Assembly (NCBI GenBank): GCA_945903465.1
Contig: CAMDOF010000019.1
Coordinates: 1 to 64,000 of the forward strand
Direction of reading: 5' to 3'
Length of the DNA: 64,000 nt
From: Opitutus sp. GAS368
GTDB taxonomy: Bacteria > Verrucomicrobiota > Verrucomicrobiia > Opitutales > Opitutaceae
Under the pieces are notes generated by a model. That model made no database searches and was not told the origin of the DNA. It worked only from the letters and a program-made list of their open reading frames with translations. Below are positions 1 through 64,000 of this stretch, piece by piece (the stretch's first letter is position 1; every line of letters starts with the position of its first letter). A program made the position numbers and the translations under genes.

Positions 1-67
1 TTGCGAACGGCCCCGCGATCAGGCCGAGCAGCAGGTAAAACAGGGCGATGGGATTCTTGGTTTTCAT
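1..67 (-). CDS. N-terminus of a protein running off the left edge; signal-peptide-like start (MKTKNPIALFYLLLGLIAGPFA), possibly another TonB-dependent receptor
   Basis: Reverse complement of 1-67 reads MKTKNPIALFYLLLGLIAGPFA, similar in style to the TBDR starts here (MNLIRNPITVLAVWLALVF, MKRLNPVALLSGWVALALAP); preceded by the same repeat that heads the other TBDR genes. Confidence 0.4.
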   Translation of the reverse strand, partial: MKTKNPIALFYLLLGLIAGPFA

Positions 68-144
68 GTTCGGGACACGGCGGGGTGTTTGGGTGAGATC
101 CGTCGGGGAGCGACGAAGGTGGAAGGGAGGCCCTTTCCCGCTCC

Positions 145-280
145 TCCTAAGAAACTACATTTGTTAAACGTTGAGGTGCAACTTTGACGTTGTTTCTTTC
201 GGTCACGGCCAGAATCCGATTCTGGGGCGGGGGCTGATAGGGGACTGGATTTTTAGGGGGATCGGGTCCGGGAGGGGTTT
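145..280 (-). repeat. Copy R1 of the G-rich/palindromic intergenic repeat family
   Basis: tcctaagaaactacatttgttaa...tttctttcggtcacggccagaatccgattctggggcgggggctgatagg..actggattt; near-identical to 3641-3766 and 3768-3892. Confidence 0.8.
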
Positions 281-311
281 TAGATGGATGAGCCCGTTCG
301 AGACGTCGGCG

Positions 312-3300
312 TCAGAACTGGCCCCTGACGCCGACGTTCCAGATCCCGCCGTGGTCCTGTTGCTGGCTGAGGATATCGTTGCGCATGTGGCCCCAGTAAT
401 TTCGCGGCTTGTCGTTGAAAATATTCCGGGCCGTGACAAACACCGAGATGGTTTTGGTGACACGGTAACTAAACTGCGCGTCGTGGTTGAGTCGTGTGCC
501 TTCCATTATGTTCCAACCATTGGCGGGCACGGCGACCCTGCGGAAAATCGGCAGCCACGTCACGTTCCACCGCAACGAGATTCCCTGATGGTCGAACGAA
601 ACGCCACCGTTCGCGATGTTGGTCGGCCGCCGGAAGTTGTCGTAGTCGTCGTATTTCAGCGCCGTATAGTTTCCGAAGATCGAGAATCGCTGCCAAAAGC
701 CTGGCAGGAAGACCATGTTCTGCCGATAGCTGAACTCGAAAGTGGTCAAATGTGACTTGGCCACGTTGTTGACCGTGGTCACCCGATGACCGCCGAGGTC
801 GTAGCCTTGCTGATTTGGGAATGTCCCGCCGATCGGCACGTCCACCGTGTTGCTCCGAATGAGCTGCGAGATATCCCGGCGCGCTGCGGTCACGCTGAAG
901 GAGCCCGCGCGTTTCGGGAAATAATACTCCGCGCTCGTGAAGATATTCCGCCCGTGCTCGGGTTGCAACGCGGGGTTGGGGATGTTGGCCGTCGGAAATG
1001 GCAACGCATCGGGGTTGATCGTCAAGCCGCCCGCCAGATTGTTGAGATCCGGCCGCGTGATCGAATCGTTGAACGATGCGCGCAGGATGAGTTCGTTGCT
1101 CCACCGATAAGTCGCATGGAGATACTTCAGCCACGTGTGGGAGTCGGACGTGTTGGTCACATCCTGGCCATAACGGGCCTGGATGTAGTCGAGCGAAGTC
1201 GTCGGGATGTTGGCGTTGGGATTTCCCGTCAGCTTTTGCTTGGCATAGTCATCGCCGCGGTCGGTCGGGCCACGACCGGCACTGCGCGTTTTTTCCAGAC
1301 GGACACCCGGGGCGAGATCGAACTTCTTCGTGACTTTGATGATGGTCTGCTGATACAGGGAATCGATTTGCTCCTTCACGTCCCAATGGGTCGTGAGTGC
1401 GGACATGAGCACCTGCTGTGGGGTGGGCAGGACGAACCGCTCCGGATGCGCGCGAAACTCGCGCGCCATCGCAAAATGGTCGATCACGGGGATGCCTTGG
1501 AGGTTTCCGCCGGCGAGATTGCGCATCTGATAATACGGCTCGACCGCCCAGCGTTCGTCGCCTGTGCCGGCGATGCCATCGGGCCCGAGGTAGGGGTGGG
1601 CGAGTATCTGGCCTTGGTCGACGTTGCGGATCGACTGACTGATGTCACCGCCCCACTTCAGGAAAAGGGGAACTGTCCAGCGCCGCCAGTCGTAGCGGAA
1701 GTCTGCTTTCGCGGTCCACTTCTGATCCTTGCTGTTGAAAGGCTGCCGCGCCGTGGGACTCGGTGCGGCGGTGTAGTTGGCCGGGTTCCGCCAGTCCGCG
1801 CCGCTCAACTGCGTGACGTTGATTCCAGGATCGCCGCCGCTGGCGCGATCCCAGCGCAACCGGAACGCCCGCGAATTGCCCGTGCTCCCGGCATTGAAAA
1901 AACCGTTTTCGATGTCTTGATAATAATTTGTGGCGATCGAGACTTGGGCCTGTACATCGGCGCGGAACGCACCGCGTTTGAACGCAGCGCCGCTCGCGAG
2001 CGTTGTGGTCGCGCCGTGCTTGTTGAACGTGAGGTTCCTGCTCAGGATCGACACTCCCGCGGTCGTCGTCTGGCTTTTGAGCGAATACTCGGCGCCCGCC
2101 TCGGCTGGATCGTTTGCGCCCGGGCCGTTGACGGCGTTGGCCAGATCGAACGTCACGTTGCGCTGGTAATTGAGGGCTTCGTAGTCGTTCAAGTCGCCGC
2201 GGACCCAGACCATCAGCTCGGGGGAGAACTTATAGTCGAGGCGCACGTTATAATTGGTGCGGGTCGTGACCTTCGGCGTGTCGGTGAGCCGCAGCTGGCT
2301 CAACCGCGGAATCTCGGTGGCGTTGTCCGCTGCGTTCGCGTTGACGACGTAGGTATAGTTGGTGGTGTTCTGTTCGACAAAGGTCCGCGAGAAATTATAC
2401 CCTGCGAGCACGCCGAGTTTCCCGTCGAGGATTACGTCCGAGAATTCGAGCGAGAGGTTCGGCTGGAACTTGTAGGTTTTTTTGTCCGCCGGACCGGCTG
2501 TCTCTTTCAGCGTCATTTGGTGCGAATTGAACTGGCTGCTGGCGGACCAGCGGATCTGCCGGCCTTTGCGATCGAAGGCGCCTTTGCTGCGGAGGTTGAC
2601 GACCCCCGCCAGCGCGCTGCCCGGCACGTCCGGCGTCGGCGTCTTGCTTAACTCCGCCGATTCGATGCTCGAAATGGAAAGCTGCTCAAACTCAAACGTG
2701 CGGCCTGTCCCAATGTTGGAGCTGCCCGCGCTGGCGACCGGCGCGCCGTCCATCATGATCACGCTGTATTTGGGGTCGAGGCCGCCGATACTGACGGCGC
2801 GCACGTCGGCGTTGACAAAGTCTACCATCACGCCGGGCATCATTTTAAGAAACTCGCCAACATTGCCCTCGGACACCTCGCCGAAAGCGTCGGACGAGAC
2901 GATACTCTTGATTTCGAGCGCGGACTTTTGTTCCTGCATCGCCTTAAAGTTTCCTTCGCGCTCGGTGGCGACATGATACGCATCGAGCTTCACGATGGCG
3001 GCATTGGCTTTGTTACTCATCGTGAAGTCTTGGACCACCGTCTGCCCCGGCGTCACCGTCACGACGGTCTCGGCGGGATCCAACCCGACAAACGAAACCG
3101 CCACGCGCGCCTGCCCCGCGGGCACGCCGCTCAGGGTGTAGGCGCCTCCCGATTCCGCCACCGTCGAGATGTTGGTGCCCACGACCGTCACCGTCGCATT
3201 GCGGAGATACTGGCCGGTCCCCTCGTTCAAAATCCTGCCGGTGATGATGCCGGTCCCGCCGGGCTGGGCTTGGGCGAGAGAGAATACGAGGGCCAGCCAG

Positions 3301-3338
3301 ACGGCCAGCACGGTAATGGGGTTCCTGATAAGGTTCAT
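312..3338 (-). CDS. TonB-dependent receptor with N-terminal carboxypeptidase-regulatory-like domain (TBDR1)
   Basis: Signal peptide MNLIRNPITVLAVWLALVFSLAQAQ, carboxypeptidase-regulatory-like domain (ITGRILNEGTGQYLRNATVTVVGT), plug-like region (EVSEGNVGEFLKMMPGVMVDF) and C-terminal barrel ending in F. Confidence 0.9.
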   Translation of the reverse strand: MNLIRNPITVLAVWLALVFSLAQAQPGGTGIITGRILNEGTGQYLRNATVTVVGTNISTVAESGGAYTLSGVPAGQARVAVSFVGLDPAETVVTVTPGQTVVQDFTMSNKANAAIVKLDAYHVATEREGNFKAMQEQKSALEIKSIVSSDAFGEVSEGNVGEFLKMMPGVMVDFVNADVRAVSIGGLDPKYSVIMMDGAPVASAGSSNIGTGRTFEFEQLSISSIESAELSKTPTPDVPGSALAGVVNLRSKGAFDRKGRQIRWSASSQFNSHQMTLKETAGPADKKTYKFQPNLSLEFSDVILDGKLGVLAGYNFSRTFVEQNTTNYTYVVNANAADNATEIPRLSQLRLTDTPKVTTRTNYNVRLDYKFSPELMVWVRGDLNDYEALNYQRNVTFDLANAVNGPGANDPAEAGAEYSLKSQTTTAGVSILSRNLTFNKHGATTTLASGAAFKRGAFRADVQAQVSIATNYYQDIENGFFNAGSTGNSRAFRLRWDRASGGDPGINVTQLSGADWRNPANYTAAPSPTARQPFNSKDQKWTAKADFRYDWRRWTVPLFLKWGGDISQSIRNVDQGQILAHPYLGPDGIAGTGDERWAVEPYYQMRNLAGGNLQGIPVIDHFAMAREFRAHPERFVLPTPQQVLMSALTTHWDVKEQIDSLYQQTIIKVTKKFDLAPGVRLEKTRSAGRGPTDRGDDYAKQKLTGNPNANIPTTSLDYIQARYGQDVTNTSDSHTWLKYLHATYRWSNELILRASFNDSITRPDLNNLAGGLTINPDALPFPTANIPNPALQPEHGRNIFTSAEYYFPKRAGSFSVTAARRDISQLIRSNTVDVPIGGTFPNQQGYDLGGHRVTTVNNVAKSHLTTFEFSYRQNMVFLPGFWQRFSIFGNYTALKYDDYDNFRRPTNIANGGVSFDHQGISLRWNVTWLPIFRRVAVPANGWNIMEGTRLNHDAQFSYRVTKTISVFVTARNIFNDKPRNYWGHMRNDILSQQQDHGGIWNVGVRGQF

Positions 3339-3640
3339 GGTTTCAGTTTTTTTAGCGGGTTGAGAATCGGTCGAGCCGGCGGAGCCACTGCTCGCGCCGG
3401 GCGGGCGATCGTCGGCGGCCTTGGGCGCGGTCTTCGGCGCAGACGTGTTTCCGTCCGTAGAAATATTTATAGAAAATGAAGCCGAGGATGTAGTCTCAGA
3501 ATTCATTGACCCGGTGCATTCAAGGATCAATTCGAATTGGGGTTTGATATAAGGAGCTGATGGAAACGTTCGGCGGGGGAGGCGTCTTGGAGGATTTTAC
3601 GGGGGCGTTTGAGCGGGTCCCGAAAACTGGGCCAGGTGAC

Positions 3641-4200
3641 TCCTAAGAAACTACATTTGTTAAGCGTTGGGGTGAAATGTTGACCCTGTTTCTTTCCGTC
3701 ACGGCCAAAATCCGATTCTGGGGCGGGGGCTGATAGGAAACTGGATTTTCAGGGGGATCGGATCCACTCCTAAGAAACAGCATTCGTAAAACGTTCCTGC
3801 GGTGCGTACGGGTGGTTTCTTTCTGTCACGGCCAGAATCCGATTCTGGGGCGGGGGCTGATAGGAAAGTGGATTTCAGGGGGGGCGGATCCGGGAGGCGC
3901 AACGTGGGATTGGGATGGGTTAGCCACAATCAGTCGATTTTGAGAGGGCGGCGGGGACGGCTGATGCGGGGGACTTGGGGTGGGGAACGGCGGCGGCGAC
4001 GGAAAGGGGGATTGCGGGCGGGAATCGAGGCTCTGCTTGCCGTTGGGGGGCAATCATCGCGGGGTGGGGAAGAACAGGTGCTGAACTCCGGATTGCTCGG
4101 AGTCAAGGAGCCAGCGTTTTTAGAGTGGCGGTAAACTCCTAACCGGGGTCGGAACCGCTTGCGCGGACTTGCCACCCATGCCCCCCACGGCCTTCGGCAC
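3641..4200 (-). repeat. Copy R2 of the repeat family, with a tandem duplication of the ~125 bp palindromic unit (3641-3766 and 3768-3892) followed by the ~300 bp body
   Basis: Two units each containing tcctaagaaac...catt.gt.aa.cgtt...tttctttc.gtcacggcca.aatccgattctggggcgggggctgatagg; the body matches 13700-13990. Confidence 0.85.
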
Positions 4201-4358
4201 AGCGCAGGTCAAGTGAGCCGAAAGAGTTTTAGTGGGCGCGCTGTAGTTCTCGCGCGACGCGGAAGGCGATGCCGGGATTCTTCACGCCGAGGATGCTCAG
4301 GTTCATGGAACTTGGGGCTCTGGGTGAAGATTGATCGTCGTCGGGCGGTGGTTTCCCC

Positions 4359-5840
4359 TCACAATTTTGCGCGACCCGCCGCCTGGTTGTACGGCGCGAT
4401 GCGCGGCGCGAACCAGTCGCGGAGCTTTCGCTGCAAGTCCGCCTTGATGCCCTGATGTTCGGATACGGCCGAAAGGTCCTTCAATTCGTGGGGATCGTTG
4501 ACGAGGTCGAACAACTGGTAGCGCTGAAGGTGCGAATAGTGGATGAGCTTCCAGCGATCGGTCCGGACCATGCGCTCAATCGGCAGCTCCACGGGACTTC
4601 CCGTCTCGGCGGCCATCTTGGCGGACCGGCCTGACGAAATATGCCAGTATGCGTAAACCTCCGGATAAATCTCCTTCACCGAACCCTTCAACACGGGGAC
4701 CAGGCTTCGACCTTCCACGGATTTCGGAATCGGCGCGCCCACCATGTCGCAGAGCGTTGGAAACATATCCCGCAGGTAGGTCTGCGCGGCGAATCGACGG
4801 TTCTGCGGAATACCCGGGCCCGCCAGGATCAACGGAACGCCGATGGTGTGCTCGTACATGTTCTGCTTGCCGAGGAGCCCGTGGCTGCCGATGGCCAGCC
4901 CCTGGTCGCTGGTGAAGATAATGATCGTGTTCTGCTCCTGGCCCGTTGCGCGCAGTGCCTCGACGATGCGGCCGATTTGTTCGTCCATGTGGGAAATCAG
5001 CGCGTAATACGCGGCGATTTCCGCCTTCACCTCGTCCGGGTTCCGCGGCACCGGGAGCAGCTTCTCGTCCCGCTGGCCGGCGTTGCCGTGGTCGAAAGGA
5101 TGCTCGGTCAGAAAATTGGGCGGGAGCGGAATGGCCGCCGGATCATATTTCTTCTCGTAGCCCGGCGGGAAGTGACGCGGGTCGTGGGGCGCCGTGAAGT
5201 TGACGTGCAGGAAAAAAGGTCGGTCCGGCCGGCGCTGAATGAGCGCGATGGCGCCGTCGGCAATGTGGCGATCGGTGATCGGAGTGAGGCCGATGCCCTT
5301 TTCCGATTCCGTCTTGCCGTTGTTAGACTTGAACACCCAGTCCCCGTACCCGGTGACTTCGACTCCGTTGTAGGCTTTCGGGTACGTGGCCTTGATCGTG
5401 CGGCCGGTTTCGCCCGACACATAGAGCGCGGACGTTTCGTCATACCCGCGGGTCTTCGGGCTGCCATCGTTCATCCATTTTCCCGAGTACCAAGTGATAT
5501 AGCCGGCCTTGCGCAGCACATCGCCCAGGAAGGCCATTTCCGGTTTCATCACCGCGCCAAACGGCGAAGCGCCGTTGCGGAATCCGGTGGCGCCAGTGAG
5601 AATTTCCGAGCGGCTCGAAATGCAGACCGGATTCGCGGCAATCGCCCGGGTGAACGTGGATCCGCGGGTGACGAGGCGATCCAGGTGGGGCGTGTCGATA
5701 TAGGTGTTGCCCAGCGCGTGGACGGTGTCCGGTCGTTGATCGTCGCTGACGATGAAGAGGATGTTGGGCGCGCGATTCGCCTGGGCCACGGCGGATGAAG
5801 CGCAAGCGAGCAGTAGAAGATAAGGGGGCATCTTGTTCAT
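4359..5840 (-). CDS. Sulfatase (arylsulfatase/iduronate-sulfatase-like)
   Basis: APNILFIVSDDQRPDTVHALGNTYIDTPHLDRL, active-site-like NPVCISSRSEILTG, GKWMNDG, FTSDQGLAIGSHGLLGKQNMYEHT. Confidence 0.9.
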   Translation of the reverse strand: MNKMPPYLLLLACASSAVAQANRAPNILFIVSDDQRPDTVHALGNTYIDTPHLDRLVTRGSTFTRAIAANPVCISSRSEILTGATGFRNGASPFGAVMKPEMAFLGDVLRKAGYITWYSGKWMNDGSPKTRGYDETSALYVSGETGRTIKATYPKAYNGVEVTGYGDWVFKSNNGKTESEKGIGLTPITDRHIADGAIALIQRRPDRPFFLHVNFTAPHDPRHFPPGYEKKYDPAAIPLPPNFLTEHPFDHGNAGQRDEKLLPVPRNPDEVKAEIAAYYALISHMDEQIGRIVEALRATGQEQNTIIIFTSDQGLAIGSHGLLGKQNMYEHTIGVPLILAGPGIPQNRRFAAQTYLRDMFPTLCDMVGAPIPKSVEGRSLVPVLKGSVKEIYPEVYAYWHISSGRSAKMAAETGSPVELPIERMVRTDRWKLIHYSHLQRYQLFDLVNDPHELKDLSAVSEHQGIKADLQRKLRDWFAPRIAPYNQAAGRAKL

Positions 5841-5903
5841 TTGCGGTGGGTCCGATACCCTGAAGCTTGCCTGCCGCGGCGGGCGAGCTTCGGCTTGGTT
5901 GGT

Positions 5904-5959
5904 GTAGCTGTGAGCTTGAGCGAGTGGACGGAAAACCACTCGCTCACGCTCGCAGCTAC
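5904..5959. repeat. Inverted repeat GTAGCTGTGAGCTTGAGCGAGTGG / CCACTCGCTCACGCTCGCAGCTAC
   Basis: 24 nt imperfect arms in the intergenic region; terminator or dispersed-repeat candidate. Confidence 0.6.
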
Positions 5960-6052
5960 CAGAGTTGGCCAATGTGGCGGGAGCATGGCGTGTGAATGGG
6001 TTTAATGCCCCGGGGATGTTTACTGAAGTCGGCGTCGGGGTGCGAGCGCCTA

Positions 6053-9043
6053 CTACTTCCCCACCTGCGCCGCGCTCCCGAGGTAGGCGATTAAATCCCG
6101 GATTTCAGCCGCCTTCAGGTCCTGCAGCAGGCCTTCCGGCATCATGGACTGGGTCGACTGCTGCCGGTCCTGGATTTCCGCCCTCGGGATGGTGACCCGT
6201 TCGTTCAGCAGCGCCACGGTCAGGGCGGTCGGATTCTCCGCGACGACGAAGCCGCTCACGACGCGACCGCTGGTCGTGCGAATGGTATTCACCTGGAAAT
6301 CGCGCGGCACGCCCGCGCTAGGATCGATGATGTTCTCGAGCAGGTAACCGACATTCCCGCGCTGTGAGCCGTTCAGGTCGGGTCCAATCGTCCCGCCCTC
6401 GTCGAACAGGCGGTGACAGGCCGCACAGAGCCGCTGAAAAACGATTCGCCCGGCCGCGCGATCGGCGGTGGCGAGCACGGCCGGGGTGAGCGTCTTGCGC
6501 CAGCGCTCGATCTGTTCGGTCTTTTCCGCGCTGGTCGAGCGGAGCTCGCCCCACAGGGATTTCAACCGGACGCTCAGCGCGGCGTCACCGAGCTGATCCA
6601 TCTGCCGCGCGGAGTAGGCCGTGAGTTCGGCGCGCGGCACCGCGTTCGACGCCACCGCATCGAGCAACCGCGTGGCCCAGGCCGGACGGGACGCCAGCGT
6701 CTGAATCAGATCCTGCCGCGCGGCGGCGTCGAATTTCGGATACGCGGCCAGCAGCGTGGCCGGCGTGTCGGGGTGGTCATATTCCGCCAGGGCCCGCACG
6801 GCGTTGCGGCGGGTCACGGGATCGGCGGTGAGCTTGAGCAAGAGGGGCGCGAGGTCCTTGGCCCGCCGGGCTACCAGGGCATCGATCGCCCGGATGCGGA
6901 CATCCACCGGCGTCGCGACATCGCCCGCCTGGCGGTTGAGCTCGCGCAATGCCGCCGGATCGTCGAAGACCAGCGAAAGCTCGAGCGCCCGGCTGGACAC
7001 CTTCGGGTTGGAATTGGAGCGCAGAATCTCCGAGAGCGCCGCCCACCCGTCGGGCATCGGCACGCTGCGAACGCCTTTGAGGCCCTCGAGCATTCCCGCC
7101 AGCAAGTCTGCTCGAATCACCCCATCCGGGGCCTGTCCAAGCTGCTTCACCAACACGGGCAATCCGCTGCGCCGGACTTCCGGCTCGCTGGCCCGGCGGG
7201 CGATGTGCCGCCGAACGAGCGATAGCTTCGCCGCATTCGCCAGCCCGGCAAATCGCTCCAGGTCGGTTTCAACCAACGACTCGATTCCATACCAGACCAT
7301 CAGCGGCAAATTCTGGTCGCCGGCGTCCTCACCGTGGGCCAACAGGCCGGCGGCAATCGCCCAGCGCCGGGCGGGCTCCAGTCGCTGCAGCGCGGATGCG
7401 AGGTAAAGCCGGACCAGCGGCGAGCGGTCGTCCACCGCCATGCGGGCAAACCGCTCCACCGCCGCGGCCGAAGGAGCGCGGTTCTCACACAGGAGCTGGA
7501 TGGCCCAGCCGCGCACGTTCTCATCCGCATGTTCGAGCAACCGACGCAGCGACGGGTCGTCGAGCCCACCCGTCGCGTGCAAGGTCCACAACGCGCGCAA
7601 CTGCCGGGTGACATCGGGATTTTCCGCCAGGATGCGATGCAGTTCGCCGTGGACCGCCGTCATGTCACCGCCGGCGGCCGCGCGCTCCTGGAGCAGCCGG
7701 CGGGCGTGGCGCACGTGCCAGTCGTTGCGATCCAATTGACGGCGGACCAGATCCCGATCGCTGAGGGTCGCGAGGTCGATTCGGTCCCACTGCGGATTGC
7801 CGTAGCTGATCCGGTAGATCCTCCCGGTCTCGCGCCGGGTATTTTTGTAGCTGTGACAACTCTCGGTGTCGGACCAGTCGGCCGCATACACCGCGCCGTC
7901 GGGACCGTAGCGAAGCACCACGCCCATGTACCACGGATCCTGCGCGCGCATCAGCGTGGGGCGATGGGAGGCGGTGTAACCAGAACCGGCGCGGGCGGGG
8001 GCATCGTGGTTGATGCGGTGTCCGTGAATGTTGTTCGCGAAGACGTCATTGCGGTACGCATCCGGCCAGTTCGCCCCGAGGTAAACCATCGTGCCGGCGT
8101 GGGAGTGGCCGCCGCCGGCCTCGTCCTCCGCCTTCGTGCCCAGCCCGTCCTGGACGCGCTGCGTCCCAGTGAAATGAAGGTGGTCCGCAATCGTGGGGAT
8201 GCGCTGATAGGCGTACCGGCTGGAGTCCCGATTGCGCCACGGGTCGTGATGCGCGCCCTGAATCACATGATAAAGGTGCGGGTCCACGCTCGTGAACATG
8301 AAGCCGTGGCCGTGATCGTTCCAATCGATGCCCCAGGGATTCGTGGTGCCGTCAGTGTACGCTTCCCAAACGTGCCGCACCGGGTGATAGCGCCAGACAC
8401 CGCCGTCGAAGACCGGGCGGGACTCCTTCGGCGTGCCGGGCTTGCCCGGAAGCGACCAGTTGGTGCGGCCGTGCGTTCCGTAGAGCCAGCCATCCGGACC
8501 CCACGCCAGGTTGTTGGCCATGTTGTGCGGGTTGGCGTGGGTGCCAAATCCGTCGAGCATCACCACGGGGGCGCCATCTGGCCGATCATCGCGGTTGCGA
8601 TCAGGAATGAAGTAAAAGAACGGCGGCGACATCACCCACGCACCGCCAAATCCCACCTCGAGTCCGCTCACGTAGTTGAGGCCTTCGTAAAACACCGTGC
8701 GGCGGTCGTGGCGGCCGTCCCCGTCGGTGTCTTCGAGGATGACAATTCGATCCCGGCTCGGCGCGGTGCGGTGAACGGGATACTGGTACGCCTCGGCGAC
8801 CCAGAGCCGTCCGCGATCGTCATGCGACAAAGCAACGGGCTGGCGCACCTCCGGCTCGCCGGCGAACAACGTCACTTGAAATCCCGGTGGGACGACCATC
8901 GTCTTCGCCGCCTCGTTCGGCGGCAGGGGCGCGGGCGCGGGATTGTAGTTTTTCTTGATCAGGGTCGCTTCGTCCTCCGCACCGATCAAGGCGGAGGTCG
9001 CGGCAATCAGGGCCAGCCACTTGCGGATATTTTTGGACGGCAT
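6053..9043 (-). CDS. PVC-type heme-binding CxxCH protein (membrane-bound dehydrogenase-like beta-propeller + HEAT-like repeats + C-terminal cytochrome c)
   Basis: PPGFQVTLFAGEPEVRQPVALSHDDRGRLWVAEAYQYP..., HEAT-like middle region, C-terminal CAACHRLFDEGGTIGPDLNGSQRGNVGYLLENIIDPSA. Confidence 0.88.
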   Translation of the reverse strand: MPSKNIRKWLALIAATSALIGAEDEATLIKKNYNPAPAPLPPNEAAKTMVVPPGFQVTLFAGEPEVRQPVALSHDDRGRLWVAEAYQYPVHRTAPSRDRIVILEDTDGDGRHDRRTVFYEGLNYVSGLEVGFGGAWVMSPPFFYFIPDRNRDDRPDGAPVVMLDGFGTHANPHNMANNLAWGPDGWLYGTHGRTNWSLPGKPGTPKESRPVFDGGVWRYHPVRHVWEAYTDGTTNPWGIDWNDHGHGFMFTSVDPHLYHVIQGAHHDPWRNRDSSRYAYQRIPTIADHLHFTGTQRVQDGLGTKAEDEAGGGHSHAGTMVYLGANWPDAYRNDVFANNIHGHRINHDAPARAGSGYTASHRPTLMRAQDPWYMGVVLRYGPDGAVYAADWSDTESCHSYKNTRRETGRIYRISYGNPQWDRIDLATLSDRDLVRRQLDRNDWHVRHARRLLQERAAAGGDMTAVHGELHRILAENPDVTRQLRALWTLHATGGLDDPSLRRLLEHADENVRGWAIQLLCENRAPSAAAVERFARMAVDDRSPLVRLYLASALQRLEPARRWAIAAGLLAHGEDAGDQNLPLMVWYGIESLVETDLERFAGLANAAKLSLVRRHIARRASEPEVRRSGLPVLVKQLGQAPDGVIRADLLAGMLEGLKGVRSVPMPDGWAALSEILRSNSNPKVSSRALELSLVFDDPAALRELNRQAGDVATPVDVRIRAIDALVARRAKDLAPLLLKLTADPVTRRNAVRALAEYDHPDTPATLLAAYPKFDAAARQDLIQTLASRPAWATRLLDAVASNAVPRAELTAYSARQMDQLGDAALSVRLKSLWGELRSTSAEKTEQIERWRKTLTPAVLATADRAAGRIVFQRLCAACHRLFDEGGTIGPDLNGSQRGNVGYLLENIIDPSAGVPRDFQVNTIRTTSGRVVSGFVVAENPTALTVALLNERVTIPRAEIQDRQQSTQSMMPEGLLQDLKAAEIRDLIAYLGSAAQVGK

Positions 9044-9111
9044 TTTAGGGGAGCGGCGGTTTCCAACCGCCGTCATCATTGAATTCGGCGCTTGGAAAGC
9101 GCCGCTCCATT

Positions 9112-10527
9112 TTACAGCCGCGGTGTCGATTCATTGGAATAAAGGATAATTCCTTCCTGGTTGATGAGCTCGATGCCGAGCGACGCTTTCTCGTCCACCA
9201 CGACGCGCAGGAATCCACCGTCCTGTTTCGACGAGACGAATTTCTGATCAACCTGCCGTTGCGGATCGGTGGAACCTTCGGTCCCGGGTCCGGGCGGATC
9301 GCCGACTGCATTCTCGCGGCTCAGCGAACCGCAGGCGAATTCAGGCACGCCAGTCGGATGGATCGAGTGGTACTGCCAGTGCCGGTCGCCCGTCAGGAGC
9401 ACGACGTTCCGCACGCCGGTTTGCTGGAGCCAGGCGAAGAACTGCGTGCCTTCATGACGGAAGCCGCGGCTGTTGGTGTGATTGTCGCGTTTCTTGTCCA
9501 TGTCCGGCCCGACCATGGGCGTGGGCGTGACGATGAGTTTCCACGTGGCGTCGCTTTCGCGCAGCGTCCGCTGCAGCCAGGTGCGCTGCTCGACGCCCCA
9601 CATCGTTTTGTCGGGGCCGTCCGGCATTTCATTCGGGCTCCGGTAGTCGCGCCCCTCGAGGAACCAGAGTTGCACGTGCTTCGCCATCCGCGCCGTCCGG
9701 TAGGTGACGCGGTCGAAATCCTCGCGCGGGACCACCGGCATTTGCTCCTTGAACACGCGGATGCCCAGCTCGGGCAACGGCTCCGTGGTGCCCGAGCGGT
9801 CGCCATCGTCGTAGCGAAAATCATGATCGTCCTTCATCCAGAACGATCCCATCGAACCGACGAACTGCACCAACCGCGGCATCGCAAACTGCTGCTGCCA
9901 CTTGATCCGCAGTTCCGGCAGCTTCCGGGCGATCGCCTGCTTGGGTGTATCGTAGTAGACGCAATCGCCCGCACAGATGAAAAAGTGGCTGTCAGCATAC
10001 GCCTGCATCTTCACCAGGGTGGGATAACCCAGCATCTTGTCGGGCCCGTCGTAAGGCTGACGATTCCCGTACCCGTCCATGTACTGGCCCCAGCCCATGC
10101 AGTTGAACATCAGAAACGACAGGCGCGAATTGGAGCGGGCGCCCGGCAGCGTACGAAACCAGCGCGCCGGCCCCATCTGCGTCTGCGTCTCGTTGGCGCC
10201 AAACTCGAGCCGGTAGCGGTAGCGTATATCCGAGTTCAATCCGCGGACGAGTTGGCGAACGATAAAGTCGTTCGCGCTCTCCGCCCTGGCCCAGGGCGTG
10301 GTGATCGTCGTATCGGCTGTCCCGCGATCGAGGACGAACCGCGCCACGCCCGGTGCGCCGGTGATTCCGCGTTGTTCGTTGGGCCGATCGGCGGCCGTGA
10401 GGCGCGATTGCAGGAGCACGGAGTCGACGCCGGGCTCCCCGGCCATCTCGCCCTGGGCGTGGAAGAGTTCCGCGCCGCTGGTCTGGCCAGCCACGAGCAG
10501 CATCAGGCACGCAAGGAGTAGCTTCAT
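9112..10527 (-). CDS. PhoD-like metallophosphatase/alkaline phosphatase D family protein
   Basis: Signal peptide MKLLLACLMLLVAGQTSG; FICAGDCVYYDTPKQAI, MKDDHDFRYDDGDRSG, VLLTGDRHWQYHSIHPTGVPEFACG. Confidence 0.75.
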   Translation of the reverse strand: MKLLLACLMLLVAGQTSGAELFHAQGEMAGEPGVDSVLLQSRLTAADRPNEQRGITGAPGVARFVLDRGTADTTITTPWARAESANDFIVRQLVRGLNSDIRYRYRLEFGANETQTQMGPARWFRTLPGARSNSRLSFLMFNCMGWGQYMDGYGNRQPYDGPDKMLGYPTLVKMQAYADSHFFICAGDCVYYDTPKQAIARKLPELRIKWQQQFAMPRLVQFVGSMGSFWMKDDHDFRYDDGDRSGTTEPLPELGIRVFKEQMPVVPREDFDRVTYRTARMAKHVQLWFLEGRDYRSPNEMPDGPDKTMWGVEQRTWLQRTLRESDATWKLIVTPTPMVGPDMDKKRDNHTNSRGFRHEGTQFFAWLQQTGVRNVVLLTGDRHWQYHSIHPTGVPEFACGSLSRENAVGDPPGPGTEGSTDPQRQVDQKFVSSKQDGGFLRVVVDEKASLGIELINQEGIILYSNESTPRL

Positions 10528-10560
10528 ACCCGAGTTTCGCGATCCGATCGGTTTTCGTAG

Positions 10561-10627
10561 CCCTGCTCGGGAGAGCAGGGACGCATCCATCGTATACACC
10601 ATTCCGTCCCGCCTCTCCCGAGGCGGG
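10561..10627. repeat. Two hairpins: CCCTGCTCGGGAGAGCAGGG and CCCGCCTCTCCCGAGGCGGG
   Basis: 10561-10580 and 10608-10627 are inverted repeats between the TBDR2 and PhoD-like genes. Confidence 0.55.
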
Positions 10628-10663
10628 CGACCCAAAATCGCGGCGGCGTTTCGGAGCTGCAGC

Positions 10664-13552
10664 TCAAAAACTCCCTTTCACCCCGAAGCTCCAGACCGAG
10701 CCCTGGATCAACGTCTGGTTGTGCACGCCGGGGAACGCCCGCAGCGTCTTGTATTGGGGATTGTTCAGGATGTTCCGGCCGGTGACGAAGAGCGACGTCC
10801 TCCCCGTCAGTTGATAGCTCCAGTTGGTGGACGTGATCGTGCGGTCCTTGTAGCGATTGACCGTCGGATTCTGGTTGTGCTCCCCGGCCCACGTGCCGCT
10901 GACCGAGGCGTTGAGCCGGCGGTAACGGAACGAGATGCCGCCGGAGGCGAATTTTGGCGCCCCCGCGTAGTCCAGCTCGGGATCGGAGCTTTGCACCTGC
11001 GTCCAGTTCAGGAATACGCCGAGGCCCTTAAACACCCCCGGCAACATCGATAGCTGCTGGCGATACTCCAGCTCCAGGCCCTTCGTGCTGAAGCTGCCGA
11101 CGTTGTCCTGCGTGGTGAACAGGTAGTGCGGATATTCGGCGCCCATTCCGATTTCCTCCGCGGGGACAGCCGAGAGCTGCGCGTGATAATCCTTCATGCG
11201 AAACATGAACACACCCGCCGAAATCACGCCGCCCGGCTCGAAATATTTCTCCACCCGAATCGAATAGTTGTCCCCGCGTTCGGGCTTGAGCTCCAAGTTG
11301 GGAATCGTGCCGGTCATGGTCGCGTCGTTGACCGTCGCCACCGCGGCCAGCGTGCTCAGGGCGGCGCGCTGGATCGACTGGCTGAATCCCGCGATCAACA
11401 TCAGGTTCTCCTCGAAGCGATAGCGCCCCGACGCGCTGAAGAAAACATTGTTGTACGTTCCGGTGCGGGTCCTCGGCACGTTTCGCTCGTAGACCCTGCC
11501 CTGCGTCTTGGTCGCCTCATAGCGGACTCCCTCCTGGATCGTCAGGCGACCAATCTGGGTGGTGGCCATGACATAGGCCGCATCGATGTATTCGCGCGCC
11601 AGTCGGTACGGAAACAGATTGGCCGCGCTCGTGGCGTTCGCCGGGTTCGGAATGAATTGCTCGGGATTCGTTTTCTGGATGCGACCCAGGGCCGTGCGAT
11701 CCGGAAACTGGAAAAACCGATCGAAAATGTTGCCGGCATCGAGCGGCTCGAGCCCCTGGAAGGCGACCGAGACCGGAATTTCCGCCGTCAGCCGGTTGTT
11801 CTGCGGACCGACATACGTCCAGGAGCTGCTCCGACCGATGTTCTTGAAGGTGCCGGCCTGCGACTTGCCGCCCACTTTCAATGTGGTCGGAAGCGTCCAG
11901 CCCGTCGTGTACTTCGCGTTGATTTGGCCGATGAGCGCCTTCGACGTCGGCTCGCTCTCGGTCCGCACCAGGTTGTTCGTGAGACTCGTGCTCCGCCAGT
12001 TGGCGAGCGTGTACACGTCCGGACCCGACGTCTGCCGGAAACTGAAATTCGTGTCGCCCGCGTACGCCCGCGTCGCGGTGAAGCCCACGTTGAACAACTG
12101 ATAGTTCGCCTGGAAGAAGGGATCGTCCCCATCCATGCGCCCATTGCGCGTGTACGAATTGAGATAGGTGTAGGCGATGGAACCTTCGACGTTCAGTGGG
12201 CCCTTGGTGTACGCGACCTGCGGGGCAAAGGTGTAGGTCAACCGCGTGCGGTTGGTATGCGAACCTTGGATACCGAAACGCGTCGCATTGGTCGCGGTGG
12301 GGTTGGCGATCATCGCCGTCACGGTCGCATTGGGCGCCTGGCTCGCGCGGGTGGCACTGAGCGAAACCGCGCGCTGCGGTTGCCGCCAGTCCTCCCAGCC
12401 GATCTGGCCGCGCAGCGCGAACGTGAGCTCGGGCGTGACGTTGTACTCCATGTTCAAGCCGCCGCCGCGCCGTTTGACCAGCTTGGGGTTGATGCCGAAA
12501 ATCACCGACGTGATCACCATGGGTGCCGGGTTGTACGCGGTCGGCACCGTGTCGTAGGTGGGGTTCAGGAAACCCGACGTGAGGATGGAGTTGTTCTCGC
12601 TCAGGTTCAGCACCAGGCCGAGCTTTCCGCCGAGGTACACGTCGGAAAAATCCAGGGCCACCGACGGCAGGGTCTTGTAGTTCTTCTTGTCCTCCGGTCC
12701 CGGTGATTTGCCCAGCGCGGCGTCGGCGGTGCTGATGATTGTATAGAGCTGCCAGCCGAAATACCGGCCTTTCCGCTGAAACGCGCTCTTGCTCTTCATG
12801 TTGATTGTACCCGCCGGTGCATCGGCGTCCATGTCGGCGCTGTTGGTCTTGGTGTATTCGATCGTGTCGGTCGCGGAGGCCGAATAGGAGGTCAGCTCGG
12901 ACGCGCGCGTTCCGCCACCGGTCATGCGCACGCCATCGACCTGGAGCGCGCCATATTTTGCCGCCATGCCCCGCATCATGGGATTGGCCGGCTCGCCATC
13001 CGTGTACCTGAGCTGGAGGCCCGGCAGGTACTGCAGCACCTCGCCGATATTGCCCTCCGTCATGATGCTGAAGGTGTCCGACGCGACGACGTTTTTGATG
13101 TTCAGCGAATTTCGCTGCTCCATCATCGCCTTGGCCGTACCCTCTTTTTCGCCCGTCACCGTGAACTTGCCGAGGCTGATGACTTCCCCGGCTCCGGTTT
13201 CGGCGGCCCATTGAAGGTCAAAATCCTTCGTCACCGTGCCACCCTGGGCCACGGTCACGCTGGCCGTCGCGGTCTTGAATCCACTGTGGCTGACCGTGAC
13301 GGTGACCGCTCCGGGGGAAACGTTGGCGATGCGATAACGGCCGTCGGCGGCGGTGGTCTCGAGGATGCCGGTACCCTGCACGCGCATCTCGGCGTAGTGG
13401 ACATATTCTCCGGTTGACGGGTTGAACACCCGGCCTTCGATCGTCCCCGTGGCCGATCGGGCGGGAGCACCGGCAGTTTCGGCGGCATGCACAGGCGCCA
13501 GGGCCAGCGCAACCCAGCCGGACAGTAGGGCAACGGGATTCAGTCTTTTCAT
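10664..13552 (-). CDS. TonB-dependent receptor (TBDR2)
   Basis: MKRLNPVALLSGWVALALAPVHA signal; GTIEGRVFNPSTGEYVHYAEMRVQG; ITEGNIGEVLQYLPGLQL-like plug; barrel ends VWSFGVKGSF. Confidence 0.9.
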   Translation of the reverse strand: MKRLNPVALLSGWVALALAPVHAAETAGAPARSATGTIEGRVFNPSTGEYVHYAEMRVQGTGILETTAADGRYRIANVSPGAVTVTVSHSGFKTATASVTVAQGGTVTKDFDLQWAAETGAGEVISLGKFTVTGEKEGTAKAMMEQRNSLNIKNVVASDTFSIMTEGNIGEVLQYLPGLQLRYTDGEPANPMMRGMAAKYGALQVDGVRMTGGGTRASELTSYSASATDTIEYTKTNSADMDADAPAGTINMKSKSAFQRKGRYFGWQLYTIISTADAALGKSPGPEDKKNYKTLPSVALDFSDVYLGGKLGLVLNLSENNSILTSGFLNPTYDTVPTAYNPAPMVITSVIFGINPKLVKRRGGGLNMEYNVTPELTFALRGQIGWEDWRQPQRAVSLSATRASQAPNATVTAMIANPTATNATRFGIQGSHTNRTRLTYTFAPQVAYTKGPLNVEGSIAYTYLNSYTRNGRMDGDDPFFQANYQLFNVGFTATRAYAGDTNFSFRQTSGPDVYTLANWRSTSLTNNLVRTESEPTSKALIGQINAKYTTGWTLPTTLKVGGKSQAGTFKNIGRSSSWTYVGPQNNRLTAEIPVSVAFQGLEPLDAGNIFDRFFQFPDRTALGRIQKTNPEQFIPNPANATSAANLFPYRLAREYIDAAYVMATTQIGRLTIQEGVRYEATKTQGRVYERNVPRTRTGTYNNVFFSASGRYRFEENLMLIAGFSQSIQRAALSTLAAVATVNDATMTGTIPNLELKPERGDNYSIRVEKYFEPGGVISAGVFMFRMKDYHAQLSAVPAEEIGMGAEYPHYLFTTQDNVGSFSTKGLELEYRQQLSMLPGVFKGLGVFLNWTQVQSSDPELDYAGAPKFASGGISFRYRRLNASVSGTWAGEHNQNPTVNRYKDRTITSTNWSYQLTGRTSLFVTGRNILNNPQYKTLRAFPGVHNQTLIQGSVWSFGVKGSF

Positions 13553-13644
13553 CGTGCGGGGTAGGTTTTCTACGGGCTTTCCTTTGGGAAATCGTGACAG
13601 GAAGTCGCGCGAGGAGCCCACGTGGCGGAATCGCTGGATTAGCT

Positions 13645-13990
13645 GCTAGGAAACTGGATTTGCGGGGGGGAGGGGTTTAAGGGGAGGGGCATGGTGGGAT
13701 GGGGATGAGATAGCCACAATGAGTCGATTTTGAGAGGGCGGCGGGCTCGGATGATGCTGGGGACTTGGGGCGGGGAACGGCGGCGGCGGAAAGGGGGATG
13801 GCGGGTGCGAATCGAGGTGCGGCTTGCCGTTGGGGGGCAATCATCGCGGAGTGGGGATGAACGGATGCAGGCCTCCGGATCGCTCGGGGTCAAGGAGCCA
13901 GCGTTTTTAAAATTGCGGTAAACTCCTAACCGGGGTCGGAACCGCTTGCGCGGACGCGCCACCAATGCCCCCCGACAGCCTTCGGCATCA
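13645..13990 (-). repeat. Copy R3 of the G-rich repeat family, upstream of TBDR2
   Basis: gctaggaaactggatttgcgggggggaggggtttaaggggaggggcatggtgggatggggatgag...caaggagccagcgtttttaaaattgcggtaaactcctaaccggggtcggaaccgcttgcgcggac; matches R2 and R6 over most of its length. Confidence 0.88.
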
Positions 13991-14103
13991 GACTGCTAGA
14001 CGGGCTTATGAAAAACACCCGTGTAAGGACGATGGATCGCCTGCCTCGCGGAAAGAACCGCTCACCGGCATGCACGATCTGCGGCCCTATCGCGGCTTCG
14101 CGC

Positions 14104-14212
14104 ACGCTGTTTTCTTCTGTCACGGCCAAAATCCGATTCTGGCCGTGACAGAAAGAAACCACATGCATGTTGCTCAGGAGCGTTTTACGAATGCTGTTTC
14201 TTAGGAGCAATC
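14104..14212 (+). repeat. Copy R4: inverted copy of the palindromic unit, forming a long hairpin
   Basis: attctggccgtgacagaaagaaacc...gcgttttacgaatgctgtttcttaggag is the reverse complement of 3768-3840; arms CTGTCACGGCCA (14117-14128) and TGGCCGTGACAG (14140-14151). Confidence 0.8.
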
Positions 14213-14338
14213 ATAGCGGTGGTCAGCTAGCACCTCGGCGCTCGCCTGACCACCCCATGTTAACTTTGGATTGTCCGCTCCCAGGCTCTGAGTTGCCGGC
14301 TTTTTCAGTGGTTTCGCCTTCAATTGCTTGGATGCGGC

Positions 14339-15973
14339 TTACGCAAAGCGACAGGCAAACAACTTCGCGCTGCGGAGGCGAAATGCGATCTCGAGATTCT
14401 TTCCGCGCAGGCTGCTCAGATCGTCTTTGCCGTTCCACCGACAGGTCACACGCGTGCTGTCGCCGCTGAATGGCACCGCCTCGACAAAGGTGAAACCTTC
14501 CACGGGCTTGCCGCGCTCACGCAGTTCGACCTCGACACTCCCGGCCTGGGTCGTGCGCGCGTTGATCTGGATTTCGCGGCCGTCGAACCGTGAGGAGTTC
14601 ATCGTGAACTGACCCAGGTGATCCGCCTGGATTCCCGCGAGGCGGTCTTCCTGCCAGGTTGCCCAGCCGACGCCCGCCTTGGTGCCGTAGTCGCCGTAGA
14701 GATTTTGAAACCACGTTTCGTTGTGCGTGGTATTGTAAGCGTTGTAAGACAACGCGAGCCGTCGGTCGGGGAGGCGCACCAGCGTCGGCTGAGAGTAGAT
14801 CGAGCCGCCATCCCACGCGCCAGGACGGCCGAGTGGAATGATTGGCTGGTAGGACACCCACGAATACGCGCGCCCATCGCGACTGACGGCGAGGCGCACA
14901 TCCACGGCATCGCTGTCGCGATGATAGATGGCTGGGAACAGGAGACGAAGCGAAGGTTCGCCGGGATAGGCCGTGTAGCCGTTCGTGTAATAATCGTCAG
15001 CGGGTGCGTCGAGGGGGCCGCCGTAGAGCAGCGGCTGCGGTTCAGGCCATTTCCAAAAATCGTCCGTTTCCGCACGGGAAATCGTCCGACCACTCAAATG
15101 GTGGCGAAAGTAACCGACATATTTGCGCAACACCGGATCCCAGGCTGCGATGTTGAACGTGTCGCTGAAATAGCGAATCAGCGGCTGCTCGTGCTTGGTC
15201 CATCGATAGCCGTCGGGCGAGGTAACACCGTAAAGCCCGTAACGTTTCTGCGAGGAAGCACCCGCCGGAATCTCCGCGGCAGGCAGCTCGGCGAAATGGA
15301 AGAGTTTGTAGCGCTGTTCGGCGGGACCGTGGTCATCGCGGAAGACAGCGCCGCCGTTGTGAAAGGGTGTCACCAAATTATTTTCGGTCGAGCCTTGATA
15401 CGATTGGAGGGCGAGCGACGGCTTGGTCCAGTTCACCCCGTCCGGGCTCTCGGCATAAGCGAGCGCCGAGCCTTTAAGTTCCATCGTACGACCGTCTTCG
15501 ACGGTCAGCTCGGTTTTCTCGAGAGGAAGCTTCGCGGCATACCAGCAACGGTAGCGGCCTTCGTCGAACAACACGGTCGCGGCGGAAATGCTCCGCTCCC
15601 AAGGGCGATCCGCGAGCAGCCAGGGTTGAGATTTATCCGCGATTTCAGGCGTGATGCGAATGCCCGACGGCACATCATTGGGGCGAAAGCCGTGAGCGCG
15701 CTGGTCGAAAGTTTTTCCGAAATCCCGCGACAGATTGTCCAACTGCTTTTTGCCCTCGGGGGAAATGCGGGCCGGATCGAGCATCGGCTGTAGTTCGCCT
15801 TTCTTCACGTGAAACCAATCGACGAAGAGAAACCGTTTCTCGGCAGGTGGTTTCGCCGTGGCGGCGGCAACTGGCTCGGCGGCGTGCAGCGCGGTGCGCA
15901 GTAACGGCACCGTGCCGGCCGCCAGCGAGGCTTGGAGAAAGTTGCGCCGTGTCCAATCGCGAGGTGATGACAT
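14339..15973 (-). CDS. TAT-exported protein with glycosyl-hydrolase-like five-bladed propeller features (function unknown)
   Basis: MSSPRDWTRRNFLQASLAAGTVPLLRTALHAAEP TAT signal; repeated GRYRCWYAA/YAESPDGVNWTKPSL/SPDGYRWTKHEQPL motifs typical of GH32/43-like propellers. Confidence 0.6.
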   Translation of the reverse strand: MSSPRDWTRRNFLQASLAAGTVPLLRTALHAAEPVAAATAKPPAEKRFLFVDWFHVKKGELQPMLDPARISPEGKKQLDNLSRDFGKTFDQRAHGFRPNDVPSGIRITPEIADKSQPWLLADRPWERSISAATVLFDEGRYRCWYAAKLPLEKTELTVEDGRTMELKGSALAYAESPDGVNWTKPSLALQSYQGSTENNLVTPFHNGGAVFRDDHGPAEQRYKLFHFAELPAAEIPAGASSQKRYGLYGVTSPDGYRWTKHEQPLIRYFSDTFNIAAWDPVLRKYVGYFRHHLSGRTISRAETDDFWKWPEPQPLLYGGPLDAPADDYYTNGYTAYPGEPSLRLLFPAIYHRDSDAVDVRLAVSRDGRAYSWVSYQPIIPLGRPGAWDGGSIYSQPTLVRLPDRRLALSYNAYNTTHNETWFQNLYGDYGTKAGVGWATWQEDRLAGIQADHLGQFTMNSSRFDGREIQINARTTQAGSVEVELRERGKPVEGFTFVEAVPFSGDSTRVTCRWNGKDDLSSLRGKNLEIAFRLRSAKLFACRFA

Positions 15974-15995
15974 GGAGAAGAAGCGCGGAGGAGGT

Positions 15996-18269
15996 TTAGA
16001 AGCGGAAGGGCAGGTGCGTCGCGGTCGAATACTCGAACTCCGCGAGGTAGAGTCCGGTGTGCGGCGTGGGCGGTGCACCCTGACCGTTCGTCTCTCGCAG
16101 ATCGCAGACGCGGTAGGTGAGTAAATGCCGCCAGCGGCCGCCGAGGAAAATGTTTGCGCCCATGGCGTGATCGCAGAAAGGCACCTCAGTGCCCTTGTCG
16201 TCGCCGATCTGTTTTTCGTCATGCACGACGAGTGGATCCACAAAACTCTGCCCGCGCAGCGCAAACACGACGAGCGGATTGCGCAGCCAGCCGGGCCCGC
16301 GATTCGTCGCCAGATAAATGCTGCCATCCAAACCTTGGTTCAGGGACTGCGGCACCGTGTGATTCCACTGATCGAACTGCAGATAAAAGTGCAGGCCGTC
16401 CGCTGAGCGATAGACGCGGCCGCGTGAATCGGGTCCGCGCGTGTAGACCACAAAGCCGCCGGCCACCCGCGCCAGTGAAGGCTCAATCTCACCGCGGAAG
16501 GTCGCGTATTTTTTCGCGGTCGCGGCCGTTTTGCCTGTTTGTTCAAGGGTAAGTTTGGACGATTTCTTGATTATCGCGAAATTCCCGCCTGATTCCAGCG
16601 GCCGCCACCGGCCATCTCGATAGCCGAACCGCAGCACCTCGATTCCTTCATCGGAAACGACCGGACAGAGAAATCCCGCTCCCACCGGCAGGCAGTTGAA
16701 GCCAACATTGATCAGTCGCGCGGCATAGGCCTCGGGCAGTTGGTCCTTCTGGACGCTCAGCGCTTTGCCGTCCCAGCGCACCTGGTAGAACTCGACGAAC
16801 TGATCGGGCTGCGGAGTGATCTCGGCCCGATCTGGCGTGAATGATAACGCGGTGGAACAGAGAAAACCCGATCCGGCGGCGGGATGTGGCGTGCCATTTT
16901 CCAGCTTTGCGCCCAACGGCACAATGGCTCCGTTGACTGGGTATTTCGCGAGCACGGCTTTCTGGCCGGAGCGCGTCGTGTAGCTGGCATCGAGCCGATT
17001 GATCGGAATGGCCCGCGCCGGGACAATTTCCGAGAGGCTGCTAAAGATAAATCCATCATTGCCGATTTCAAAGTCGTGTCCGCCTTGCTCGCGCAGAGCA
17101 GCGACCAGCAGGGCAGTGTCGGCATCGAGTTGGAAGAGCTTGCCGATTTCGTAGCTCGCAGGTTTGTCGGTGCCGACCGGCTGGATCGCAGGATGATCGA
17201 GGACCCGTCCGTGCCGCAGCATCCGGCGAAACGTGTGCGCCGTCGGATAAAACGCACCGGCGGCAGTTGGGTCCCGGGTCACCGGCGGCGCCGTTGTTTC
17301 GCGCCGGTCTTGAGTTTCCCGCACGACGATGCCGCGCAGGTCGTCGAGGATTTTGATGCGCTCCGCGTCCGCGGGATCTTTCGTGAAACCCCAGACGGTG
17401 GGAACATCCCCGCCAGCTCCGGGATGGCGAAAATGAGGAAAGAGAGCGTCGAGTTTCCAGTGGGCGATGTCGGCACCGAGGCTCTCCAAAATCGCGAGCG
17501 CCATCACGAAGTTACCGTAAATATTGGGGTGAATGCCATCGGGACCGACGACGCGCCCCCAGCCGCCTGCCGCCACATACTCCTGCGCACGATCCATGAT
17601 TCGGTTCATGTCGATTACTTGGACGCCCAAGGCCGCCGCTTCGTCGCGGATGGCATCGTTGCCGGTATGCAAGCCGTCATCGAGCAACGCGTCCCATGCG
17701 GACCACGGTGCCTTGGGCGCGTAGTCGAACATCGTCATGAACCGAAGGTGTTCGCGATCGATGGCGCCCTGGGCCTCGAGCACCATTTCGCGCAGCCCTA
17801 GCCGATAGCGGCGGTAGATGTCCTTCGCGTTCGGCCACGGCGCGGGGCTCACGATTTTGTCCAGCTCGCCAGCGTCCTCGTAAATCAGCCAGTCACCCGG
17901 CCGCAGATCGCCGGCGCGCAGGTTCACTTTGATTTCGCCTGCGAGCGTATCGACGGTCTTGGGCGTGCCGTCGGGATTGAGCCCGGCCCAGACAGCCGGC
18001 AGCGCGTTCATCGGCGGCGGATTCGGCTGGTTCGCTTTCAGTAAAATGTTCGCGATTCCATGAAGCGTCCTCAGCGGCGAGGGATCGGTGTAGTTGCCGA
18101 AGCCGTAGCCCTTGATGATGCTGTCTCCCTTGAGGTAAATGCGCTGACCTGGGAGCGGTTGAAAACCTCCGGCCGCCACGTCGGTCGCCGCGCTCACGGA
18201 CCAGCCCAGGCCGAGCGCAATCACCACGTTCAGCCACACCGGCCGGGTGTATTTTGAATACGTAATCAT
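15996..18269 (-). CDS. SGNH/GDSL-like hydrolase fused to a large uncharacterised C-terminal (propeller-like) domain
   Basis: GQRIYLKGDSIIKGYGFG (block-I GDSL-like) and VVGPDGIHPNIYGNFVMA (block-V DxxH); C-terminal half lacks a recognised family but contains SADGLHFYLQFDQWNH. Confidence 0.6.
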   Translation of the reverse strand: MITYSKYTRPVWLNVVIALGLGWSVSAATDVAAGGFQPLPGQRIYLKGDSIIKGYGFGNYTDPSPLRTLHGIANILLKANQPNPPPMNALPAVWAGLNPDGTPKTVDTLAGEIKVNLRAGDLRPGDWLIYEDAGELDKIVSPAPWPNAKDIYRRYRLGLREMVLEAQGAIDREHLRFMTMFDYAPKAPWSAWDALLDDGLHTGNDAIRDEAAALGVQVIDMNRIMDRAQEYVAAGGWGRVVGPDGIHPNIYGNFVMALAILESLGADIAHWKLDALFPHFRHPGAGGDVPTVWGFTKDPADAERIKILDDLRGIVVRETQDRRETTAPPVTRDPTAAGAFYPTAHTFRRMLRHGRVLDHPAIQPVGTDKPASYEIGKLFQLDADTALLVAALREQGGHDFEIGNDGFIFSSLSEIVPARAIPINRLDASYTTRSGQKAVLAKYPVNGAIVPLGAKLENGTPHPAAGSGFLCSTALSFTPDRAEITPQPDQFVEFYQVRWDGKALSVQKDQLPEAYAARLINVGFNCLPVGAGFLCPVVSDEGIEVLRFGYRDGRWRPLESGGNFAIIKKSSKLTLEQTGKTAATAKKYATFRGEIEPSLARVAGGFVVYTRGPDSRGRVYRSADGLHFYLQFDQWNHTVPQSLNQGLDGSIYLATNRGPGWLRNPLVVFALRGQSFVDPLVVHDEKQIGDDKGTEVPFCDHAMGANIFLGGRWRHLLTYRVCDLRETNGQGAPPTPHTGLYLAEFEYSTATHLPFRF

Positions 18270-18274
18270 GTGGG

Positions 18275-21200
18275 TTAGTAACGAGCCTTGAGCCCCGCAT
18301 TGAAGCCCACGCCCATTTTAGTCCTGAAAAACTTGATGCGGCCATCCTCGGACAAATCAGAGCGGGGTGACGTGTCGAACAGGTTATAAACATCGAGATA
18401 GGCGTCGTAACGGCGCAGGAAACGATATTGCAGCTTGAGGTCGACGAGGGTCCGGGGCTCTTGGTACATCCGAAGCGTGCCGGTATCCTGATAGGGTCCA
18501 AAATAACGGTCTTCCCACTTGGCCAGCAGATTCGCTTGGAGGCCGTGGCCACGATACGACAGGCCCGCCGCACCGCTGCGCGGGCGGAAGTTCACCAAGT
18601 TTTTGGACGCCACCGTAGTCCCAAAATCTCCCTCGGTTTCCAGATACGTGAAATTGGAAGTGAAGCCAAAACCCCGAAAGAACCCGGGGAGAAAGCTGAA
18701 CTGCTGGTCGTAGCGCAGTTCCACGCCCCGAATGCGCGCACTGCCGATGTTGCGCGTCTGCGTCAACCGGTAGTTGGCGTACGTCCCCGAGCCGTCGATA
18801 CCGTCGGCACCCAAATCCGAGACAAAGGAGCGGAAGTAATTGGAGATTTGCTTCGTGAAAACGTTGACGCCCACGAGGCCGACCGGCTCGAAGTATTTTT
18901 CAATTCCCAACTCGAAATTGTCCGAAGTATACGGCCGCAGCCCCGGATTGCCGAGCGTTACACTCGGCGGATTGGTATCCGGATTCTCGGTGACTTGCGG
19001 GATCAGATTCCCGGCGGGCGCGCGCGTGATAGACCGGTTGTAGCTGCTTCGGATTAACAGTCCGATCCGCGGCTCATAGACGAAATGCACGCCGGGAAAA
19101 ACATGGCGATAGTTGCTGCTGGCGGTGTATCGTCGGATAAATGACTTCTGGGCGCGGGCCACGTTGGTCGCGACGACCACCGGATCGAAGCTGGCGCCGC
19201 CCACACTGCTGGCACCGAACGACGCCGTCGCGTTGCGCAGCCAAGCCGTGGCTTCCGGACTCGTCTCCTCCATGCGGAGCCCGCCCAGCACCCGCAATTT
19301 TCCGAGCTTGATGTTGCCCATGACGTAGGCGGAGCGGAGTTTCTCCTCGACGCTGACGTCCTGCATCAAGGAGGCGACATACATCGCGTAAGCGTTGGAT
19401 GCGGTCGGCCGCCAATACCCCGCCGGCACCTGGAGGGCGTCACCCGGCTGACGCGAGCTCGGCGGACCGGGAAACGGCCACGGACCGTAACGGCCGCCGG
19501 CCTGCCGGTAGCTGACCACCGTGAACGGAGCCATCGCATCGTCGCTCGTCGCGAGCAGTCCGTCGGCGCCCACAAAGCTCGCCTGTTCGTTTTCCTGGGC
19601 CTGGCTGCGCTTGTCGTGATCATACTTCACGCCGACCTTCACGAAGGAGGGAAATCGGGTAGGCAGGTTGTGTTGGTAGTCCGCCCGGAAACCAAGGAGG
19701 TCGTTGGGTGCCTGGTAGGACACTCGCGTATAATTCTTCAGCAGGTAATTCCTTGCTTCGTTAAGCGAGGGTCCGGCCGTTTGGGTGAACTTCGGATACC
19801 ACGGATCCTGATCGCGCCGGTCGATCTCGAAACCGATGCCGGTAACGTTTGCATACATCCGCGTCCACGCCGGCACGTTGAGATTGGAATGCGAGGTGTT
19901 GCCCTTGACCGAGAGGAACCCATCGCCGTTGAAGAGCTTGAGCTCCGTGCCGCCGCTCATCTGCCAATTTTGATTGTTGCGCGGAAACGTGCCAATTTCC
20001 AGCTCGCCGGTCGAGGCCGTGGCGGGCAGAAGCACCGAGCGCTCATAGGTGCTGCCGGCCGCAAAGCCCGCTACCGTCGCGCCCGAATTCCCGATCAAGA
20101 TGCGGTTGTAATGCTGGCTCTGCGTCTTGCTGTTCATAGCGACCTTGAAGAAGCCGAGCAGGTTGTCCGAAAACTTGTAGTCGACCGACAGGCCGGCGTT
20201 GCGGAAGACCTGCTCGGTCAGAAAGTCGCCGGTACCAAACACCCGCTGCAGCGGATTGGACGACTGCGGATTCAGCACAGATGTCGAGAGCGTGGTGACC
20301 GGGCCATACTCGTCCTGCGTCGTCGTCGATACCTGATGACTCACGTCGAGCGTCAACCCGAGATTATTTTTCCGCCCGAAAATGCTGAAGGCCTCGGAAT
20401 ATGAGAAGGAGAACGTATCGATATTATTGGGCCGATCCTGTAGCGGGCTGCCGTCGAATCCGCGTTTCCGCCAGAGCACTCCGGCGTTCAATGTAATTCG
20501 ACGTCCGGGCAGATCGAAGGCGCGCTTGGTGATCAGGTTCACGTAACCGCCGATGGCGTTGGCATCCATCGCGGGCGTCGGCGCCTTGATGAGTTCTACG
20601 AGCACAATGTTGCCCATACTCAGATGCTCGATCTGCGCATCGCGATTGACGCTGGTGCCGGTGGAGCTCGCCATTCGATCACCGTCCACCGTCAGTTGCG
20701 TGAAGCCTGGCGCTAGGCCGCGCACGGATACGGAGCGAACTTCGCTGCCAACTATCTCCACGTTCACGCCCGGCAGCCGCTGCACCAGTTCGCCGGGATT
20801 GGCGGAGGGGTTGCCATAAACATCGGTGGCGACGACGATCTTTGAGTTCATGGACTGCCTCTGCATCTGGTTCGCCAACGCGTTGCCTTCCCGAACGCCC
20901 ATCACAGTCACGGGGTCGAGCACGTAGATGGCTGAGTTCAGGTGGACGTCGCGGGTCATTTTTTGTCCTGGCTGCACGCTCAGGGGAAGTCGCGCCGTGT
21001 CCAGCCCGGCGTAGCTCACGACCAACGTGTGCGCGCCGGCAGGCAGGGAAAGCGTGAAGCGCCCACCCCGCTCAGCGGTGGTGCTGATGCTCGTTCCCTC
21101 GATGATGACCATCGCCCCTTCCAGCAGGCCGCCGGTCGCTTGGTTGGAGACGACACCGGTGAGGATGGCGCGGTCAGTCGCTTGTGCGGGTGACACGGTG

Positions 21201-21280
21201 GAAAAAAACAAAAGTGTCAGGAATACGATACATATCCGGCGGACGGAATCGCACGGCAATCTGCCGCAGCAATCCACCAT
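18275..21280 (-). CDS. TonB-dependent receptor (TBDR3)
   Basis: LTGVVSNQATGGLLEGAMVIIEGTSISTTAERGGRFTLSLPAG; NPGELVQRLPGVNVEIVGSEVRSVSVRGLAPGFTQLTVDG; barrel C-terminus. Confidence 0.92.
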   Translation of the reverse strand: MVDCCGRLPCDSVRRICIVFLTLLFFSTVSPAQATDRAILTGVVSNQATGGLLEGAMVIIEGTSISTTAERGGRFTLSLPAGAHTLVVSYAGLDTARLPLSVQPGQKMTRDVHLNSAIYVLDPVTVMGVREGNALANQMQRQSMNSKIVVATDVYGNPSANPGELVQRLPGVNVEIVGSEVRSVSVRGLAPGFTQLTVDGDRMASSTGTSVNRDAQIEHLSMGNIVLVELIKAPTPAMDANAIGGYVNLITKRAFDLPGRRITLNAGVLWRKRGFDGSPLQDRPNNIDTFSFSYSEAFSIFGRKNNLGLTLDVSHQVSTTTQDEYGPVTTLSTSVLNPQSSNPLQRVFGTGDFLTEQVFRNAGLSVDYKFSDNLLGFFKVAMNSKTQSQHYNRILIGNSGATVAGFAAGSTYERSVLLPATASTGELEIGTFPRNNQNWQMSGGTELKLFNGDGFLSVKGNTSHSNLNVPAWTRMYANVTGIGFEIDRRDQDPWYPKFTQTAGPSLNEARNYLLKNYTRVSYQAPNDLLGFRADYQHNLPTRFPSFVKVGVKYDHDKRSQAQENEQASFVGADGLLATSDDAMAPFTVVSYRQAGGRYGPWPFPGPPSSRQPGDALQVPAGYWRPTASNAYAMYVASLMQDVSVEEKLRSAYVMGNIKLGKLRVLGGLRMEETSPEATAWLRNATASFGASSVGGASFDPVVVATNVARAQKSFIRRYTASSNYRHVFPGVHFVYEPRIGLLIRSSYNRSITRAPAGNLIPQVTENPDTNPPSVTLGNPGLRPYTSDNFELGIEKYFEPVGLVGVNVFTKQISNYFRSFVSDLGADGIDGSGTYANYRLTQTRNIGSARIRGVELRYDQQFSFLPGFFRGFGFTSNFTYLETEGDFGTTVASKNLVNFRPRSGAAGLSYRGHGLQANLLAKWEDRYFGPYQDTGTLRMYQEPRTLVDLKLQYRFLRRYDAYLDVYNLFDTSPRSDLSEDGRIKFFRTKMGVGFNAGLKARY

Positions 21281-21298
21281 CGGGGATGTTTTATTTTT

Positions 21299-21460
21299 CC
21301 TAGGAACCTGGATTTGCGGGGGGGAAGGGTTTAAGGGGAGGGGCATGGTGGGATGGGGATGAGTTAGCCGTAAATGAGTCGATTTTGAGAGGGCGGCGGG
21401 CTCGGCTGATGCGGGGGACGGGGGGGCGCGGAACTGCTATTGCTAGGAAACTGGATTTTC
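21299..21460 (-). repeat. Copy R5 of the repeat family (short), bounded by two copies of CTAGGAA(A/C)CTGGATTT
   Basis: 21299 cctaggaacctggatttgcgg and 21442 gctaggaaactggattttccgg; interior matches R3. Confidence 0.8.
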
Positions 21461-21910
21461 CGGCGCCGCCGTCCCGAGACAGCCGCCGCGCCACGTGAGA
21501 ATGCCCGTCGGGAAACTCAGGCCCTCGGCGAACAGCGAGGACCGGTCGTAGATGCCGTCGCGGTTCGTGTCCTCGAGAATCCGCACGCGGCCGCCCGCCT
21601 TGCCCTTGCCGTCCAGGCCAAGCGGATAGTCCGCCATCTCCACGACCCAGAGCCGGCCGCGCTCATCCCAGTCAAAGGCCACCGGGTCCAGCACCAGCGG
21701 TTCCGCCGCGGCGAGTTCGACCTGGTATCCCGCCGGCAGGTGGATCTTCCGCCGCGACTCCTCGGGCGAAAGCGGCGCCGGCGGCACGAGCGGCGCCGCG
21801 GGAGCCTGCGGCGGTCGCGCGGGTTCAGCGGCCAGCAATGTGCATACAAGGGCCAGCAGCAGTACTACGACTCTCGAATTCATTCTAAATTCCTCGGACG
21901 AGGTAACCAC
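21443..21910 (-). pseudogene. Truncated PVC-type heme-binding protein (N-terminal ~150 aa only)
   Basis: HLPAGYQVELAAAEPLVLDPVAFDWDERGRLWVVEMADYPLG matches the N-termini of the intact heme proteins, then stops inside the repeat (ENPVS*). Confidence 0.75.
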
Positions 21911-22059
21911 TGATGCGCACTGATGACCACTGATGAAGACAAAGGGCGGGTGGAACGTAGGTTTCCTGGCCCACCCTGCAGGCGAAGGCGTAGAAGAGAA
22001 TTAGCCGCTCTGGATCAGTGTTCATAAGTGACAATCAGTGGTTCCTGCGCTTTCCAGAT

Positions 22060-23577
22060 TCACTTCCAATACTCCCGGATCAGCTCGACGGTCCGGTCGC
22101 GCAGTACGCCGCCGCCCTCGGAGCCGATCGGATTGCTGGCCGGCAGCGACCCGTAGCCGCCGCCGAGGGTCGAGCGCGGACTCGGCACGTAGGTGCCGGC
22201 GCCGGCGAGCTGGATGAGAAACGTCTGCGGGGCCGGGCTGCGTGATTTGATCTGGATCCCGTAGTCGAGGTAGTACTCGAACGGATTCGTCGCCACTGCG
22301 ACGTCGCCGATCCGCAGCACGTGGAATTCGATCGTCTGCGTCTGCGGCCCGTTCTTCTGCGCGTCGAAGCGCTCGAGCACGCGTTCATTCCAGCGCATGC
22401 GGCCGTACGCGCCCGTGATCGCGACATACCAGCGTCCGGTCCGCGTGGCCTCGGGTTGCGCGTCGATCTTCTTCTTCTCCGTCTCGTACCGGCCGCGCCA
22501 CAACCCGGCCTCCTTGCGGGCGTCGGCGATGTCGGCCTCGGTGAGCTTGTTCATCGGCAGCGCGAGGGTCTCGACGCGATGCAGCAGCTTCGGGCTGCGC
22601 TCGACCGTGCCCTTGATGGCCGGGAGCACCTCGTCGGCGGCATTGGCGATGCGGTGGGCGATCTCGGCGCGCACGGAACGTTTCTTGAGCGTGAGCATCC
22701 GCTGCGACGCCTTGTGGTCGTAGCTGCTGTTGCGCACGAAATGGGGTGCGATGTCGCCCGCGGTGCTGCACTGCGCGGCGACGAAGAGTTTTTCGCCGTG
22801 CCGGCGGCGCAGTTCGACGCGCACGTCGTGCCAGTAATCGGCCGTGAGCGAGAACAGGCTCTCGTCGGCCTGGGCGGGACACGCGACATTGACCACCAGA
22901 CCCGTGAGCGCGCCCTGCGGGTCGTAGGTCGCGAGGAAGTTCACGTCGTGGTCCTCGAAGCCCTCGATGTGGCTGAAGTCGGGCCGCGCGACGTCGCCGT
23001 ACATCGTGCTCTTGCCGCTGCGGTCGACCGAGCGCCGGTTCCGTCCGACCACGGCCTGACTCATGCCGTAGGCGATGCCGCCCGGGGCGCGACCCTCCCA
23101 GGCCCGCACGACAGCCTGCGCGATCAAGTCCGACGTGAAGGCGATGAGCGCACCCGTCTCCATGGTGCGAAACTCCATTCCCGGCACGATCCGTGCGGCG
23201 TCATAGAGCGGCGCGGTGTGCGAGTGCGTGGCGTGCAGGATGACCTTCTTCGGATCGAGGCCCACGGCGGACAGCAGTTTGCCGCGCACCGCGTCGCGCA
23301 ACGCGTCCGGAATACTGACGACGTCGCAGCTCACCAGGACCACGTGGTCGCCTTCGTTCTCGAGCGCGAGCACCGTGGTCGTGATCGGGTCGATGACGCC
23401 CTCCGACACCCGGGCGTGGAACTGGCCCGCGATGATCACGGGTTCCTTGGGCGTGAGGTCCGCCTGCGCCCAGCCGACCTTGAGGGCGGCGAACAGCGGG
23501 GAACCGAGCATGAGAGCAATCAAGCCTGCCGCCAGGCAGTGACGGCGGGTGCGGGGCAGAACGATGTGGGTCGTCAT
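22060..23577 (-). CDS. Neutral/alkaline non-lysosomal ceramidase-like protein
   Basis: LKVGWAQADLTPKEPVIIAGQFHARVSEGVIDPITTTVLALENEGDHVVLVSCDVVSIP...VILHATHSHTAP. Confidence 0.75.
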   Translation of the reverse strand: MTTHIVLPRTRRHCLAAGLIALMLGSPLFAALKVGWAQADLTPKEPVIIAGQFHARVSEGVIDPITTTVLALENEGDHVVLVSCDVVSIPDALRDAVRGKLLSAVGLDPKKVILHATHSHTAPLYDAARIVPGMEFRTMETGALIAFTSDLIAQAVVRAWEGRAPGGIAYGMSQAVVGRNRRSVDRSGKSTMYGDVARPDFSHIEGFEDHDVNFLATYDPQGALTGLVVNVACPAQADESLFSLTADYWHDVRVELRRRHGEKLFVAAQCSTAGDIAPHFVRNSSYDHKASQRMLTLKKRSVRAEIAHRIANAADEVLPAIKGTVERSPKLLHRVETLALPMNKLTEADIADARKEAGLWRGRYETEKKKIDAQPEATRTGRWYVAITGAYGRMRWNERVLERFDAQKNGPQTQTIEFHVLRIGDVAVATNPFEYYLDYGIQIKSRSPAPQTFLIQLAGAGTYVPSPRSTLGGGYGSLPASNPIGSEGGGVLRDRTVELIREYWK

Positions 23578-23605
23578 AAATGAATGGATTCTCCGGAGCC
23601 CGGAG

Positions 23606-23677
23606 TGGCGCGAGCATCCTGCTCGCGTGAAACGGAAACGCGGACCGGTCCCATCCGCGAGCAGGATGCTCGCGCCA
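23606..23677. repeat. Perfect 22-nt inverted repeat TGGCGCGAGCATCCTGCTCGCG ... CGCGAGCAGGATGCTCGCGCCA
   Basis: Arms 23606-23627 and 23656-23677 with a 28-nt spacer, upstream of the ceramidase-like gene and downstream of TBDR4. Confidence 0.85.
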
Positions 23678-23722
23678 CGTTGGCCGGCCGGTGCGGGCCC
23701 GGGGAGCTTGAGCGCGCCATGA

Positions 23723-26671
23723 TCAGAAGCGTCCCTCGACGCCCATGGTCCAGTTGGAGCCGAACTCGCCGTGCGCGACGAGATGGTTGCGCCGGTCGAC
23801 CCGGTAGCTCGCGATTGGCTCCTTCGTGATGTTGGTCCCGCTGAGGAACAGGCTCATGTTGCGCCAGGGCAGCCGGTAGCTCGCGCTCAGGCCGACGATG
23901 ACGCGCTCTTTACGAAACTCGTTCGCCGACGTGACGGTCTCATCATTCCACGAACCGCGCAGGCTGCCGTTGAACCCACGGTAGCGGAAACTGAAGCCAG
24001 CGGATCCGACGGCCGGGGAATTGCCGTAAGACAGGACCGCGTTGCTGTTCCGGACGCGCGTGTAGTTGGCGAAGACGCCGAGCCCGCGGAACACGCCGGG
24101 CAGCATCGAGAGCTGCTGGCTGTACTCGACCTCGTAGCCCTGGCTCCGGTAGTCGCTGGCGTTGTCCCAGGAGGTGAATACGTATCCCGGATAGTCGGCC
24201 TCGAGCCCGAGTTCCTCCGCCGGAATCTGCGACCGCTGGAAGTGCAGGTCCGTGATGTAGCGCCGGAAAACGCCGACTGACAGGATGCCGGCCGACTTGA
24301 GGTAATACTCCACGCGGGCGTAGTAATTCTCGCCGTACTCCGGCTTCAGGTCCGGGTTCGGGATGTTTCCGACCATCGTCACATCGTTCACGGTCATGAC
24401 GCCGGTCAGGTTGCCGTAGTCGGGCCGCATGATTGACTGGTTGTAGCCCGCGATCGCCATGAAGTTTTCCTGGAACCGGTACTTCGCGGCGCCGCTGAAG
24501 AAGATGTTGTCGTAGTCGCCGAAGCGCGTGCGCAACTGCCCGCGCTCGTAGATCCGCGCCGCCGTCCGGGTGGCCTCGTAGCGGGCCCCACCCTGCACGA
24601 TCAGCCGGCCGAGCTGGGTGTTGCCCATGAGATAGGCGGCGTCGATCAGCTCCTTGGCATATCTTTTTGGATACAGGTTGTCCGCGTTGGTCGCGTCCGC
24701 GGGGTTCTTCACGAAGTAGGCGGGGTTCGTGTTGAACAGGTCCCCGATCACGCCGCGATCCGGCCACGGGATGGTCCGGGTGAAGAGATTGCCGCCGAGC
24801 TGCGGATCGAATTGCACCGGCGTCCCGACCAGCGCCGGCCCCACCGGCCCGACGTACGACCAGCTGTGCGAGCTGCGCTTGATGGTGTAGATCTCCTCCT
24901 GGATCTTAAGGCCGGTCTTGAAGAACGTCGGCCGCACCCAGGGCAGCGTGAGCCTGGCGTTGAGGTGGCCGGAATATTTTTTCTTCACCGGCTGAAACAG
25001 CGCCGCGTTCCGGACGACGTTGTTGGCGGGAAAAGTGGGCAGCCAGCTGGTCAGCGAGTACAGGTCCGGACCGGACAGCTGCTGGAACTGCCAGGCTGTC
25101 TCGTCGGGGCCGCCGCGCTGCAGCCGCCAGCTGATCGGATAGAGGCTGACCGTAAAATTCGTCGGCGGGCCGACGCCGGAGCCGTCGGGCTGCGCGTTCC
25201 GGTAGTTGTTGCTGACGGTCGAGTACGCCAGCGCGGCGTCGACCCGCAGCTGTTCGCCCGCGTACACCACCTGTGGACTGTAGGAGTGCGAGCGGTCCGT
25301 CCGCTCCTGGTAGCCGCCCGCCATCTGCAGGCGGTTGGTGTTGCCCACGGCATTCGCCACCTGGGCGGTGGCCGACGAACCCGGGTCGAGGTTGTTCCGC
25401 GCCGTGATCAGCGTGAAATTGCGGTCGTAGATGCGGATGTCACGATCCGCCACCTGACCCCGGAGCGAGAGCGTGAGGCGGGGCGTGAGCTTGTAGTCGA
25501 GCCCGAGGTTGCCGCGGTTCGCCCGGTTGGACTTGGGGCCGTCGGCAAACTGGATCTGCGTGAGCACGATCGGGTCGGAGTTCACCGTGGTCGGCGCAGT
25601 GTTGTAGGTGTGCCGCAGGTGGTGGCGCTGGTGGTTGACGTGCGTGATGTCGAGCGAAGCGATCACGCCGAGGCGGTTGCCGAAGAACGTATCCGAAAAT
25701 TCGATGCTGCCGCTGGGGTGAACCTGATAGTGCTTTCCGTCCGAAGGCCCGCCCTCCTTCCGCAGCGTCATCCGCTCCGAGTTGCCCGTGAAGTAGAACC
25801 GCCACGCCACCTCGCGGCCCTTGCGCTGGAATGCGCTCTTGCTGGCGAGGTTGATCGAGCCCGCGGGAGCGTCGGCGTCCATGTCCGCGCTCGCCGTCTT
25901 GTTCAACTCGATCATGTCCGCGCTGCGCGCATTGATGGCGGTGAAACCCGGCTGCCGGCTCGAGCCGCTGCTCGAGGTGACGCGCACGCCGTCCACCATG
26001 AGCGCGCCGTACTTGGCGCCCATGCCGCCCATGCGCGCGCCCGTCATGTCCGACTGGTCGTACTCGATCTGCACGCCGGGCAGGTATTGGAGCAGTTCGC
26101 CGACATTGCCCTCCGAGAGGTCGCCGAAGACGTCGGAGGCCACGATGTTCTTCACGTTCATCGCGGCCCGCTGCTCCATCATCGCCTTGGCGTTGCCCTC
26201 GGCGGCGGTGGCGACGGTCATCCGGCTCATCTGCACGATATCGCCGGCGGCGCGGCCGGCCGCCGTCATCTCGAAGTCGCGCGTCACCACCTGACCCGCC
26301 GTGGTCGTCACCGGGACGGTCACGGTCGGGTGGCCCGCATACGTGAGGCTGAGCGTGATCGCGCCCACCGGCGCATTGAAGATGCGATAGGTGCCGTCGT
26401 CCTCGGAAAACACCAGGATCGACGTGCCATGCACCCGCACTTCCGCGTTGCGCACGTACTCGCCGGTGGCGGGGTTGAACACGCGTCCGGACACGGCGCC
26501 CGACTGCGCCGCCGCTCCGCCGCCCGGCGCCGCGGCGGCCGACAGCTCCGGCGGCACGAGGAACGGGAGGACAGTCGCAAGTCCGAGCGCGAGCGGGAGC
26601 GTGCGCAGAAGGCCGCGGACGGTTGCGCCGTCCGGATACCGGCGGCGCCGGCGGGATTGGAGTGGGGTCAT
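23723..26671 (-). CDS. TonB-dependent receptor (TBDR4)
   Basis: AVSGRVFNPATGEYVRNAEVRVHG; DLSEGNVGELLQYLPGVQIEYDQSDMTGARMGGMGAKYGALMVDG; C-term NWTMGVEGRF; paralogous to TBDR2. Confidence 0.92.
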   Translation of the reverse strand: MTPLQSRRRRRYPDGATVRGLLRTLPLALGLATVLPFLVPPELSAAAAPGGGAAAQSGAVSGRVFNPATGEYVRNAEVRVHGTSILVFSEDDGTYRIFNAPVGAITLSLTYAGHPTVTVPVTTTAGQVVTRDFEMTAAGRAAGDIVQMSRMTVATAAEGNAKAMMEQRAAMNVKNIVASDVFGDLSEGNVGELLQYLPGVQIEYDQSDMTGARMGGMGAKYGALMVDGVRVTSSSGSSRQPGFTAINARSADMIELNKTASADMDADAPAGSINLASKSAFQRKGREVAWRFYFTGNSERMTLRKEGGPSDGKHYQVHPSGSIEFSDTFFGNRLGVIASLDITHVNHQRHHLRHTYNTAPTTVNSDPIVLTQIQFADGPKSNRANRGNLGLDYKLTPRLTLSLRGQVADRDIRIYDRNFTLITARNNLDPGSSATAQVANAVGNTNRLQMAGGYQERTDRSHSYSPQVVYAGEQLRVDAALAYSTVSNNYRNAQPDGSGVGPPTNFTVSLYPISWRLQRGGPDETAWQFQQLSGPDLYSLTSWLPTFPANNVVRNAALFQPVKKKYSGHLNARLTLPWVRPTFFKTGLKIQEEIYTIKRSSHSWSYVGPVGPALVGTPVQFDPQLGGNLFTRTIPWPDRGVIGDLFNTNPAYFVKNPADATNADNLYPKRYAKELIDAAYLMGNTQLGRLIVQGGARYEATRTAARIYERGQLRTRFGDYDNIFFSGAAKYRFQENFMAIAGYNQSIMRPDYGNLTGVMTVNDVTMVGNIPNPDLKPEYGENYYARVEYYLKSAGILSVGVFRRYITDLHFQRSQIPAEELGLEADYPGYVFTSWDNASDYRSQGYEVEYSQQLSMLPGVFRGLGVFANYTRVRNSNAVLSYGNSPAVGSAGFSFRYRGFNGSLRGSWNDETVTSANEFRKERVIVGLSASYRLPWRNMSLFLSGTNITKEPIASYRVDRRNHLVAHGEFGSNWTMGVEGRF

Positions 26672-26688
26672 GACGGTTTGGGGATATT

Positions 26689-26965
26689 GCTAGGAAACTG
26701 GATTTGCGGGGGGGAGGGGTTTAAGGGGAGGGGCATGGCGGGATGGGGGGGTAGTTGGTGGCAAATGAACCGATTTTGAGAGGGTGGCGGGTTCGAATAA
26801 TGCTAGGGACTTGGGGCGGGGAACGGCTGCGGCAGAAAGGGGGATTTCGGGCGCGAATCGAGGCTCTGCTTGCCGTTTGGGGGCAAGCTGCTCTGGGGTG
26901 GGGTTGAGAGATGACCTCCGGATTTCCAGGGGTCAAGGGGCAAGCGTTTTTAGGAGTAGGTAAAA
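26689..26965 (-). repeat. Copy R6 of the G-rich repeat family, immediately upstream of TBDR4
   Basis: gctaggaaactggatttgcgggggggaggggtttaaggggaggggcatggcgggatgggg... matches R3. Confidence 0.88.
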
Positions 26966-27058
26966 AGCGTCAGCGCAGGTAAAAAGGGTCAGCAATGTTT
27001 AATGTGTCGCCCACTTCTTCCGCAGGAGAGCTCTTGGCATGGCGCAGCATTAAACATT
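26958..27058. repeat. 17-bp imperfect direct repeat (AGGTAAAAAG[C/G]GTCAGC x2) followed by inverted repeat AATGTTTAATG/CATTAAACATT
   Basis: 26958-26974 and 26977-26993; arms 26994-27004 and 27048-27058. Confidence 0.6.
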
Positions 27059-27245
27059 AACCCCCCCTCCGGATGCTCTCATTTACACCCGCGAACGAAT
27101 TCCGGGCTGGGGCGGGGTAGTGCTGAATCTTCTTCAGCCGTGAGGCTGTAGTCGTCGGTGGCGAGCATTCCCTTTGCAGACACAATGCGATACCGGTTGA
27201 GAACCGGCTGCAAAATCAATCCAACCGGCCTCTTGTCCCACCTCT

Positions 27246-30185
27246 TCAGAAACTCCCGTTTATTCCGAAGCTGATCGCCTGGTTCGGCAGGTTGACCTCT
27301 GCAATGCGCGATGACGTGAACCGGTAGGCCTTGCGTCGCGCGGCGAGGACATTGGACATGTCCATGGAGAACGTGACGCCGGGCCTCCAGCGATAGGATA
27401 CGCCCAGCATCACCGTCTCCAATTGCCTCTGGTAGAGGCGGAGAGCCGGGGCGGCATTGAAGGTGCGTAGGTAGTCGCTGGTATAGTTGTAGGTCACGCG
27501 CGTGCCGACCAGCCCGTAGTTGTAGGCGAGGCTGACGTTGCCCACCTTCGGGATGAAGTTGGGCACCTCGTTGTTCTTCCGCACATCGGTCCCGCCGAAG
27601 TCGCCCTGCGTCGTCAGGTAGGTGAAATTCGCGGCCAGCTCGAAGCCTTTGAGCGCGCCGGGAAGCAACACGAACTGTTGGCGGTAGCTGAGCTCCCAGC
27701 CCTTTACGTTCGCCTCGCCGGCGTTGGTGCGGCTCAGCACGCGGTAGCCGGCGTAGTCGCCCGCGTACCCGTTGTTCGCTCCGCTCGCGACCGTGCCGAC
27801 CTCGGTGATGAGGATATAGTCCTCAATGGTTTTCTCGAAATAACCCACGGTGAGGAAGCCGGCCGGCCGGAAAAAATACTCCAGGCTTAGGTCCAGATTT
27901 TTCGAATACTGCGGGCCCAGCCCGGGGTTCGCCTCGGTCACGGTCTGCGCGGCTTCGTTGATGGTCGCGGTCGGCACCAGGTTGTTGAACGGCGGCCGAC
28001 TGAAGCTTGTCGACCAACTCGCCCGCGCCTTGAGGTCCGGCAGGAGGTCGTAGGTGAAGTGAACGCTCGGAAACGATCGCGTGTAGCTGCCGCGATCCGT
28101 GATATGGACGCCCCAATCGTAGCGCGCACGCTCGGCGGGGTCCGGAATCTGCGCGGCTGTGGCCGGCCGGCGGCGGACGTTACCCTCGCCCTCCACCTCG
28201 GTGTACTCGGTCCGGACGCCCCCCAGCACCCCGAGCGGGCCGACCTTGCCACGAGCCATTACGTAGCCGGCGTAGACATCCTCGGTCGCATACTTCGTCT
28301 GGCTGAGCTTCTGCATCTCGTGATAGTAACGATCCTCCGTCCACCGTGCCGGATTTGACAGTTCCGCGGCAGTCGCACGCGGGTTGATCGCGGGCATGCG
28401 CCCGCCGTTGTATTCGTCGAACAGCGTCACGAAATATGGCTCGTACGGCAACGGCGGAGCACCGGCTACCCGCGTCCACTGTTTGTCGCCCCGCATCGTG
28501 CGGTTGTTGATCCGGCGCTCGAAGAAGAGGCCGCCCTTGAACGTAAGCGGCTGCTGCAGACGGGGCCGGAACGAGGCGTTGATCTCGCTGGTGAACGCCC
28601 ATGTCTGCTCAATCTGATCACGGTTGGTATGCTGCACCGGGTTCGTGTAGCTCGCCGGATTGTAGATGTTCGGTCCGCCGGTCTGGACGACCCGGGGGCT
28701 GGCCGGATTGGTGCGATCGATCGCCCAACTGATGCCCGGCGCGGTCATGGTCACCGTGCCGCCGTCGCCGCCCGTGCCCACGCCGCGGTCGAGATGGATG
28801 AACGTGTGCGCCACCTTGTAATCGAGATCGAAGCGCTCCGCGGTGTGCTCCCCGCCGAAGCTCAACGTGGGGCTGCGCGCAATCAGCGAGAGATGGGCCG
28901 TGGTCAGCTCCACGTTCGAGGCCGGCAGCGCCCGCGCCTCGGTGCGCGTGTCCGTGAAGTTGGGCAGGATCGCGCCGTTGCCGGTCGGCTGGCTGTTGGG
29001 GGCGAGCGCCGCGATGCTCTGCGCCGTGAAGAAACGGATCTGGCTGCGATCGATGGCGGGCTCGTCGCCCTGGTTGTAGATCAACCCGAATGTGAGCTTG
29101 CTGCGCGGCGACGGCCGGTACTCAAATTTCACATTGGCCGTGGTGATGTGACGGTTGTTCGTTTCGTTGGTGGAACGATAGTCATACAGGTAGGCCGGTG
29201 ACGAGATCGTGTTCTGGTACATGTAGGCGTTGAGGCTGCCGGAATTGACGTTCTCACTATAGAACAGGCCAACCGATACGCCGAGGTTGCGCTCGCCGCC
29301 GAAGACATCGAGCGCCCGCTGATAGGAGAGATTCAACAGCGGATGGAGCGGGTGGTTTCGCCGCTCGGCCGAGTGCACGAGGAACGGCGGACCCCAGCGA
29401 CCGGTGGCGTTGTAGGTGATGCGCTGGCGCTCCGTCATGCTCAGAGGCGAGCGGGTCTTGAGGTTCACGCTGCCGCCGAGCGAATTCGCCGTCTGGTCGG
29501 GCATGTGCCCCTTCGTCAGTTCGACCTGCTCGAAAATCGACCCGGTCAGGCCGAGGTAGGAAATCTGCCGCGCCCCGTTGCCGCGAAACGTCGGCGTGCC
29601 GTCGATCGTGGTGGTCGTCGTTTCCGCCGGCATGCCGCGCACCGAAATGGATCCGACGTTGCCCTCATCATCGTAGATTGGAGCGACCCCGGGCACCCGC
29701 ATCATCAGTTCGCCCACGCCCATATTCGGCATGTTGCCGAACGCATCCAGCGAGACCGCGTTCTTGAGGTTGGGTGCATTGCGCTGGTTCGCGATCGCGA
29801 GGGCGTTTCCCTCGCGCTGGCTGGCCACGGTGAATTTTCCCAGAGCAATCACCGCCGCCCCTAATTCGAAATTCAATCGCGACGCCCGCTCGCCAACGAC
29901 GATCGTCCGGCGCTGCTCGGCCAAGCCGGGATAAGACACGATGATCTCGTACTCCCCGGCGGGCACGCCCGTCAGGGTGAACTGGCCGCCGCTGTCGGTG
30001 ACCACGGTCTTGCGGAGCCGCGGGATTTCCACCGTCGCGCCCTGCAGCATGTTCCCCGTGTTGGCACTGCTCACCGCGCCCGTGAGACCGTCGGCGGCTG
30101 CGGCAAGGGGGGCGAAGCTTGCCAGTGCGATCAAAGTCAAAACCAAGGCGGAGGCAAAGAATGGGGTTCTGTTTGTGGGGTTCAT
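27246..30185 (-). CDS. TonB-dependent receptor (TBDR5)
   Basis: GLTGAVSSANTGNMLQGATVEIPRLRKTVVTDSGGQFTLTGVPAGEYEIIVSYPG; MGVGELMMRVPGVAPIYDDEGNVGSISVRGMPAETTTTTIDG. Confidence 0.93.
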   Translation of the reverse strand: MNPTNRTPFFASALVLTLIALASFAPLAAAADGLTGAVSSANTGNMLQGATVEIPRLRKTVVTDSGGQFTLTGVPAGEYEIIVSYPGLAEQRRTIVVGERASRLNFELGAAVIALGKFTVASQREGNALAIANQRNAPNLKNAVSLDAFGNMPNMGVGELMMRVPGVAPIYDDEGNVGSISVRGMPAETTTTTIDGTPTFRGNGARQISYLGLTGSIFEQVELTKGHMPDQTANSLGGSVNLKTRSPLSMTERQRITYNATGRWGPPFLVHSAERRNHPLHPLLNLSYQRALDVFGGERNLGVSVGLFYSENVNSGSLNAYMYQNTISSPAYLYDYRSTNETNNRHITTANVKFEYRPSPRSKLTFGLIYNQGDEPAIDRSQIRFFTAQSIAALAPNSQPTGNGAILPNFTDTRTEARALPASNVELTTAHLSLIARSPTLSFGGEHTAERFDLDYKVAHTFIHLDRGVGTGGDGGTVTMTAPGISWAIDRTNPASPRVVQTGGPNIYNPASYTNPVQHTNRDQIEQTWAFTSEINASFRPRLQQPLTFKGGLFFERRINNRTMRGDKQWTRVAGAPPLPYEPYFVTLFDEYNGGRMPAINPRATAAELSNPARWTEDRYYHEMQKLSQTKYATEDVYAGYVMARGKVGPLGVLGGVRTEYTEVEGEGNVRRRPATAAQIPDPAERARYDWGVHITDRGSYTRSFPSVHFTYDLLPDLKARASWSTSFSRPPFNNLVPTATINEAAQTVTEANPGLGPQYSKNLDLSLEYFFRPAGFLTVGYFEKTIEDYILITEVGTVASGANNGYAGDYAGYRVLSRTNAGEANVKGWELSYRQQFVLLPGALKGFELAANFTYLTTQGDFGGTDVRKNNEVPNFIPKVGNVSLAYNYGLVGTRVTYNYTSDYLRTFNAAPALRLYQRQLETVMLGVSYRWRPGVTFSMDMSNVLAARRKAYRFTSSRIAEVNLPNQAISFGINGSF

Positions 30186-30219
30186 GCGGTTTATGGGGTT
30201 TGTCGATTCAGGGGTTAGT

Positions 30220-33200
30220 CTAAGGTGAACGCGCCGCGGAGGCTGGCCGCGGCTGGCCGGCGGGAATGGCGTCCGACATGAGATACCCGAAGATATCGCG
30301 CGTATCGTCCGACGTGAGCGATTCGAGGAGGCCCGTGGGCATGAGCGACACGTTTAGCCGCTGGACCTCCCTGATGTCGCCACGCTCGATCGTCAGACGT
30401 TCGGTGATAGTCTGGACTACGACCGAGCTTTCCCCTTCGGCCATGGTTCCCGACACCACTCGTCCCTGCCGCGTCGTGATCACGCAGAGCTGGTAGTCCG
30501 CGGCAATCACCGCGTTCGGATCAATGATGTTGGCCAGCAGGTACTCGAGATCCTTGCGGCCGGAACCAGTCAGATCCGGCCCGATCAATCCGCCGCGATC
30601 GAACAAACGGTGGCACATCGCGCAGCGCTGCTCGAAGAGCGCCTGACCGGCCGCGAGATTCGCCGCCCCGAGCGCCGCGGGCGTGAGCATGGCACGGGTG
30701 CGTCGGATGGCCGCCTTGATTTCGCCGGGGGAGGACTTGACGCTTCCCCACGCCGATTCGAGCTTCGCCGTGAGCGGCGGATCGCCGAGCTGCGCAATCT
30801 GGCGGGCGTTCACGGTGCTGATATCCGTTTTCCGGATGCGACGTTGGGCGACCGCATCCAGCAGCAGGTGCGAGCTCTCCACCCGTCCCGCCATGGCATC
30901 GACCGCTGCCGTCCGCGCCGAGGCCGTGAGGCTGGGAAACAGCTCCAGCAAGGCCGGCGCGATGCGCCCGTCCGAAGACGCCGCCAGGGCGCGCAGAGCC
31001 GCCTCCGCCACGGCGGGCGTTCGGAGCAACCCCAGCAGGTCGTCGACCAACCAAGCGGGCCGGCTCCGTGCCAGCGCGTCGAGCGCCGCCAGGCGAACGG
31101 AGACCGGGCTCAGCGCGTCGTTCATCTGTCGCCGCAGCGGCTCGGCGGTGGATGTGTCACCCAGATTGGCGGCGAACCGCAACGCGAGCAAGCGGGTGTC
31201 CGCATCCGCCACCTGTCTCCAGCGCATTAATACGGCCGCAGCGCCAGTCGGGACCGGCACCTCGCGCATCCCCGCGAGCCCCTGGAGGGTGCCTTCCAGC
31301 ACATCGCGCGCGGCCCGGGGATCCGTGATACGCTCAAGCGCACTGATCAAAGCCGCTCCCGCCGGCGGACTGCGCAAGTCCTCCGCCAGTCGGCGCGCGA
31401 GGAATCGACGCAACTTGGGAACCTGCGTCGCGACCGCCAGCGTCGCGGCATTCGCGGGCGCTGCCGCGACCAGCGGCTCCACCCCGTACCATAGCAGCCG
31501 GGCAAGGTTGGCGTCGGTGTCAGCCGGACATCGCTCGACGAGCGCGCTCGCGAGTGTCATCCGCAAAGCCGGCTCGATCTTGCCCAAGGCGGAAGCCAGT
31601 GCTGTCCGCACCAGCCACGTGGATTCGTCCCGTGCCAGCGCGGCCAGCCGGTTCACCACCGTGGCATCGACAGATCGTTCCGTCAGGAGCCGCACCGCCC
31701 ACCCACGGATATGTTCGTTCGGGTGCGCGAGCAGGCCCTGCAGCCACGCCGGATCCGCTCCGCCCGTGACGTGCAGCGCCCACAGCGCGCGCAGCTTTCG
31801 GGTGACGTCCTCCTGCGCGTCGAACATGCGTCGCAGTTCGGTACGCGTCGCGTTCTGGTCAGAACCGGCAGCGGCGCGCTCCTGGAGAATCCGGCGCGCG
31901 TGCCGTACATACCAGTCGTTGCGATTTAACTGCAGCTCGACAAGCCGGGCGTCGGACTCGTGCGCTAGGTTGACCACCACGCGTCGCGGCGCGCCCCAGC
32001 TGATCTTGTAGATGCGGCCGCTGGAGCGGTGGACTCCATCGCGATCATGGCATTCCCCGGTGTCGGACCAATCCGTCATGACCACGTCGCCGTCCGGGCC
32101 GTAGGCGAGAGACACGGCGCGAAACCACTGGTCGTCGGCGGTTAGGAAATCGGGCGCGTGCCGGGCCAGGTAGCGTCCGTTGCCGTTGTCCTGGTCGATG
32201 CGGTCGCGATTGATCCGCCGGCCGTGGATGTTGCTCAGAAAGATCGAGCCCCGGTATTCCGCCGGCCAGTGATCGCCGAGATAGATCATCGCATCGGAGT
32301 GCGAGTGGCCGCCGCCGAACGCCTCGTTGCCCTCCGCAACCCGCGTACTCTTTTCGGAGCTGGCTCCGCCCCAGTGCCGGTGGTCCACCGTCGTCTCCAT
32401 GAGCTCGTAGCTGTGCGGATTCGGATGCGCTGCGCGTCCCGGTCCCCGGTCATAGCGCGCTCCCGGCGCGAGGTGCCAGAGGTGCTCGATGACGCTCGTG
32501 CTCAGGAAACCCTGCCCATGGTCGTCGAAGTCGAGCCCCCAGGGATTGACGGTGCCATCCGCAACAATCTCGAAGCGCCGATCGACAGGATGATACCGCC
32601 AGATCGCGCAGCTCATGAACGTGCGCGCTTCCTTGGGGTCACCAGGCTTTCCGACGAGTGAGGGCTGCTTGTTGCCGTGGCGGCCATAGAGCCAGCCATC
32701 GGGCCCCCAACTCAGTCCGTTCACGCTGTTGTGCTCGGCCCTGAGCGTCCACCCATCGAGCAACACGACGGGCTCGCTGTCGGGCCGATCATCGCGATCA
32801 CGATCCGGGATGAAGGCAAAACTCGGCGGCGCGGTGATCCAAACTCCGCCGAAACCCACGGTTAGGCCGGTCAGGCGGTTCAGATGATCTTGAAAGACTT
32901 TCCGCGAATCGAAAATCCCGTCGCCGTCGGTGTCCTCGAAAATCAGAATCCGATCGCGGTGTTCATCGGTAAAGTCAGACCCGTTGTAGGAATAGCTCTC
33001 CGCGACCCACAACCGCCCGCGGTCGTCGTACGCGATGGCGATCGGCTGGCGGACACCGGGCTCCGCCGCAGCGAGTGTCACCTGAAATCCGGCGGGGACG
33101 TGGAGTTTCCTCAGTGCCTCGGTCGGCGGCAGGGGCCGCTCGGCGGGCGGGTGCGTGTCCACCGGCCTCCATTCTTCCGCAGCCTGCACCGACGATAAAC

Positions 33201-33264
33201 GGCAGATGAGAATTCCTACTGCGGCCGTGACGACCGAACGCAAAAATAGCCCTGATGGCTTCAT
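30220..33264 (-). CDS. PVC-type heme-binding CxxCH protein (propeller + HEAT + cytochrome c)
   Basis: HVPAGFQVTLAAAEPGVRQPIAIAYDDRGRLWVAESYSYNGSDFTDEHRDRILIFEDTDGDGIFDSRKVF; C-terminal CAMCHRLFDRGGLIGPDLTGSGRKDLEYLLANIIDPNAVI. Confidence 0.9.
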   Translation of the reverse strand: MKPSGLFLRSVVTAAVGILICRLSSVQAAEEWRPVDTHPPAERPLPPTEALRKLHVPAGFQVTLAAAEPGVRQPIAIAYDDRGRLWVAESYSYNGSDFTDEHRDRILIFEDTDGDGIFDSRKVFQDHLNRLTGLTVGFGGVWITAPPSFAFIPDRDRDDRPDSEPVVLLDGWTLRAEHNSVNGLSWGPDGWLYGRHGNKQPSLVGKPGDPKEARTFMSCAIWRYHPVDRRFEIVADGTVNPWGLDFDDHGQGFLSTSVIEHLWHLAPGARYDRGPGRAAHPNPHSYELMETTVDHRHWGGASSEKSTRVAEGNEAFGGGHSHSDAMIYLGDHWPAEYRGSIFLSNIHGRRINRDRIDQDNGNGRYLARHAPDFLTADDQWFRAVSLAYGPDGDVVMTDWSDTGECHDRDGVHRSSGRIYKISWGAPRRVVVNLAHESDARLVELQLNRNDWYVRHARRILQERAAAGSDQNATRTELRRMFDAQEDVTRKLRALWALHVTGGADPAWLQGLLAHPNEHIRGWAVRLLTERSVDATVVNRLAALARDESTWLVRTALASALGKIEPALRMTLASALVERCPADTDANLARLLWYGVEPLVAAAPANAATLAVATQVPKLRRFLARRLAEDLRSPPAGAALISALERITDPRAARDVLEGTLQGLAGMREVPVPTGAAAVLMRWRQVADADTRLLALRFAANLGDTSTAEPLRRQMNDALSPVSVRLAALDALARSRPAWLVDDLLGLLRTPAVAEAALRALAASSDGRIAPALLELFPSLTASARTAAVDAMAGRVESSHLLLDAVAQRRIRKTDISTVNARQIAQLGDPPLTAKLESAWGSVKSSPGEIKAAIRRTRAMLTPAALGAANLAAGQALFEQRCAMCHRLFDRGGLIGPDLTGSGRKDLEYLLANIIDPNAVIAADYQLCVITTRQGRVVSGTMAEGESSVVVQTITERLTIERGDIREVQRLNVSLMPTGLLESLTSDDTRDIFGYLMSDAIPAGQPRPASAARSP

Positions 33265-33977
33265 TTCGGCGGAATGCGCTTCAGCCGGATATCCTTGAAC
33301 TCCGCCACGCAGCCGCCGCCATGATCCTGGAATGCGATGATCCCCGAAATGCGGCTACGCGTACGATCCTGATCAATCAGATCGGAAAAGACGACACCGT
33401 TGATGATTTGAACGAGCCTAGTGCCGGTTCCGATGACCACGAGATCGTTCCAGTCGTTTTCCTTGAACGCGGACTGCACGGTGGCGGGGTCCGCGACCTG
33501 CTCGACGTTCCTGGTCCCGTCGGGCGCAATCCGGACCTTTTGGCCCGCGGTGGAAAGAAATCGCCGATCCTGCTCCGTCCAAAGGGACTCATGCCACAGT
33601 CCCATGGCCGATTTTGCCGCGACTTCGACTTGGTATCCGTGGACCTGCCACTTGCCTTTGTCCTCGCTGCGCACCTGTACGCCCGAGTTTCCCTTCGTGT
33701 AGCGGAAACGGAGCCGGAGTTCAAAGTCGTCCACCTCGCCCCCGCGCCAAATCAGCCAGTTCTTCGTCGTTCCCCCGCTGCAAATGGCACCATCCTTGAC
33801 GCGCCATGCTCCGGGCATGCCGTCCCAGCCGGTCAGGTCTTTGCCGTTGAAAAGACTCATGAACCCAGCCTCACGTTCCTCCGCAGCCGGGAGAATTTGC
33901 CCCACCAACCAACAGGCCAGCGCGGCGAACACCGCGCGTGCATGTGAGAAAATCATTGGGTGAACGATGAATTTCAT
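33261..33977 (-). CDS. DUF1080 / 3-keto-disaccharide hydrolase-like protein
   Basis: FMSLFNGKDLTGWDGMPGAWRVKDGAICSG...GNSGVQVRS...SGIIAFQDHGGGCVAEFKDIRLKRI. Confidence 0.85.
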   Translation of the reverse strand: MKFIVHPMIFSHARAVFAALACWLVGQILPAAEEREAGFMSLFNGKDLTGWDGMPGAWRVKDGAICSGGTTKNWLIWRGGEVDDFELRLRFRYTKGNSGVQVRSEDKGKWQVHGYQVEVAAKSAMGLWHESLWTEQDRRFLSTAGQKVRIAPDGTRNVEQVADPATVQSAFKENDWNDLVVIGTGTRLVQIINGVVFSDLIDQDRTRSRISGIIAFQDHGGGCVAEFKDIRLKRIPPK

Positions 33978-34087
33978 GGGGTAACAAACAATCGGCGCGC
34001 AAGGCCTGGGGAAGCGGGTTGGAGATCTGCTCCGCCACCGAAAGCGACGCAAATGCAGGATGGGACTCATCGTCATGTCAAATAGTT

Positions 34088-34097
34088 TGATCGATCA
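34088..34097. promoter_or_regulatory. Palindromic site TGATCGATCA (putative GntR operator, site A) upstream of DUF1080
   Basis: Perfect 10-bp palindrome about 110 bp upstream of the 33977 start; a second imperfect copy ccgatagatcaca lies near 34134. Confidence 0.6.
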
Positions 34098-34279
34098 TAG
34101 AAAACGTATTGTTAGAGGTGTAATCCGAAAAATCCGATAGATCACAGTGTTTGTGTTAGGAGGAGCGTTACGGAAGGTTTTTTCCGGTCGGCTTGCTGCC
34201 GGAAGTAACCTTGATACCCGCGAGTGGCCCCGCCGGCGACTCGGTTCCCGCAATTACCTTCCACGCTTCGGGGACCTTC

Positions 34280-34420
34280 GTAGTGTGCAGCGGCGAATTC
34301 GGCCGCTCTCCTGACAATGGTATCGTCGGCGGGACCGCTTTTGGTCGCGACCACAATTCCAACGCGATGACCATTTGGCGCGCTGGCAGCGGAGTGAAAG
34401 CCGGTCTACGATTGGCGGGT
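34280..34420 (+). pseudogene. DUF1501 C-terminal fragment
   Basis: VVCSGEFGRSPDNGIVGGTAFGRDHNSNAMTIWRAGSGVKAG aligns by eye with the intact DUF1501 protein [43 protein letters not shown]. Confidence 0.65.
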
Positions 34421-34501
34421 CCGCTGACCAAGGAGCTGATCGCACAAATCCTTCGCCTTGAGGTGGGGCGAAACAGTGCGTTCTGAAGTCGCAACTACAC
34501 A

Positions 34502-34870
34502 ATGAGGCCTCTGCTCGCGATCGCGGTGTGGCTCGTTTCCGTCGTCTCCCACATGTGGGCTGCGGTCGGTGCGCAACCGAATGTAATTGTGTTTCTCGCC
34601 GACGATTTGGGTTACGGCGATCTTTCGTGTCGGGGATCGACGACCATCGCGACGGCGCGGCTCGATCGCCTCGCGCCGGACGAAGTACGATTCACAGATG
34701 CATACTCGGCTGCGCCATATAACAGTCCATCCCGTGCCGCGCTGCGCACCGGCCGGATGCCTTCGCTCTGTGGACTGCCCTATGTGCTTTCACGGCAGTG
34801 CACCACGGCTTGCGTGACGCCGAGATAACGCTGGTTTCGCTGGTCGCCCGACTACCCTGGAAAACGGGCT
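34502..34870 (+). pseudogene. N-terminal sulfatase fragment, frameshifted, catalytic Cys replaced by Asn
   Basis: QPNVIVFLADDLGYGDLSCRGS...FTDAYSAAPYNSPSRAALRTGR (expected CSPSR; AAC codon at 34721-34723); continues in another frame as GLRDAEITLVSLV. Confidence 0.75.
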
Positions 34871-35179
34871 CCGCCGGCTGGATCCAGTGTACGTGCGACC
34901 GGAATTGCCGGGCTCGGGGACCGCGAAACCAACCTCGCCGTGATGTGTGGTGTGGGTGCACTTCGGTATTTGGTCCGAACTGCGCCCCCAAAGACACCAC
35001 GGCGGCACTTCGTACCTCTTTTTTGTCTCTATAATTGTGTAAAATGTTTATTTGCAATGTAACGGCCGTGAACCTTAGCGTGGCGCCAATTAGAAGGCGT
35101 TGCCGCCATCCCGAACCCTGCGCCCCCGCGTTCATCAACCGGAATAATCGCCATCTGCCCGTCGCTTTCCGCGAACTCT

Positions 35180-35760
35180 TTCAACCACTTAACTCCGAGC
35201 AGTGAGGTGCCCTGGTTTGAATCGGCACTGATATTGGCGGCAGGTTGATTCCATCGCTCCGCTCCCAACGGGCTCGCCGCGCAGCTTGTCCGGCGCATAG
35301 CCGAGGCGCTGGCGGTTGTTTTCGGAATGGTTGATTTCTCGTTCGAGGTGCAGCCGTGCCTTGGTCTCAGGCTCGGCTTGCAGGCAGACGAGGGCCTCGC
35401 GCAAATCTCGATCAGGCTTGGGCCTGACCGGCCTCGAGTTGGGCGAGCAAGGGTTTGATCCAGTCCTGCGCCAAGGCGCTGCCGGCTCCATGCAGCGCCT
35501 CCGCCACGGCCCACGGATGTTGCTCGGCGTGGGACAAATCGAGCCGCTGGCACGACTGCGGCAAACGGTCATCCACCAGAATCCAGATCCACACGGCACT
35601 GTCGGCGACCACGAGCACCTGGGCCGCCTGCCCGAGCCCGTGGCGACTCGCTTCGTTTGCTCGCAGAGCGCATCGATGTCGCCGCGGCTCAGAATTACCG
35701 GCCGAGCGCCGTTAAATTTCCGGCGCGAACTTCCGGCGCGGGAGCGTTGACTTGCTGGCG
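35180..35760 (-). pseudogene. Degenerate transposase remnant, ISKra4-like
   Basis: HLEREINHSENNRQRLGYAPDKLRGEPVGSGAMESTCRQYQCRFK, plus MLVVADSAVWIWILVDDRLPQSCQRLDLSHAEQHPWAVAEALHGAG in a different frame (frameshifts). Confidence 0.6.
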
Positions 35761-35771
35761 GAATTCGCGGA

Positions 35772-35780
35772 CCGATCATA
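35772..35780. promoter_or_regulatory. Half operator CCGATCATA directly upstream of the GntR1 reading frame (site B)
   Basis: Matches the second half of the TGATCGATCATA motif, ~5 bp from the ATG at 35785; the GntR2 gene has its site in the equivalent position. Confidence 0.4.
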
Positions 35781-35784
35781 GTTG

Positions 35785-36462
35785 ATGGAGAGCGAAACTT
35801 CCTTCCAAACCAAGTCGTCGCGCGTCTAAAGCGAATTGAAGCGGAACATCACGACGGGCATGTATCAAGCCGGCGAGCATCTGGTGCGCCGCGACTTGGT
35901 GAAAAAGCACGGCGTGAGCCTCTCGATCGTCAACGAGGCGCTGGCGCGCCTCAGCGGCGACGGGCTTGTCGAGACCAAGGAGATGTATGGCTCACGGGTG
36001 GTCAGCCTCACGGCCCAGAGCCTTCGCGACGAGTTCGTGCTCCGCGAAGCGATCGAGCGCCACGTGGCGCGCCTCCTCGCCGAGAAAGCGAGCGACGAGG
36101 TCCTGAAGGGGCTGATGGAGGATGCGCGGACCGTCGATCGCTGGATGAACGAGTTGGGGCACGACGGCAGCCAAGGCAGCCTGCTGCACTTGGATTTTCA
36201 CCTTAAGCTGGCGCGTTCGACCGGCTTTCCGTCGCTGGAAGAGGCGCTCAAGTGGACGAGCATGCGGGCGTTGCTGACTACACGCTGGCTAAAAAACCAG
36301 CAGTTGCCGCATCCGGAGGATTTTCACCAGCAACTCGTGCATTCGATGTTGAAGCGCGACCCGGCCCTGGCCGACGAGACTATGCGGGCGCACTTGCACT
36401 ACGCGGACGACTACGAGGCGCGAAATCCCAAGAAAATCCCAGCCGAGCCCGCGAAGGCCTGA
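35785..36462 (+). pseudogene. GntR-family (FadR/FCD-like) regulator with an in-frame stop near its N-terminus; re-start possible at TTG 35836
   Basis: ATG 35785 frame: MESETSFQTKSSRV* then SELKRNITTGMYQAGEHLVRRDLVKKHGVSLSIVNEALARLSGDGLVETKEM...; paralog at 57615-58295 reads TKSSRVYGELKRDITAG; TAA at 35827-35829. Confidence 0.7.
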
Positions 36463-36509
36463 TCGGAATTCGGGGCATGCCTGCGCCCCCTGCCGGCGGT
36501 CTTCGCGTG

Positions 36510-36824
36510 TTATTTCTCCTCAGCGGGGCCGCGCCGCGCGCCAGCCGGCACCGAGCCGGGCGCGCACCTCGCGTTGCTTTGGCGGCGTAAATTTTCCGAG
36601 TTCGGTGGGAAATCCTTTATCAGGCACAGCTCGATATTGTTGCAGCCGATCCGCTTGCAGTGATCGATGGATTCTGTAACCGGCTGCGTCTTCATTCCCT
36701 GTAGGCTGAAACCGATGGGCCGAGATTTGCCGTCCCAAGGTGCAGTGGCGAGCGCGCGGCCGGCCACCGTTGCGGCCAAGGCGGAGAGGCTGTGTTGGAC
36801 GAAGCGACGGCGAGCAAGGTGCAT
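36510..36824 (-). pseudogene. N-terminal fragment of a TAT-exported sugar-phosphate isomerase/epimerase
   Basis: MHLARRRFVQHSLSALAATVAGRA...KSRPIGFSLQGMKTQPVTESIDHCKRIGCNNIELCLIKDFP matches the intact copy at 48233-49162, then degenerates. Confidence 0.75.
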
Positions 36825-36908
36825 GGGAAAGCGCGAGGTTCAGAGACGGTAATCAGGCGCGGCGCGCCCGAGGGTAGATGGCCGTTTGGCAGGTTGTCGG
36901 AAAAATCA

Positions 36909-36920
36909 AGATCGATCATA
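36909..36920. promoter_or_regulatory. AGATCGATCATA (site C) upstream of the isomerase fragment
   Basis: Reverse complement tATGATCGATCTTGATTT is identical to the site upstream of the intact isomerase gene (48132-48147). Confidence 0.6.
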
Positions 36921-37015
36921 GAGGTTACATTTCCGGAGACGCGCAGGCCGGGGCTCTTACGCAAGAGGCAGAGGCATAGAAGGTGGAGTTGGGCGGCGAG
37001 TTAATCGCTCGAAAC

Positions 37016-37049
37016 GCGATCGATCACTATCGGCGATCGATCACTATCC
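37016..37049 (+). promoter_or_regulatory. Tandem 17-bp operator-like repeat GCGATCGATCACTATC(G/C) x2 followed by CTTGACTT (site D)
   Basis: Two direct copies at 37016-37032 and 37033-37049, upstream of the truncated heme protein. Confidence 0.7.
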
Positions 37050-37134
37050 CCTTGACTTCAATTTACGATCGCGGCCTCGTGTGGTCCGCTCGTTCGACCC
37101 GGCGTCGGCGGGATTCGCACCCCACCTGCAACCC

Positions 37135-37488
37135 ATGTCGCGCCCCCGTTCTTGTCGTGTCGAGCTCCTCTGCTTCGTGATCGGCGCGACCGCGCTGCCG
37201 GCGGCGGAGACTTTCTACCGGCCGGTCGATACGCAGGGGTCGGGCCAGCCGTTGCCAGCGCAGGCCGCAGTGCAGCGGCTGCGTTTGTCGGAAAGTTTCC
37301 AGCTCACGCTGGCGGCGTCCGAGCCCGACGTGCGGCAGCCGATCGCGATCACCTATAACGACCGTGGGCAGCTCTGGGTGGCGGAGAGTTTTTCCTGCGA
37401 CGGCTCCGTTTTCACCGAAGAAAAGCGCGAACGGATCGCGATCTTTGACGACCGAGACGGCGACGACGGGCGCACGGCCCGCCATTGA
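37135..37488 (+). pseudogene. N-terminal fragment of a PVC-type heme-binding protein
   Basis: FYRPVDTQGSGQPLPAQAAVQRLRLSESFQLTLAASEPDVRQPIAITYNDRGQLWVAESFSCDGSVFTEEKRERIAIFDDRDGD, then abrupt end. Confidence 0.75.
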
Positions 37489-37519
37489 GTGCCGCCGCAA
37501 CCGATCCCCAAAAAAACGC

Positions 37520-38884
37520 ATGAGCATGCCTTCTCTCGCTGAAACGGATTCCGGCCGGCGCGAGTTCCTTCGTCGCGGCGCGGCCTTCGCCGGTCTCGCG
37601 CTGGTGGCTCCGCATGCGCTCGGCGGTGCGTCTGCGCGGGCGCGAAACATCGTCACTGGGCGCCGGCTGCGGATCGCGCAGATCGGCATCGGCAACAAAG
37701 GCTACGTCGACGTGATGGCCTGCGCCGCGCATGGCGCCGAAATCGTGGCAATCTGCGACGTCGACAGCGCGGGTTTCGGCCGCGCCGGGTTCAACGCGTT
37801 CCAGCTGCTGCTCGGGGCCGCGCGCTACCGCGACTACCGGCAGATGTTAGCGGAGATGGACGACCGGATCGACGCGGTCGTGATCTCGGTGCCCGATCAC
37901 GCGCATTTTCCCGTGGCGATGCTGGCGCTCGAGCGCGGCAAGCACGTGTTCGTGCAGAAGCCGCTGACGCACACGATCGGCGAGGCGCGGCTGCTCAAGG
38001 CCGCGGCGGCCAAGGCCGGCGTCGTCACGCAGATGGGCAACCAGGGCCATGCCTACGAGGGCGCGCGCCTCGTAAAAGAATGGATCGAGGCGGGCGTGAT
38101 CGGCCCGGTGCGCGAAGTGCTCACGTGGACCGACCGGCCCGCGTGGCCGGCAGATGCCTTCCGCCATGTCGCGGCCAAGCCGCCGCTGACGCTCGACTGG
38201 CCACGCTGGATCGGCACCGGACCGTATCGCGAGTATTCGCCCGCGCTCGCGCCGTGGAACTGGCGGGTGTGGTGGGACTACGGCTCGGGCGGACTGGGCG
38301 ACCTCGGCTGCCATCTCATGGATGCGCCGTTCTGGGCGCTGAACCTGCGCGGCCCGATGAAAGTCTCGGCGCGGAGCGAGGGACTCACGGCAGCGAATGC
38401 GGCCAAGGCCCAGGTCGTCACCTACGAATTTCCCGCGCGCGGCGCGCTGCCGCCAGTCAACTACACGTGGCACGACGGCGGCATGCTGCCGCCGAAGCCC
38501 GAGGAGTTCGGCGACCAGCCGATGCCGAGGACGGCGACGCTCTACCGCGGCGACAAGGGCGCACTGCTGTCGGAGGGCGACTACAACCAAACCGTGCGGC
38601 TGCTGCCCGAGTCGCGCATGAAAGGCTTCGCGGATCGACCACCGAAGACGATACTGCGCGCGCCGAAGAACGATCCGTATCTGGAGTGGATCGAAGCCTG
38701 CCACGGCGGCCCGCCGCCGGGCTCGAACATCGTGGACCACGCCGCCGATCTCACGGAAACCGTGCTCGTGGGCAACCTCGCGATCCGCCTCGGCCGGGCA
38801 ATCCGGTGGGATCCCGCGGCGATGGCTTGCACGGGCGCGCCGGAGGCCGACCGTTACATCCACGCCGCATATCGGCTTTTCTGA
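37520..38884 (+). CDS. TAT-exported Gfo/Idh/MocA-family oxidoreductase
   Basis: GRREFLRRGAAFAGLALVAP TAT motif; LRIAQIGIGNKGYVDVMACAAHGAEIVAICDVD; HVFVQKPLTHTIGEARLL; GDLGCHLMDAPFWAL. Confidence 0.9.
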   Translation: MSMPSLAETDSGRREFLRRGAAFAGLALVAPHALGGASARARNIVTGRRLRIAQIGIGNKGYVDVMACAAHGAEIVAICDVDSAGFGRAGFNAFQLLLGAARYRDYRQMLAEMDDRIDAVVISVPDHAHFPVAMLALERGKHVFVQKPLTHTIGEARLLKAAAAKAGVVTQMGNQGHAYEGARLVKEWIEAGVIGPVREVLTWTDRPAWPADAFRHVAAKPPLTLDWPRWIGTGPYREYSPALAPWNWRVWWDYGSGGLGDLGCHLMDAPFWALNLRGPMKVSARSEGLTAANAAKAQVVTYEFPARGALPPVNYTWHDGGMLPPKPEEFGDQPMPRTATLYRGDKGALLSEGDYNQTVRLLPESRMKGFADRPPKTILRAPKNDPYLEWIEACHGGPPPGSNIVDHAADLTETVLVGNLAIRLGRAIRWDPAAMACTGAPEADRYIHAAYRLF

Positions 38885-38903
38885 TACCCGCCTCGCTCCC
38901 GTC

Positions 38904-39626
38904 ATGAACCGCTCCCTGATTGCTTTCGCTTTCGCCGCCGCCGCCGGGCAGGCGTCGCCCGAGCCGCCGCCCGGCGTCACCCGCAACGTCGCCGAGGTGT
39001 GGGCCGCCGGGCGCGGCCTGGATGCGCCGCGCTGGCCGGTGCCGCGCCCGCTCCTCCGGCCGGACCTCGGCAACGCCGAGTTTCCGGCGGAAGCATGGGC
39101 GTGGGAAGGCGATGTGCTCGTGGGGCGCGGCGTCGATTCGTGGGCGGGCGGCAAGGGCAACCTCTGGACGAAGGAGAGCTACGGCAATTTTTCGCTCAGT
39201 CTCGAGTTTCGCGTGCCCGAGGGGGCCAACGGCGGCATCTTCATCCGCGTGGGCGACGTCGCCGCGTGGCAGCACACGTCGACCGAAATTCAGATCCTCC
39301 AGGGCACCGCGGAAAACGCCCGCACGCGGACCGGCGCGCTCTACGATCTCGCCGCGTCGCGCGTGAAAAATCCGGTCGAGGCGGGTCGTTGGCACACGCT
39401 GGTGATCATCGCGCGCGGGCCGCGCATCGCCGCTTTTCTCAACGCCGAGCTGGTGAACGACGTGTCGCTTGACGAGTGGAAACGCGCGGGCGAGAACCCC
39501 GACGGTTCGCGCAACAAGACCAAGGTCGCGCCGAAAGAACGTCCGCGCTCCGGCCGGATCGGCCTGCAGTATCACGGCAAGCGGATCGAATATCGGAACC
39601 TTCTCATCGAGGAGTTGCCACAGTAG
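38904..39626 (+). CDS. DUF1080 / 3-keto-disaccharide hydrolase-like protein
   Basis: LWTKESYGNFSLSLEFRVPEGANGGIFIRVGD...RSGRIGLQYHGKRIEYRNLLIEELP. Confidence 0.85.
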   Translation: MNRSLIAFAFAAAAGQASPEPPPGVTRNVAEVWAAGRGLDAPRWPVPRPLLRPDLGNAEFPAEAWAWEGDVLVGRGVDSWAGGKGNLWTKESYGNFSLSLEFRVPEGANGGIFIRVGDVAAWQHTSTEIQILQGTAENARTRTGALYDLAASRVKNPVEAGRWHTLVIIARGPRIAAFLNAELVNDVSLDEWKRAGENPDGSRNKTKVAPKERPRSGRIGLQYHGKRIEYRNLLIEELPQ

Positions 39627-39643
39627 GCGAGCCGGCGCGGCAC

Positions 39644-42600
39644 ATGATTTGTTGGCAAACAGTCGCGGGACTTTTCATCGCGCTAGCAGTCGCCTCCGCC
39701 GCCGCACCGCTGCGGTTCAACCGCGACGTGCGGCCGATCCTTTCCGAGAATTGTTTCCACTGCCACGGGCGGGCCGAAGCGCGGCGCGAAGGCAAACTGC
39801 GGCTCGACGAGCGCGCGGGCGCGGTGCAAGCCCGCGAGGGCATCGCGGCCGTCGTGCCGGGCAAACCGGACGAGAGCGAATTGATCCGGCGGATCGAGGC
39901 GAAGGCCGCCGCCGACATCATGCCGCCGCCGGAATCGCACCGCACGTTGACCGCAGCGCAGATCGCCACGCTGCGGCGCTGGATCACGGAGGGCGCCGGC
40001 TACGAGGGACATTGGGCATTCCAACCTCCGGCGTGGGAACCGGCGCCGAAGTTCGGCCCGGCCGGGCCGGCCGGCGAGATCGACCATTTCGTCCGCGCGC
40101 TGCTCGCGCGGGACGGACTGCGTCCGGCCGAGCCGGCCGAGCCCGGCGCATGGCTGCGGCGGGCTAGCCTCGACCTGACGGGATTGCCGCCGCCGGTCGC
40201 GGAGCTCGATCGCTTCGAGGCGGCGGCGTTGGCGCGGGGCGAGAACGCCTACGGCGACGCGGTGGAGCGGCTGCTCGCCTCCCCGCATTTCGGGGAGCGC
40301 ATGGCGCTGGAGTGGCTCGACGCGGCGCGCTACGCCGACACACACGGTTTCAACAACGATTCCGCGCGCAGCATGTGGCGGTGGCGCGACTGGGTGATCC
40401 AAGCTTTCAACCGCAATTTGCCCTACGACCGATTCATCGTCGAACAGCTCGCGGGCGACCTGCTGCCGTCGCCGACCGTGGAGCAGCGGATCGCGACCGG
40501 CTTCGGCCGCAATCACGTAATCAACAGCGAGGGCGGTATCATCGACGAGGAATACCGGGTCGAGTATGTCGCCGACCGCGTGAAGACGCTCAGCACCGTG
40601 TGGCTGGGCGTGACGATGGAGTGCGCGCGCTGCCACGACCACAAATACGACCCGATCTCGCAGCAGGACTACTACCGCCTGTTCGCGTTCTTTAACCACG
40701 TGCAGGAGCAGGGTGAGGATGGGCGCGTGGCGAATGCCGCGCCGATCATGGCGGCCCCGACCGCCGCGCAGCAGGAGGAATTGACAGCGCAAGACCGGCA
40801 ACTGGCCGCGCTCGATGGCAAACTCGCCGCAGCCGCCGACCGCTGGAAATGGGACGCCGCGACACAGGCGCAGGTGGAAGTCCTGGCAAAATCCACGCGC
40901 TCTACCATCGACGCGCAAAAAGGCGCGGTGATGATCCTCTCCGAAGAGAAAACTCCGCCGGAAAAGCCGGCCAGGGCCGCAGCCGATGACGACGACCCCG
41001 AGGAAGTCGCGACGCCCGAGGTGATCGCTCGCATGCGCACGGTGCCGGCGGCGCGCATGGATTTCAGCGGGAAGGAAGGCCTCACGGTCGCGTTCTGGCT
41101 GCGGACCGAGGTAGGAAATCCCCGCGACACGGCGCTGTTTTCCTCGGCCGACTATTCCGGCTCCCATGCCGCGGGCGGCTACGGGCGCGGCCGTGAACTC
41201 CGCCTGGTGGACGGCGAGTTGGAGCTCCGGCTGAACGTGCGTTTCCCCGCCTATGCCTTGGTCGTGCGGACGGCGGGCGCCGGCCTGCGGCCCGGCGAAT
41301 GGCGGCATATCGCGGTCACCTACGCAGGCGGCCGCAAGGCATCGGACGTGCGCATGTTTGTCGACGGCGAAGAGGCACCGGTCGTCGTGCGCCACGACGG
41401 GCTTTCGGCCGAGCCCCCGAAGCGCGATTACCTGGTCGGCGCGGACAATGCCAAGGCGTCCGCGCGGCTGGCCGGCGCGTTCGAGGACGCCCGCAGCTAT
41501 CCGCGCGTACTCGACGCGCCGGCGCTGCGCGCCCTGTTTCGCGCGCGCGCGCTGCCGGAAGCGGCCGCGGCCCTCGCCGAGGGCCGGGCGAGCGCGCGCC
41601 AGCGCGGCTGGCTGGCGGATGCGTGGGTCGGGGAACAACCCGGCAGCCGGGAGCAGGCTGCGGAGCGCGAGGCGTTGCTGGGAGCACACCTCGCGCTGCG
41701 GCGCAGCCTGCCCAACACGATGGTAATGGAGGAAATGCCGGCTCCGCGCGGGACATTCGTGCTCAACCGCGGGCTCTACGATTCGCCGGGCGAGGCGGTG
41801 GAGCCGGGCGTGCCCGCCGTGATCGGCGTGCCTTGGCCGGAGGGCGCGCCGCGCAACCGGCTCGGACTCGCGCGGTGGCTCACCGACCCGCGCCACCCGC
41901 TGACGGGCCGCGTCGTCGTGAATCGCTTTTGGGCGCAGTTTTTCGGCACAGGGTTGGTCAAGACGCTCGAGGATTTCGGCTCGCAGGCCGAGTGGCCGAG
42001 CCACCCGGAGCTGCTGGACTGGCTCGCGCGGGATTTCGTCGACGGCGGCTGGGACGTGAAGGCGCTGGTGCGGAAAATCGTGCTCTCCGCGACTTACCGG
42101 CAGAGTTCGGCGACGGCGCCCGCCGCGCTGGCGCGCGATCCCGAGAACCGGCTGCTCGCGCGCAGCCCGCGCGTGCGCCTGCCCGCCGAGCTGATCCGCG
42201 ACCAGGCGCTCGCCGTCTCCGGCCTGCTCGTGCCGCGCCTCGGCGGGCCGAGCGTGTATCCGTATCAGCCCGACAAGCTCTACGAGGGCGTGGTCGTGGG
42301 AGTGGCCTATCCCGGCACGAGCTGGGGCCAGAGCAGCGATTCTGATTTGTATCGGAGAAGTCTCTACACGTTTTGGAAACGCACGCTGCCCCATCCGGCG
42401 ATGACGATCTTCGACGCGCCGGACCGCGAATTCTGCACCGTGCGGAGGTCGCGCACCAACACGCCCCTGCAGGCGCTCGTGCTGTGGAACGAACCGGGCC
42501 TGGTCGAGGCCGCACGGCGGCTCGGCACGCGAATGCTGCGCGAGGCGCCCGGCGATGACGCGGCGCGGCTGGCCTGGGCTTTCCGGGCGACGACGGGCCG

Positions 42601-42808
42601 GCGGCCGGAGCCGGCGGAGACGGCGGTGCTCACGCGCCTCTGGGATCGATTCCGGGCAGACTATGCCGCGAATCCCGCGACCGCGGAACGCCTGCTCCGG
42701 GTGGGCGCGTCGGCGGCGGATGCCAGCGTGTCGCCGGCCGAACTCGCGGCGGCGACGGCGGTCGCGAGCGCGCTGCTCAGTCTCGACGAGACGATTACCA
42801 AGAACTGA
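39644..42808 (+). CDS. PSCyt1-DUF1549-LamG-DUF1553 protein (planctomycete-type cytochrome c domain)
   Basis: [76 protein letters not shown]-terminal [48 protein letters not shown]. Confidence 0.92.
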
Positions 42809-42936
42809 AGACGATCCGATAATGAGACCATGAGACCGTGAGTCAGACCTCCGTGTCTCGGCCTTTGCTCCGCCTTCGGGTCTCCTCGTCGCCCTGTCTC
42901 TCCCTCTCTTCCTGCCTCCCAACCTTTCCGCTCCCC

Positions 42937-44388
42937 ATGTCCTGCCATCGCTACCAAGCCCTGCCATCCCGGCGCGAATTTCTCGGGCGGACGGGCTTGG
43001 GCTTCGGCGCCGCCGCGCTGGCCCATCTGTTTCGCGGCGACGTGCTGGCCGCCGCGCCTGCCGGTGCCGCGCGGCCGCCGGCGGACGGGCTCCATTTCCC
43101 CGCCAAGGCGAAACGCGTCATCTGCCTTTTCCAGTCGGGCGGTCCTTCGCACCTCGATCTGTTCGATCCCAAGCCGGTGTTGGGCGAGCGGTTCAATGAG
43201 GACCTGCCCGATTCGGTCCGCCGCGGGCAGCGCATCACGGGCATGGTGGCGGGGCAAAAGCGGCTCGTGCTGCAGCCGAGCAAGTTCGGCTTCCAGCGCG
43301 GCGGCCGCTGCGGGATGGAGATCAGCGACCTGCTGCCGCACACACGCGCGATCGCGGACGAGCTCTGCCTGGTGCGCTCGATGCACACCGAGGCGATCAA
43401 CCACGATCCCGCGATCACGTTTTTCCAGAGCGGCAGCCAGCTCGCTGGGCGCCCGAGCATGGGGGCGTGGATCGACTATGGCTTGGGGCGGCTGAACGAC
43501 AATCTCCCGTCGTTCGTCGTGCTGGTTTCGGTCAACGCCAAGCGTGCCGGGCAGGGCCTGCTTGCGCGCCTGTGGGGCAGCGGTTTCCTGCCGAGCGCGC
43601 ACCAAGGCGTGCAGTTCCGCAGTGCGGGCGAGCCGGTGCTCTACCTGAACGACACGCTGGGCATCACGCGCCCGCAGCGGCGGGCGTTGCTCGACGGCAT
43701 CGCGGAGTTGAACCGGTTGCAGCAGTCCCGCTCGGGCGACCCGGAGATCGAGACGCGGATCGGCCAGTTCGAGATGGCCTTCCGCATGCAGGCCAGCGTG
43801 CCCGAGCTCATGGAGCTGAAAGGCGAGTCGGCGGGCGTGCTGGAGAGTTACGGCGCGGACGTGAACGTGCCGGGCTCCTATGCCCGCAACTGCCTGCTCG
43901 CGCGCCGGCTCGCGGAGCGCGGGGTGCGCTTCATCCAGTTGTATCACCGCGACTGGGATCATCACAACGGGTTGCACGAACACCTGCCGCACCTCGCGCG
44001 CGACACCGACCAGCCGACGGCGGCACTCGTGCGCGACCTGAAGCAGCGCGGGCTGCTCGACGACACGCTCGTAATCTGGGGCGGCGAGTTCGGCCGCACG
44101 CCGTATGCGCAAGGCACGGCCAACCGGGAGAAATACGGCCGCGACCACCACGGACGCGCGTTCTCGCTGTGGCTCGCGGGGGCGGGCATGAAGGCGGGTT
44201 TCGCCTACGGCGCGACCGACGAATTTGGTTTCAACATCGTCGACCGGCCCGTGCATATCCACGACCTGCAGGCGACGATCCTCAACCGCCTCGGCATCGA
44301 CCACGAACGGCTCACCTACCGCTTCCAAGGCCGGCAATTCCGGCTGACCGATGTGCATGGCACGGTCGTGAAGGACCTTTTGGCCTGA
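42937..44388 (+). CDS. DUF1501 (sulfatase-like fold) TAT-exported protein
   Basis: SRREFLGRTGLGFGAAALAHLF; RVICLFQSGGPSHLDLFDPKP; DDTLVIWGGEFGRTPYAQG...GRDHHGRAFSLWLAGAGMKAG. Confidence 0.92.
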   Translation: MSCHRYQALPSRREFLGRTGLGFGAAALAHLFRGDVLAAAPAGAARPPADGLHFPAKAKRVICLFQSGGPSHLDLFDPKPVLGERFNEDLPDSVRRGQRITGMVAGQKRLVLQPSKFGFQRGGRCGMEISDLLPHTRAIADELCLVRSMHTEAINHDPAITFFQSGSQLAGRPSMGAWIDYGLGRLNDNLPSFVVLVSVNAKRAGQGLLARLWGSGFLPSAHQGVQFRSAGEPVLYLNDTLGITRPQRRALLDGIAELNRLQQSRSGDPEIETRIGQFEMAFRMQASVPELMELKGESAGVLESYGADVNVPGSYARNCLLARRLAERGVRFIQLYHRDWDHHNGLHEHLPHLARDTDQPTAALVRDLKQRGLLDDTLVIWGGEFGRTPYAQGTANREKYGRDHHGRAFSLWLAGAGMKAGFAYGATDEFGFNIVDRPVHIHDLQATILNRLGIDHERLTYRFQGRQFRLTDVHGTVVKDLLA

Positions 44389-44902
44389 GTGCGGAGGGCC
44401 TCCGAGGGCAGCCTCGCTCCGCAGCGGTATTCGTGAGATTTTCGCGGGCGAGAATCGACGCAACCCGCCGGGAACCTCGCTCTGCTTCGAGTACTGTCAC
44501 CCTTCTCGCCCGCATCGGGCGTTAATCCAGGACGGCCCGATTCCAAGGCCAGTGCTGACTCCAGCGCAAGGGAAGGTGGTCGAATTACCGCAGGTGGGTG
44601 GCCTGCACCCTCTCTACACGCGTCGGGAGACCTGAAAGTCAGCCGTCGGCGGATCGAACCACTCGGGTTCGACCTAAAGGGCCGGAGCGATCTCCTCGAC
44701 GCTACTCTGCCCTCGCCGCCGCCCGACGCATCCGCAACTCGGAAACCGAGCGCTTCGCCGCGCCGGTCCTGCGATCCAATCTAAGGTGCATCCCGCAACG
44801 AGGGTGCGGGTCACTACGTTTCTCGAGGAAACCCCCATCGCGTCTCTCCTCGTGACTTCCAGATGGAGTTTCTGTCACCCACAGGGCGAAAAATTCGAGT
44901 GT

Positions 44903-47900
44903 TCACCGGCGCGCGGGTTTCTCGCCGCCGTCGGACATCAGGTAGGCAAAAAGATCGCGGATGTGATCGGGCGACAGATCATCGATCAGGCCCTGCGGCA
45001 TCAGCGAGGTGTTCATACGCTCCAGAGACTTGATCTGGGCGCGCTCGATCGTGGCGGGACCGTCGGGCGTGCGGAAGGTGACGGCCGCGTCGGCCTCCTG
45101 CGCGATGGAACCGGCGACGACGCGGCCATCCTTAAGCGTGGCGATGACCAACTGCCAGTCGGCGCCGATGACGGCGTTCGGATCGACGGTGTTGGTGATC
45201 AGATAGTCGATCTCCTTGCGGCCGGAGCCGGTGAGGTCGGGAGCGAGCGTGCCGCCCTTGCCGAAGATCGTGTGGCACGCGGCGCAACGCTGCTCGAAGA
45301 GCTGCCGGCCGTGCGCAACGTCGCCGAGCGCGAGGAAGTCGGGCTTCATGGTGATGCGCAGCTTCTTCATCTTCGCGGCGAGCTCGGCGGAGGAGGTGTT
45401 GACGTTGCCCCACACCTGCTCGAAGCGCTTGCGGAGGGCGGGCGACGCGACCCGGGAGACCTGGCGGGCCTGAAAATGAGTGATGTCCTTCTTTTCCAGG
45501 CGTCCGGCCGCGAGCGCACCAACAAGGACGGTCAGAGAGGACTCGCGCGCGAGGAGCGTGTCGACGGACGCGGTGCGGGCCGGACGATTGAGCTTGGGGA
45601 AGGCGTCGAGGATGGCGGAGGCGATGCGGGCGTCGTCGCACGAGGCGAGGGCTTTGATGACTTGGTCGGCGAACTTGCCGCGCGAGAGGAGCGCAAGGAG
45701 CTCATCAGGGAGCCACGACGGGCGCGCGGAAACGAGGGCGGCGAGCGCTTCGCTCAATCCCGCGGCGCTCACGCCGGGATCGCGCAGCGAGGCGCGCAGG
45801 CGCTCGAGCGCGGCGTCGAGGCGCAGCCGGGCGCCCACGGCCAAGGCCGAGCGCGAGACGGTGGGATCCTCATGTGTGAAAAAGGGCCCGATGGTATCAC
45901 CGACCTCGCGGCTGGCGGGCTCGGCCATTTGCGGCAGGCCGTCGGCGAGGCCGCGGAGAAGCGTGATGGCGGTATTCGGCGGTGCACTATGAATGGCCGC
46001 GGAGAGTGAGGCAACCAGACCGGGCTGGGCGCGCGCGTCTTCGGCGAGGCGGCGGGCGATCCATTCGACGAGAACGGGGACGCGGAGCTCGGCGGCAAGT
46101 TTCAGACTTTGTTCCGCGTTGCGATGGACGGCGTCCTGCCAGCCGATCCAGAGCAGCCGCGGCAGATTGGGATCGCCGGTGGGCTGGAGGTTGCGCGCGA
46201 GTGCGGCGCCGAGATTCCAGCGCTGCGAATCGGGCAGCACTGGAAGCGTCGAGGCGAGGGCCATGCGGACGAGCCAGGATTTTTCGACAGCGGCGTGGCG
46301 CACGAGCGTGGCCACGATGTCGTTGCTCACGGGGCCGTTGTCGACAAGCAGACGGGCGGCCCAGTAGCGGATATTTTCGTCGCGATCCTCGGTGAGCTGG
46401 ATGAGCCAGGATTGCTCGGCGCCGCCGGTGCAAAAGAGCGCCCAGAGGGCGCGGAGCCGGAGTGGCGCGGTCTCGGACTTGGCGAACATGTCGCGCAGCG
46501 CGGCGTGCGCGGTGCCGAGGTTTGCGCCGGCCGCGGCGCGCTCCTGCAGCCGGCGGCGCGCGTGGCGGACGAACCACTCGTTGGCGTGGCGCTGCAGGGC
46601 GACGAGCTCATCGTTGCTCGCGTGGGCGAGATCGACGGGGATTTTTCGCGGCTCGCCCCAACTGATCTTGTAGATGCGTCCGCTGTTGCGGTGCACGCCG
46701 TCGCGATCGTGGCACTCGCCGTTGTCGACCCAGTCGCTCATCACCACGTCGCCGTCGGGCCCGTACTGGAGCGAGACGGCGCGGAACCACGCATCGGAGG
46801 CCTGCAGAAAATTCGGCGCGTGGCCGGCCACGAACGGGCGGTCTTCGCCAGCGCGGGCGATCTGATCGCGATTCACGCGGCGGCCATGGATATTGCTCAT
46901 GAACACGCTGCCGCGGTACTCCGCGGGCCAGCGGTCACCGAGATAGATCATCGCGTCGGAATGCGAGTGGCCGCCGGGACCGTCCTCGTCGAGCTTCGCC
47001 AGCGTGCGATGCGAGTGATCGTTGGCGGCGGTCATCAGCTCATAGGTGTGGGCGTACGGCGCAGTTTCACGGGCGGCCAGGGTGCGCTTGAATTGCGCGC
47101 CCGGCACCACGTGCCAGAGATGATCGACGACGCTGGTGCCCATGAAAAGCTGGCCGCAGTCATCCCAGTCGAGGCCCCAGGGATTCACCGAGCCCTCAAC
47201 GACAACCTCAAACTTGTGCGTGACGGGGTGGAAGCGCCAGATCGAGCAGCTCACCTCACGGCGTTGGTTCATCGGCGTGCCGGGTTGGCCGGGGCGCGAG
47301 GGCTCCTTAGTACCGTGCCGGCCGTAGAGCCAGCCGTCGGGTCCCCAGCAGAGACCGTTCACCGTGTTGTGCTCGGCTTTTAGGGTCCAACCGTCCAATT
47401 GCACGACGGACTCGCTGTCGGGGATGTCGTCTTCGTTGCGATCGGGGATGAACGACAGGGTGGGAGCTGTCGTCACCCAGACGCCGCCGAAGCCGACGGC
47501 CAGGCCAGTGAGGCGATTCAGGTGATCGTGGAAAACCTTCCGCGATTCGAAGACCCCATCGCCATCCCGGTCCTCGAAAACCACGATCTGGTCGTGCCGC
47601 TCATCGCTGAAGTCGGAGCCATTGTAGGAATAGCTCTCGGCGACCCACAGGCGGCCGCGATCATCGTAGGCCATGGCAATTGGCTGGCGAACGTGGGGCT
47701 CGGCGGTGGCAAGCGTGAGCTTGAAGCCATCCGGGAGCTTGAGGTGGCGCATCGCCTCGCGGGCGGGGAGCGGCTGGCCGGTGGTCTGAGTATCGACCGG
47801 CTGGAATCCCGACTCGGCTCCCTGCGTCAAGCCGCAGGCCGCGAGAAAAGCCGAAGCGCCGACGACCACACGCCTGCGCAACAACGGAACGACCAATGAA

Positions 47901-47920
47901 GTCAGGCGGCAAAAAGCCAT
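44903..47920 (-). CDS. PVC-type heme-binding CxxCH protein (propeller + HEAT + cytochrome c)
   Basis: KLPDGFKLTLATAEPHVRQPIAMAYDDRGRLWVAESYSYNGSDFSDERHDQIVVFEDRDGDGVFESRKVF; CAACHTIFGKGGTLAPDLTGSGRKEIDYLITNTVDPNAVIG. Confidence 0.9.
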   Translation of the reverse strand: MAFCRLTSLVVPLLRRRVVVGASAFLAACGLTQGAESGFQPVDTQTTGQPLPAREAMRHLKLPDGFKLTLATAEPHVRQPIAMAYDDRGRLWVAESYSYNGSDFSDERHDQIVVFEDRDGDGVFESRKVFHDHLNRLTGLAVGFGGVWVTTAPTLSFIPDRNEDDIPDSESVVQLDGWTLKAEHNTVNGLCWGPDGWLYGRHGTKEPSRPGQPGTPMNQRREVSCSIWRFHPVTHKFEVVVEGSVNPWGLDWDDCGQLFMGTSVVDHLWHVVPGAQFKRTLAARETAPYAHTYELMTAANDHSHRTLAKLDEDGPGGHSHSDAMIYLGDRWPAEYRGSVFMSNIHGRRVNRDQIARAGEDRPFVAGHAPNFLQASDAWFRAVSLQYGPDGDVVMSDWVDNGECHDRDGVHRNSGRIYKISWGEPRKIPVDLAHASNDELVALQRHANEWFVRHARRRLQERAAAGANLGTAHAALRDMFAKSETAPLRLRALWALFCTGGAEQSWLIQLTEDRDENIRYWAARLLVDNGPVSNDIVATLVRHAAVEKSWLVRMALASTLPVLPDSQRWNLGAALARNLQPTGDPNLPRLLWIGWQDAVHRNAEQSLKLAAELRVPVLVEWIARRLAEDARAQPGLVASLSAAIHSAPPNTAITLLRGLADGLPQMAEPASREVGDTIGPFFTHEDPTVSRSALAVGARLRLDAALERLRASLRDPGVSAAGLSEALAALVSARPSWLPDELLALLSRGKFADQVIKALASCDDARIASAILDAFPKLNRPARTASVDTLLARESSLTVLVGALAAGRLEKKDITHFQARQVSRVASPALRKRFEQVWGNVNTSSAELAAKMKKLRITMKPDFLALGDVAHGRQLFEQRCAACHTIFGKGGTLAPDLTGSGRKEIDYLITNTVDPNAVIGADWQLVIATLKDGRVVAGSIAQEADAAVTFRTPDGPATIERAQIKSLERMNTSLMPQGLIDDLSPDHIRDLFAYLMSDGGEKPARR

Positions 47921-48024
47921 GGGAATGTTCCAGGGGTTAGTGGGATGGAGGGTCGGCAGAGAAGCTGCCGACAACAGAATGAGGCCACAGGAGCAAATCC
48001 GCTCCCTTCGAGTCAAGGCCATTA

Positions 48025-48035
48025 GATCGATCATA
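48025..48035. promoter_or_regulatory. GATCGATCATA (site E) upstream of the heme protein gene
   Basis: ~105 bp upstream of the start at 47920; in gene sense TATGATCGATCTAATGGCCTTGACT. Confidence 0.65.
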
Positions 48036-48132
48036 AACAAGAACTGAAGTGCTTCTTCGTAGGGCGTGGCCCACATCCATTTTTCGCTCTTAAGTGCGCC
48101 GACCACGAGCGTCATTTTGCCATGATGCCGCA

Positions 48133-48142
48133 TGATCGATCT
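48133..48142. promoter_or_regulatory. TGATCGATCT (site F) upstream of the isomerase gene
   Basis: ~91 bp upstream of ATG 48233, followed by CTTGATTT. Confidence 0.65.
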
Positions 48143-48232
48143 TGATTTCCATTCGGCCTCCGCTTGAAATCAAGGCGTAAACTGATTGCTCGCGGGCTCC
48201 CCTTCCTTCCGGCGAAATCCTTTCCCCTAGCC

Positions 48233-49162
48233 ATGCATCTGAATCGACGCCAATTCCTCCAAAGCAGCCTTGCCGCCTCCGTCCTTGCCGCAACCGTGGC
48301 CCGTCCCTTGAGCGGGGCTCCGGCCAAGGGCAAGAGCCGCCCCATCGGATTCAGCCTCTACGGCATGAAGTCCCTTCCCGTTTCTGAGGCGCTCGATCAC
48401 TGCAAGCGCATCGGCTACGACAATGTCGAGCTGTGCCTAATGCCTGAGTTTCCCACGGAGCTGAAGAAGTTCACTCCACCCATGCGCCGCGAGGTGCGGG
48501 ACAAGCTGCGCTCCACCGGCCTAGCTCCCTCGAGTCTGCTCGTGCACATCAGCCTCACCGAGGCCAACCAGACTCCGTCGCTGGACATCATCAAGGGTTC
48601 GGCCGAAGTCGCGCGCGACCTCGACGATCGCCGCCCGCCACTCATCGAATCGGTGACGGGCGGGAAGACCGCCGAGTGGGACAAGTTGAAGGACAAGGTG
48701 GCCGAGAACATGCGGCGCTGGGCGGAGACCGCGGCGGCGAGCGGCGCGAAGATCGCGGTGAAGAATCACTTTGGCCAGATCATTACCTCGCCCGAGCGGC
48801 TGCTCTGGCTGCACAAAACCGTCAACCATCCGAACTTCACGCTGACGTATGACTATAGTCACTACCAGGCGGAGGGATTCGAGCTCGAGCCGACGATGCG
48901 CGCCGTCATTCCACACACCGGCTTTATACACATGAAGGACATCGAGGTCGGGTCGAAGCCGTTGAAGTACCTGCTCGCCGGGCAGTCTGGCAAAATCGAC
49001 TACGTAAAATACTTCCGTCTCCTCCGCGAACTGAAGTACACCGGCCCTGTGCTGGTCGAGGTCAGCGCGCAGATCCATCGGCTGCCGGACTATCAGCCGG
49101 TTCCGACGGCGGAACGGTGCTATGCGTTTCTCTCGAAGGCGCTGAAGGATTCGACGGCCTGA
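48233..49162 (+). CDS. TAT-exported sugar-phosphate isomerase/epimerase (xylose isomerase-like TIM barrel)
   Basis: MHLNRRQFLQSSLAASVLAATVA; LYGMKSLPVSEALDHCKRIGYDNVELCLMPEFP; NHFGQIITSPERLLWL; LTYDYSHYQAEGFELEPTMRAVIPHTGFIHMKDIE. Confidence 0.88.
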   Translation: MHLNRRQFLQSSLAASVLAATVARPLSGAPAKGKSRPIGFSLYGMKSLPVSEALDHCKRIGYDNVELCLMPEFPTELKKFTPPMRREVRDKLRSTGLAPSSLLVHISLTEANQTPSLDIIKGSAEVARDLDDRRPPLIESVTGGKTAEWDKLKDKVAENMRRWAETAAASGAKIAVKNHFGQIITSPERLLWLHKTVNHPNFTLTYDYSHYQAEGFELEPTMRAVIPHTGFIHMKDIEVGSKPLKYLLAGQSGKIDYVKYFRLLRELKYTGPVLVEVSAQIHRLPDYQPVPTAERCYAFLSKALKDSTA

Positions 49163-49330
49163 GCGGCCCAGGGATAACGATGCAATGAAAACGGTTTGGC
49201 AGGCAGGGCGCGGCCGGTGGCGCACCGTGGCCCGAGTGTTGATGACCGGTGCGGCGGGCAGCGGTTCCTCCCCACCATCAAACCGTTCGGGTTGGTGCAT
49301 CAAGGCTGAGCAATCGCGTTCTTTGAGGTC

Positions 49331-50869
49331 GTGCGACTTAACGTGAAACTCCTCCCCTCCGCGCTGCTCACGCTTCTTCTCGGCAGCGTGGCCTCGCTGG
49401 AGGCGGCGGCCGAAAGCCGGCCGGATGTGCTCGTGATTCTCACCGACCAGTGGAACCCACGGTACCTGAGTTGGGACGACCCACAGGTGCGGACGCCGAA
49501 TCTCGATGAGATCGCGCGTGAGGGGATGATCTTCGACGCGTGCTACACCACGTCGCCGGTCTGCGTGCCGGCGCGCGTTTCGTTGATCACGGGGCTGTAC
49601 TCGCACAATGCCGGCCACTCCGTGTGGGGCAATGTGACCAACTACTACGTGCCGCCGGAATCCGCGCCGATGTTTCGCGACATCCAGCGGGCGGGCTACA
49701 CCACGTCGCAAATTGGGAAGCTGCACTGGATGTCGGGACCGGCCTGGCATCGGGAGTTCAAAACGATGGACGAATACTATCGCGCACTCGGGCTCGATTT
49801 CACGGTGAGCGGCAACGGGCCGGTCGACAACCCGGCGGATGACAGCGCGTACGCGCAATATTTGAAGAAACTCGGCGTGCTCGACGCCGTGGCCGCCGAC
49901 ATGCGCGCACGGTATGTGAAATCACAATACGAACCGCGCGCGAGCCTGGTGAATCCGGAGGATTACCACGACACGTTTCACACCGGCGTGGCCGTCGAAT
50001 TGATCGGCCGGCAACCGCAGGGGAAGCCGCTATGCGTGGTCGTCAGCCTGCATTCGCCGCATCCGCCGTTCGATGCGCCAGGGGAATTCGCCACCATGTT
50101 CGACCCGCAAAAGCTCACGCTGCCGGGCAATGTACCCCAGAGCCTCAAACGCGAGGGCCAGACGATTGATCGGGCCGAACTGCGCCGGATGCTCGCCAAC
50201 TATCTCGGGAAGATTGCCCTGGTCGATCAGTGTGTCGGGCGACTCGTCGCGGCGCTGAAGACGCGGGGCACGTGGGACAACACGCTCGTGCTGTTCACCG
50301 CCGATCACGGCGAGATGATGGGGGCGCATGGGGTGATGAGCAAGGGACGGTTTTACGAGGAATCCGCGCGCGTGCCGCTCGTCGTGAGGTGGCCCGGTCG
50401 CGTGAAGACCGGCCGCACGAAAGCGCTCGCCCAGATGGCCGACGTGTACCCGACCATTGTGGAGGCGATAGGCGGCGACCTTACGCCGGGGCGCTTCGCG
50501 AAATCGCTGCTGCCGGTGGCGACGGGAAAAGCCGAACGGGTCCGCGAGGTCGCGATCAGTGAAATCGGCGCGATCACGCCCTTGAACATGATGGCGCGGG
50601 ACGCCCGTTACAAATGGTGGGCGGAAGGTGATCGCGAATATCTCTTCGATCTCGAGAGCGATCCGCTGGAAATGAATAATCTGGCGGGCGAACCCGCGCA
50701 GCGCGAAACGCTGTCCCGGATGCGCGCGAAAATGCTGACCGAGCTACGCACCTTGCAGATGAATCTGTCGGAGGGTTACGTGCCGAAAGTACAGCGGCTT
50801 CGCGCGGAGGAGGGAGCGGCGGACGATGCGGCGAAGCCGGCAGCGCCGAAGAGAAAGAAACTGAAGTGA
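49331..50869 (+). CDS. Sulfatase
   Basis: RPDVLVILTDQWNPRYLSWDDPQVRTPNLDEIAREGMIFDACYTTSPVCVPARVSLITGLYSHNAG; LFTADHGEMMGAHGVMSKGRFYEESARVPLVVRWPG. Confidence 0.92.
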   Translation: MRLNVKLLPSALLTLLLGSVASLEAAAESRPDVLVILTDQWNPRYLSWDDPQVRTPNLDEIAREGMIFDACYTTSPVCVPARVSLITGLYSHNAGHSVWGNVTNYYVPPESAPMFRDIQRAGYTTSQIGKLHWMSGPAWHREFKTMDEYYRALGLDFTVSGNGPVDNPADDSAYAQYLKKLGVLDAVAADMRARYVKSQYEPRASLVNPEDYHDTFHTGVAVELIGRQPQGKPLCVVVSLHSPHPPFDAPGEFATMFDPQKLTLPGNVPQSLKREGQTIDRAELRRMLANYLGKIALVDQCVGRLVAALKTRGTWDNTLVLFTADHGEMMGAHGVMSKGRFYEESARVPLVVRWPGRVKTGRTKALAQMADVYPTIVEAIGGDLTPGRFAKSLLPVATGKAERVREVAISEIGAITPLNMMARDARYKWWAEGDREYLFDLESDPLEMNNLAGEPAQRETLSRMRAKMLTELRTLQMNLSEGYVPKVQRLRAEEGAADDAAKPAAPKRKKLK

Positions 50870-50959
50870 TTCGCAACGTCGCCGCGCCCATTAACGCGCA
50901 TGGGTCCGCGTCTAAATGGACGCGGCTGCGAAATCACTCGAAGGCGACCGGGCTCCTCT

Positions 50960-51055
50960 TTACGACAGCACCATCAGCCGGATGACTTTGAATTCGGCGA
51001 CGGAGTGGTTGCCGTGATCCTGCAGCGCGATCGCGCCGGGGACGGAGGGTCTGCG
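50960..51055 (-). pseudogene. C-terminal remnant of a DUF1080 gene
   Basis: Reverse complement reads PSVPGAIALQDHGNHSVAEFKVIRLMVLS*, aligning with GIIAFQDHGGGCVAEFKDIRLKRI of the intact DUF1080 at 33261. Confidence 0.6.
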
Positions 51056-51094
51056 CGATGAGTGGCGCCTGTGGCAACAGGCTTGGCAAAGCGA

Positions 51095-51105
51095 ATGATC
51101 GATCC
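51095..51105. promoter_or_regulatory. ATGATCGATCC (site G)
   Basis: Intergenic GATCGATC core adjacent to the DUF1080 tail remnant. Confidence 0.5.
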
Positions 51106-51188
51106 TGTTGGATTAGCCATAGCGGAGGCGCTCAGCTGGGTTTTCAATCGTACAATCGAAGCTCAGGGCACTTTTCGTCAGAAGCAGG

Positions 51189-51200
51189 ATGATCGATCAT
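51189..51200. promoter_or_regulatory. ATGATCGATCAT perfect 12-bp palindrome (site H) followed by TTTGACTT, upstream of TBDR6
   Basis: ~96 bp upstream of ATG 51296. Confidence 0.7.
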
Positions 51201-51295
51201 AAGATTTGACTTCAACCGACCCTCGCCTACCTCACAGGGCAACTTGGGTTCGTGCCCTCATCTCACGAACCACCCGTGCAAACCCCGTTTCCCTA

Positions 51296-53617
51296 ATGCC
51301 CAGAATGAACCCCTGCACCCAGCGCATCCGCCGATCAATCGAACACTACCCGGTTGGCATGTTGATATTTTGCGCCTTAACCACCGCCTTCGCGCAAACC
51401 GCCCCGTCCCCGTCCTCCTCCCCCGACAAAAGCGTTATCCTGCTGGCGCCCTTCCAAGTGGGGACCAGCAGCAACTCCGGCTACGGTGCGCAGTCCTCCA
51501 GCTCCTCGTCGCGCTTGAATCTGGCCTACATCGACGTGCCCCAGACCGTGAACGTCGTTACCGCTGAGTTTCTCACCGACGCCTTCATCTTCGACAGCCG
51601 CGAATTCAGCAAATTCATCACCGGGGTCACGCCGCGAACGAACACCCACCAAGCCGAGACCTATTTTATCCGCGGCCTGCAGACCACGACATCCTACGTG
51701 GATGGCTTTCGCGCCACGACCGCAGTCAACCGTGATGCCGCACTTTACGATCGCGTCGAGTTCGTGAAAGGGCCCGCTTCCGCCGCAATCGGACGCGGCG
51801 AGGCGGGCGGCCTCGTTAATTTCGTGCAGAAAAAACCCACGGGCGACAGACGCGCCACGGTCCGCGCCACGGTCGGCACCGATTCGTTCATGCGCGGCGA
51901 ACTCGACTACAGCGATGTGCTGCTGCGCAACGGCAAGCTGAGTTTCCGCATCCCGATGTTCTACGAGGACGGCGACGGCACGCGCGGCGGCGACCTGATG
52001 CACACCAAAAAATACGGCATCGGCCCGTCCATCCTCTGGCGCCCTTTCGCTCGCACAGACGTGACGCTCAACACGGCTTATTTTAACAACACCACACCCG
52101 GCGCAGTCGCGAGCGCGCACTGGATGCACAAGGATCTCGTCGACATGCGCATCGATCAAGCCGGCATCAATCCAGCCGTCTGGTATCCCGGCCCGAACAC
52201 GCCGCTCGTGCCATTCGACAACGTTTACGCTTACGACGATAACTTCAAACGCGCCACGGCCGCCGAGGCCGATATCATCATCAACCACAAGTTCACCGAG
52301 TCACTCTCGCTGCGGCAGGGAATCCGCTACGAGCGGTTCGTGCAGGACATCGTGCGCTACAACACGCCGCCCGCCATCGCCCGAAGCGCGGCCCAGCCTT
52401 CGGGTTATCAGATCACGATGACGCTCGTCCGAAATCACAATGTCGACGAGGGCACGCGCAGCCAAACCGATCTGCTGTATGAGGCCAATTGGTTCAAAAC
52501 CAAGAACACCTTTCTCGCCGGCTTCGATGCCTACAAGAACTACTCATTCGGTGCTTCCGGACAGCGCGGCAATCTCTTCCTCGATCTCTACAAGTCGCAT
52601 CCCGCTCCCCCGCCCGGCTACGACTATCACACCTACGTCGCCATCAATGCGAACAGCGAAGGCGAGAACGAAGGGGCGGGCTATGGCTACTACGGCCAGT
52701 ATTCCGGCTCTTTCTTCTCCGACCACGTTCAGGTGATGGCCGGCTGGCGGAAGGACAAGACCAAGACGCGTTCGCGAAACATTCGAGCGGGCGCGAAAGA
52801 TTACACGGCCTGGCGCGAGGAGGTTACAGATGTGCCGCGCTATTCGATCTCATACAAACCGGCGAAGTGGATGTCGGCCTATTTCGTACACAGCGAGCAG
52901 GCCGACCCGTTGCGCAACGTCGCGAAGTGGGCGCCCGATGTGCTCCTGAATGGCGCCACGTCGTACAACGACGGCCGCCGGCCCGAGACAGATCGCATTG
53001 TCAGCCAGGTCGAGGGATACCTCGACGAATACGGCGTCAAAGCCAACTTCTTCAACGGCCGGCTCACGGCCTCAGTGGCTTACTTCAAGACGGGTCGCAA
53101 CGGCTTCGTGCAAAACGAAGTGCGCACGGAAGTCGGCGCCAATGGCCGCGGCACCATTCAATACAGCGAGAACTATCTCGCCGACGGCGAACAGGCCAAC
53201 GGGGTGGAGTTCGAGGTCTTCGGCCAGCCGACGCAGCGCCTCACGTTCGTATTCTCGGCCGTCGATCAAAAAGGAACGAACCCGCGGGCCAACGGCACCA
53301 TCCAGCCGATTGACGCGCTCTTCGACGAAATCTCGTTCAATGGGAAATACAGCTTCCGCGACAACAACCACAACGGCTTCGAGATCACGGGCGGCGGCAA
53401 ATACTGGTTCCCGGGATGGACGATCTCCAACGGCTCATTCTTCAAGTTCCATGATCCGCAGCACACGTTGAACGTGGGCGCCGGCTACTACTGGAACCGT
53501 GGCCGCTACAACGTCCGTGTCTACGGTAGCAACGTCCTCAATGATGCGATCTTCATCACCGAGAACTCCCAGTATCCCCTGCGCCGCGTGTTTCTCAGCT
53601 TCACCGCGCAATACTGA
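51296..53617 (+). CDS. TonB-dependent receptor (siderophore-receptor-like architecture, TBDR6)
   Basis: Signal ...LIFCALTTAFAQ; VPQTVNVVTAEFLTDAFIFDSREFSKFITGVTPRTNTHQAETYFIRGLQTTTSYVDGFRATTAVNRDAALYDRVEFVKGPASAAIGRGEAGGLVNFVQKKP; ends FLSFTAQY. Confidence 0.93.
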   Translation: MPRMNPCTQRIRRSIEHYPVGMLIFCALTTAFAQTAPSPSSSPDKSVILLAPFQVGTSSNSGYGAQSSSSSSRLNLAYIDVPQTVNVVTAEFLTDAFIFDSREFSKFITGVTPRTNTHQAETYFIRGLQTTTSYVDGFRATTAVNRDAALYDRVEFVKGPASAAIGRGEAGGLVNFVQKKPTGDRRATVRATVGTDSFMRGELDYSDVLLRNGKLSFRIPMFYEDGDGTRGGDLMHTKKYGIGPSILWRPFARTDVTLNTAYFNNTTPGAVASAHWMHKDLVDMRIDQAGINPAVWYPGPNTPLVPFDNVYAYDDNFKRATAAEADIIINHKFTESLSLRQGIRYERFVQDIVRYNTPPAIARSAAQPSGYQITMTLVRNHNVDEGTRSQTDLLYEANWFKTKNTFLAGFDAYKNYSFGASGQRGNLFLDLYKSHPAPPPGYDYHTYVAINANSEGENEGAGYGYYGQYSGSFFSDHVQVMAGWRKDKTKTRSRNIRAGAKDYTAWREEVTDVPRYSISYKPAKWMSAYFVHSEQADPLRNVAKWAPDVLLNGATSYNDGRRPETDRIVSQVEGYLDEYGVKANFFNGRLTASVAYFKTGRNGFVQNEVRTEVGANGRGTIQYSENYLADGEQANGVEFEVFGQPTQRLTFVFSAVDQKGTNPRANGTIQPIDALFDEISFNGKYSFRDNNHNGFEITGGGKYWFPGWTISNGSFFKFHDPQHTLNVGAGYYWNRGRYNVRVYGSNVLNDAIFITENSQYPLRRVFLSFTAQY

Positions 53618-53743
53618 AGGATTGAGACGCGGCATCGCGCGTTAATGCGCGGGTTCCGTACGAAAGTCGAAGTGGTGCGACCGCTGGGTGCGCCGCGGCC
53701 CGCGAGTACAGCACGTTTACGGCGGGCCCGCTCTACCCCAGGC

Positions 53744-55330
53744 TCAATTCCCGCGGACGGTGGGGCGGGCGGCTTTCCAGCCGGCGCCGAGTTGTTGCGA
53801 TAGTTTGGCGACCAGCGCAGCTTGTTCCGCTTGGCCGGCCACGTTCACCATCTCGAGCGAGTCCGCCTGGCGATCGTAGAGCTCCGTGCCGACACGCTCG
53901 CCACTGGGCGACGTCCACTCCACGTAGTGGTAGCGGTCCGTCATCATGGAGCGGCCGAGCGGCTGCGTCTTGGGGTCCCAAGCCGAGCCCGGACCCCGCC
54001 GATACTGGCTAAAAGCGGCGGTTTTCCACGGCTGATCGGGGCGGTCGAAAAGAGGCACCAAGCTCGTGCCCTCAAGCGTGGTCGGCGCGGTGAGCCCGCA
54101 GAGCTCCGCGAGCGTCGGATAGATGTCCACGAGCTCGGCGAGGCCGCGGCTGCGCGTGCCCGGCGTGCTGCGGCCCGGCGCCCGGAAGATGAGCGGGACG
54201 TGCGTGCCCACCTCGAAATTGGTCATCTTGGTCCACAGACCGTTCTCCCCGAGGTGATAGCCGTGATCGGACCATACGACGACAATCGTATTCTCCGCCA
54301 GCCCGAGCCGATCGAGCTCCGTGAGCACTCGGCCGACCTGGGCATCCACGTAACTGATACACGCGCGATAGCCCCGGATGCAGTTCAACATGTCAGACTC
54401 GGAAACCGGGTCCTTGGCGGGCATCCCGGCGTAACTCCGCAGCTCGAAAGCATTGTGCAGGGCCATGGGCGGAACGTCCTTGGGCGGCTGGGAGTTCTTC
54501 GGCAGGTGGATCGTTTCAGACGGGTAAAGGTCCCAATACTTCTTTGGGCAGTTGAATGGGAGGTGTGGCCGGCGAAAACCAACCCCGAGGAAGAACGGCT
54601 TCCCCTGCTCTTCCAACCGTTGGAGCGTGAGAATCGCCTGCGAGGCGAGCTGCCCGTCCATGTACACTTCGTCGGGCTGCGGGGAGCTTTCATAGGGCCG
54701 GCCGCGGATGATATTGGCGCGGTTGTCCTCGCCAGGCGCGCGTTTTTTTGCCGGCTTTTTTGCGGCGGCCGTGCGCATCTGCTTCACCAGATCGAACGAC
54801 TCGCGCTCGTACCACTGTTGATAAGGAGAGCCGTGATACCAGGGCGCCTCGCTCCAGCTCCTGGGATCCGGCTTCATGCGCGGCCCCACCTCGCCGCCGG
54901 TCTCCACCTCGCCATGATGAAAAATCTTACCCAGCGAGACGGTGTAGTAGCCCGAATTCTTGAACAGCTCCGGCAGCAGCACGGCTTCGGGCAAATGCTT
55001 CCGGATCTCATCGCCGCCACTGCCTCGCCCGATCCGGACCTGGTCGACATCCGGCCGCAGTCCGCTCAACAAGCTGGCGCGCGACGGCATGCACACGGCC
55101 TCCTGACAGTAGGCTCGTTCGAAAAGAATTCCCGACCGCGCCAGCCGGTCGAAATGTGGCGTGAGCGCCGCCCCACCCATGCATCCCAGATCCGCCCGGA
55201 GATCGTCGATGCCAATGAAGAGAACGTTGGGAGCAGGCCGGGCATGTTCAGCCGCCGGGGCCGACGCCAGCCCCAAGCAAGCTGGCAGCACGATCCATCG
55301 CAGGAAGAGTCGCGAAACGGTGGTTTTCAT
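53744..55330 (-). CDS. Sulfatase (iduronate-2-sulfatase-like)
   Basis: APNVLFIGIDDLRADLGCMGGAALTPHFDRLARSGILFERAYCQEAVCMPSRASLLSGLRPD; VVWSDHGYHLGENGLWTKMTNFEVGTHVPLIF. Confidence 0.92.
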   Translation of the reverse strand: MKTTVSRLFLRWIVLPACLGLASAPAAEHARPAPNVLFIGIDDLRADLGCMGGAALTPHFDRLARSGILFERAYCQEAVCMPSRASLLSGLRPDVDQVRIGRGSGGDEIRKHLPEAVLLPELFKNSGYYTVSLGKIFHHGEVETGGEVGPRMKPDPRSWSEAPWYHGSPYQQWYERESFDLVKQMRTAAAKKPAKKRAPGEDNRANIIRGRPYESSPQPDEVYMDGQLASQAILTLQRLEEQGKPFFLGVGFRRPHLPFNCPKKYWDLYPSETIHLPKNSQPPKDVPPMALHNAFELRSYAGMPAKDPVSESDMLNCIRGYRACISYVDAQVGRVLTELDRLGLAENTIVVVWSDHGYHLGENGLWTKMTNFEVGTHVPLIFRAPGRSTPGTRSRGLAELVDIYPTLAELCGLTAPTTLEGTSLVPLFDRPDQPWKTAAFSQYRRGPGSAWDPKTQPLGRSMMTDRYHYVEWTSPSGERVGTELYDRQADSLEMVNVAGQAEQAALVAKLSQQLGAGWKAARPTVRGN

Positions 55331-55360
55331 AGGAAAATGAACCAGAAGCCCGCCCGGAGA

Positions 55361-55372
55361 TAGATCGATCGT
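55361..55372. promoter_or_regulatory. TAGATCGATCGT (site I) upstream of the sulfatase
   Basis: GATCGATC core ~33 bp upstream of the 55330 start, with TTGTGACTTGATC further upstream in gene sense. Confidence 0.6.
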
Positions 55373-55479
55373 GTTTCAGAGATCAAGTCACAAGGCGGGC
55401 GGAGACAATTTCCGAAATTGTTCCTCTAACACTCCCGGGGCGATGGCTACCTGAACCCTCATGGTCGTCCGAAGAAATC

Positions 55480-55491
55480 CGATCGATCACA
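55480..55491. promoter_or_regulatory. CGATCGATCACA (site J) followed by aTTGACT, upstream of GH32
   Basis: GATCGATC core 37-47 bp upstream of ATG 55528. Confidence 0.65.
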
Positions 55492-55527
55492 ATTGACTCG
55501 GCGTTTTCCCGCTCGGAGCTTGCCGAA

Positions 55528-57516
55528 ATGGCAACCACCCCTTTGCTCACGCATTCGACCTGCCTCGCCTGTCTCCTGCTGTGCGGCTGGAGCCTTGCCG
55601 CCGAGCGGCGTAACGTCCCGATTGCCTCTTTCGAAGGAGCCGATTTCGACCAATGGAAGACCTCAGGCGAGGCGTTTGGCCGGGCTCCTCATCGGCCGAA
55701 GACCGGTTTCACCGGACGGCAAGGAGCGGGTGTGGCGTGGAGCGGCGCCGCGGGAGTTGCCGCCACGGGCACAATTGAATCGCCGGAATTCATGGTGCAA
55801 CGGCGGTACCTGTCGTTCCTTGTCATGGGCGAACGCAATCTGCCGGGCGTCACCGGCGTCGAATTGATCGTGGATGGCCGGGTAGTCCGGGCCGCATCGG
55901 CCACCGAACAAGCGTCCTTCACTTTCGCCGAGGCGGCTGAGGCGACCGCCACGATGTATTGGCGGACCTGGGACGTTTCCGCTTTCGAGGGCAAATCGGT
56001 TCGCCTGCGGGTGAACGATCACTCGCAACACGGCGCGATCGCCGTCGACGAATTTCAGGCCTCCGACATACCGAAATCCGCGCCGCTCGACGCCTCCCAG
56101 CGTCTGCACGAAACCTATCGTCCGCAGTTTCATTTCACCTCCGTGCTCGGCTGGATGAACGATCCCAACGGACTTGTTCATTACCGCGGCACGTGGCACC
56201 TTTTTCACCAGCATGTACTCCCCGCCGACGGTCCCATCGAATGGGGTCATGCAACGAGCAGCGACTTGTTTCAATGGCAGCAGCGCCCTTCGGCCATCCC
56301 GCCCGATTCGCAGGCTAGCAGCGCCTCTGGCAGCGGGCTAGTGGATCGTTGGAACGTATCGGGGCTGAAGCGCGGTGAGCACGACCCATTGTTGCTCTTC
56401 TACACCCGCCGGTCACCGGGACCGAAACAAGTCACGCTGCCTGCACCTCCCGGTTTGCGCCGGATGACGCAGGACATGGCGTACAGCACGGATGGCGGCG
56501 CCTCGTGGCAGCGTTACAAGGGCAACCCGATCCTTGAGACTCCCGGCTACCGCGACCGAGATCCCAAGGTCATCTACCACGAACCCTCGCGTTCTTGGTT
56601 CCTCCTCCTCTCACTATCGGCCAACAACGCAGATCGACCCAAGGCGACCTACGGCGTTTTCAAATCACCCGATCTCAAGAACTGGACCCTGATCCAGAAA
56701 CTCGGTCCGGATGGGTGGTATTGGGAGTGTCCGGATTTGTACGAACTGCCGATCGACGGCGATCCGAGGAACACCAAATGGCTGCTCGCCAAGGGGAGTG
56801 GTGATTACCACATCGGCCATTTCGACGAAAACGGCTTTCATTACGAGGCCGGCCCCATCCGCACGAAATTCGGCGGAAATTATTACGCGACACAGACGTT
56901 TCAGGACGCGCCGAATGGCCGCCGCGTGCAAATCGGCTGGATGAACAGCGGCGGCAAACCACAGGCCGTGAATGCCTACCCCGGCATGCCATTCAACCAG
57001 CAGATGAGCATCCCGCGGGAAATCACGCTGCGCTCCACACCCGAGGGTCCGCGGCTCTTCCGCGTGCCGGCGGCAGAAATCGAAAAGCTGCGCACGTGCA
57101 GCACGACGTTGCCCACGGGGCCGATCACCGGAGAGAAGAACCCGCTCGCAAGTGTGAATGCAGAGTTGCTCGACCTCGAGATCGACCTGACGGTCGGCTC
57201 GGCCAAACGGATCGTGGTCACGTTGCGCGGCCAGGAGATAGCCTGCGACGTGGCGAAGCAGACGCTACACGCCTTCGCGTCGACCGCGCCGCTGCCGCTG
57301 ATCAACGGACGGCTGCAATTACGACTGCTCCTCGATCGCACGAGTATCGAGGTGTTCGGCAACAATGGTGTGTCGGATATTTCGGGGGGTTTCTTTCCGG
57401 ACCCGGCGAATCGAAAGATGAGTTTGACCGCGGTTGGCGGTGAGGCGAAAGCGACGCGGATTGTGGCGCACGAGCTGCGGTCGGCGTGGCCGACGGCGGC
57501 ATCGGGGTCAAATTAG
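55528..57516 (+). CDS. GH32 family glycosidase (levanase/fructanase/invertase-like) with an N-terminal accessory domain
   Basis: YRPQFHFTSVLGWMNDPNGLVHYRGTWHLFHQ (GH32 WMNDPNG), YRDRDPKVIYHEPSRSWFLLLS (RDP), WYWECPDLYELPIDG (EC). Confidence 0.95.
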   Translation: MATTPLLTHSTCLACLLLCGWSLAAERRNVPIASFEGADFDQWKTSGEAFGRAPHRPKTGFTGRQGAGVAWSGAAGVAATGTIESPEFMVQRRYLSFLVMGERNLPGVTGVELIVDGRVVRAASATEQASFTFAEAAEATATMYWRTWDVSAFEGKSVRLRVNDHSQHGAIAVDEFQASDIPKSAPLDASQRLHETYRPQFHFTSVLGWMNDPNGLVHYRGTWHLFHQHVLPADGPIEWGHATSSDLFQWQQRPSAIPPDSQASSASGSGLVDRWNVSGLKRGEHDPLLLFYTRRSPGPKQVTLPAPPGLRRMTQDMAYSTDGGASWQRYKGNPILETPGYRDRDPKVIYHEPSRSWFLLLSLSANNADRPKATYGVFKSPDLKNWTLIQKLGPDGWYWECPDLYELPIDGDPRNTKWLLAKGSGDYHIGHFDENGFHYEAGPIRTKFGGNYYATQTFQDAPNGRRVQIGWMNSGGKPQAVNAYPGMPFNQQMSIPREITLRSTPEGPRLFRVPAAEIEKLRTCSTTLPTGPITGEKNPLASVNAELLDLEIDLTVGSAKRIVVTLRGQEIACDVAKQTLHAFASTAPLPLINGRLQLRLLLDRTSIEVFGNNGVSDISGGFFPDPANRKMSLTAVGGEAKATRIVAHELRSAWPTAASGSN

Positions 57517-57614
57517 AGGAGTGCCTCGCGAAAAGCTCACGGATTCCGATGTCGTCTCTGACCTCAACGCAGCGACTTGAAGTCAAGCCGCCCCACCACA
57601 AGCCAAACGGAGGC

Positions 57615-58295
57615 TCAGGCCTTGGCGGCTTCGGGAATCGCGGCGGGTTCGCGGTGCTTCGCCTCGTACTCGTTGGCGTAGTGCAGGTGCCCGCACATCG
57701 TCTCGTCGGCGATGGCAGCATCACGCTTCAAAAGAGCGCGGACCAACTGCTGGTGGAAGTCCTCTGGGTGCGGCAGCCACTGGTTCTTCCGCAAGCGGGT
57801 CGTGAGCAGCGCGCGCATACTGGTGCGCTTGAGCGTTTCCTCGAGCGAGGCGAAGCCCGTGGAACGTGCCAGCTTCAGGTGAAAATCCAGATGCAGCAGG
57901 CTGCCGGGGCCCTCGTCGTCGCCTAGTTCGTTTATACAACGGTCGAGTGTCTTCGCATCTTCCAGCAAGCCGGTGAGCACTTCGTCGGTCGCCCGCTCCG
58001 CCAGCACGCGTGCCACATAACGCTCGACAGCCTCGCGCAAGGCAAACTCATCCTTGAGGGTCTGCTCGTTGAGACTAATCACGCGCGTGCCAAACATTTC
58101 CTTGGTCTCAACCAGACCGTCGCTGCTCAAGCGTGCGAGCGCCTCGTTCACGATCGAAAAACTCACGCCGTGCTTCTTAACCAAGCCACGCCGCACCAAG
58201 TGCTCTCCCGGGCGGTAGGTCCCGGCGGTGATATCGCGCTTCAACTCACCGTAAACGCGCGACGACTTTGTTTCGAAAAAATCCCCTTCCACCAT
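57615..58295 (-). CDS. GntR-family transcriptional regulator (FadR/FCD-like)
   Basis: MVEGDFFETKSSRVYGELKRDITAGTYRPGEHLVRRGLVKKHGVSFSIVNEALARLSSDGLVETKEMFGTRVISLNEQTLKDEFALREAVERYVARVLAE winged helix + FCD-type C-terminal domain. Confidence 0.88.
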   Translation of the reverse strand: MVEGDFFETKSSRVYGELKRDITAGTYRPGEHLVRRGLVKKHGVSFSIVNEALARLSSDGLVETKEMFGTRVISLNEQTLKDEFALREAVERYVARVLAERATDEVLTGLLEDAKTLDRCINELGDDEGPGSLLHLDFHLKLARSTGFASLEETLKRTSMRALLTTRLRKNQWLPHPEDFHQQLVRALLKRDAAIADETMCGHLHYANEYEAKHREPAAIPEAAKA

Positions 58296-58302
58296 TACAC
58301 CG

Positions 58303-58312
58303 GATCGATCAT
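58303..58312. promoter_or_regulatory. GATCGATCAT (site K) directly upstream of GntR2
   Basis: ~8 bp upstream of the 58295 start, with TTGACTTGAG upstream in gene sense; candidate autoregulatory site. Confidence 0.65.
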
Positions 58313-59000
58313 GCATTCGCGCTCTCAAGTCAATGGTCCTGCTCAATCAAAGCCCCCGCGCCCGAGTCGTGATCGGTCGTTGTTCATGCCGGTGCTGGGC
58401 GTTGGAATCAGGTGAGGATTCCCTTCACCACGTTCCCAAATGCGCACAGTCCCCGTTGTCCTGGCAGTTTTCGATTGTATCGATGATCTCGACGAAGCGT
58501 ACGCCGTGCTCAAGAGCCGACGCGCCATCACACATTGCGCGCCATAACTCGTGCGATCGCCACGCACCACGCCACACCCCAAGCGGCGCCGGCTTTCACG
58601 CATAAAGGGCAGTCTCATCACGGGAAAGAGCAGGGCACGGGGGACAAGGGCCGGACCGTTGGCCCTCCGAAACCCCTTCAGGCGCTCGGGCTACGGCCCA
58701 CCCACCGGTCAGCGCCCTACCCTCTGAATTCGTTAGTGGGCTGCCGCCACCGGACGCGCCGCGCCATTGCTGGCATGCGCCCGTCCCGCCCAATGTCACA
58801 AAGATTTCGTTGTCGCATAGCGTGCTCGTGCGGCGGCTCTACTCCCTCTGAGGGGAGGAAATTTGTGGCGCCGGTGGCGAACGAGCCGCGGCTCGTTCGG
58901 CCGCGGCTTGCGCCGCTTGGGCAGGGTATGGAGGGCAACTTCCTCGCATAACGCGCGCAGCCAAACCGACAGCGCCAGGCGGCGGGTGCAGAGCGCGCGC

Positions 59001-60655
59001 CCCCAATCTTTAAGCCCGAACGCCGAAGTTGAGCGCGAGGCGGGCTTCGCGCTCAACTTCACCAATCGGTGATCCAGCAAACGTGTTTGGCACGAACGTG
59101 CCGTAGCTGTGTATAATGGTAGGGGTTGCTCCCAGGGGCAAAACGTCAGGGGCTGGCGCCAGTCGGCACGGTGGTGGGCAGCACGGAATCCAACTTCGGC
59201 GGAGTTGGCGGCGTCCATTGCAAGATGGCGTCCAAAAGCGGCCTATGCTTCGCGAGACCGCCCCAAGCCTGCGATAATTTGAGTGCGACCTGCTTGCCGG
59301 CCAGCCCGAGGATCGCCCCGGCGACGAAGACCTGGCTGCGCAAGGTGGCCGGTTGGCGATATGGGCGCGCGGGGTCGAGCCGGCGTTGGTAGAGGCCGAG
59401 CAGGTTGAAGGCGAAGAGCACGCTCAGAAACGCCGCCTCGGTGCCGAAAAACTCGCGCACACAAAAGCCCCCCGCCGAGAGGTCGTTCTTGAGTTCCTCG
59501 ATGCGCTGTTCGACGCAGGCGCGCCCGTTGTAGTCGCGCCAGATGAGCTCGGGCGCATCGGTGCGGTTGGTGGCAAAGACGCGAAAGGTGTAGCCGGGCA
59601 CGTCGAGCAGGAGGCGACCGACCACGGCCTTGTCGTCCCGCACCCGCTCGCGCACCACGATGAAGCGGCGCGCCTTCGACCACCCCTGCAACTGTAAGGA
59701 GATCTCCCCGACAGAGTAATTTTGGCCGATCTTGGTCCAGGCGCCGTCCGGCAAACCCACGCAGCCGCGTTTGACCGCGCTGGTCAGGCGGGCGACCACG
59801 ACATAGGACAGCGCGCGCGACTCCAGAAACGTGAGCAAGTCGTCGGCGAAGAACCCGCTGTCCGCCCGCACACACTGCACCTTCAGCGTGGCCGGCGCGA
59901 GGGCCAAGGCTTCCTTGCGAAACTCCACGGCGCCCCGGGCCGAGCTGCAGTTGCCGCTGCGCAGCCAGCCGTGCAAAACAAACGGGGCCTCCGCCAGCAC
60001 CGCCAAGAGCGGATGGTGGCGGTTGCGGCCCTTGCGCCGCGGATTGTAGCCCTTGCGCGCGCCCTCCTGCTGGCCCTCGCGGCAAATGACCGTCGAGTCC
60101 AGATCGAGGTGGAAACCCGCCGGCGGCGTGGCGATCAAAGTGAGCGACCACTGCCACAGCGGCCGCCAAAACGCCTCGACGTGCCCCTGCGTGAAGCGGC
60201 GGAAAAACGCCCGCACCGTGTCGTCGCCCGGGAACCGCGCGATCCCCAGGAGCGCGTGCAAGGCGCGGTCGCCGCGCAACCAGTCGGTGTGGGCGAAGCG
60301 ACTTGCGCCCGTCACCACCGCAAAGAAAAACGCCGTGAAGGTATGGGCCAGTGGGATCGCGTTGGGCGAAGTCGGCGCGGTGAACGGCAGCGCCTGTGCG
60401 ACCTTTGCGCCGAAGCCGATTTGCTGGAGAAACGCGATGAAACTGCAGAGGCCACCGAACGGCGTCACCGCCTTCGATGTCTCGGCCAGCACGATCTTCG
60501 CACCGCCGAACAACGGGGTAAAAGTCGCGGCGCCAGTAGCGGCGGTTTTGGGGGCCTCGTCCGAAGGGGTGGTTTCCATGCCAACCTCTTTGCCCTACGG
60601 ACCTTCACCACGTCGGTCTCTACTTCAACTTCGGCGTTCGGGTTAAATCTTGGCC
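59001..60655 (-). mobile_element. IS1380-like insertion sequence
   Basis: Transposase 59146-60579 flanked by inverted ends sharing CCCGAACGCCGAAGTTGA (59015-59032) and TCAACTTCGGCGTTCGGG (60625-60642). Confidence 0.85.
59146..60579 (-). CDS. IS1380-family DDE transposase
   Basis: FHLDLDSTVICREGQQEGARKGYNPRRKGRNRHHPLLAVLAE (DDE), VQCVRADSGFFADDLLTFLE, YNGRACVEQRIEELKNDLSAGGF. Confidence 0.9.
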   Translation of the reverse strand: METTPSDEAPKTAATGAATFTPLFGGAKIVLAETSKAVTPFGGLCSFIAFLQQIGFGAKVAQALPFTAPTSPNAIPLAHTFTAFFFAVVTGASRFAHTDWLRGDRALHALLGIARFPGDDTVRAFFRRFTQGHVEAFWRPLWQWSLTLIATPPAGFHLDLDSTVICREGQQEGARKGYNPRRKGRNRHHPLLAVLAEAPFVLHGWLRSGNCSSARGAVEFRKEALALAPATLKVQCVRADSGFFADDLLTFLESRALSYVVVARLTSAVKRGCVGLPDGAWTKIGQNYSVGEISLQLQGWSKARRFIVVRERVRDDKAVVGRLLLDVPGYTFRVFATNRTDAPELIWRDYNGRACVEQRIEELKNDLSAGGFCVREFFGTEAAFLSVLFAFNLLGLYQRRLDPARPYRQPATLRSQVFVAGAILGLAGKQVALKLSQAWGGLAKHRPLLDAILQWTPPTPPKLDSVLPTTVPTGASP

Positions 60656-60816
60656 GCATCATCGCCGCGGTGGGCGCCTTGCAGATGGGCAACCTCATGC
60701 AGACCTTCGGCGGCAGTTATGCCAAGGCGGGGGCGATCATCACGCTCGTTTACCTCGTCGGCATCGGTCTTATCTGGCTGGCCCCCGAAACGAAAGGCAA
60801 ACCGCTCCCGGAATAG
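60645..60816 (+). pseudogene. C-terminal remnant of an MFS sugar transporter truncated at the IS end
   Basis: LGRIIAAVGALQMGNLMQTFGGSYAKAGAIITLVYLVGIGLIWLAPETKGKPLPE*. Confidence 0.8.
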
Positions 60817-60994
60817 CGCCATAATTCACGGCGTTTCGCGCTAACCACGCGGCGAGGGCGCATTTTCAGGAGGCGCTTCGGCTGGCGCCGGGATTTTCTC
60901 CGGCTCGTGATGCGCTGGTGCGGCTGGGTCCGTCGTCCAGACGGTAGTTTTCCGCAGGCGGGGTGCCCTCACCCTGCATACAAATCGCACTGTC

Positions 60995-62419
60995 TCACGA
61001 GAGCGCCGGAATCTCCCACCCTTTTCGATACTGCCTACGCACCAATTGAGTCGCCGCTGCATCGTCGAAGCTGAGCGCTGACGCCTTCCACCGCAGGGTC
61101 CGGTCCGGGATTCGCTGGGCGATGGTGCCAAGCATGACGATTTCCGTAAGAGGCCCGGCGTATTCGAAAGATGAATTCGCCTGGGATCCGGTGAGAATCG
61201 CGTCGGTCCACATCCGATAATGATCCCGCTTCTCCGCCGCGAAACCCGCGAACATTTCCTTCACGACGGTTAGGCTGTAGTCTTGGAAATTCGCCTGAGG
61301 ATACAGGCGCGGCGCAGCGCCCGGTGAGGAGATCATGCTGCCCTTTTCGCCGATGAGCAGCGAGGCGCTCGCCGGCAGTGTGACACCGGCGGGGATGTGA
61401 GCAGGATCGACCGGCGGTTTTCTTCCGTCCGACCAAGTGTAGCGGAAACCATCGGTGGCGAAGCGAGTGGCCGCAAATTCGTATTTCACGACATTCCAGC
61501 TCGGATAAACCTCCGGATGAAACTCGCTCACGGTCGCCTGCACCGTGCGCGGCGCGCTCAGTTCCAGGCCCCAAACGACGGGATCCATCACGTGACAACC
61601 CACGTCGCCAAGCATCCCGGTGCCGTACTCTTTCCATGCGCGCCAGTTGAAATTGTGATACGCGTGCTGCCGGTAGGGCCGAGGCTTCGCCACGCCGATC
61701 CAGAGATCCCAATCGATGCCTGCGGGGACCGGCTCGTCGGAGGCCAGCTTGGCGATATTGTCGGGCCAGACCGGCGGCGCGCTCACCCACGAGTAGGCTG
61801 CCTTGATTTTGCCAATCGCTCCGGACTGGATCACCTGCACGGCGCAGCGGTACCCGGCGCCGGAGTGATTTTGGTTCCCCATCTGCGTGACGACGCGCCG
61901 CGCGGCGGCCACCTCGCGCATCACGCGCGCCTCGTGCACCGTCTGCGAGAGCGGTTTCTGCACGAACACATGCTTGCCAAGTGCCATCGCCGAGAGCGCG
62001 ACGGTGGCGTGCATGTGATCGGGCGTCGATACGGTGACCGCATCGATATCCCGCTGCTCGAGCAGCCGGCGGAAATCGCGGTAGACTTTCGCCTGGGGAA
62101 ACTGACGCCGGGCCGCCCCGATGCCGAGCGGCCGTGCGAGTTGCACGGACTTTAGGTTTGCCGGCTGCTCGCCGCCATCGCGGTGATCGATGTCGCAAAT
62201 CGCAACAATGTCGTGGCGAGCTCCATCCTCGCTCACCCCGATCATATCGTCCCAGCCTTTGCCAGCGGCGCCGACGCATGCGATCCGCAGCCGGCGGGTG
62301 GCCGAGGCGGCGCGGGACACAAACGGAAACGCGGCGGTAAAGCCGGCGCCGAGCGCACCTGCAACCGAGAGCTTCGTGAAGGCCCGCCGCGTGAGTTTGG
62401 AACTCGATGTGTGTGGCAT
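60995..62419 (-). CDS. TAT-exported Gfo/Idh/MocA-family oxidoreductase
   Basis: MPHTSSSKLTRRAFTKLSVAGALGAGFTAAFPFVSRA; LRIACVGAAGKGWDDMIGVSEDGARHDIVAICDID; KHVFVQKPLSQTVHEARVM; GDVGCHVMDPVVWGLEL. Confidence 0.92.
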   Translation of the reverse strand: MPHTSSSKLTRRAFTKLSVAGALGAGFTAAFPFVSRAASATRRLRIACVGAAGKGWDDMIGVSEDGARHDIVAICDIDHRDGGEQPANLKSVQLARPLGIGAARRQFPQAKVYRDFRRLLEQRDIDAVTVSTPDHMHATVALSAMALGKHVFVQKPLSQTVHEARVMREVAAARRVVTQMGNQNHSGAGYRCAVQVIQSGAIGKIKAAYSWVSAPPVWPDNIAKLASDEPVPAGIDWDLWIGVAKPRPYRQHAYHNFNWRAWKEYGTGMLGDVGCHVMDPVVWGLELSAPRTVQATVSEFHPEVYPSWNVVKYEFAATRFATDGFRYTWSDGRKPPVDPAHIPAGVTLPASASLLIGEKGSMISSPGAAPRLYPQANFQDYSLTVVKEMFAGFAAEKRDHYRMWTDAILTGSQANSSFEYAGPLTEIVMLGTIAQRIPDRTLRWKASALSFDDAAATQLVRRQYRKGWEIPALS

Positions 62420-62439
62420 GGCGATCAACCCGCCGCTGG

Positions 62440-64000
62440 TCAGAACTCTGCGGAGAGGCTCAGGAAAGTGCGCTCGTTCGCGTATTGGGAACTGCCAGCG
62501 AAGAACACCACCTCGTTTGCGATATTATTCTTCCGGACGCGGACGCTGTAGCGGCCATTGTTCCAATAGTAGGCCAAGCCGGCGTTCAGGATGGTTTGAT
62601 CGTCATTGAACTTGCCGGTGGACAAGATGCCGACTGTCCAGCCACCGAACCAAGTCTTCCCGCCGCCCGTGACCTCGAAGCCGTTGCGATTGCGATCGCG
62701 GAAGCTGTATTTGGCGTTGAGGGATACTTCCTTCGTCGGCTTGACGATCACGCTGAAGGTGCCGTTCGGGCGCGGCAGGCGGCCGTGCAACGCGATGCCA
62801 CCCGCGGAGAACGTCAACCGCTGCGTCGGCTGCCCGAAGATGTTGACCTCGACGCCTTCGACATGCTCGCCGTCGGAGACGAAGTTTTCGGAATACTGGA
62901 TGGTGCCGATGCCATTCGCGCCGACTTCGGTGCGCGACTGGCTGGCGAGAAAGCCATTGCGGTCCATGTCGAAATACGCGACTGAGGCCACGAACTTGCC
63001 ACGCCACAGATCGGCCTTGAGCCCGATCTCGTTCACTTCCGCCTTCACTTGGCCGATGATCTTCTCGTTGGCACTGCGACGGCCATCGGTATAACGCGTC
63101 GCGCCGTTCAGGAGCGAATCTCCGCCCCAGCGATTGCGGATGATCTTCGGATCGGCCTGCCCGCTGTGCAGAAAATATACCGACGCCCAATCCACAGGTT
63201 TGTAGGCGATCGAGTAGCGCGGGACATTGGTGGTCGCGTCGGCCGCGGTATTGACATTGTTCCGGACGTTCAGCGACTCGCTCGACGTGTTGTCCTCACG
63301 CCAACCGGCGATGACCTGAATTCGGTCGGAGAAGTACGATCCGTTGTACTGCAAGTAGTAGCCGTAACCGTCGCCCTTGGAGCGGTTGTCGGAATTGGCG
63401 TTCACCGCGACATAGGTATAGGGATCGTAATTCGCCGGCGGTGGCGTCTTCCAAGGCTGATAGAGATCGATGGGGAGTTGCGCGCGGCTTCCCGCCTGGT
63501 CCAAGCCTTTCTGCCGGTAAGCTTCGAAGCCGAGCAGGAAGGTGTGCTTCGTATTCCAGATACCTTTCTGATAAAGCAGGTCGCTCTGGCTGCGCCACGC
63601 GCGGTCCTCGGTGTGATTGCGCTGGAGCGTCATCGTGACCTGATAACCGGAGGGATAGTTCGGATTCCGCGCCACGGCCGGAGCCGCGGTGTAACGCATG
63701 ATGTCGTTCGTGATGTCCTCGCCTTTGACGCCCTGGCGGAACGACAAACTATCCGAGAACCGGTGATTGATGATCAGGCCGACCTCGCCAACCTCAGCCT
63801 CGAGGAAATTCGGCTTGTAGCCAAACACGTTGTCGTACGGAACCAGCGGCGTATTGGGACCGGGATACCAGATGGCCTTGTTGATCGTGCCGCTATCGAC
63901 CTGCGCGTCCACCTGTGCAGGGTGCATCCAGAAGGCCTGCGCCACGAGCCCCGGTGTCTTGTGGTGAAAATAGGCGGTCGTAAGGTGAACATCGGTCCGA
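62440..64000 (-). CDS. TonB-dependent receptor, cut by the right window edge (TBDR7, paralog of TBDR6)
   Basis: WYPGPNTPLVPYDNVFGYKPNFLEAEVGEVGLIINHRFSDSLSFRQGVKGEDITNDIMRYTAAPAVARNPNYPSGYQVTMTLQRNH; reading frame continues past 63945 to the edge; ends FLSLSAEF. Confidence 0.9.
   Translation of the reverse strand, partial: RTDVHLTTAYFHHKTPGLVAQAFWMHPAQVDAQVDSGTINKAIWYPGPNTPLVPYDNVFGYKPNFLEAEVGEVGLIINHRFSDSLSFRQGVKGEDITNDIMRYTAAPAVARNPNYPSGYQVTMTLQRNHTEDRAWRSQSDLLYQKGIWNTKHTFLLGFEAYRQKGLDQAGSRAQLPIDLYQPWKTPPPANYDPYTYVAVNANSDNRSKGDGYGYYLQYNGSYFSDRIQVIAGWREDNTSSESLNVRNNVNTAADATTNVPRYSIAYKPVDWASVYFLHSGQADPKIIRNRWGGDSLLNGATRYTDGRRSANEKIIGQVKAEVNEIGLKADLWRGKFVASVAYFDMDRNGFLASQSRTEVGANGIGTIQYSENFVSDGEHVEGVEVNIFGQPTQRLTFSAGGIALHGRLPRPNGTFSVIVKPTKEVSLNAKYSFRDRNRNGFEVTGGGKTWFGGWTVGILSTGKFNDDQTILNAGLAYYWNNGRYSVRVRKNNIANEVVFFAGSSQYANERTFLSLSAEF

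Follow-up and report, generated by a model that had tools for sequence, protein, structure and literature searches.

Opitutaceae Verrucomicrobiota carry very many TonB receptors (TBDRs), and the wiring and expression of such a large set of uptake operons are, to our knowledge, not known. In the window analysed here (64 kb, the first part of contig C19 in an 8.16-Mb genome assembly of 343 contigs), a G-rich repeat recurs in front of successive minus-strand TBDR genes, which raises the question of what this repeat is and why it stands there. The original prediction had read it as a mobilised common promoter or leader, or else as a cassette boundary for receptor shuffling. TBDRs are abundant in this genome: they make up ~7% of the genes in a 520-kb sample, and at least 150 Plug-domain matches were found in the 8.16 Mb.

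Repeats and receptor operons in the window

Repeat search and direct reading of the sequence confirmed that the repeats in the window are real. The main one, referred to here as the B element, lies on the minus strand in all of its window copies and is G-rich on the plus strand and C-rich in the sense direction. It is repeated well above chance, with profile E-values down to 5e-33 and 132 matches genome-wide. Copy R6 (26688-26952, minus strand), identified by alignment, profile match (E 6e-27) and sequence, is a 265-bp B element located 16 bp before TBDR4 (23723-26671, minus). R5 (21300-21437, minus), recognized by sequence and profile match, is a 5'-truncated B element 20 bp before TBDR3 (18275-21280, minus), and R3 (13636-13911, minus), found by repeat search and alignment, is a full B element of ~270 bp lying ~85 bp before TBDR2 (10664-13552, minus). 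R2 contains a B element (3856-4124, minus; sequence and alignment) within an array before TBDR1 (312-3476, minus; Pfam PF00593/PF07715/PF13620). The other three receptors were likewise identified by Pfam. The predicted position of the repeat before minus-strand TBDRs therefore holds for R2, R3, R5 and R6, but R1 consists of a different and shorter repeat, namely a solo 46-bp right-end fragment (S; 235-280, minus) and an A repeat (144-234, minus; repeat search and sequence), a hairpin of ~90 bp that is unrelated to S. The gene behind R1 is truncated where the contig ends, at window position 1, and only ~22 of its residues are readable. R2 was also predicted to lie just upstream of its receptor; a B-containing array is indeed present there, but 160-380 bp separate it from the start of TBDR1. 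TBDR5 (27246-30185, minus; Pfam) was expected to lack the repeat, and the module search gave no match upstream of it.

The 3' part of the R2 array (3640-3855, minus; repeat search and sequence) consists of two A repeats (3640-3731 and 3767-3855) with an S fragment between them. The A family (~90 bp) contains a near-perfect palindrome, CTGTCACGGCCAGAATC..GATTCTGGCCGTGACAG, ending in GTTTCTTAGGAG, and is usually found directly behind right-end fragments; it has no Rfam match. Further A sequence, a hairpin with a near-perfect 35-nt palindrome detected by repeat search and sequence, is present at 14104-14240 (minus). Another repeat, M (~180 bp; ..GGTTCCGACCCCGGTTAGGAGTTTACCGC), was recognized by copy alignment directly 5' of some B copies and lies between A and B at 13912-14095 (minus) and at locus L290. 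Repeat arrays follow the fixed order S-A-M-B-S-A.

The operon behind R3 is composed as predicted, of genes for a TBDR, a PhoD protein (PF09423), a DUF7133/cytochrome c protein and a sulfatase. Other gene labels fared less well: those of 'SGNH' (15996-18269) and 'propeller' (14339-16327) obtained no Pfam match at 1e-5, and the 'ceramidase-like' gene behind TBDR4 gave a sub-threshold ceramidase match only. Next to R5, a truncated gene for a PVC-type dehydrogenase-like DUF7133 protein (21443-21883, minus; PF23500) is broken at the element junction, its Pfam match spanning profile positions 1-103 of 385; it ends in a 20-nt right-end scar (GAAAATCCAGTTTCCTAGCA) that is visible in the sequence at 21441-21460 (minus). 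The R5 junction shows rearrangement at right ends.

Relationship of B to IS91-family transposons

In 29 of the 81 near-full B copies of the genome, the 3' end of an ORF lies upstream at a fixed junction (...EPVFWTEPTRPVRPDD...PADAPESA*), and the ORF tail reads ...DQTGFAWPRAPVDPADAPGQ...EPVFWTEPTRP...PADAPESA*. The longest version of this ORF (on contig C13; L135:259-1833) matches Y2_Tnp (PF04986), and the same transposase is intact in sister species, where it is 511-529 aa long. The sole intact copy tested, a 521-aa protein from genome G039 (L269:937-2499, minus), scored 160 bits with NF033538, for which the NCBIfam IS91 cut-off is 125, and matched both PF04986 and PF14319 (Zn_Tnp_IS91). An HPHVH (HUH) motif is visible in its sequence. 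This protein does not belong to ISCR clade Ia (108 bits versus a cut-off of 925); its putative catalytic-tyrosine site, read directly as AEYLLRAPFS, contains one tyrosine, which would be an ISCR-like feature. Directly behind the sister-species transposases lies a non-coding stretch of ~285 bp, homologous to B, which in most of them ends in ...CCCTCCCCTTAAACCCCTCCCGGATCCGATCCCC(C)TGAAAATCCAGTTTCCTA, the same ~46-bp tip as in S. Likewise, in this genome and in several relatives the transposase gene is immediately followed on its 3' side by B or S. Judging from the fixed transposase-B junction and from the sister-species transposases with the same tip, B is the right end (3', origin side) of a rolling-circle transposon belonging to the IS91 family, and it is non-coding.

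No intact transposase of the type associated with B was found in the 93%-complete assembly, in which only fragments and the degenerate copy on C13 are present. Contig C1 (G000:C1:175584-179577; L260, L261) carries two IS91-type transposases of another subgroup, with no B behind either and with a tyrosine-recombinase-like ORF near the copy at L260. In one sister genome (G003:C345; L276), an intact transposase copy is present without its terminal AAACCCC..TTTCCT segment, and the loss is exact (CTT|ATCGGT), as would result from precise deletion of the tip.

All copies share a common right end and differ in their 5' ends. They fall into those with a transposase tail followed by B, those consisting of B alone (~270 bp) and those retaining only the last ~46 bp (S). 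The 25 transposase matches in this genome are mostly C-terminal fragments, whose starts are scattered from residue 1 to 343. The 31 S copies have one 5' edge in common and unrelated flanks; simple insertion of solo S into single genes was considered and rejected for this genome, where the flanks are mostly different genes or intergenic. Most right ends adjoin a CRRY tetranucleotide: the adjoining four bases read CAAT in 53, CAGC in 35 and CAGT in 11 of 135 cases in this genome, and CGGT in 40, CAGC in 27 and CAGT in 15 of 93 cases in relatives. No target duplication was seen by eye.

Members of the IS91 family (IS91, IS801 and IS1294; HUH Y2 rolling-circle elements) require their right end for transposition, produce no target duplication, and have a defined left end (ter) and two catalytic tyrosines (YxxxY). 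The element described here resembles them in its transposase family (NF033538, PF04986 and PF14319), in its constant right (ori) end with no terminal inverted repeats seen, and in its 5'-truncated right-end fragments of recurring sizes with a tetranucleotide adjoining the right end. It differs in that this tetranucleotide is CRRY (CAAT/CAGC/CAGT/CGGT) rather than GAAC/CAAG-like, in representing a new Opitutaceae lineage with a minimal fragment of 46 bp, and in that right-end fragments far outnumber full copies in this genome. In Pseudomonas syringae, one-ended transposition of IS801, which begins at the right end and terminates at ter-like sites, yielded right-end-only fragments of 229, 360 and 679 nt (PMC3189936). 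B and S are also right-end-only pieces, but the IS801 fragments are few and have not been described as oriented before one gene family, unlike B.

The constant right end, the variable 5' truncation and the CRRY tetranucleotide fit one-ended transposition of the IS91 type as the probable route. Transposition would start at the constant right end (...TGAAAATCCAGTTTCCTA plus CRRY), and copying would often stop early, leaving 5'-truncated copies that retain the transposase tail and B, B, or S. By this process, B would have been amplified to about 80 copies in this Opitutaceae genome.

Genomic placement and possible function of B

The survey of B used a sequence-only profile built on its 3' 137 positions. 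The genome-wide matches comprised the 81 near-full copies and ~50 partial ones, mostly right-end fragments; the genes around them were called by codon bias, and TBDRs were marked by phmmer. Scored against gene position and orientation, B behaved as the original prediction required: 71 of the 77 copies away from contig ends sit 5' of a gene on the same strand, compared with 51% for random intergenic placement (p ~1e-14), mostly at distances of <200 bp. A TBDR is the first gene behind B in 45 of 73 cases. In 520 kb of long, unbiased contigs, TBDRs account for 15 of 200 genes that are preceded by a gap. Since this long-contig sample contained zero B copies, probably because the repeats break the assembly, a local control was added, in which TBDRs account for 12 of the 107 gapped genes not behind an element in element-bearing regions (Fisher odds ratio 12.7, p=9e-13). 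TBDRs already constitute 7-14% of genes here, and B could be partly hitchhiking in TBDR-rich regions.

Approximately 40% of B copies head other genes, including those for sulfatases, a PhoD phosphatase, an acyltransferase, DUF7133 proteins, a pectate lyase, a sensor kinase and a TIR-TPR protein. The association with TBDRs is thus strong but not exclusive, and the notion of a leader reserved for these receptors was not borne out. By its sequence, B is a non-coding IS91-family end and not a dedicated TBDR leader.

The elements and the receptors behind them have separate histories. Across 41 element-TBDR pairs, the distance between elements is nearly uncorrelated with that between receptors (Mantel r=0.13, p=0.11), on which ground co-duplication of B with TBDRs was rejected, and the closest element pair, 97% identical, heads receptors sharing just 29% identity, indicating that elements moved independently of genes. 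The similarity between copies, which are old and diverged (median identity 78%, about 78-80%), breaks off abruptly where the right end is reached, in most cases 10-200 bp ahead of the start codon. As judged from these comparisons, the B element is one that moved INDEPENDENTLY of receptors, and the 'mobilised' part of the predicted mobilised promoter or leader is upheld, its vehicle being an IS91-family transposon end. A search for empty sites through the orthologs of TBDR3 and TBDR4 in sister species revealed no module at 23 loci; the best homologs are just 45-58% identical and carry no modules, so a clean empty site was not obtained.

Both the orientation and the TBDR bias are seen in copies that are only ~78% alike, which points to selection on the control of the downstream gene. 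Copies of B located 5' of same-strand genes may be kept for an outward-facing control segment (a promoter, operator or leader). The 3' half of B is less variable than the 5' half, partly an ascertainment effect of picking the copies by a profile of the 3' half, and its quietest block is CCCGCCGCCCTCTCAAAATCGACTCATTTA. According to our own reading of the sequences, the ends in sister species lack this block, which is therefore unlikely to be the transposase site; the AAATCGACTCATTT region of B may be a candidate for binding a common regulator. Certain kinds of signal were sought and rejected. A consensus scan of 72 aligned B copies detected no consistent sigma-70 site common to them. The structure and covariation check that had been proposed found no base pair with compensatory change among 29 copies, and no B sequence matched Rfam at the gathering score; a structured RNA leader or riboswitch was accordingly rejected.

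Taken as a whole, the explanation that IS91-type right-end fragments were spread by one-ended transposition and kept as candidate control segments is, in our judgement, likely to be correct. A stronger version, in which these right ends have been domesticated as the common promoter or operator of dozens of TBDR operons with unrelated receptors, under one regulator or condition and with CCCGCCGCCCTCTCAAAATCGACTCATTTA as a host-recruited control site, is a tentative proposal, which we would not yet favour.

Putative mobile promoters, reportedly homologous upstream sequences before non-homologous genes, have been discussed as 'promoter propagation in prokaryotes', work that PMC9208149 and PMC8049555 cite. 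B resembles them in this respect, but here the vehicle can be named (an IS91 right end) and one gene class is dominant, while the promoter role of B is putative. A more direct parallel is ISCR1, in which the 232-bp oriIS region contains two outward (POUT) promoters that increase the expression of downstream genes 13-15-fold, and where 84% of the neighbouring genes are co-directional (PMC6218425). The orientation of B is ISCR1-like (71 of 77 copies), and B right ends may supply a regulatory segment to the operon behind them as oriIS does. In contrast, promoter activity has been demonstrated for ISCR1 and is putative for B; the genes downstream are resistance genes in one case and TonB-receptor operons in the other; and ISCR1 is one element in many hosts, while a single genome holds numerous diverged and truncated copies of B. 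The arrangement cannot be called undescribed, since right-end fragments of IS91 and outward promoters of ISCR were already known, as had been suggested; the vehicle is of a known kind, and the novelty is the variant and its striking distribution. An IS91 right end placed before ~45 TBDRs, in one orientation and irrespective of receptor ancestry, offers a testable route by which transposon ends would become portable control regions. A mobile-element fragment may thus act as a shared switch for many uptake operons, and, if true, this would carry the ISCR1 precedent beyond antibiotic resistance into the evolution of nutrient uptake.

The strongest competitor, which we regard as rather unlikely, is that B is transposon debris without function: insertions within genes or blocking transcription would have been purged, and the TBDR bias would reflect the abundance of these genes and relaxed selection. 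The unoriented S copies of relatives, the lack of a promoter consensus, the age and divergence of the copies, and local TBDR frequencies of up to 11-14% of genes are all compatible with such debris. However, purging alone does not account for the same-strand placement, because a copy lying in such a gap in the inverse orientation would do roughly as little harm; nor do debris copies readily explain the ~13-fold excess of TBDRs in odds over the local background or, allowing for its partial origin in ascertainment, the lower variability of the 3' half.

It is less probable still that B and S serve as recombination sites or cassette borders, through which receptor operons are exchanged by homologous recombination or one-ended mobilisation. 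The R5 locus, where a cut DUF7133 gene, the 20-nt scar and a 5'-truncated B are joined, would suit such an exchange, as would the direct-repeat arrays and the ability of IS91 and IS801 to mobilise adjoining DNA (PMC3189936). However, no two loci were found in which one operon stands behind different flanks, and copies that are ~78-80% identical are poor substrates for homologous recombination. Moreover, pick-up of DNA is expected on the side opposite to the TBDR, because the published mechanism copies from the right end leftwards. The predicted shuffling of receptors thus finds no backing beyond the single truncated gene at R5.

We consider it very unlikely that B originated as an ancestral TBDR promoter or leader that was duplicated with the receptors and later captured by a transposon. 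The strong TBDR association would be expected in that case, but element and receptor show no co-phylogeny, the similarity ends sharply at the 3' end of the element, B stands behind a transposase gene at a fixed junction, and the 23 homologous TBDR loci in relatives are without any module. Finally, an integron attC array, REP/RAYT elements or a reverse transcriptase (RT)-driven SINE-like family could likewise show tandem copies, short 3' tails and a 3' end that is constant where the 5' end varies, but is scarcely credible for a repeat that several species carry attached to an IS91 transposase gene; individually, these candidates were discarded on finding just 4 RT matches, mostly partial, 12 Y1 transposases (IS200/605 type) with few near modules and no terminal hairpin rule, and S copies mostly 5' of genes and not placed as attC.

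Right ends in related genomes

B is restricted in its spread. At a cut-off of E<=1e-10 it was absent from 26 further genomes of the genus, and two loci were found in one Opitutus MAG (L201, L232). The host of the B copies is a freshwater bacterium, and the relatives in which a DNA pattern search detected the repeat tip are freshwater and groundwater Opitutaceae MAGs. S in these relatives shows no gene-start bias (23 of 53), and 11 copies lie inside ORFs. The bias therefore belongs to B in the present genome, which argues against a family-wide preference in insertion, and the tip by itself is not kept as a leader. In relatives, a TBDR of the same orientation follows behind three right ends (L277, L272 and L075).

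Some individual loci deserve mention. At L269/L277 (G039:C137), a near-complete IS91-type element lies at the signal-peptide region of a sister-species TBDR and points in the same direction. At L221:4658-5051 (CANJIU010000137.1), the right-end pattern is matched exactly seven times in tandem within ~370 bp, with (CGGT)n-like tails. Several frames of the right-end fragment (48 nt) are open (e.g. KPLPDPIPLKIQFPIG), and the fragment is located within long open frames of some relatives (L214:6235-6279, L197:4020-4054 and L225:1193-1235), which recalls the protein-inserted palindromic elements of Rickettsia.
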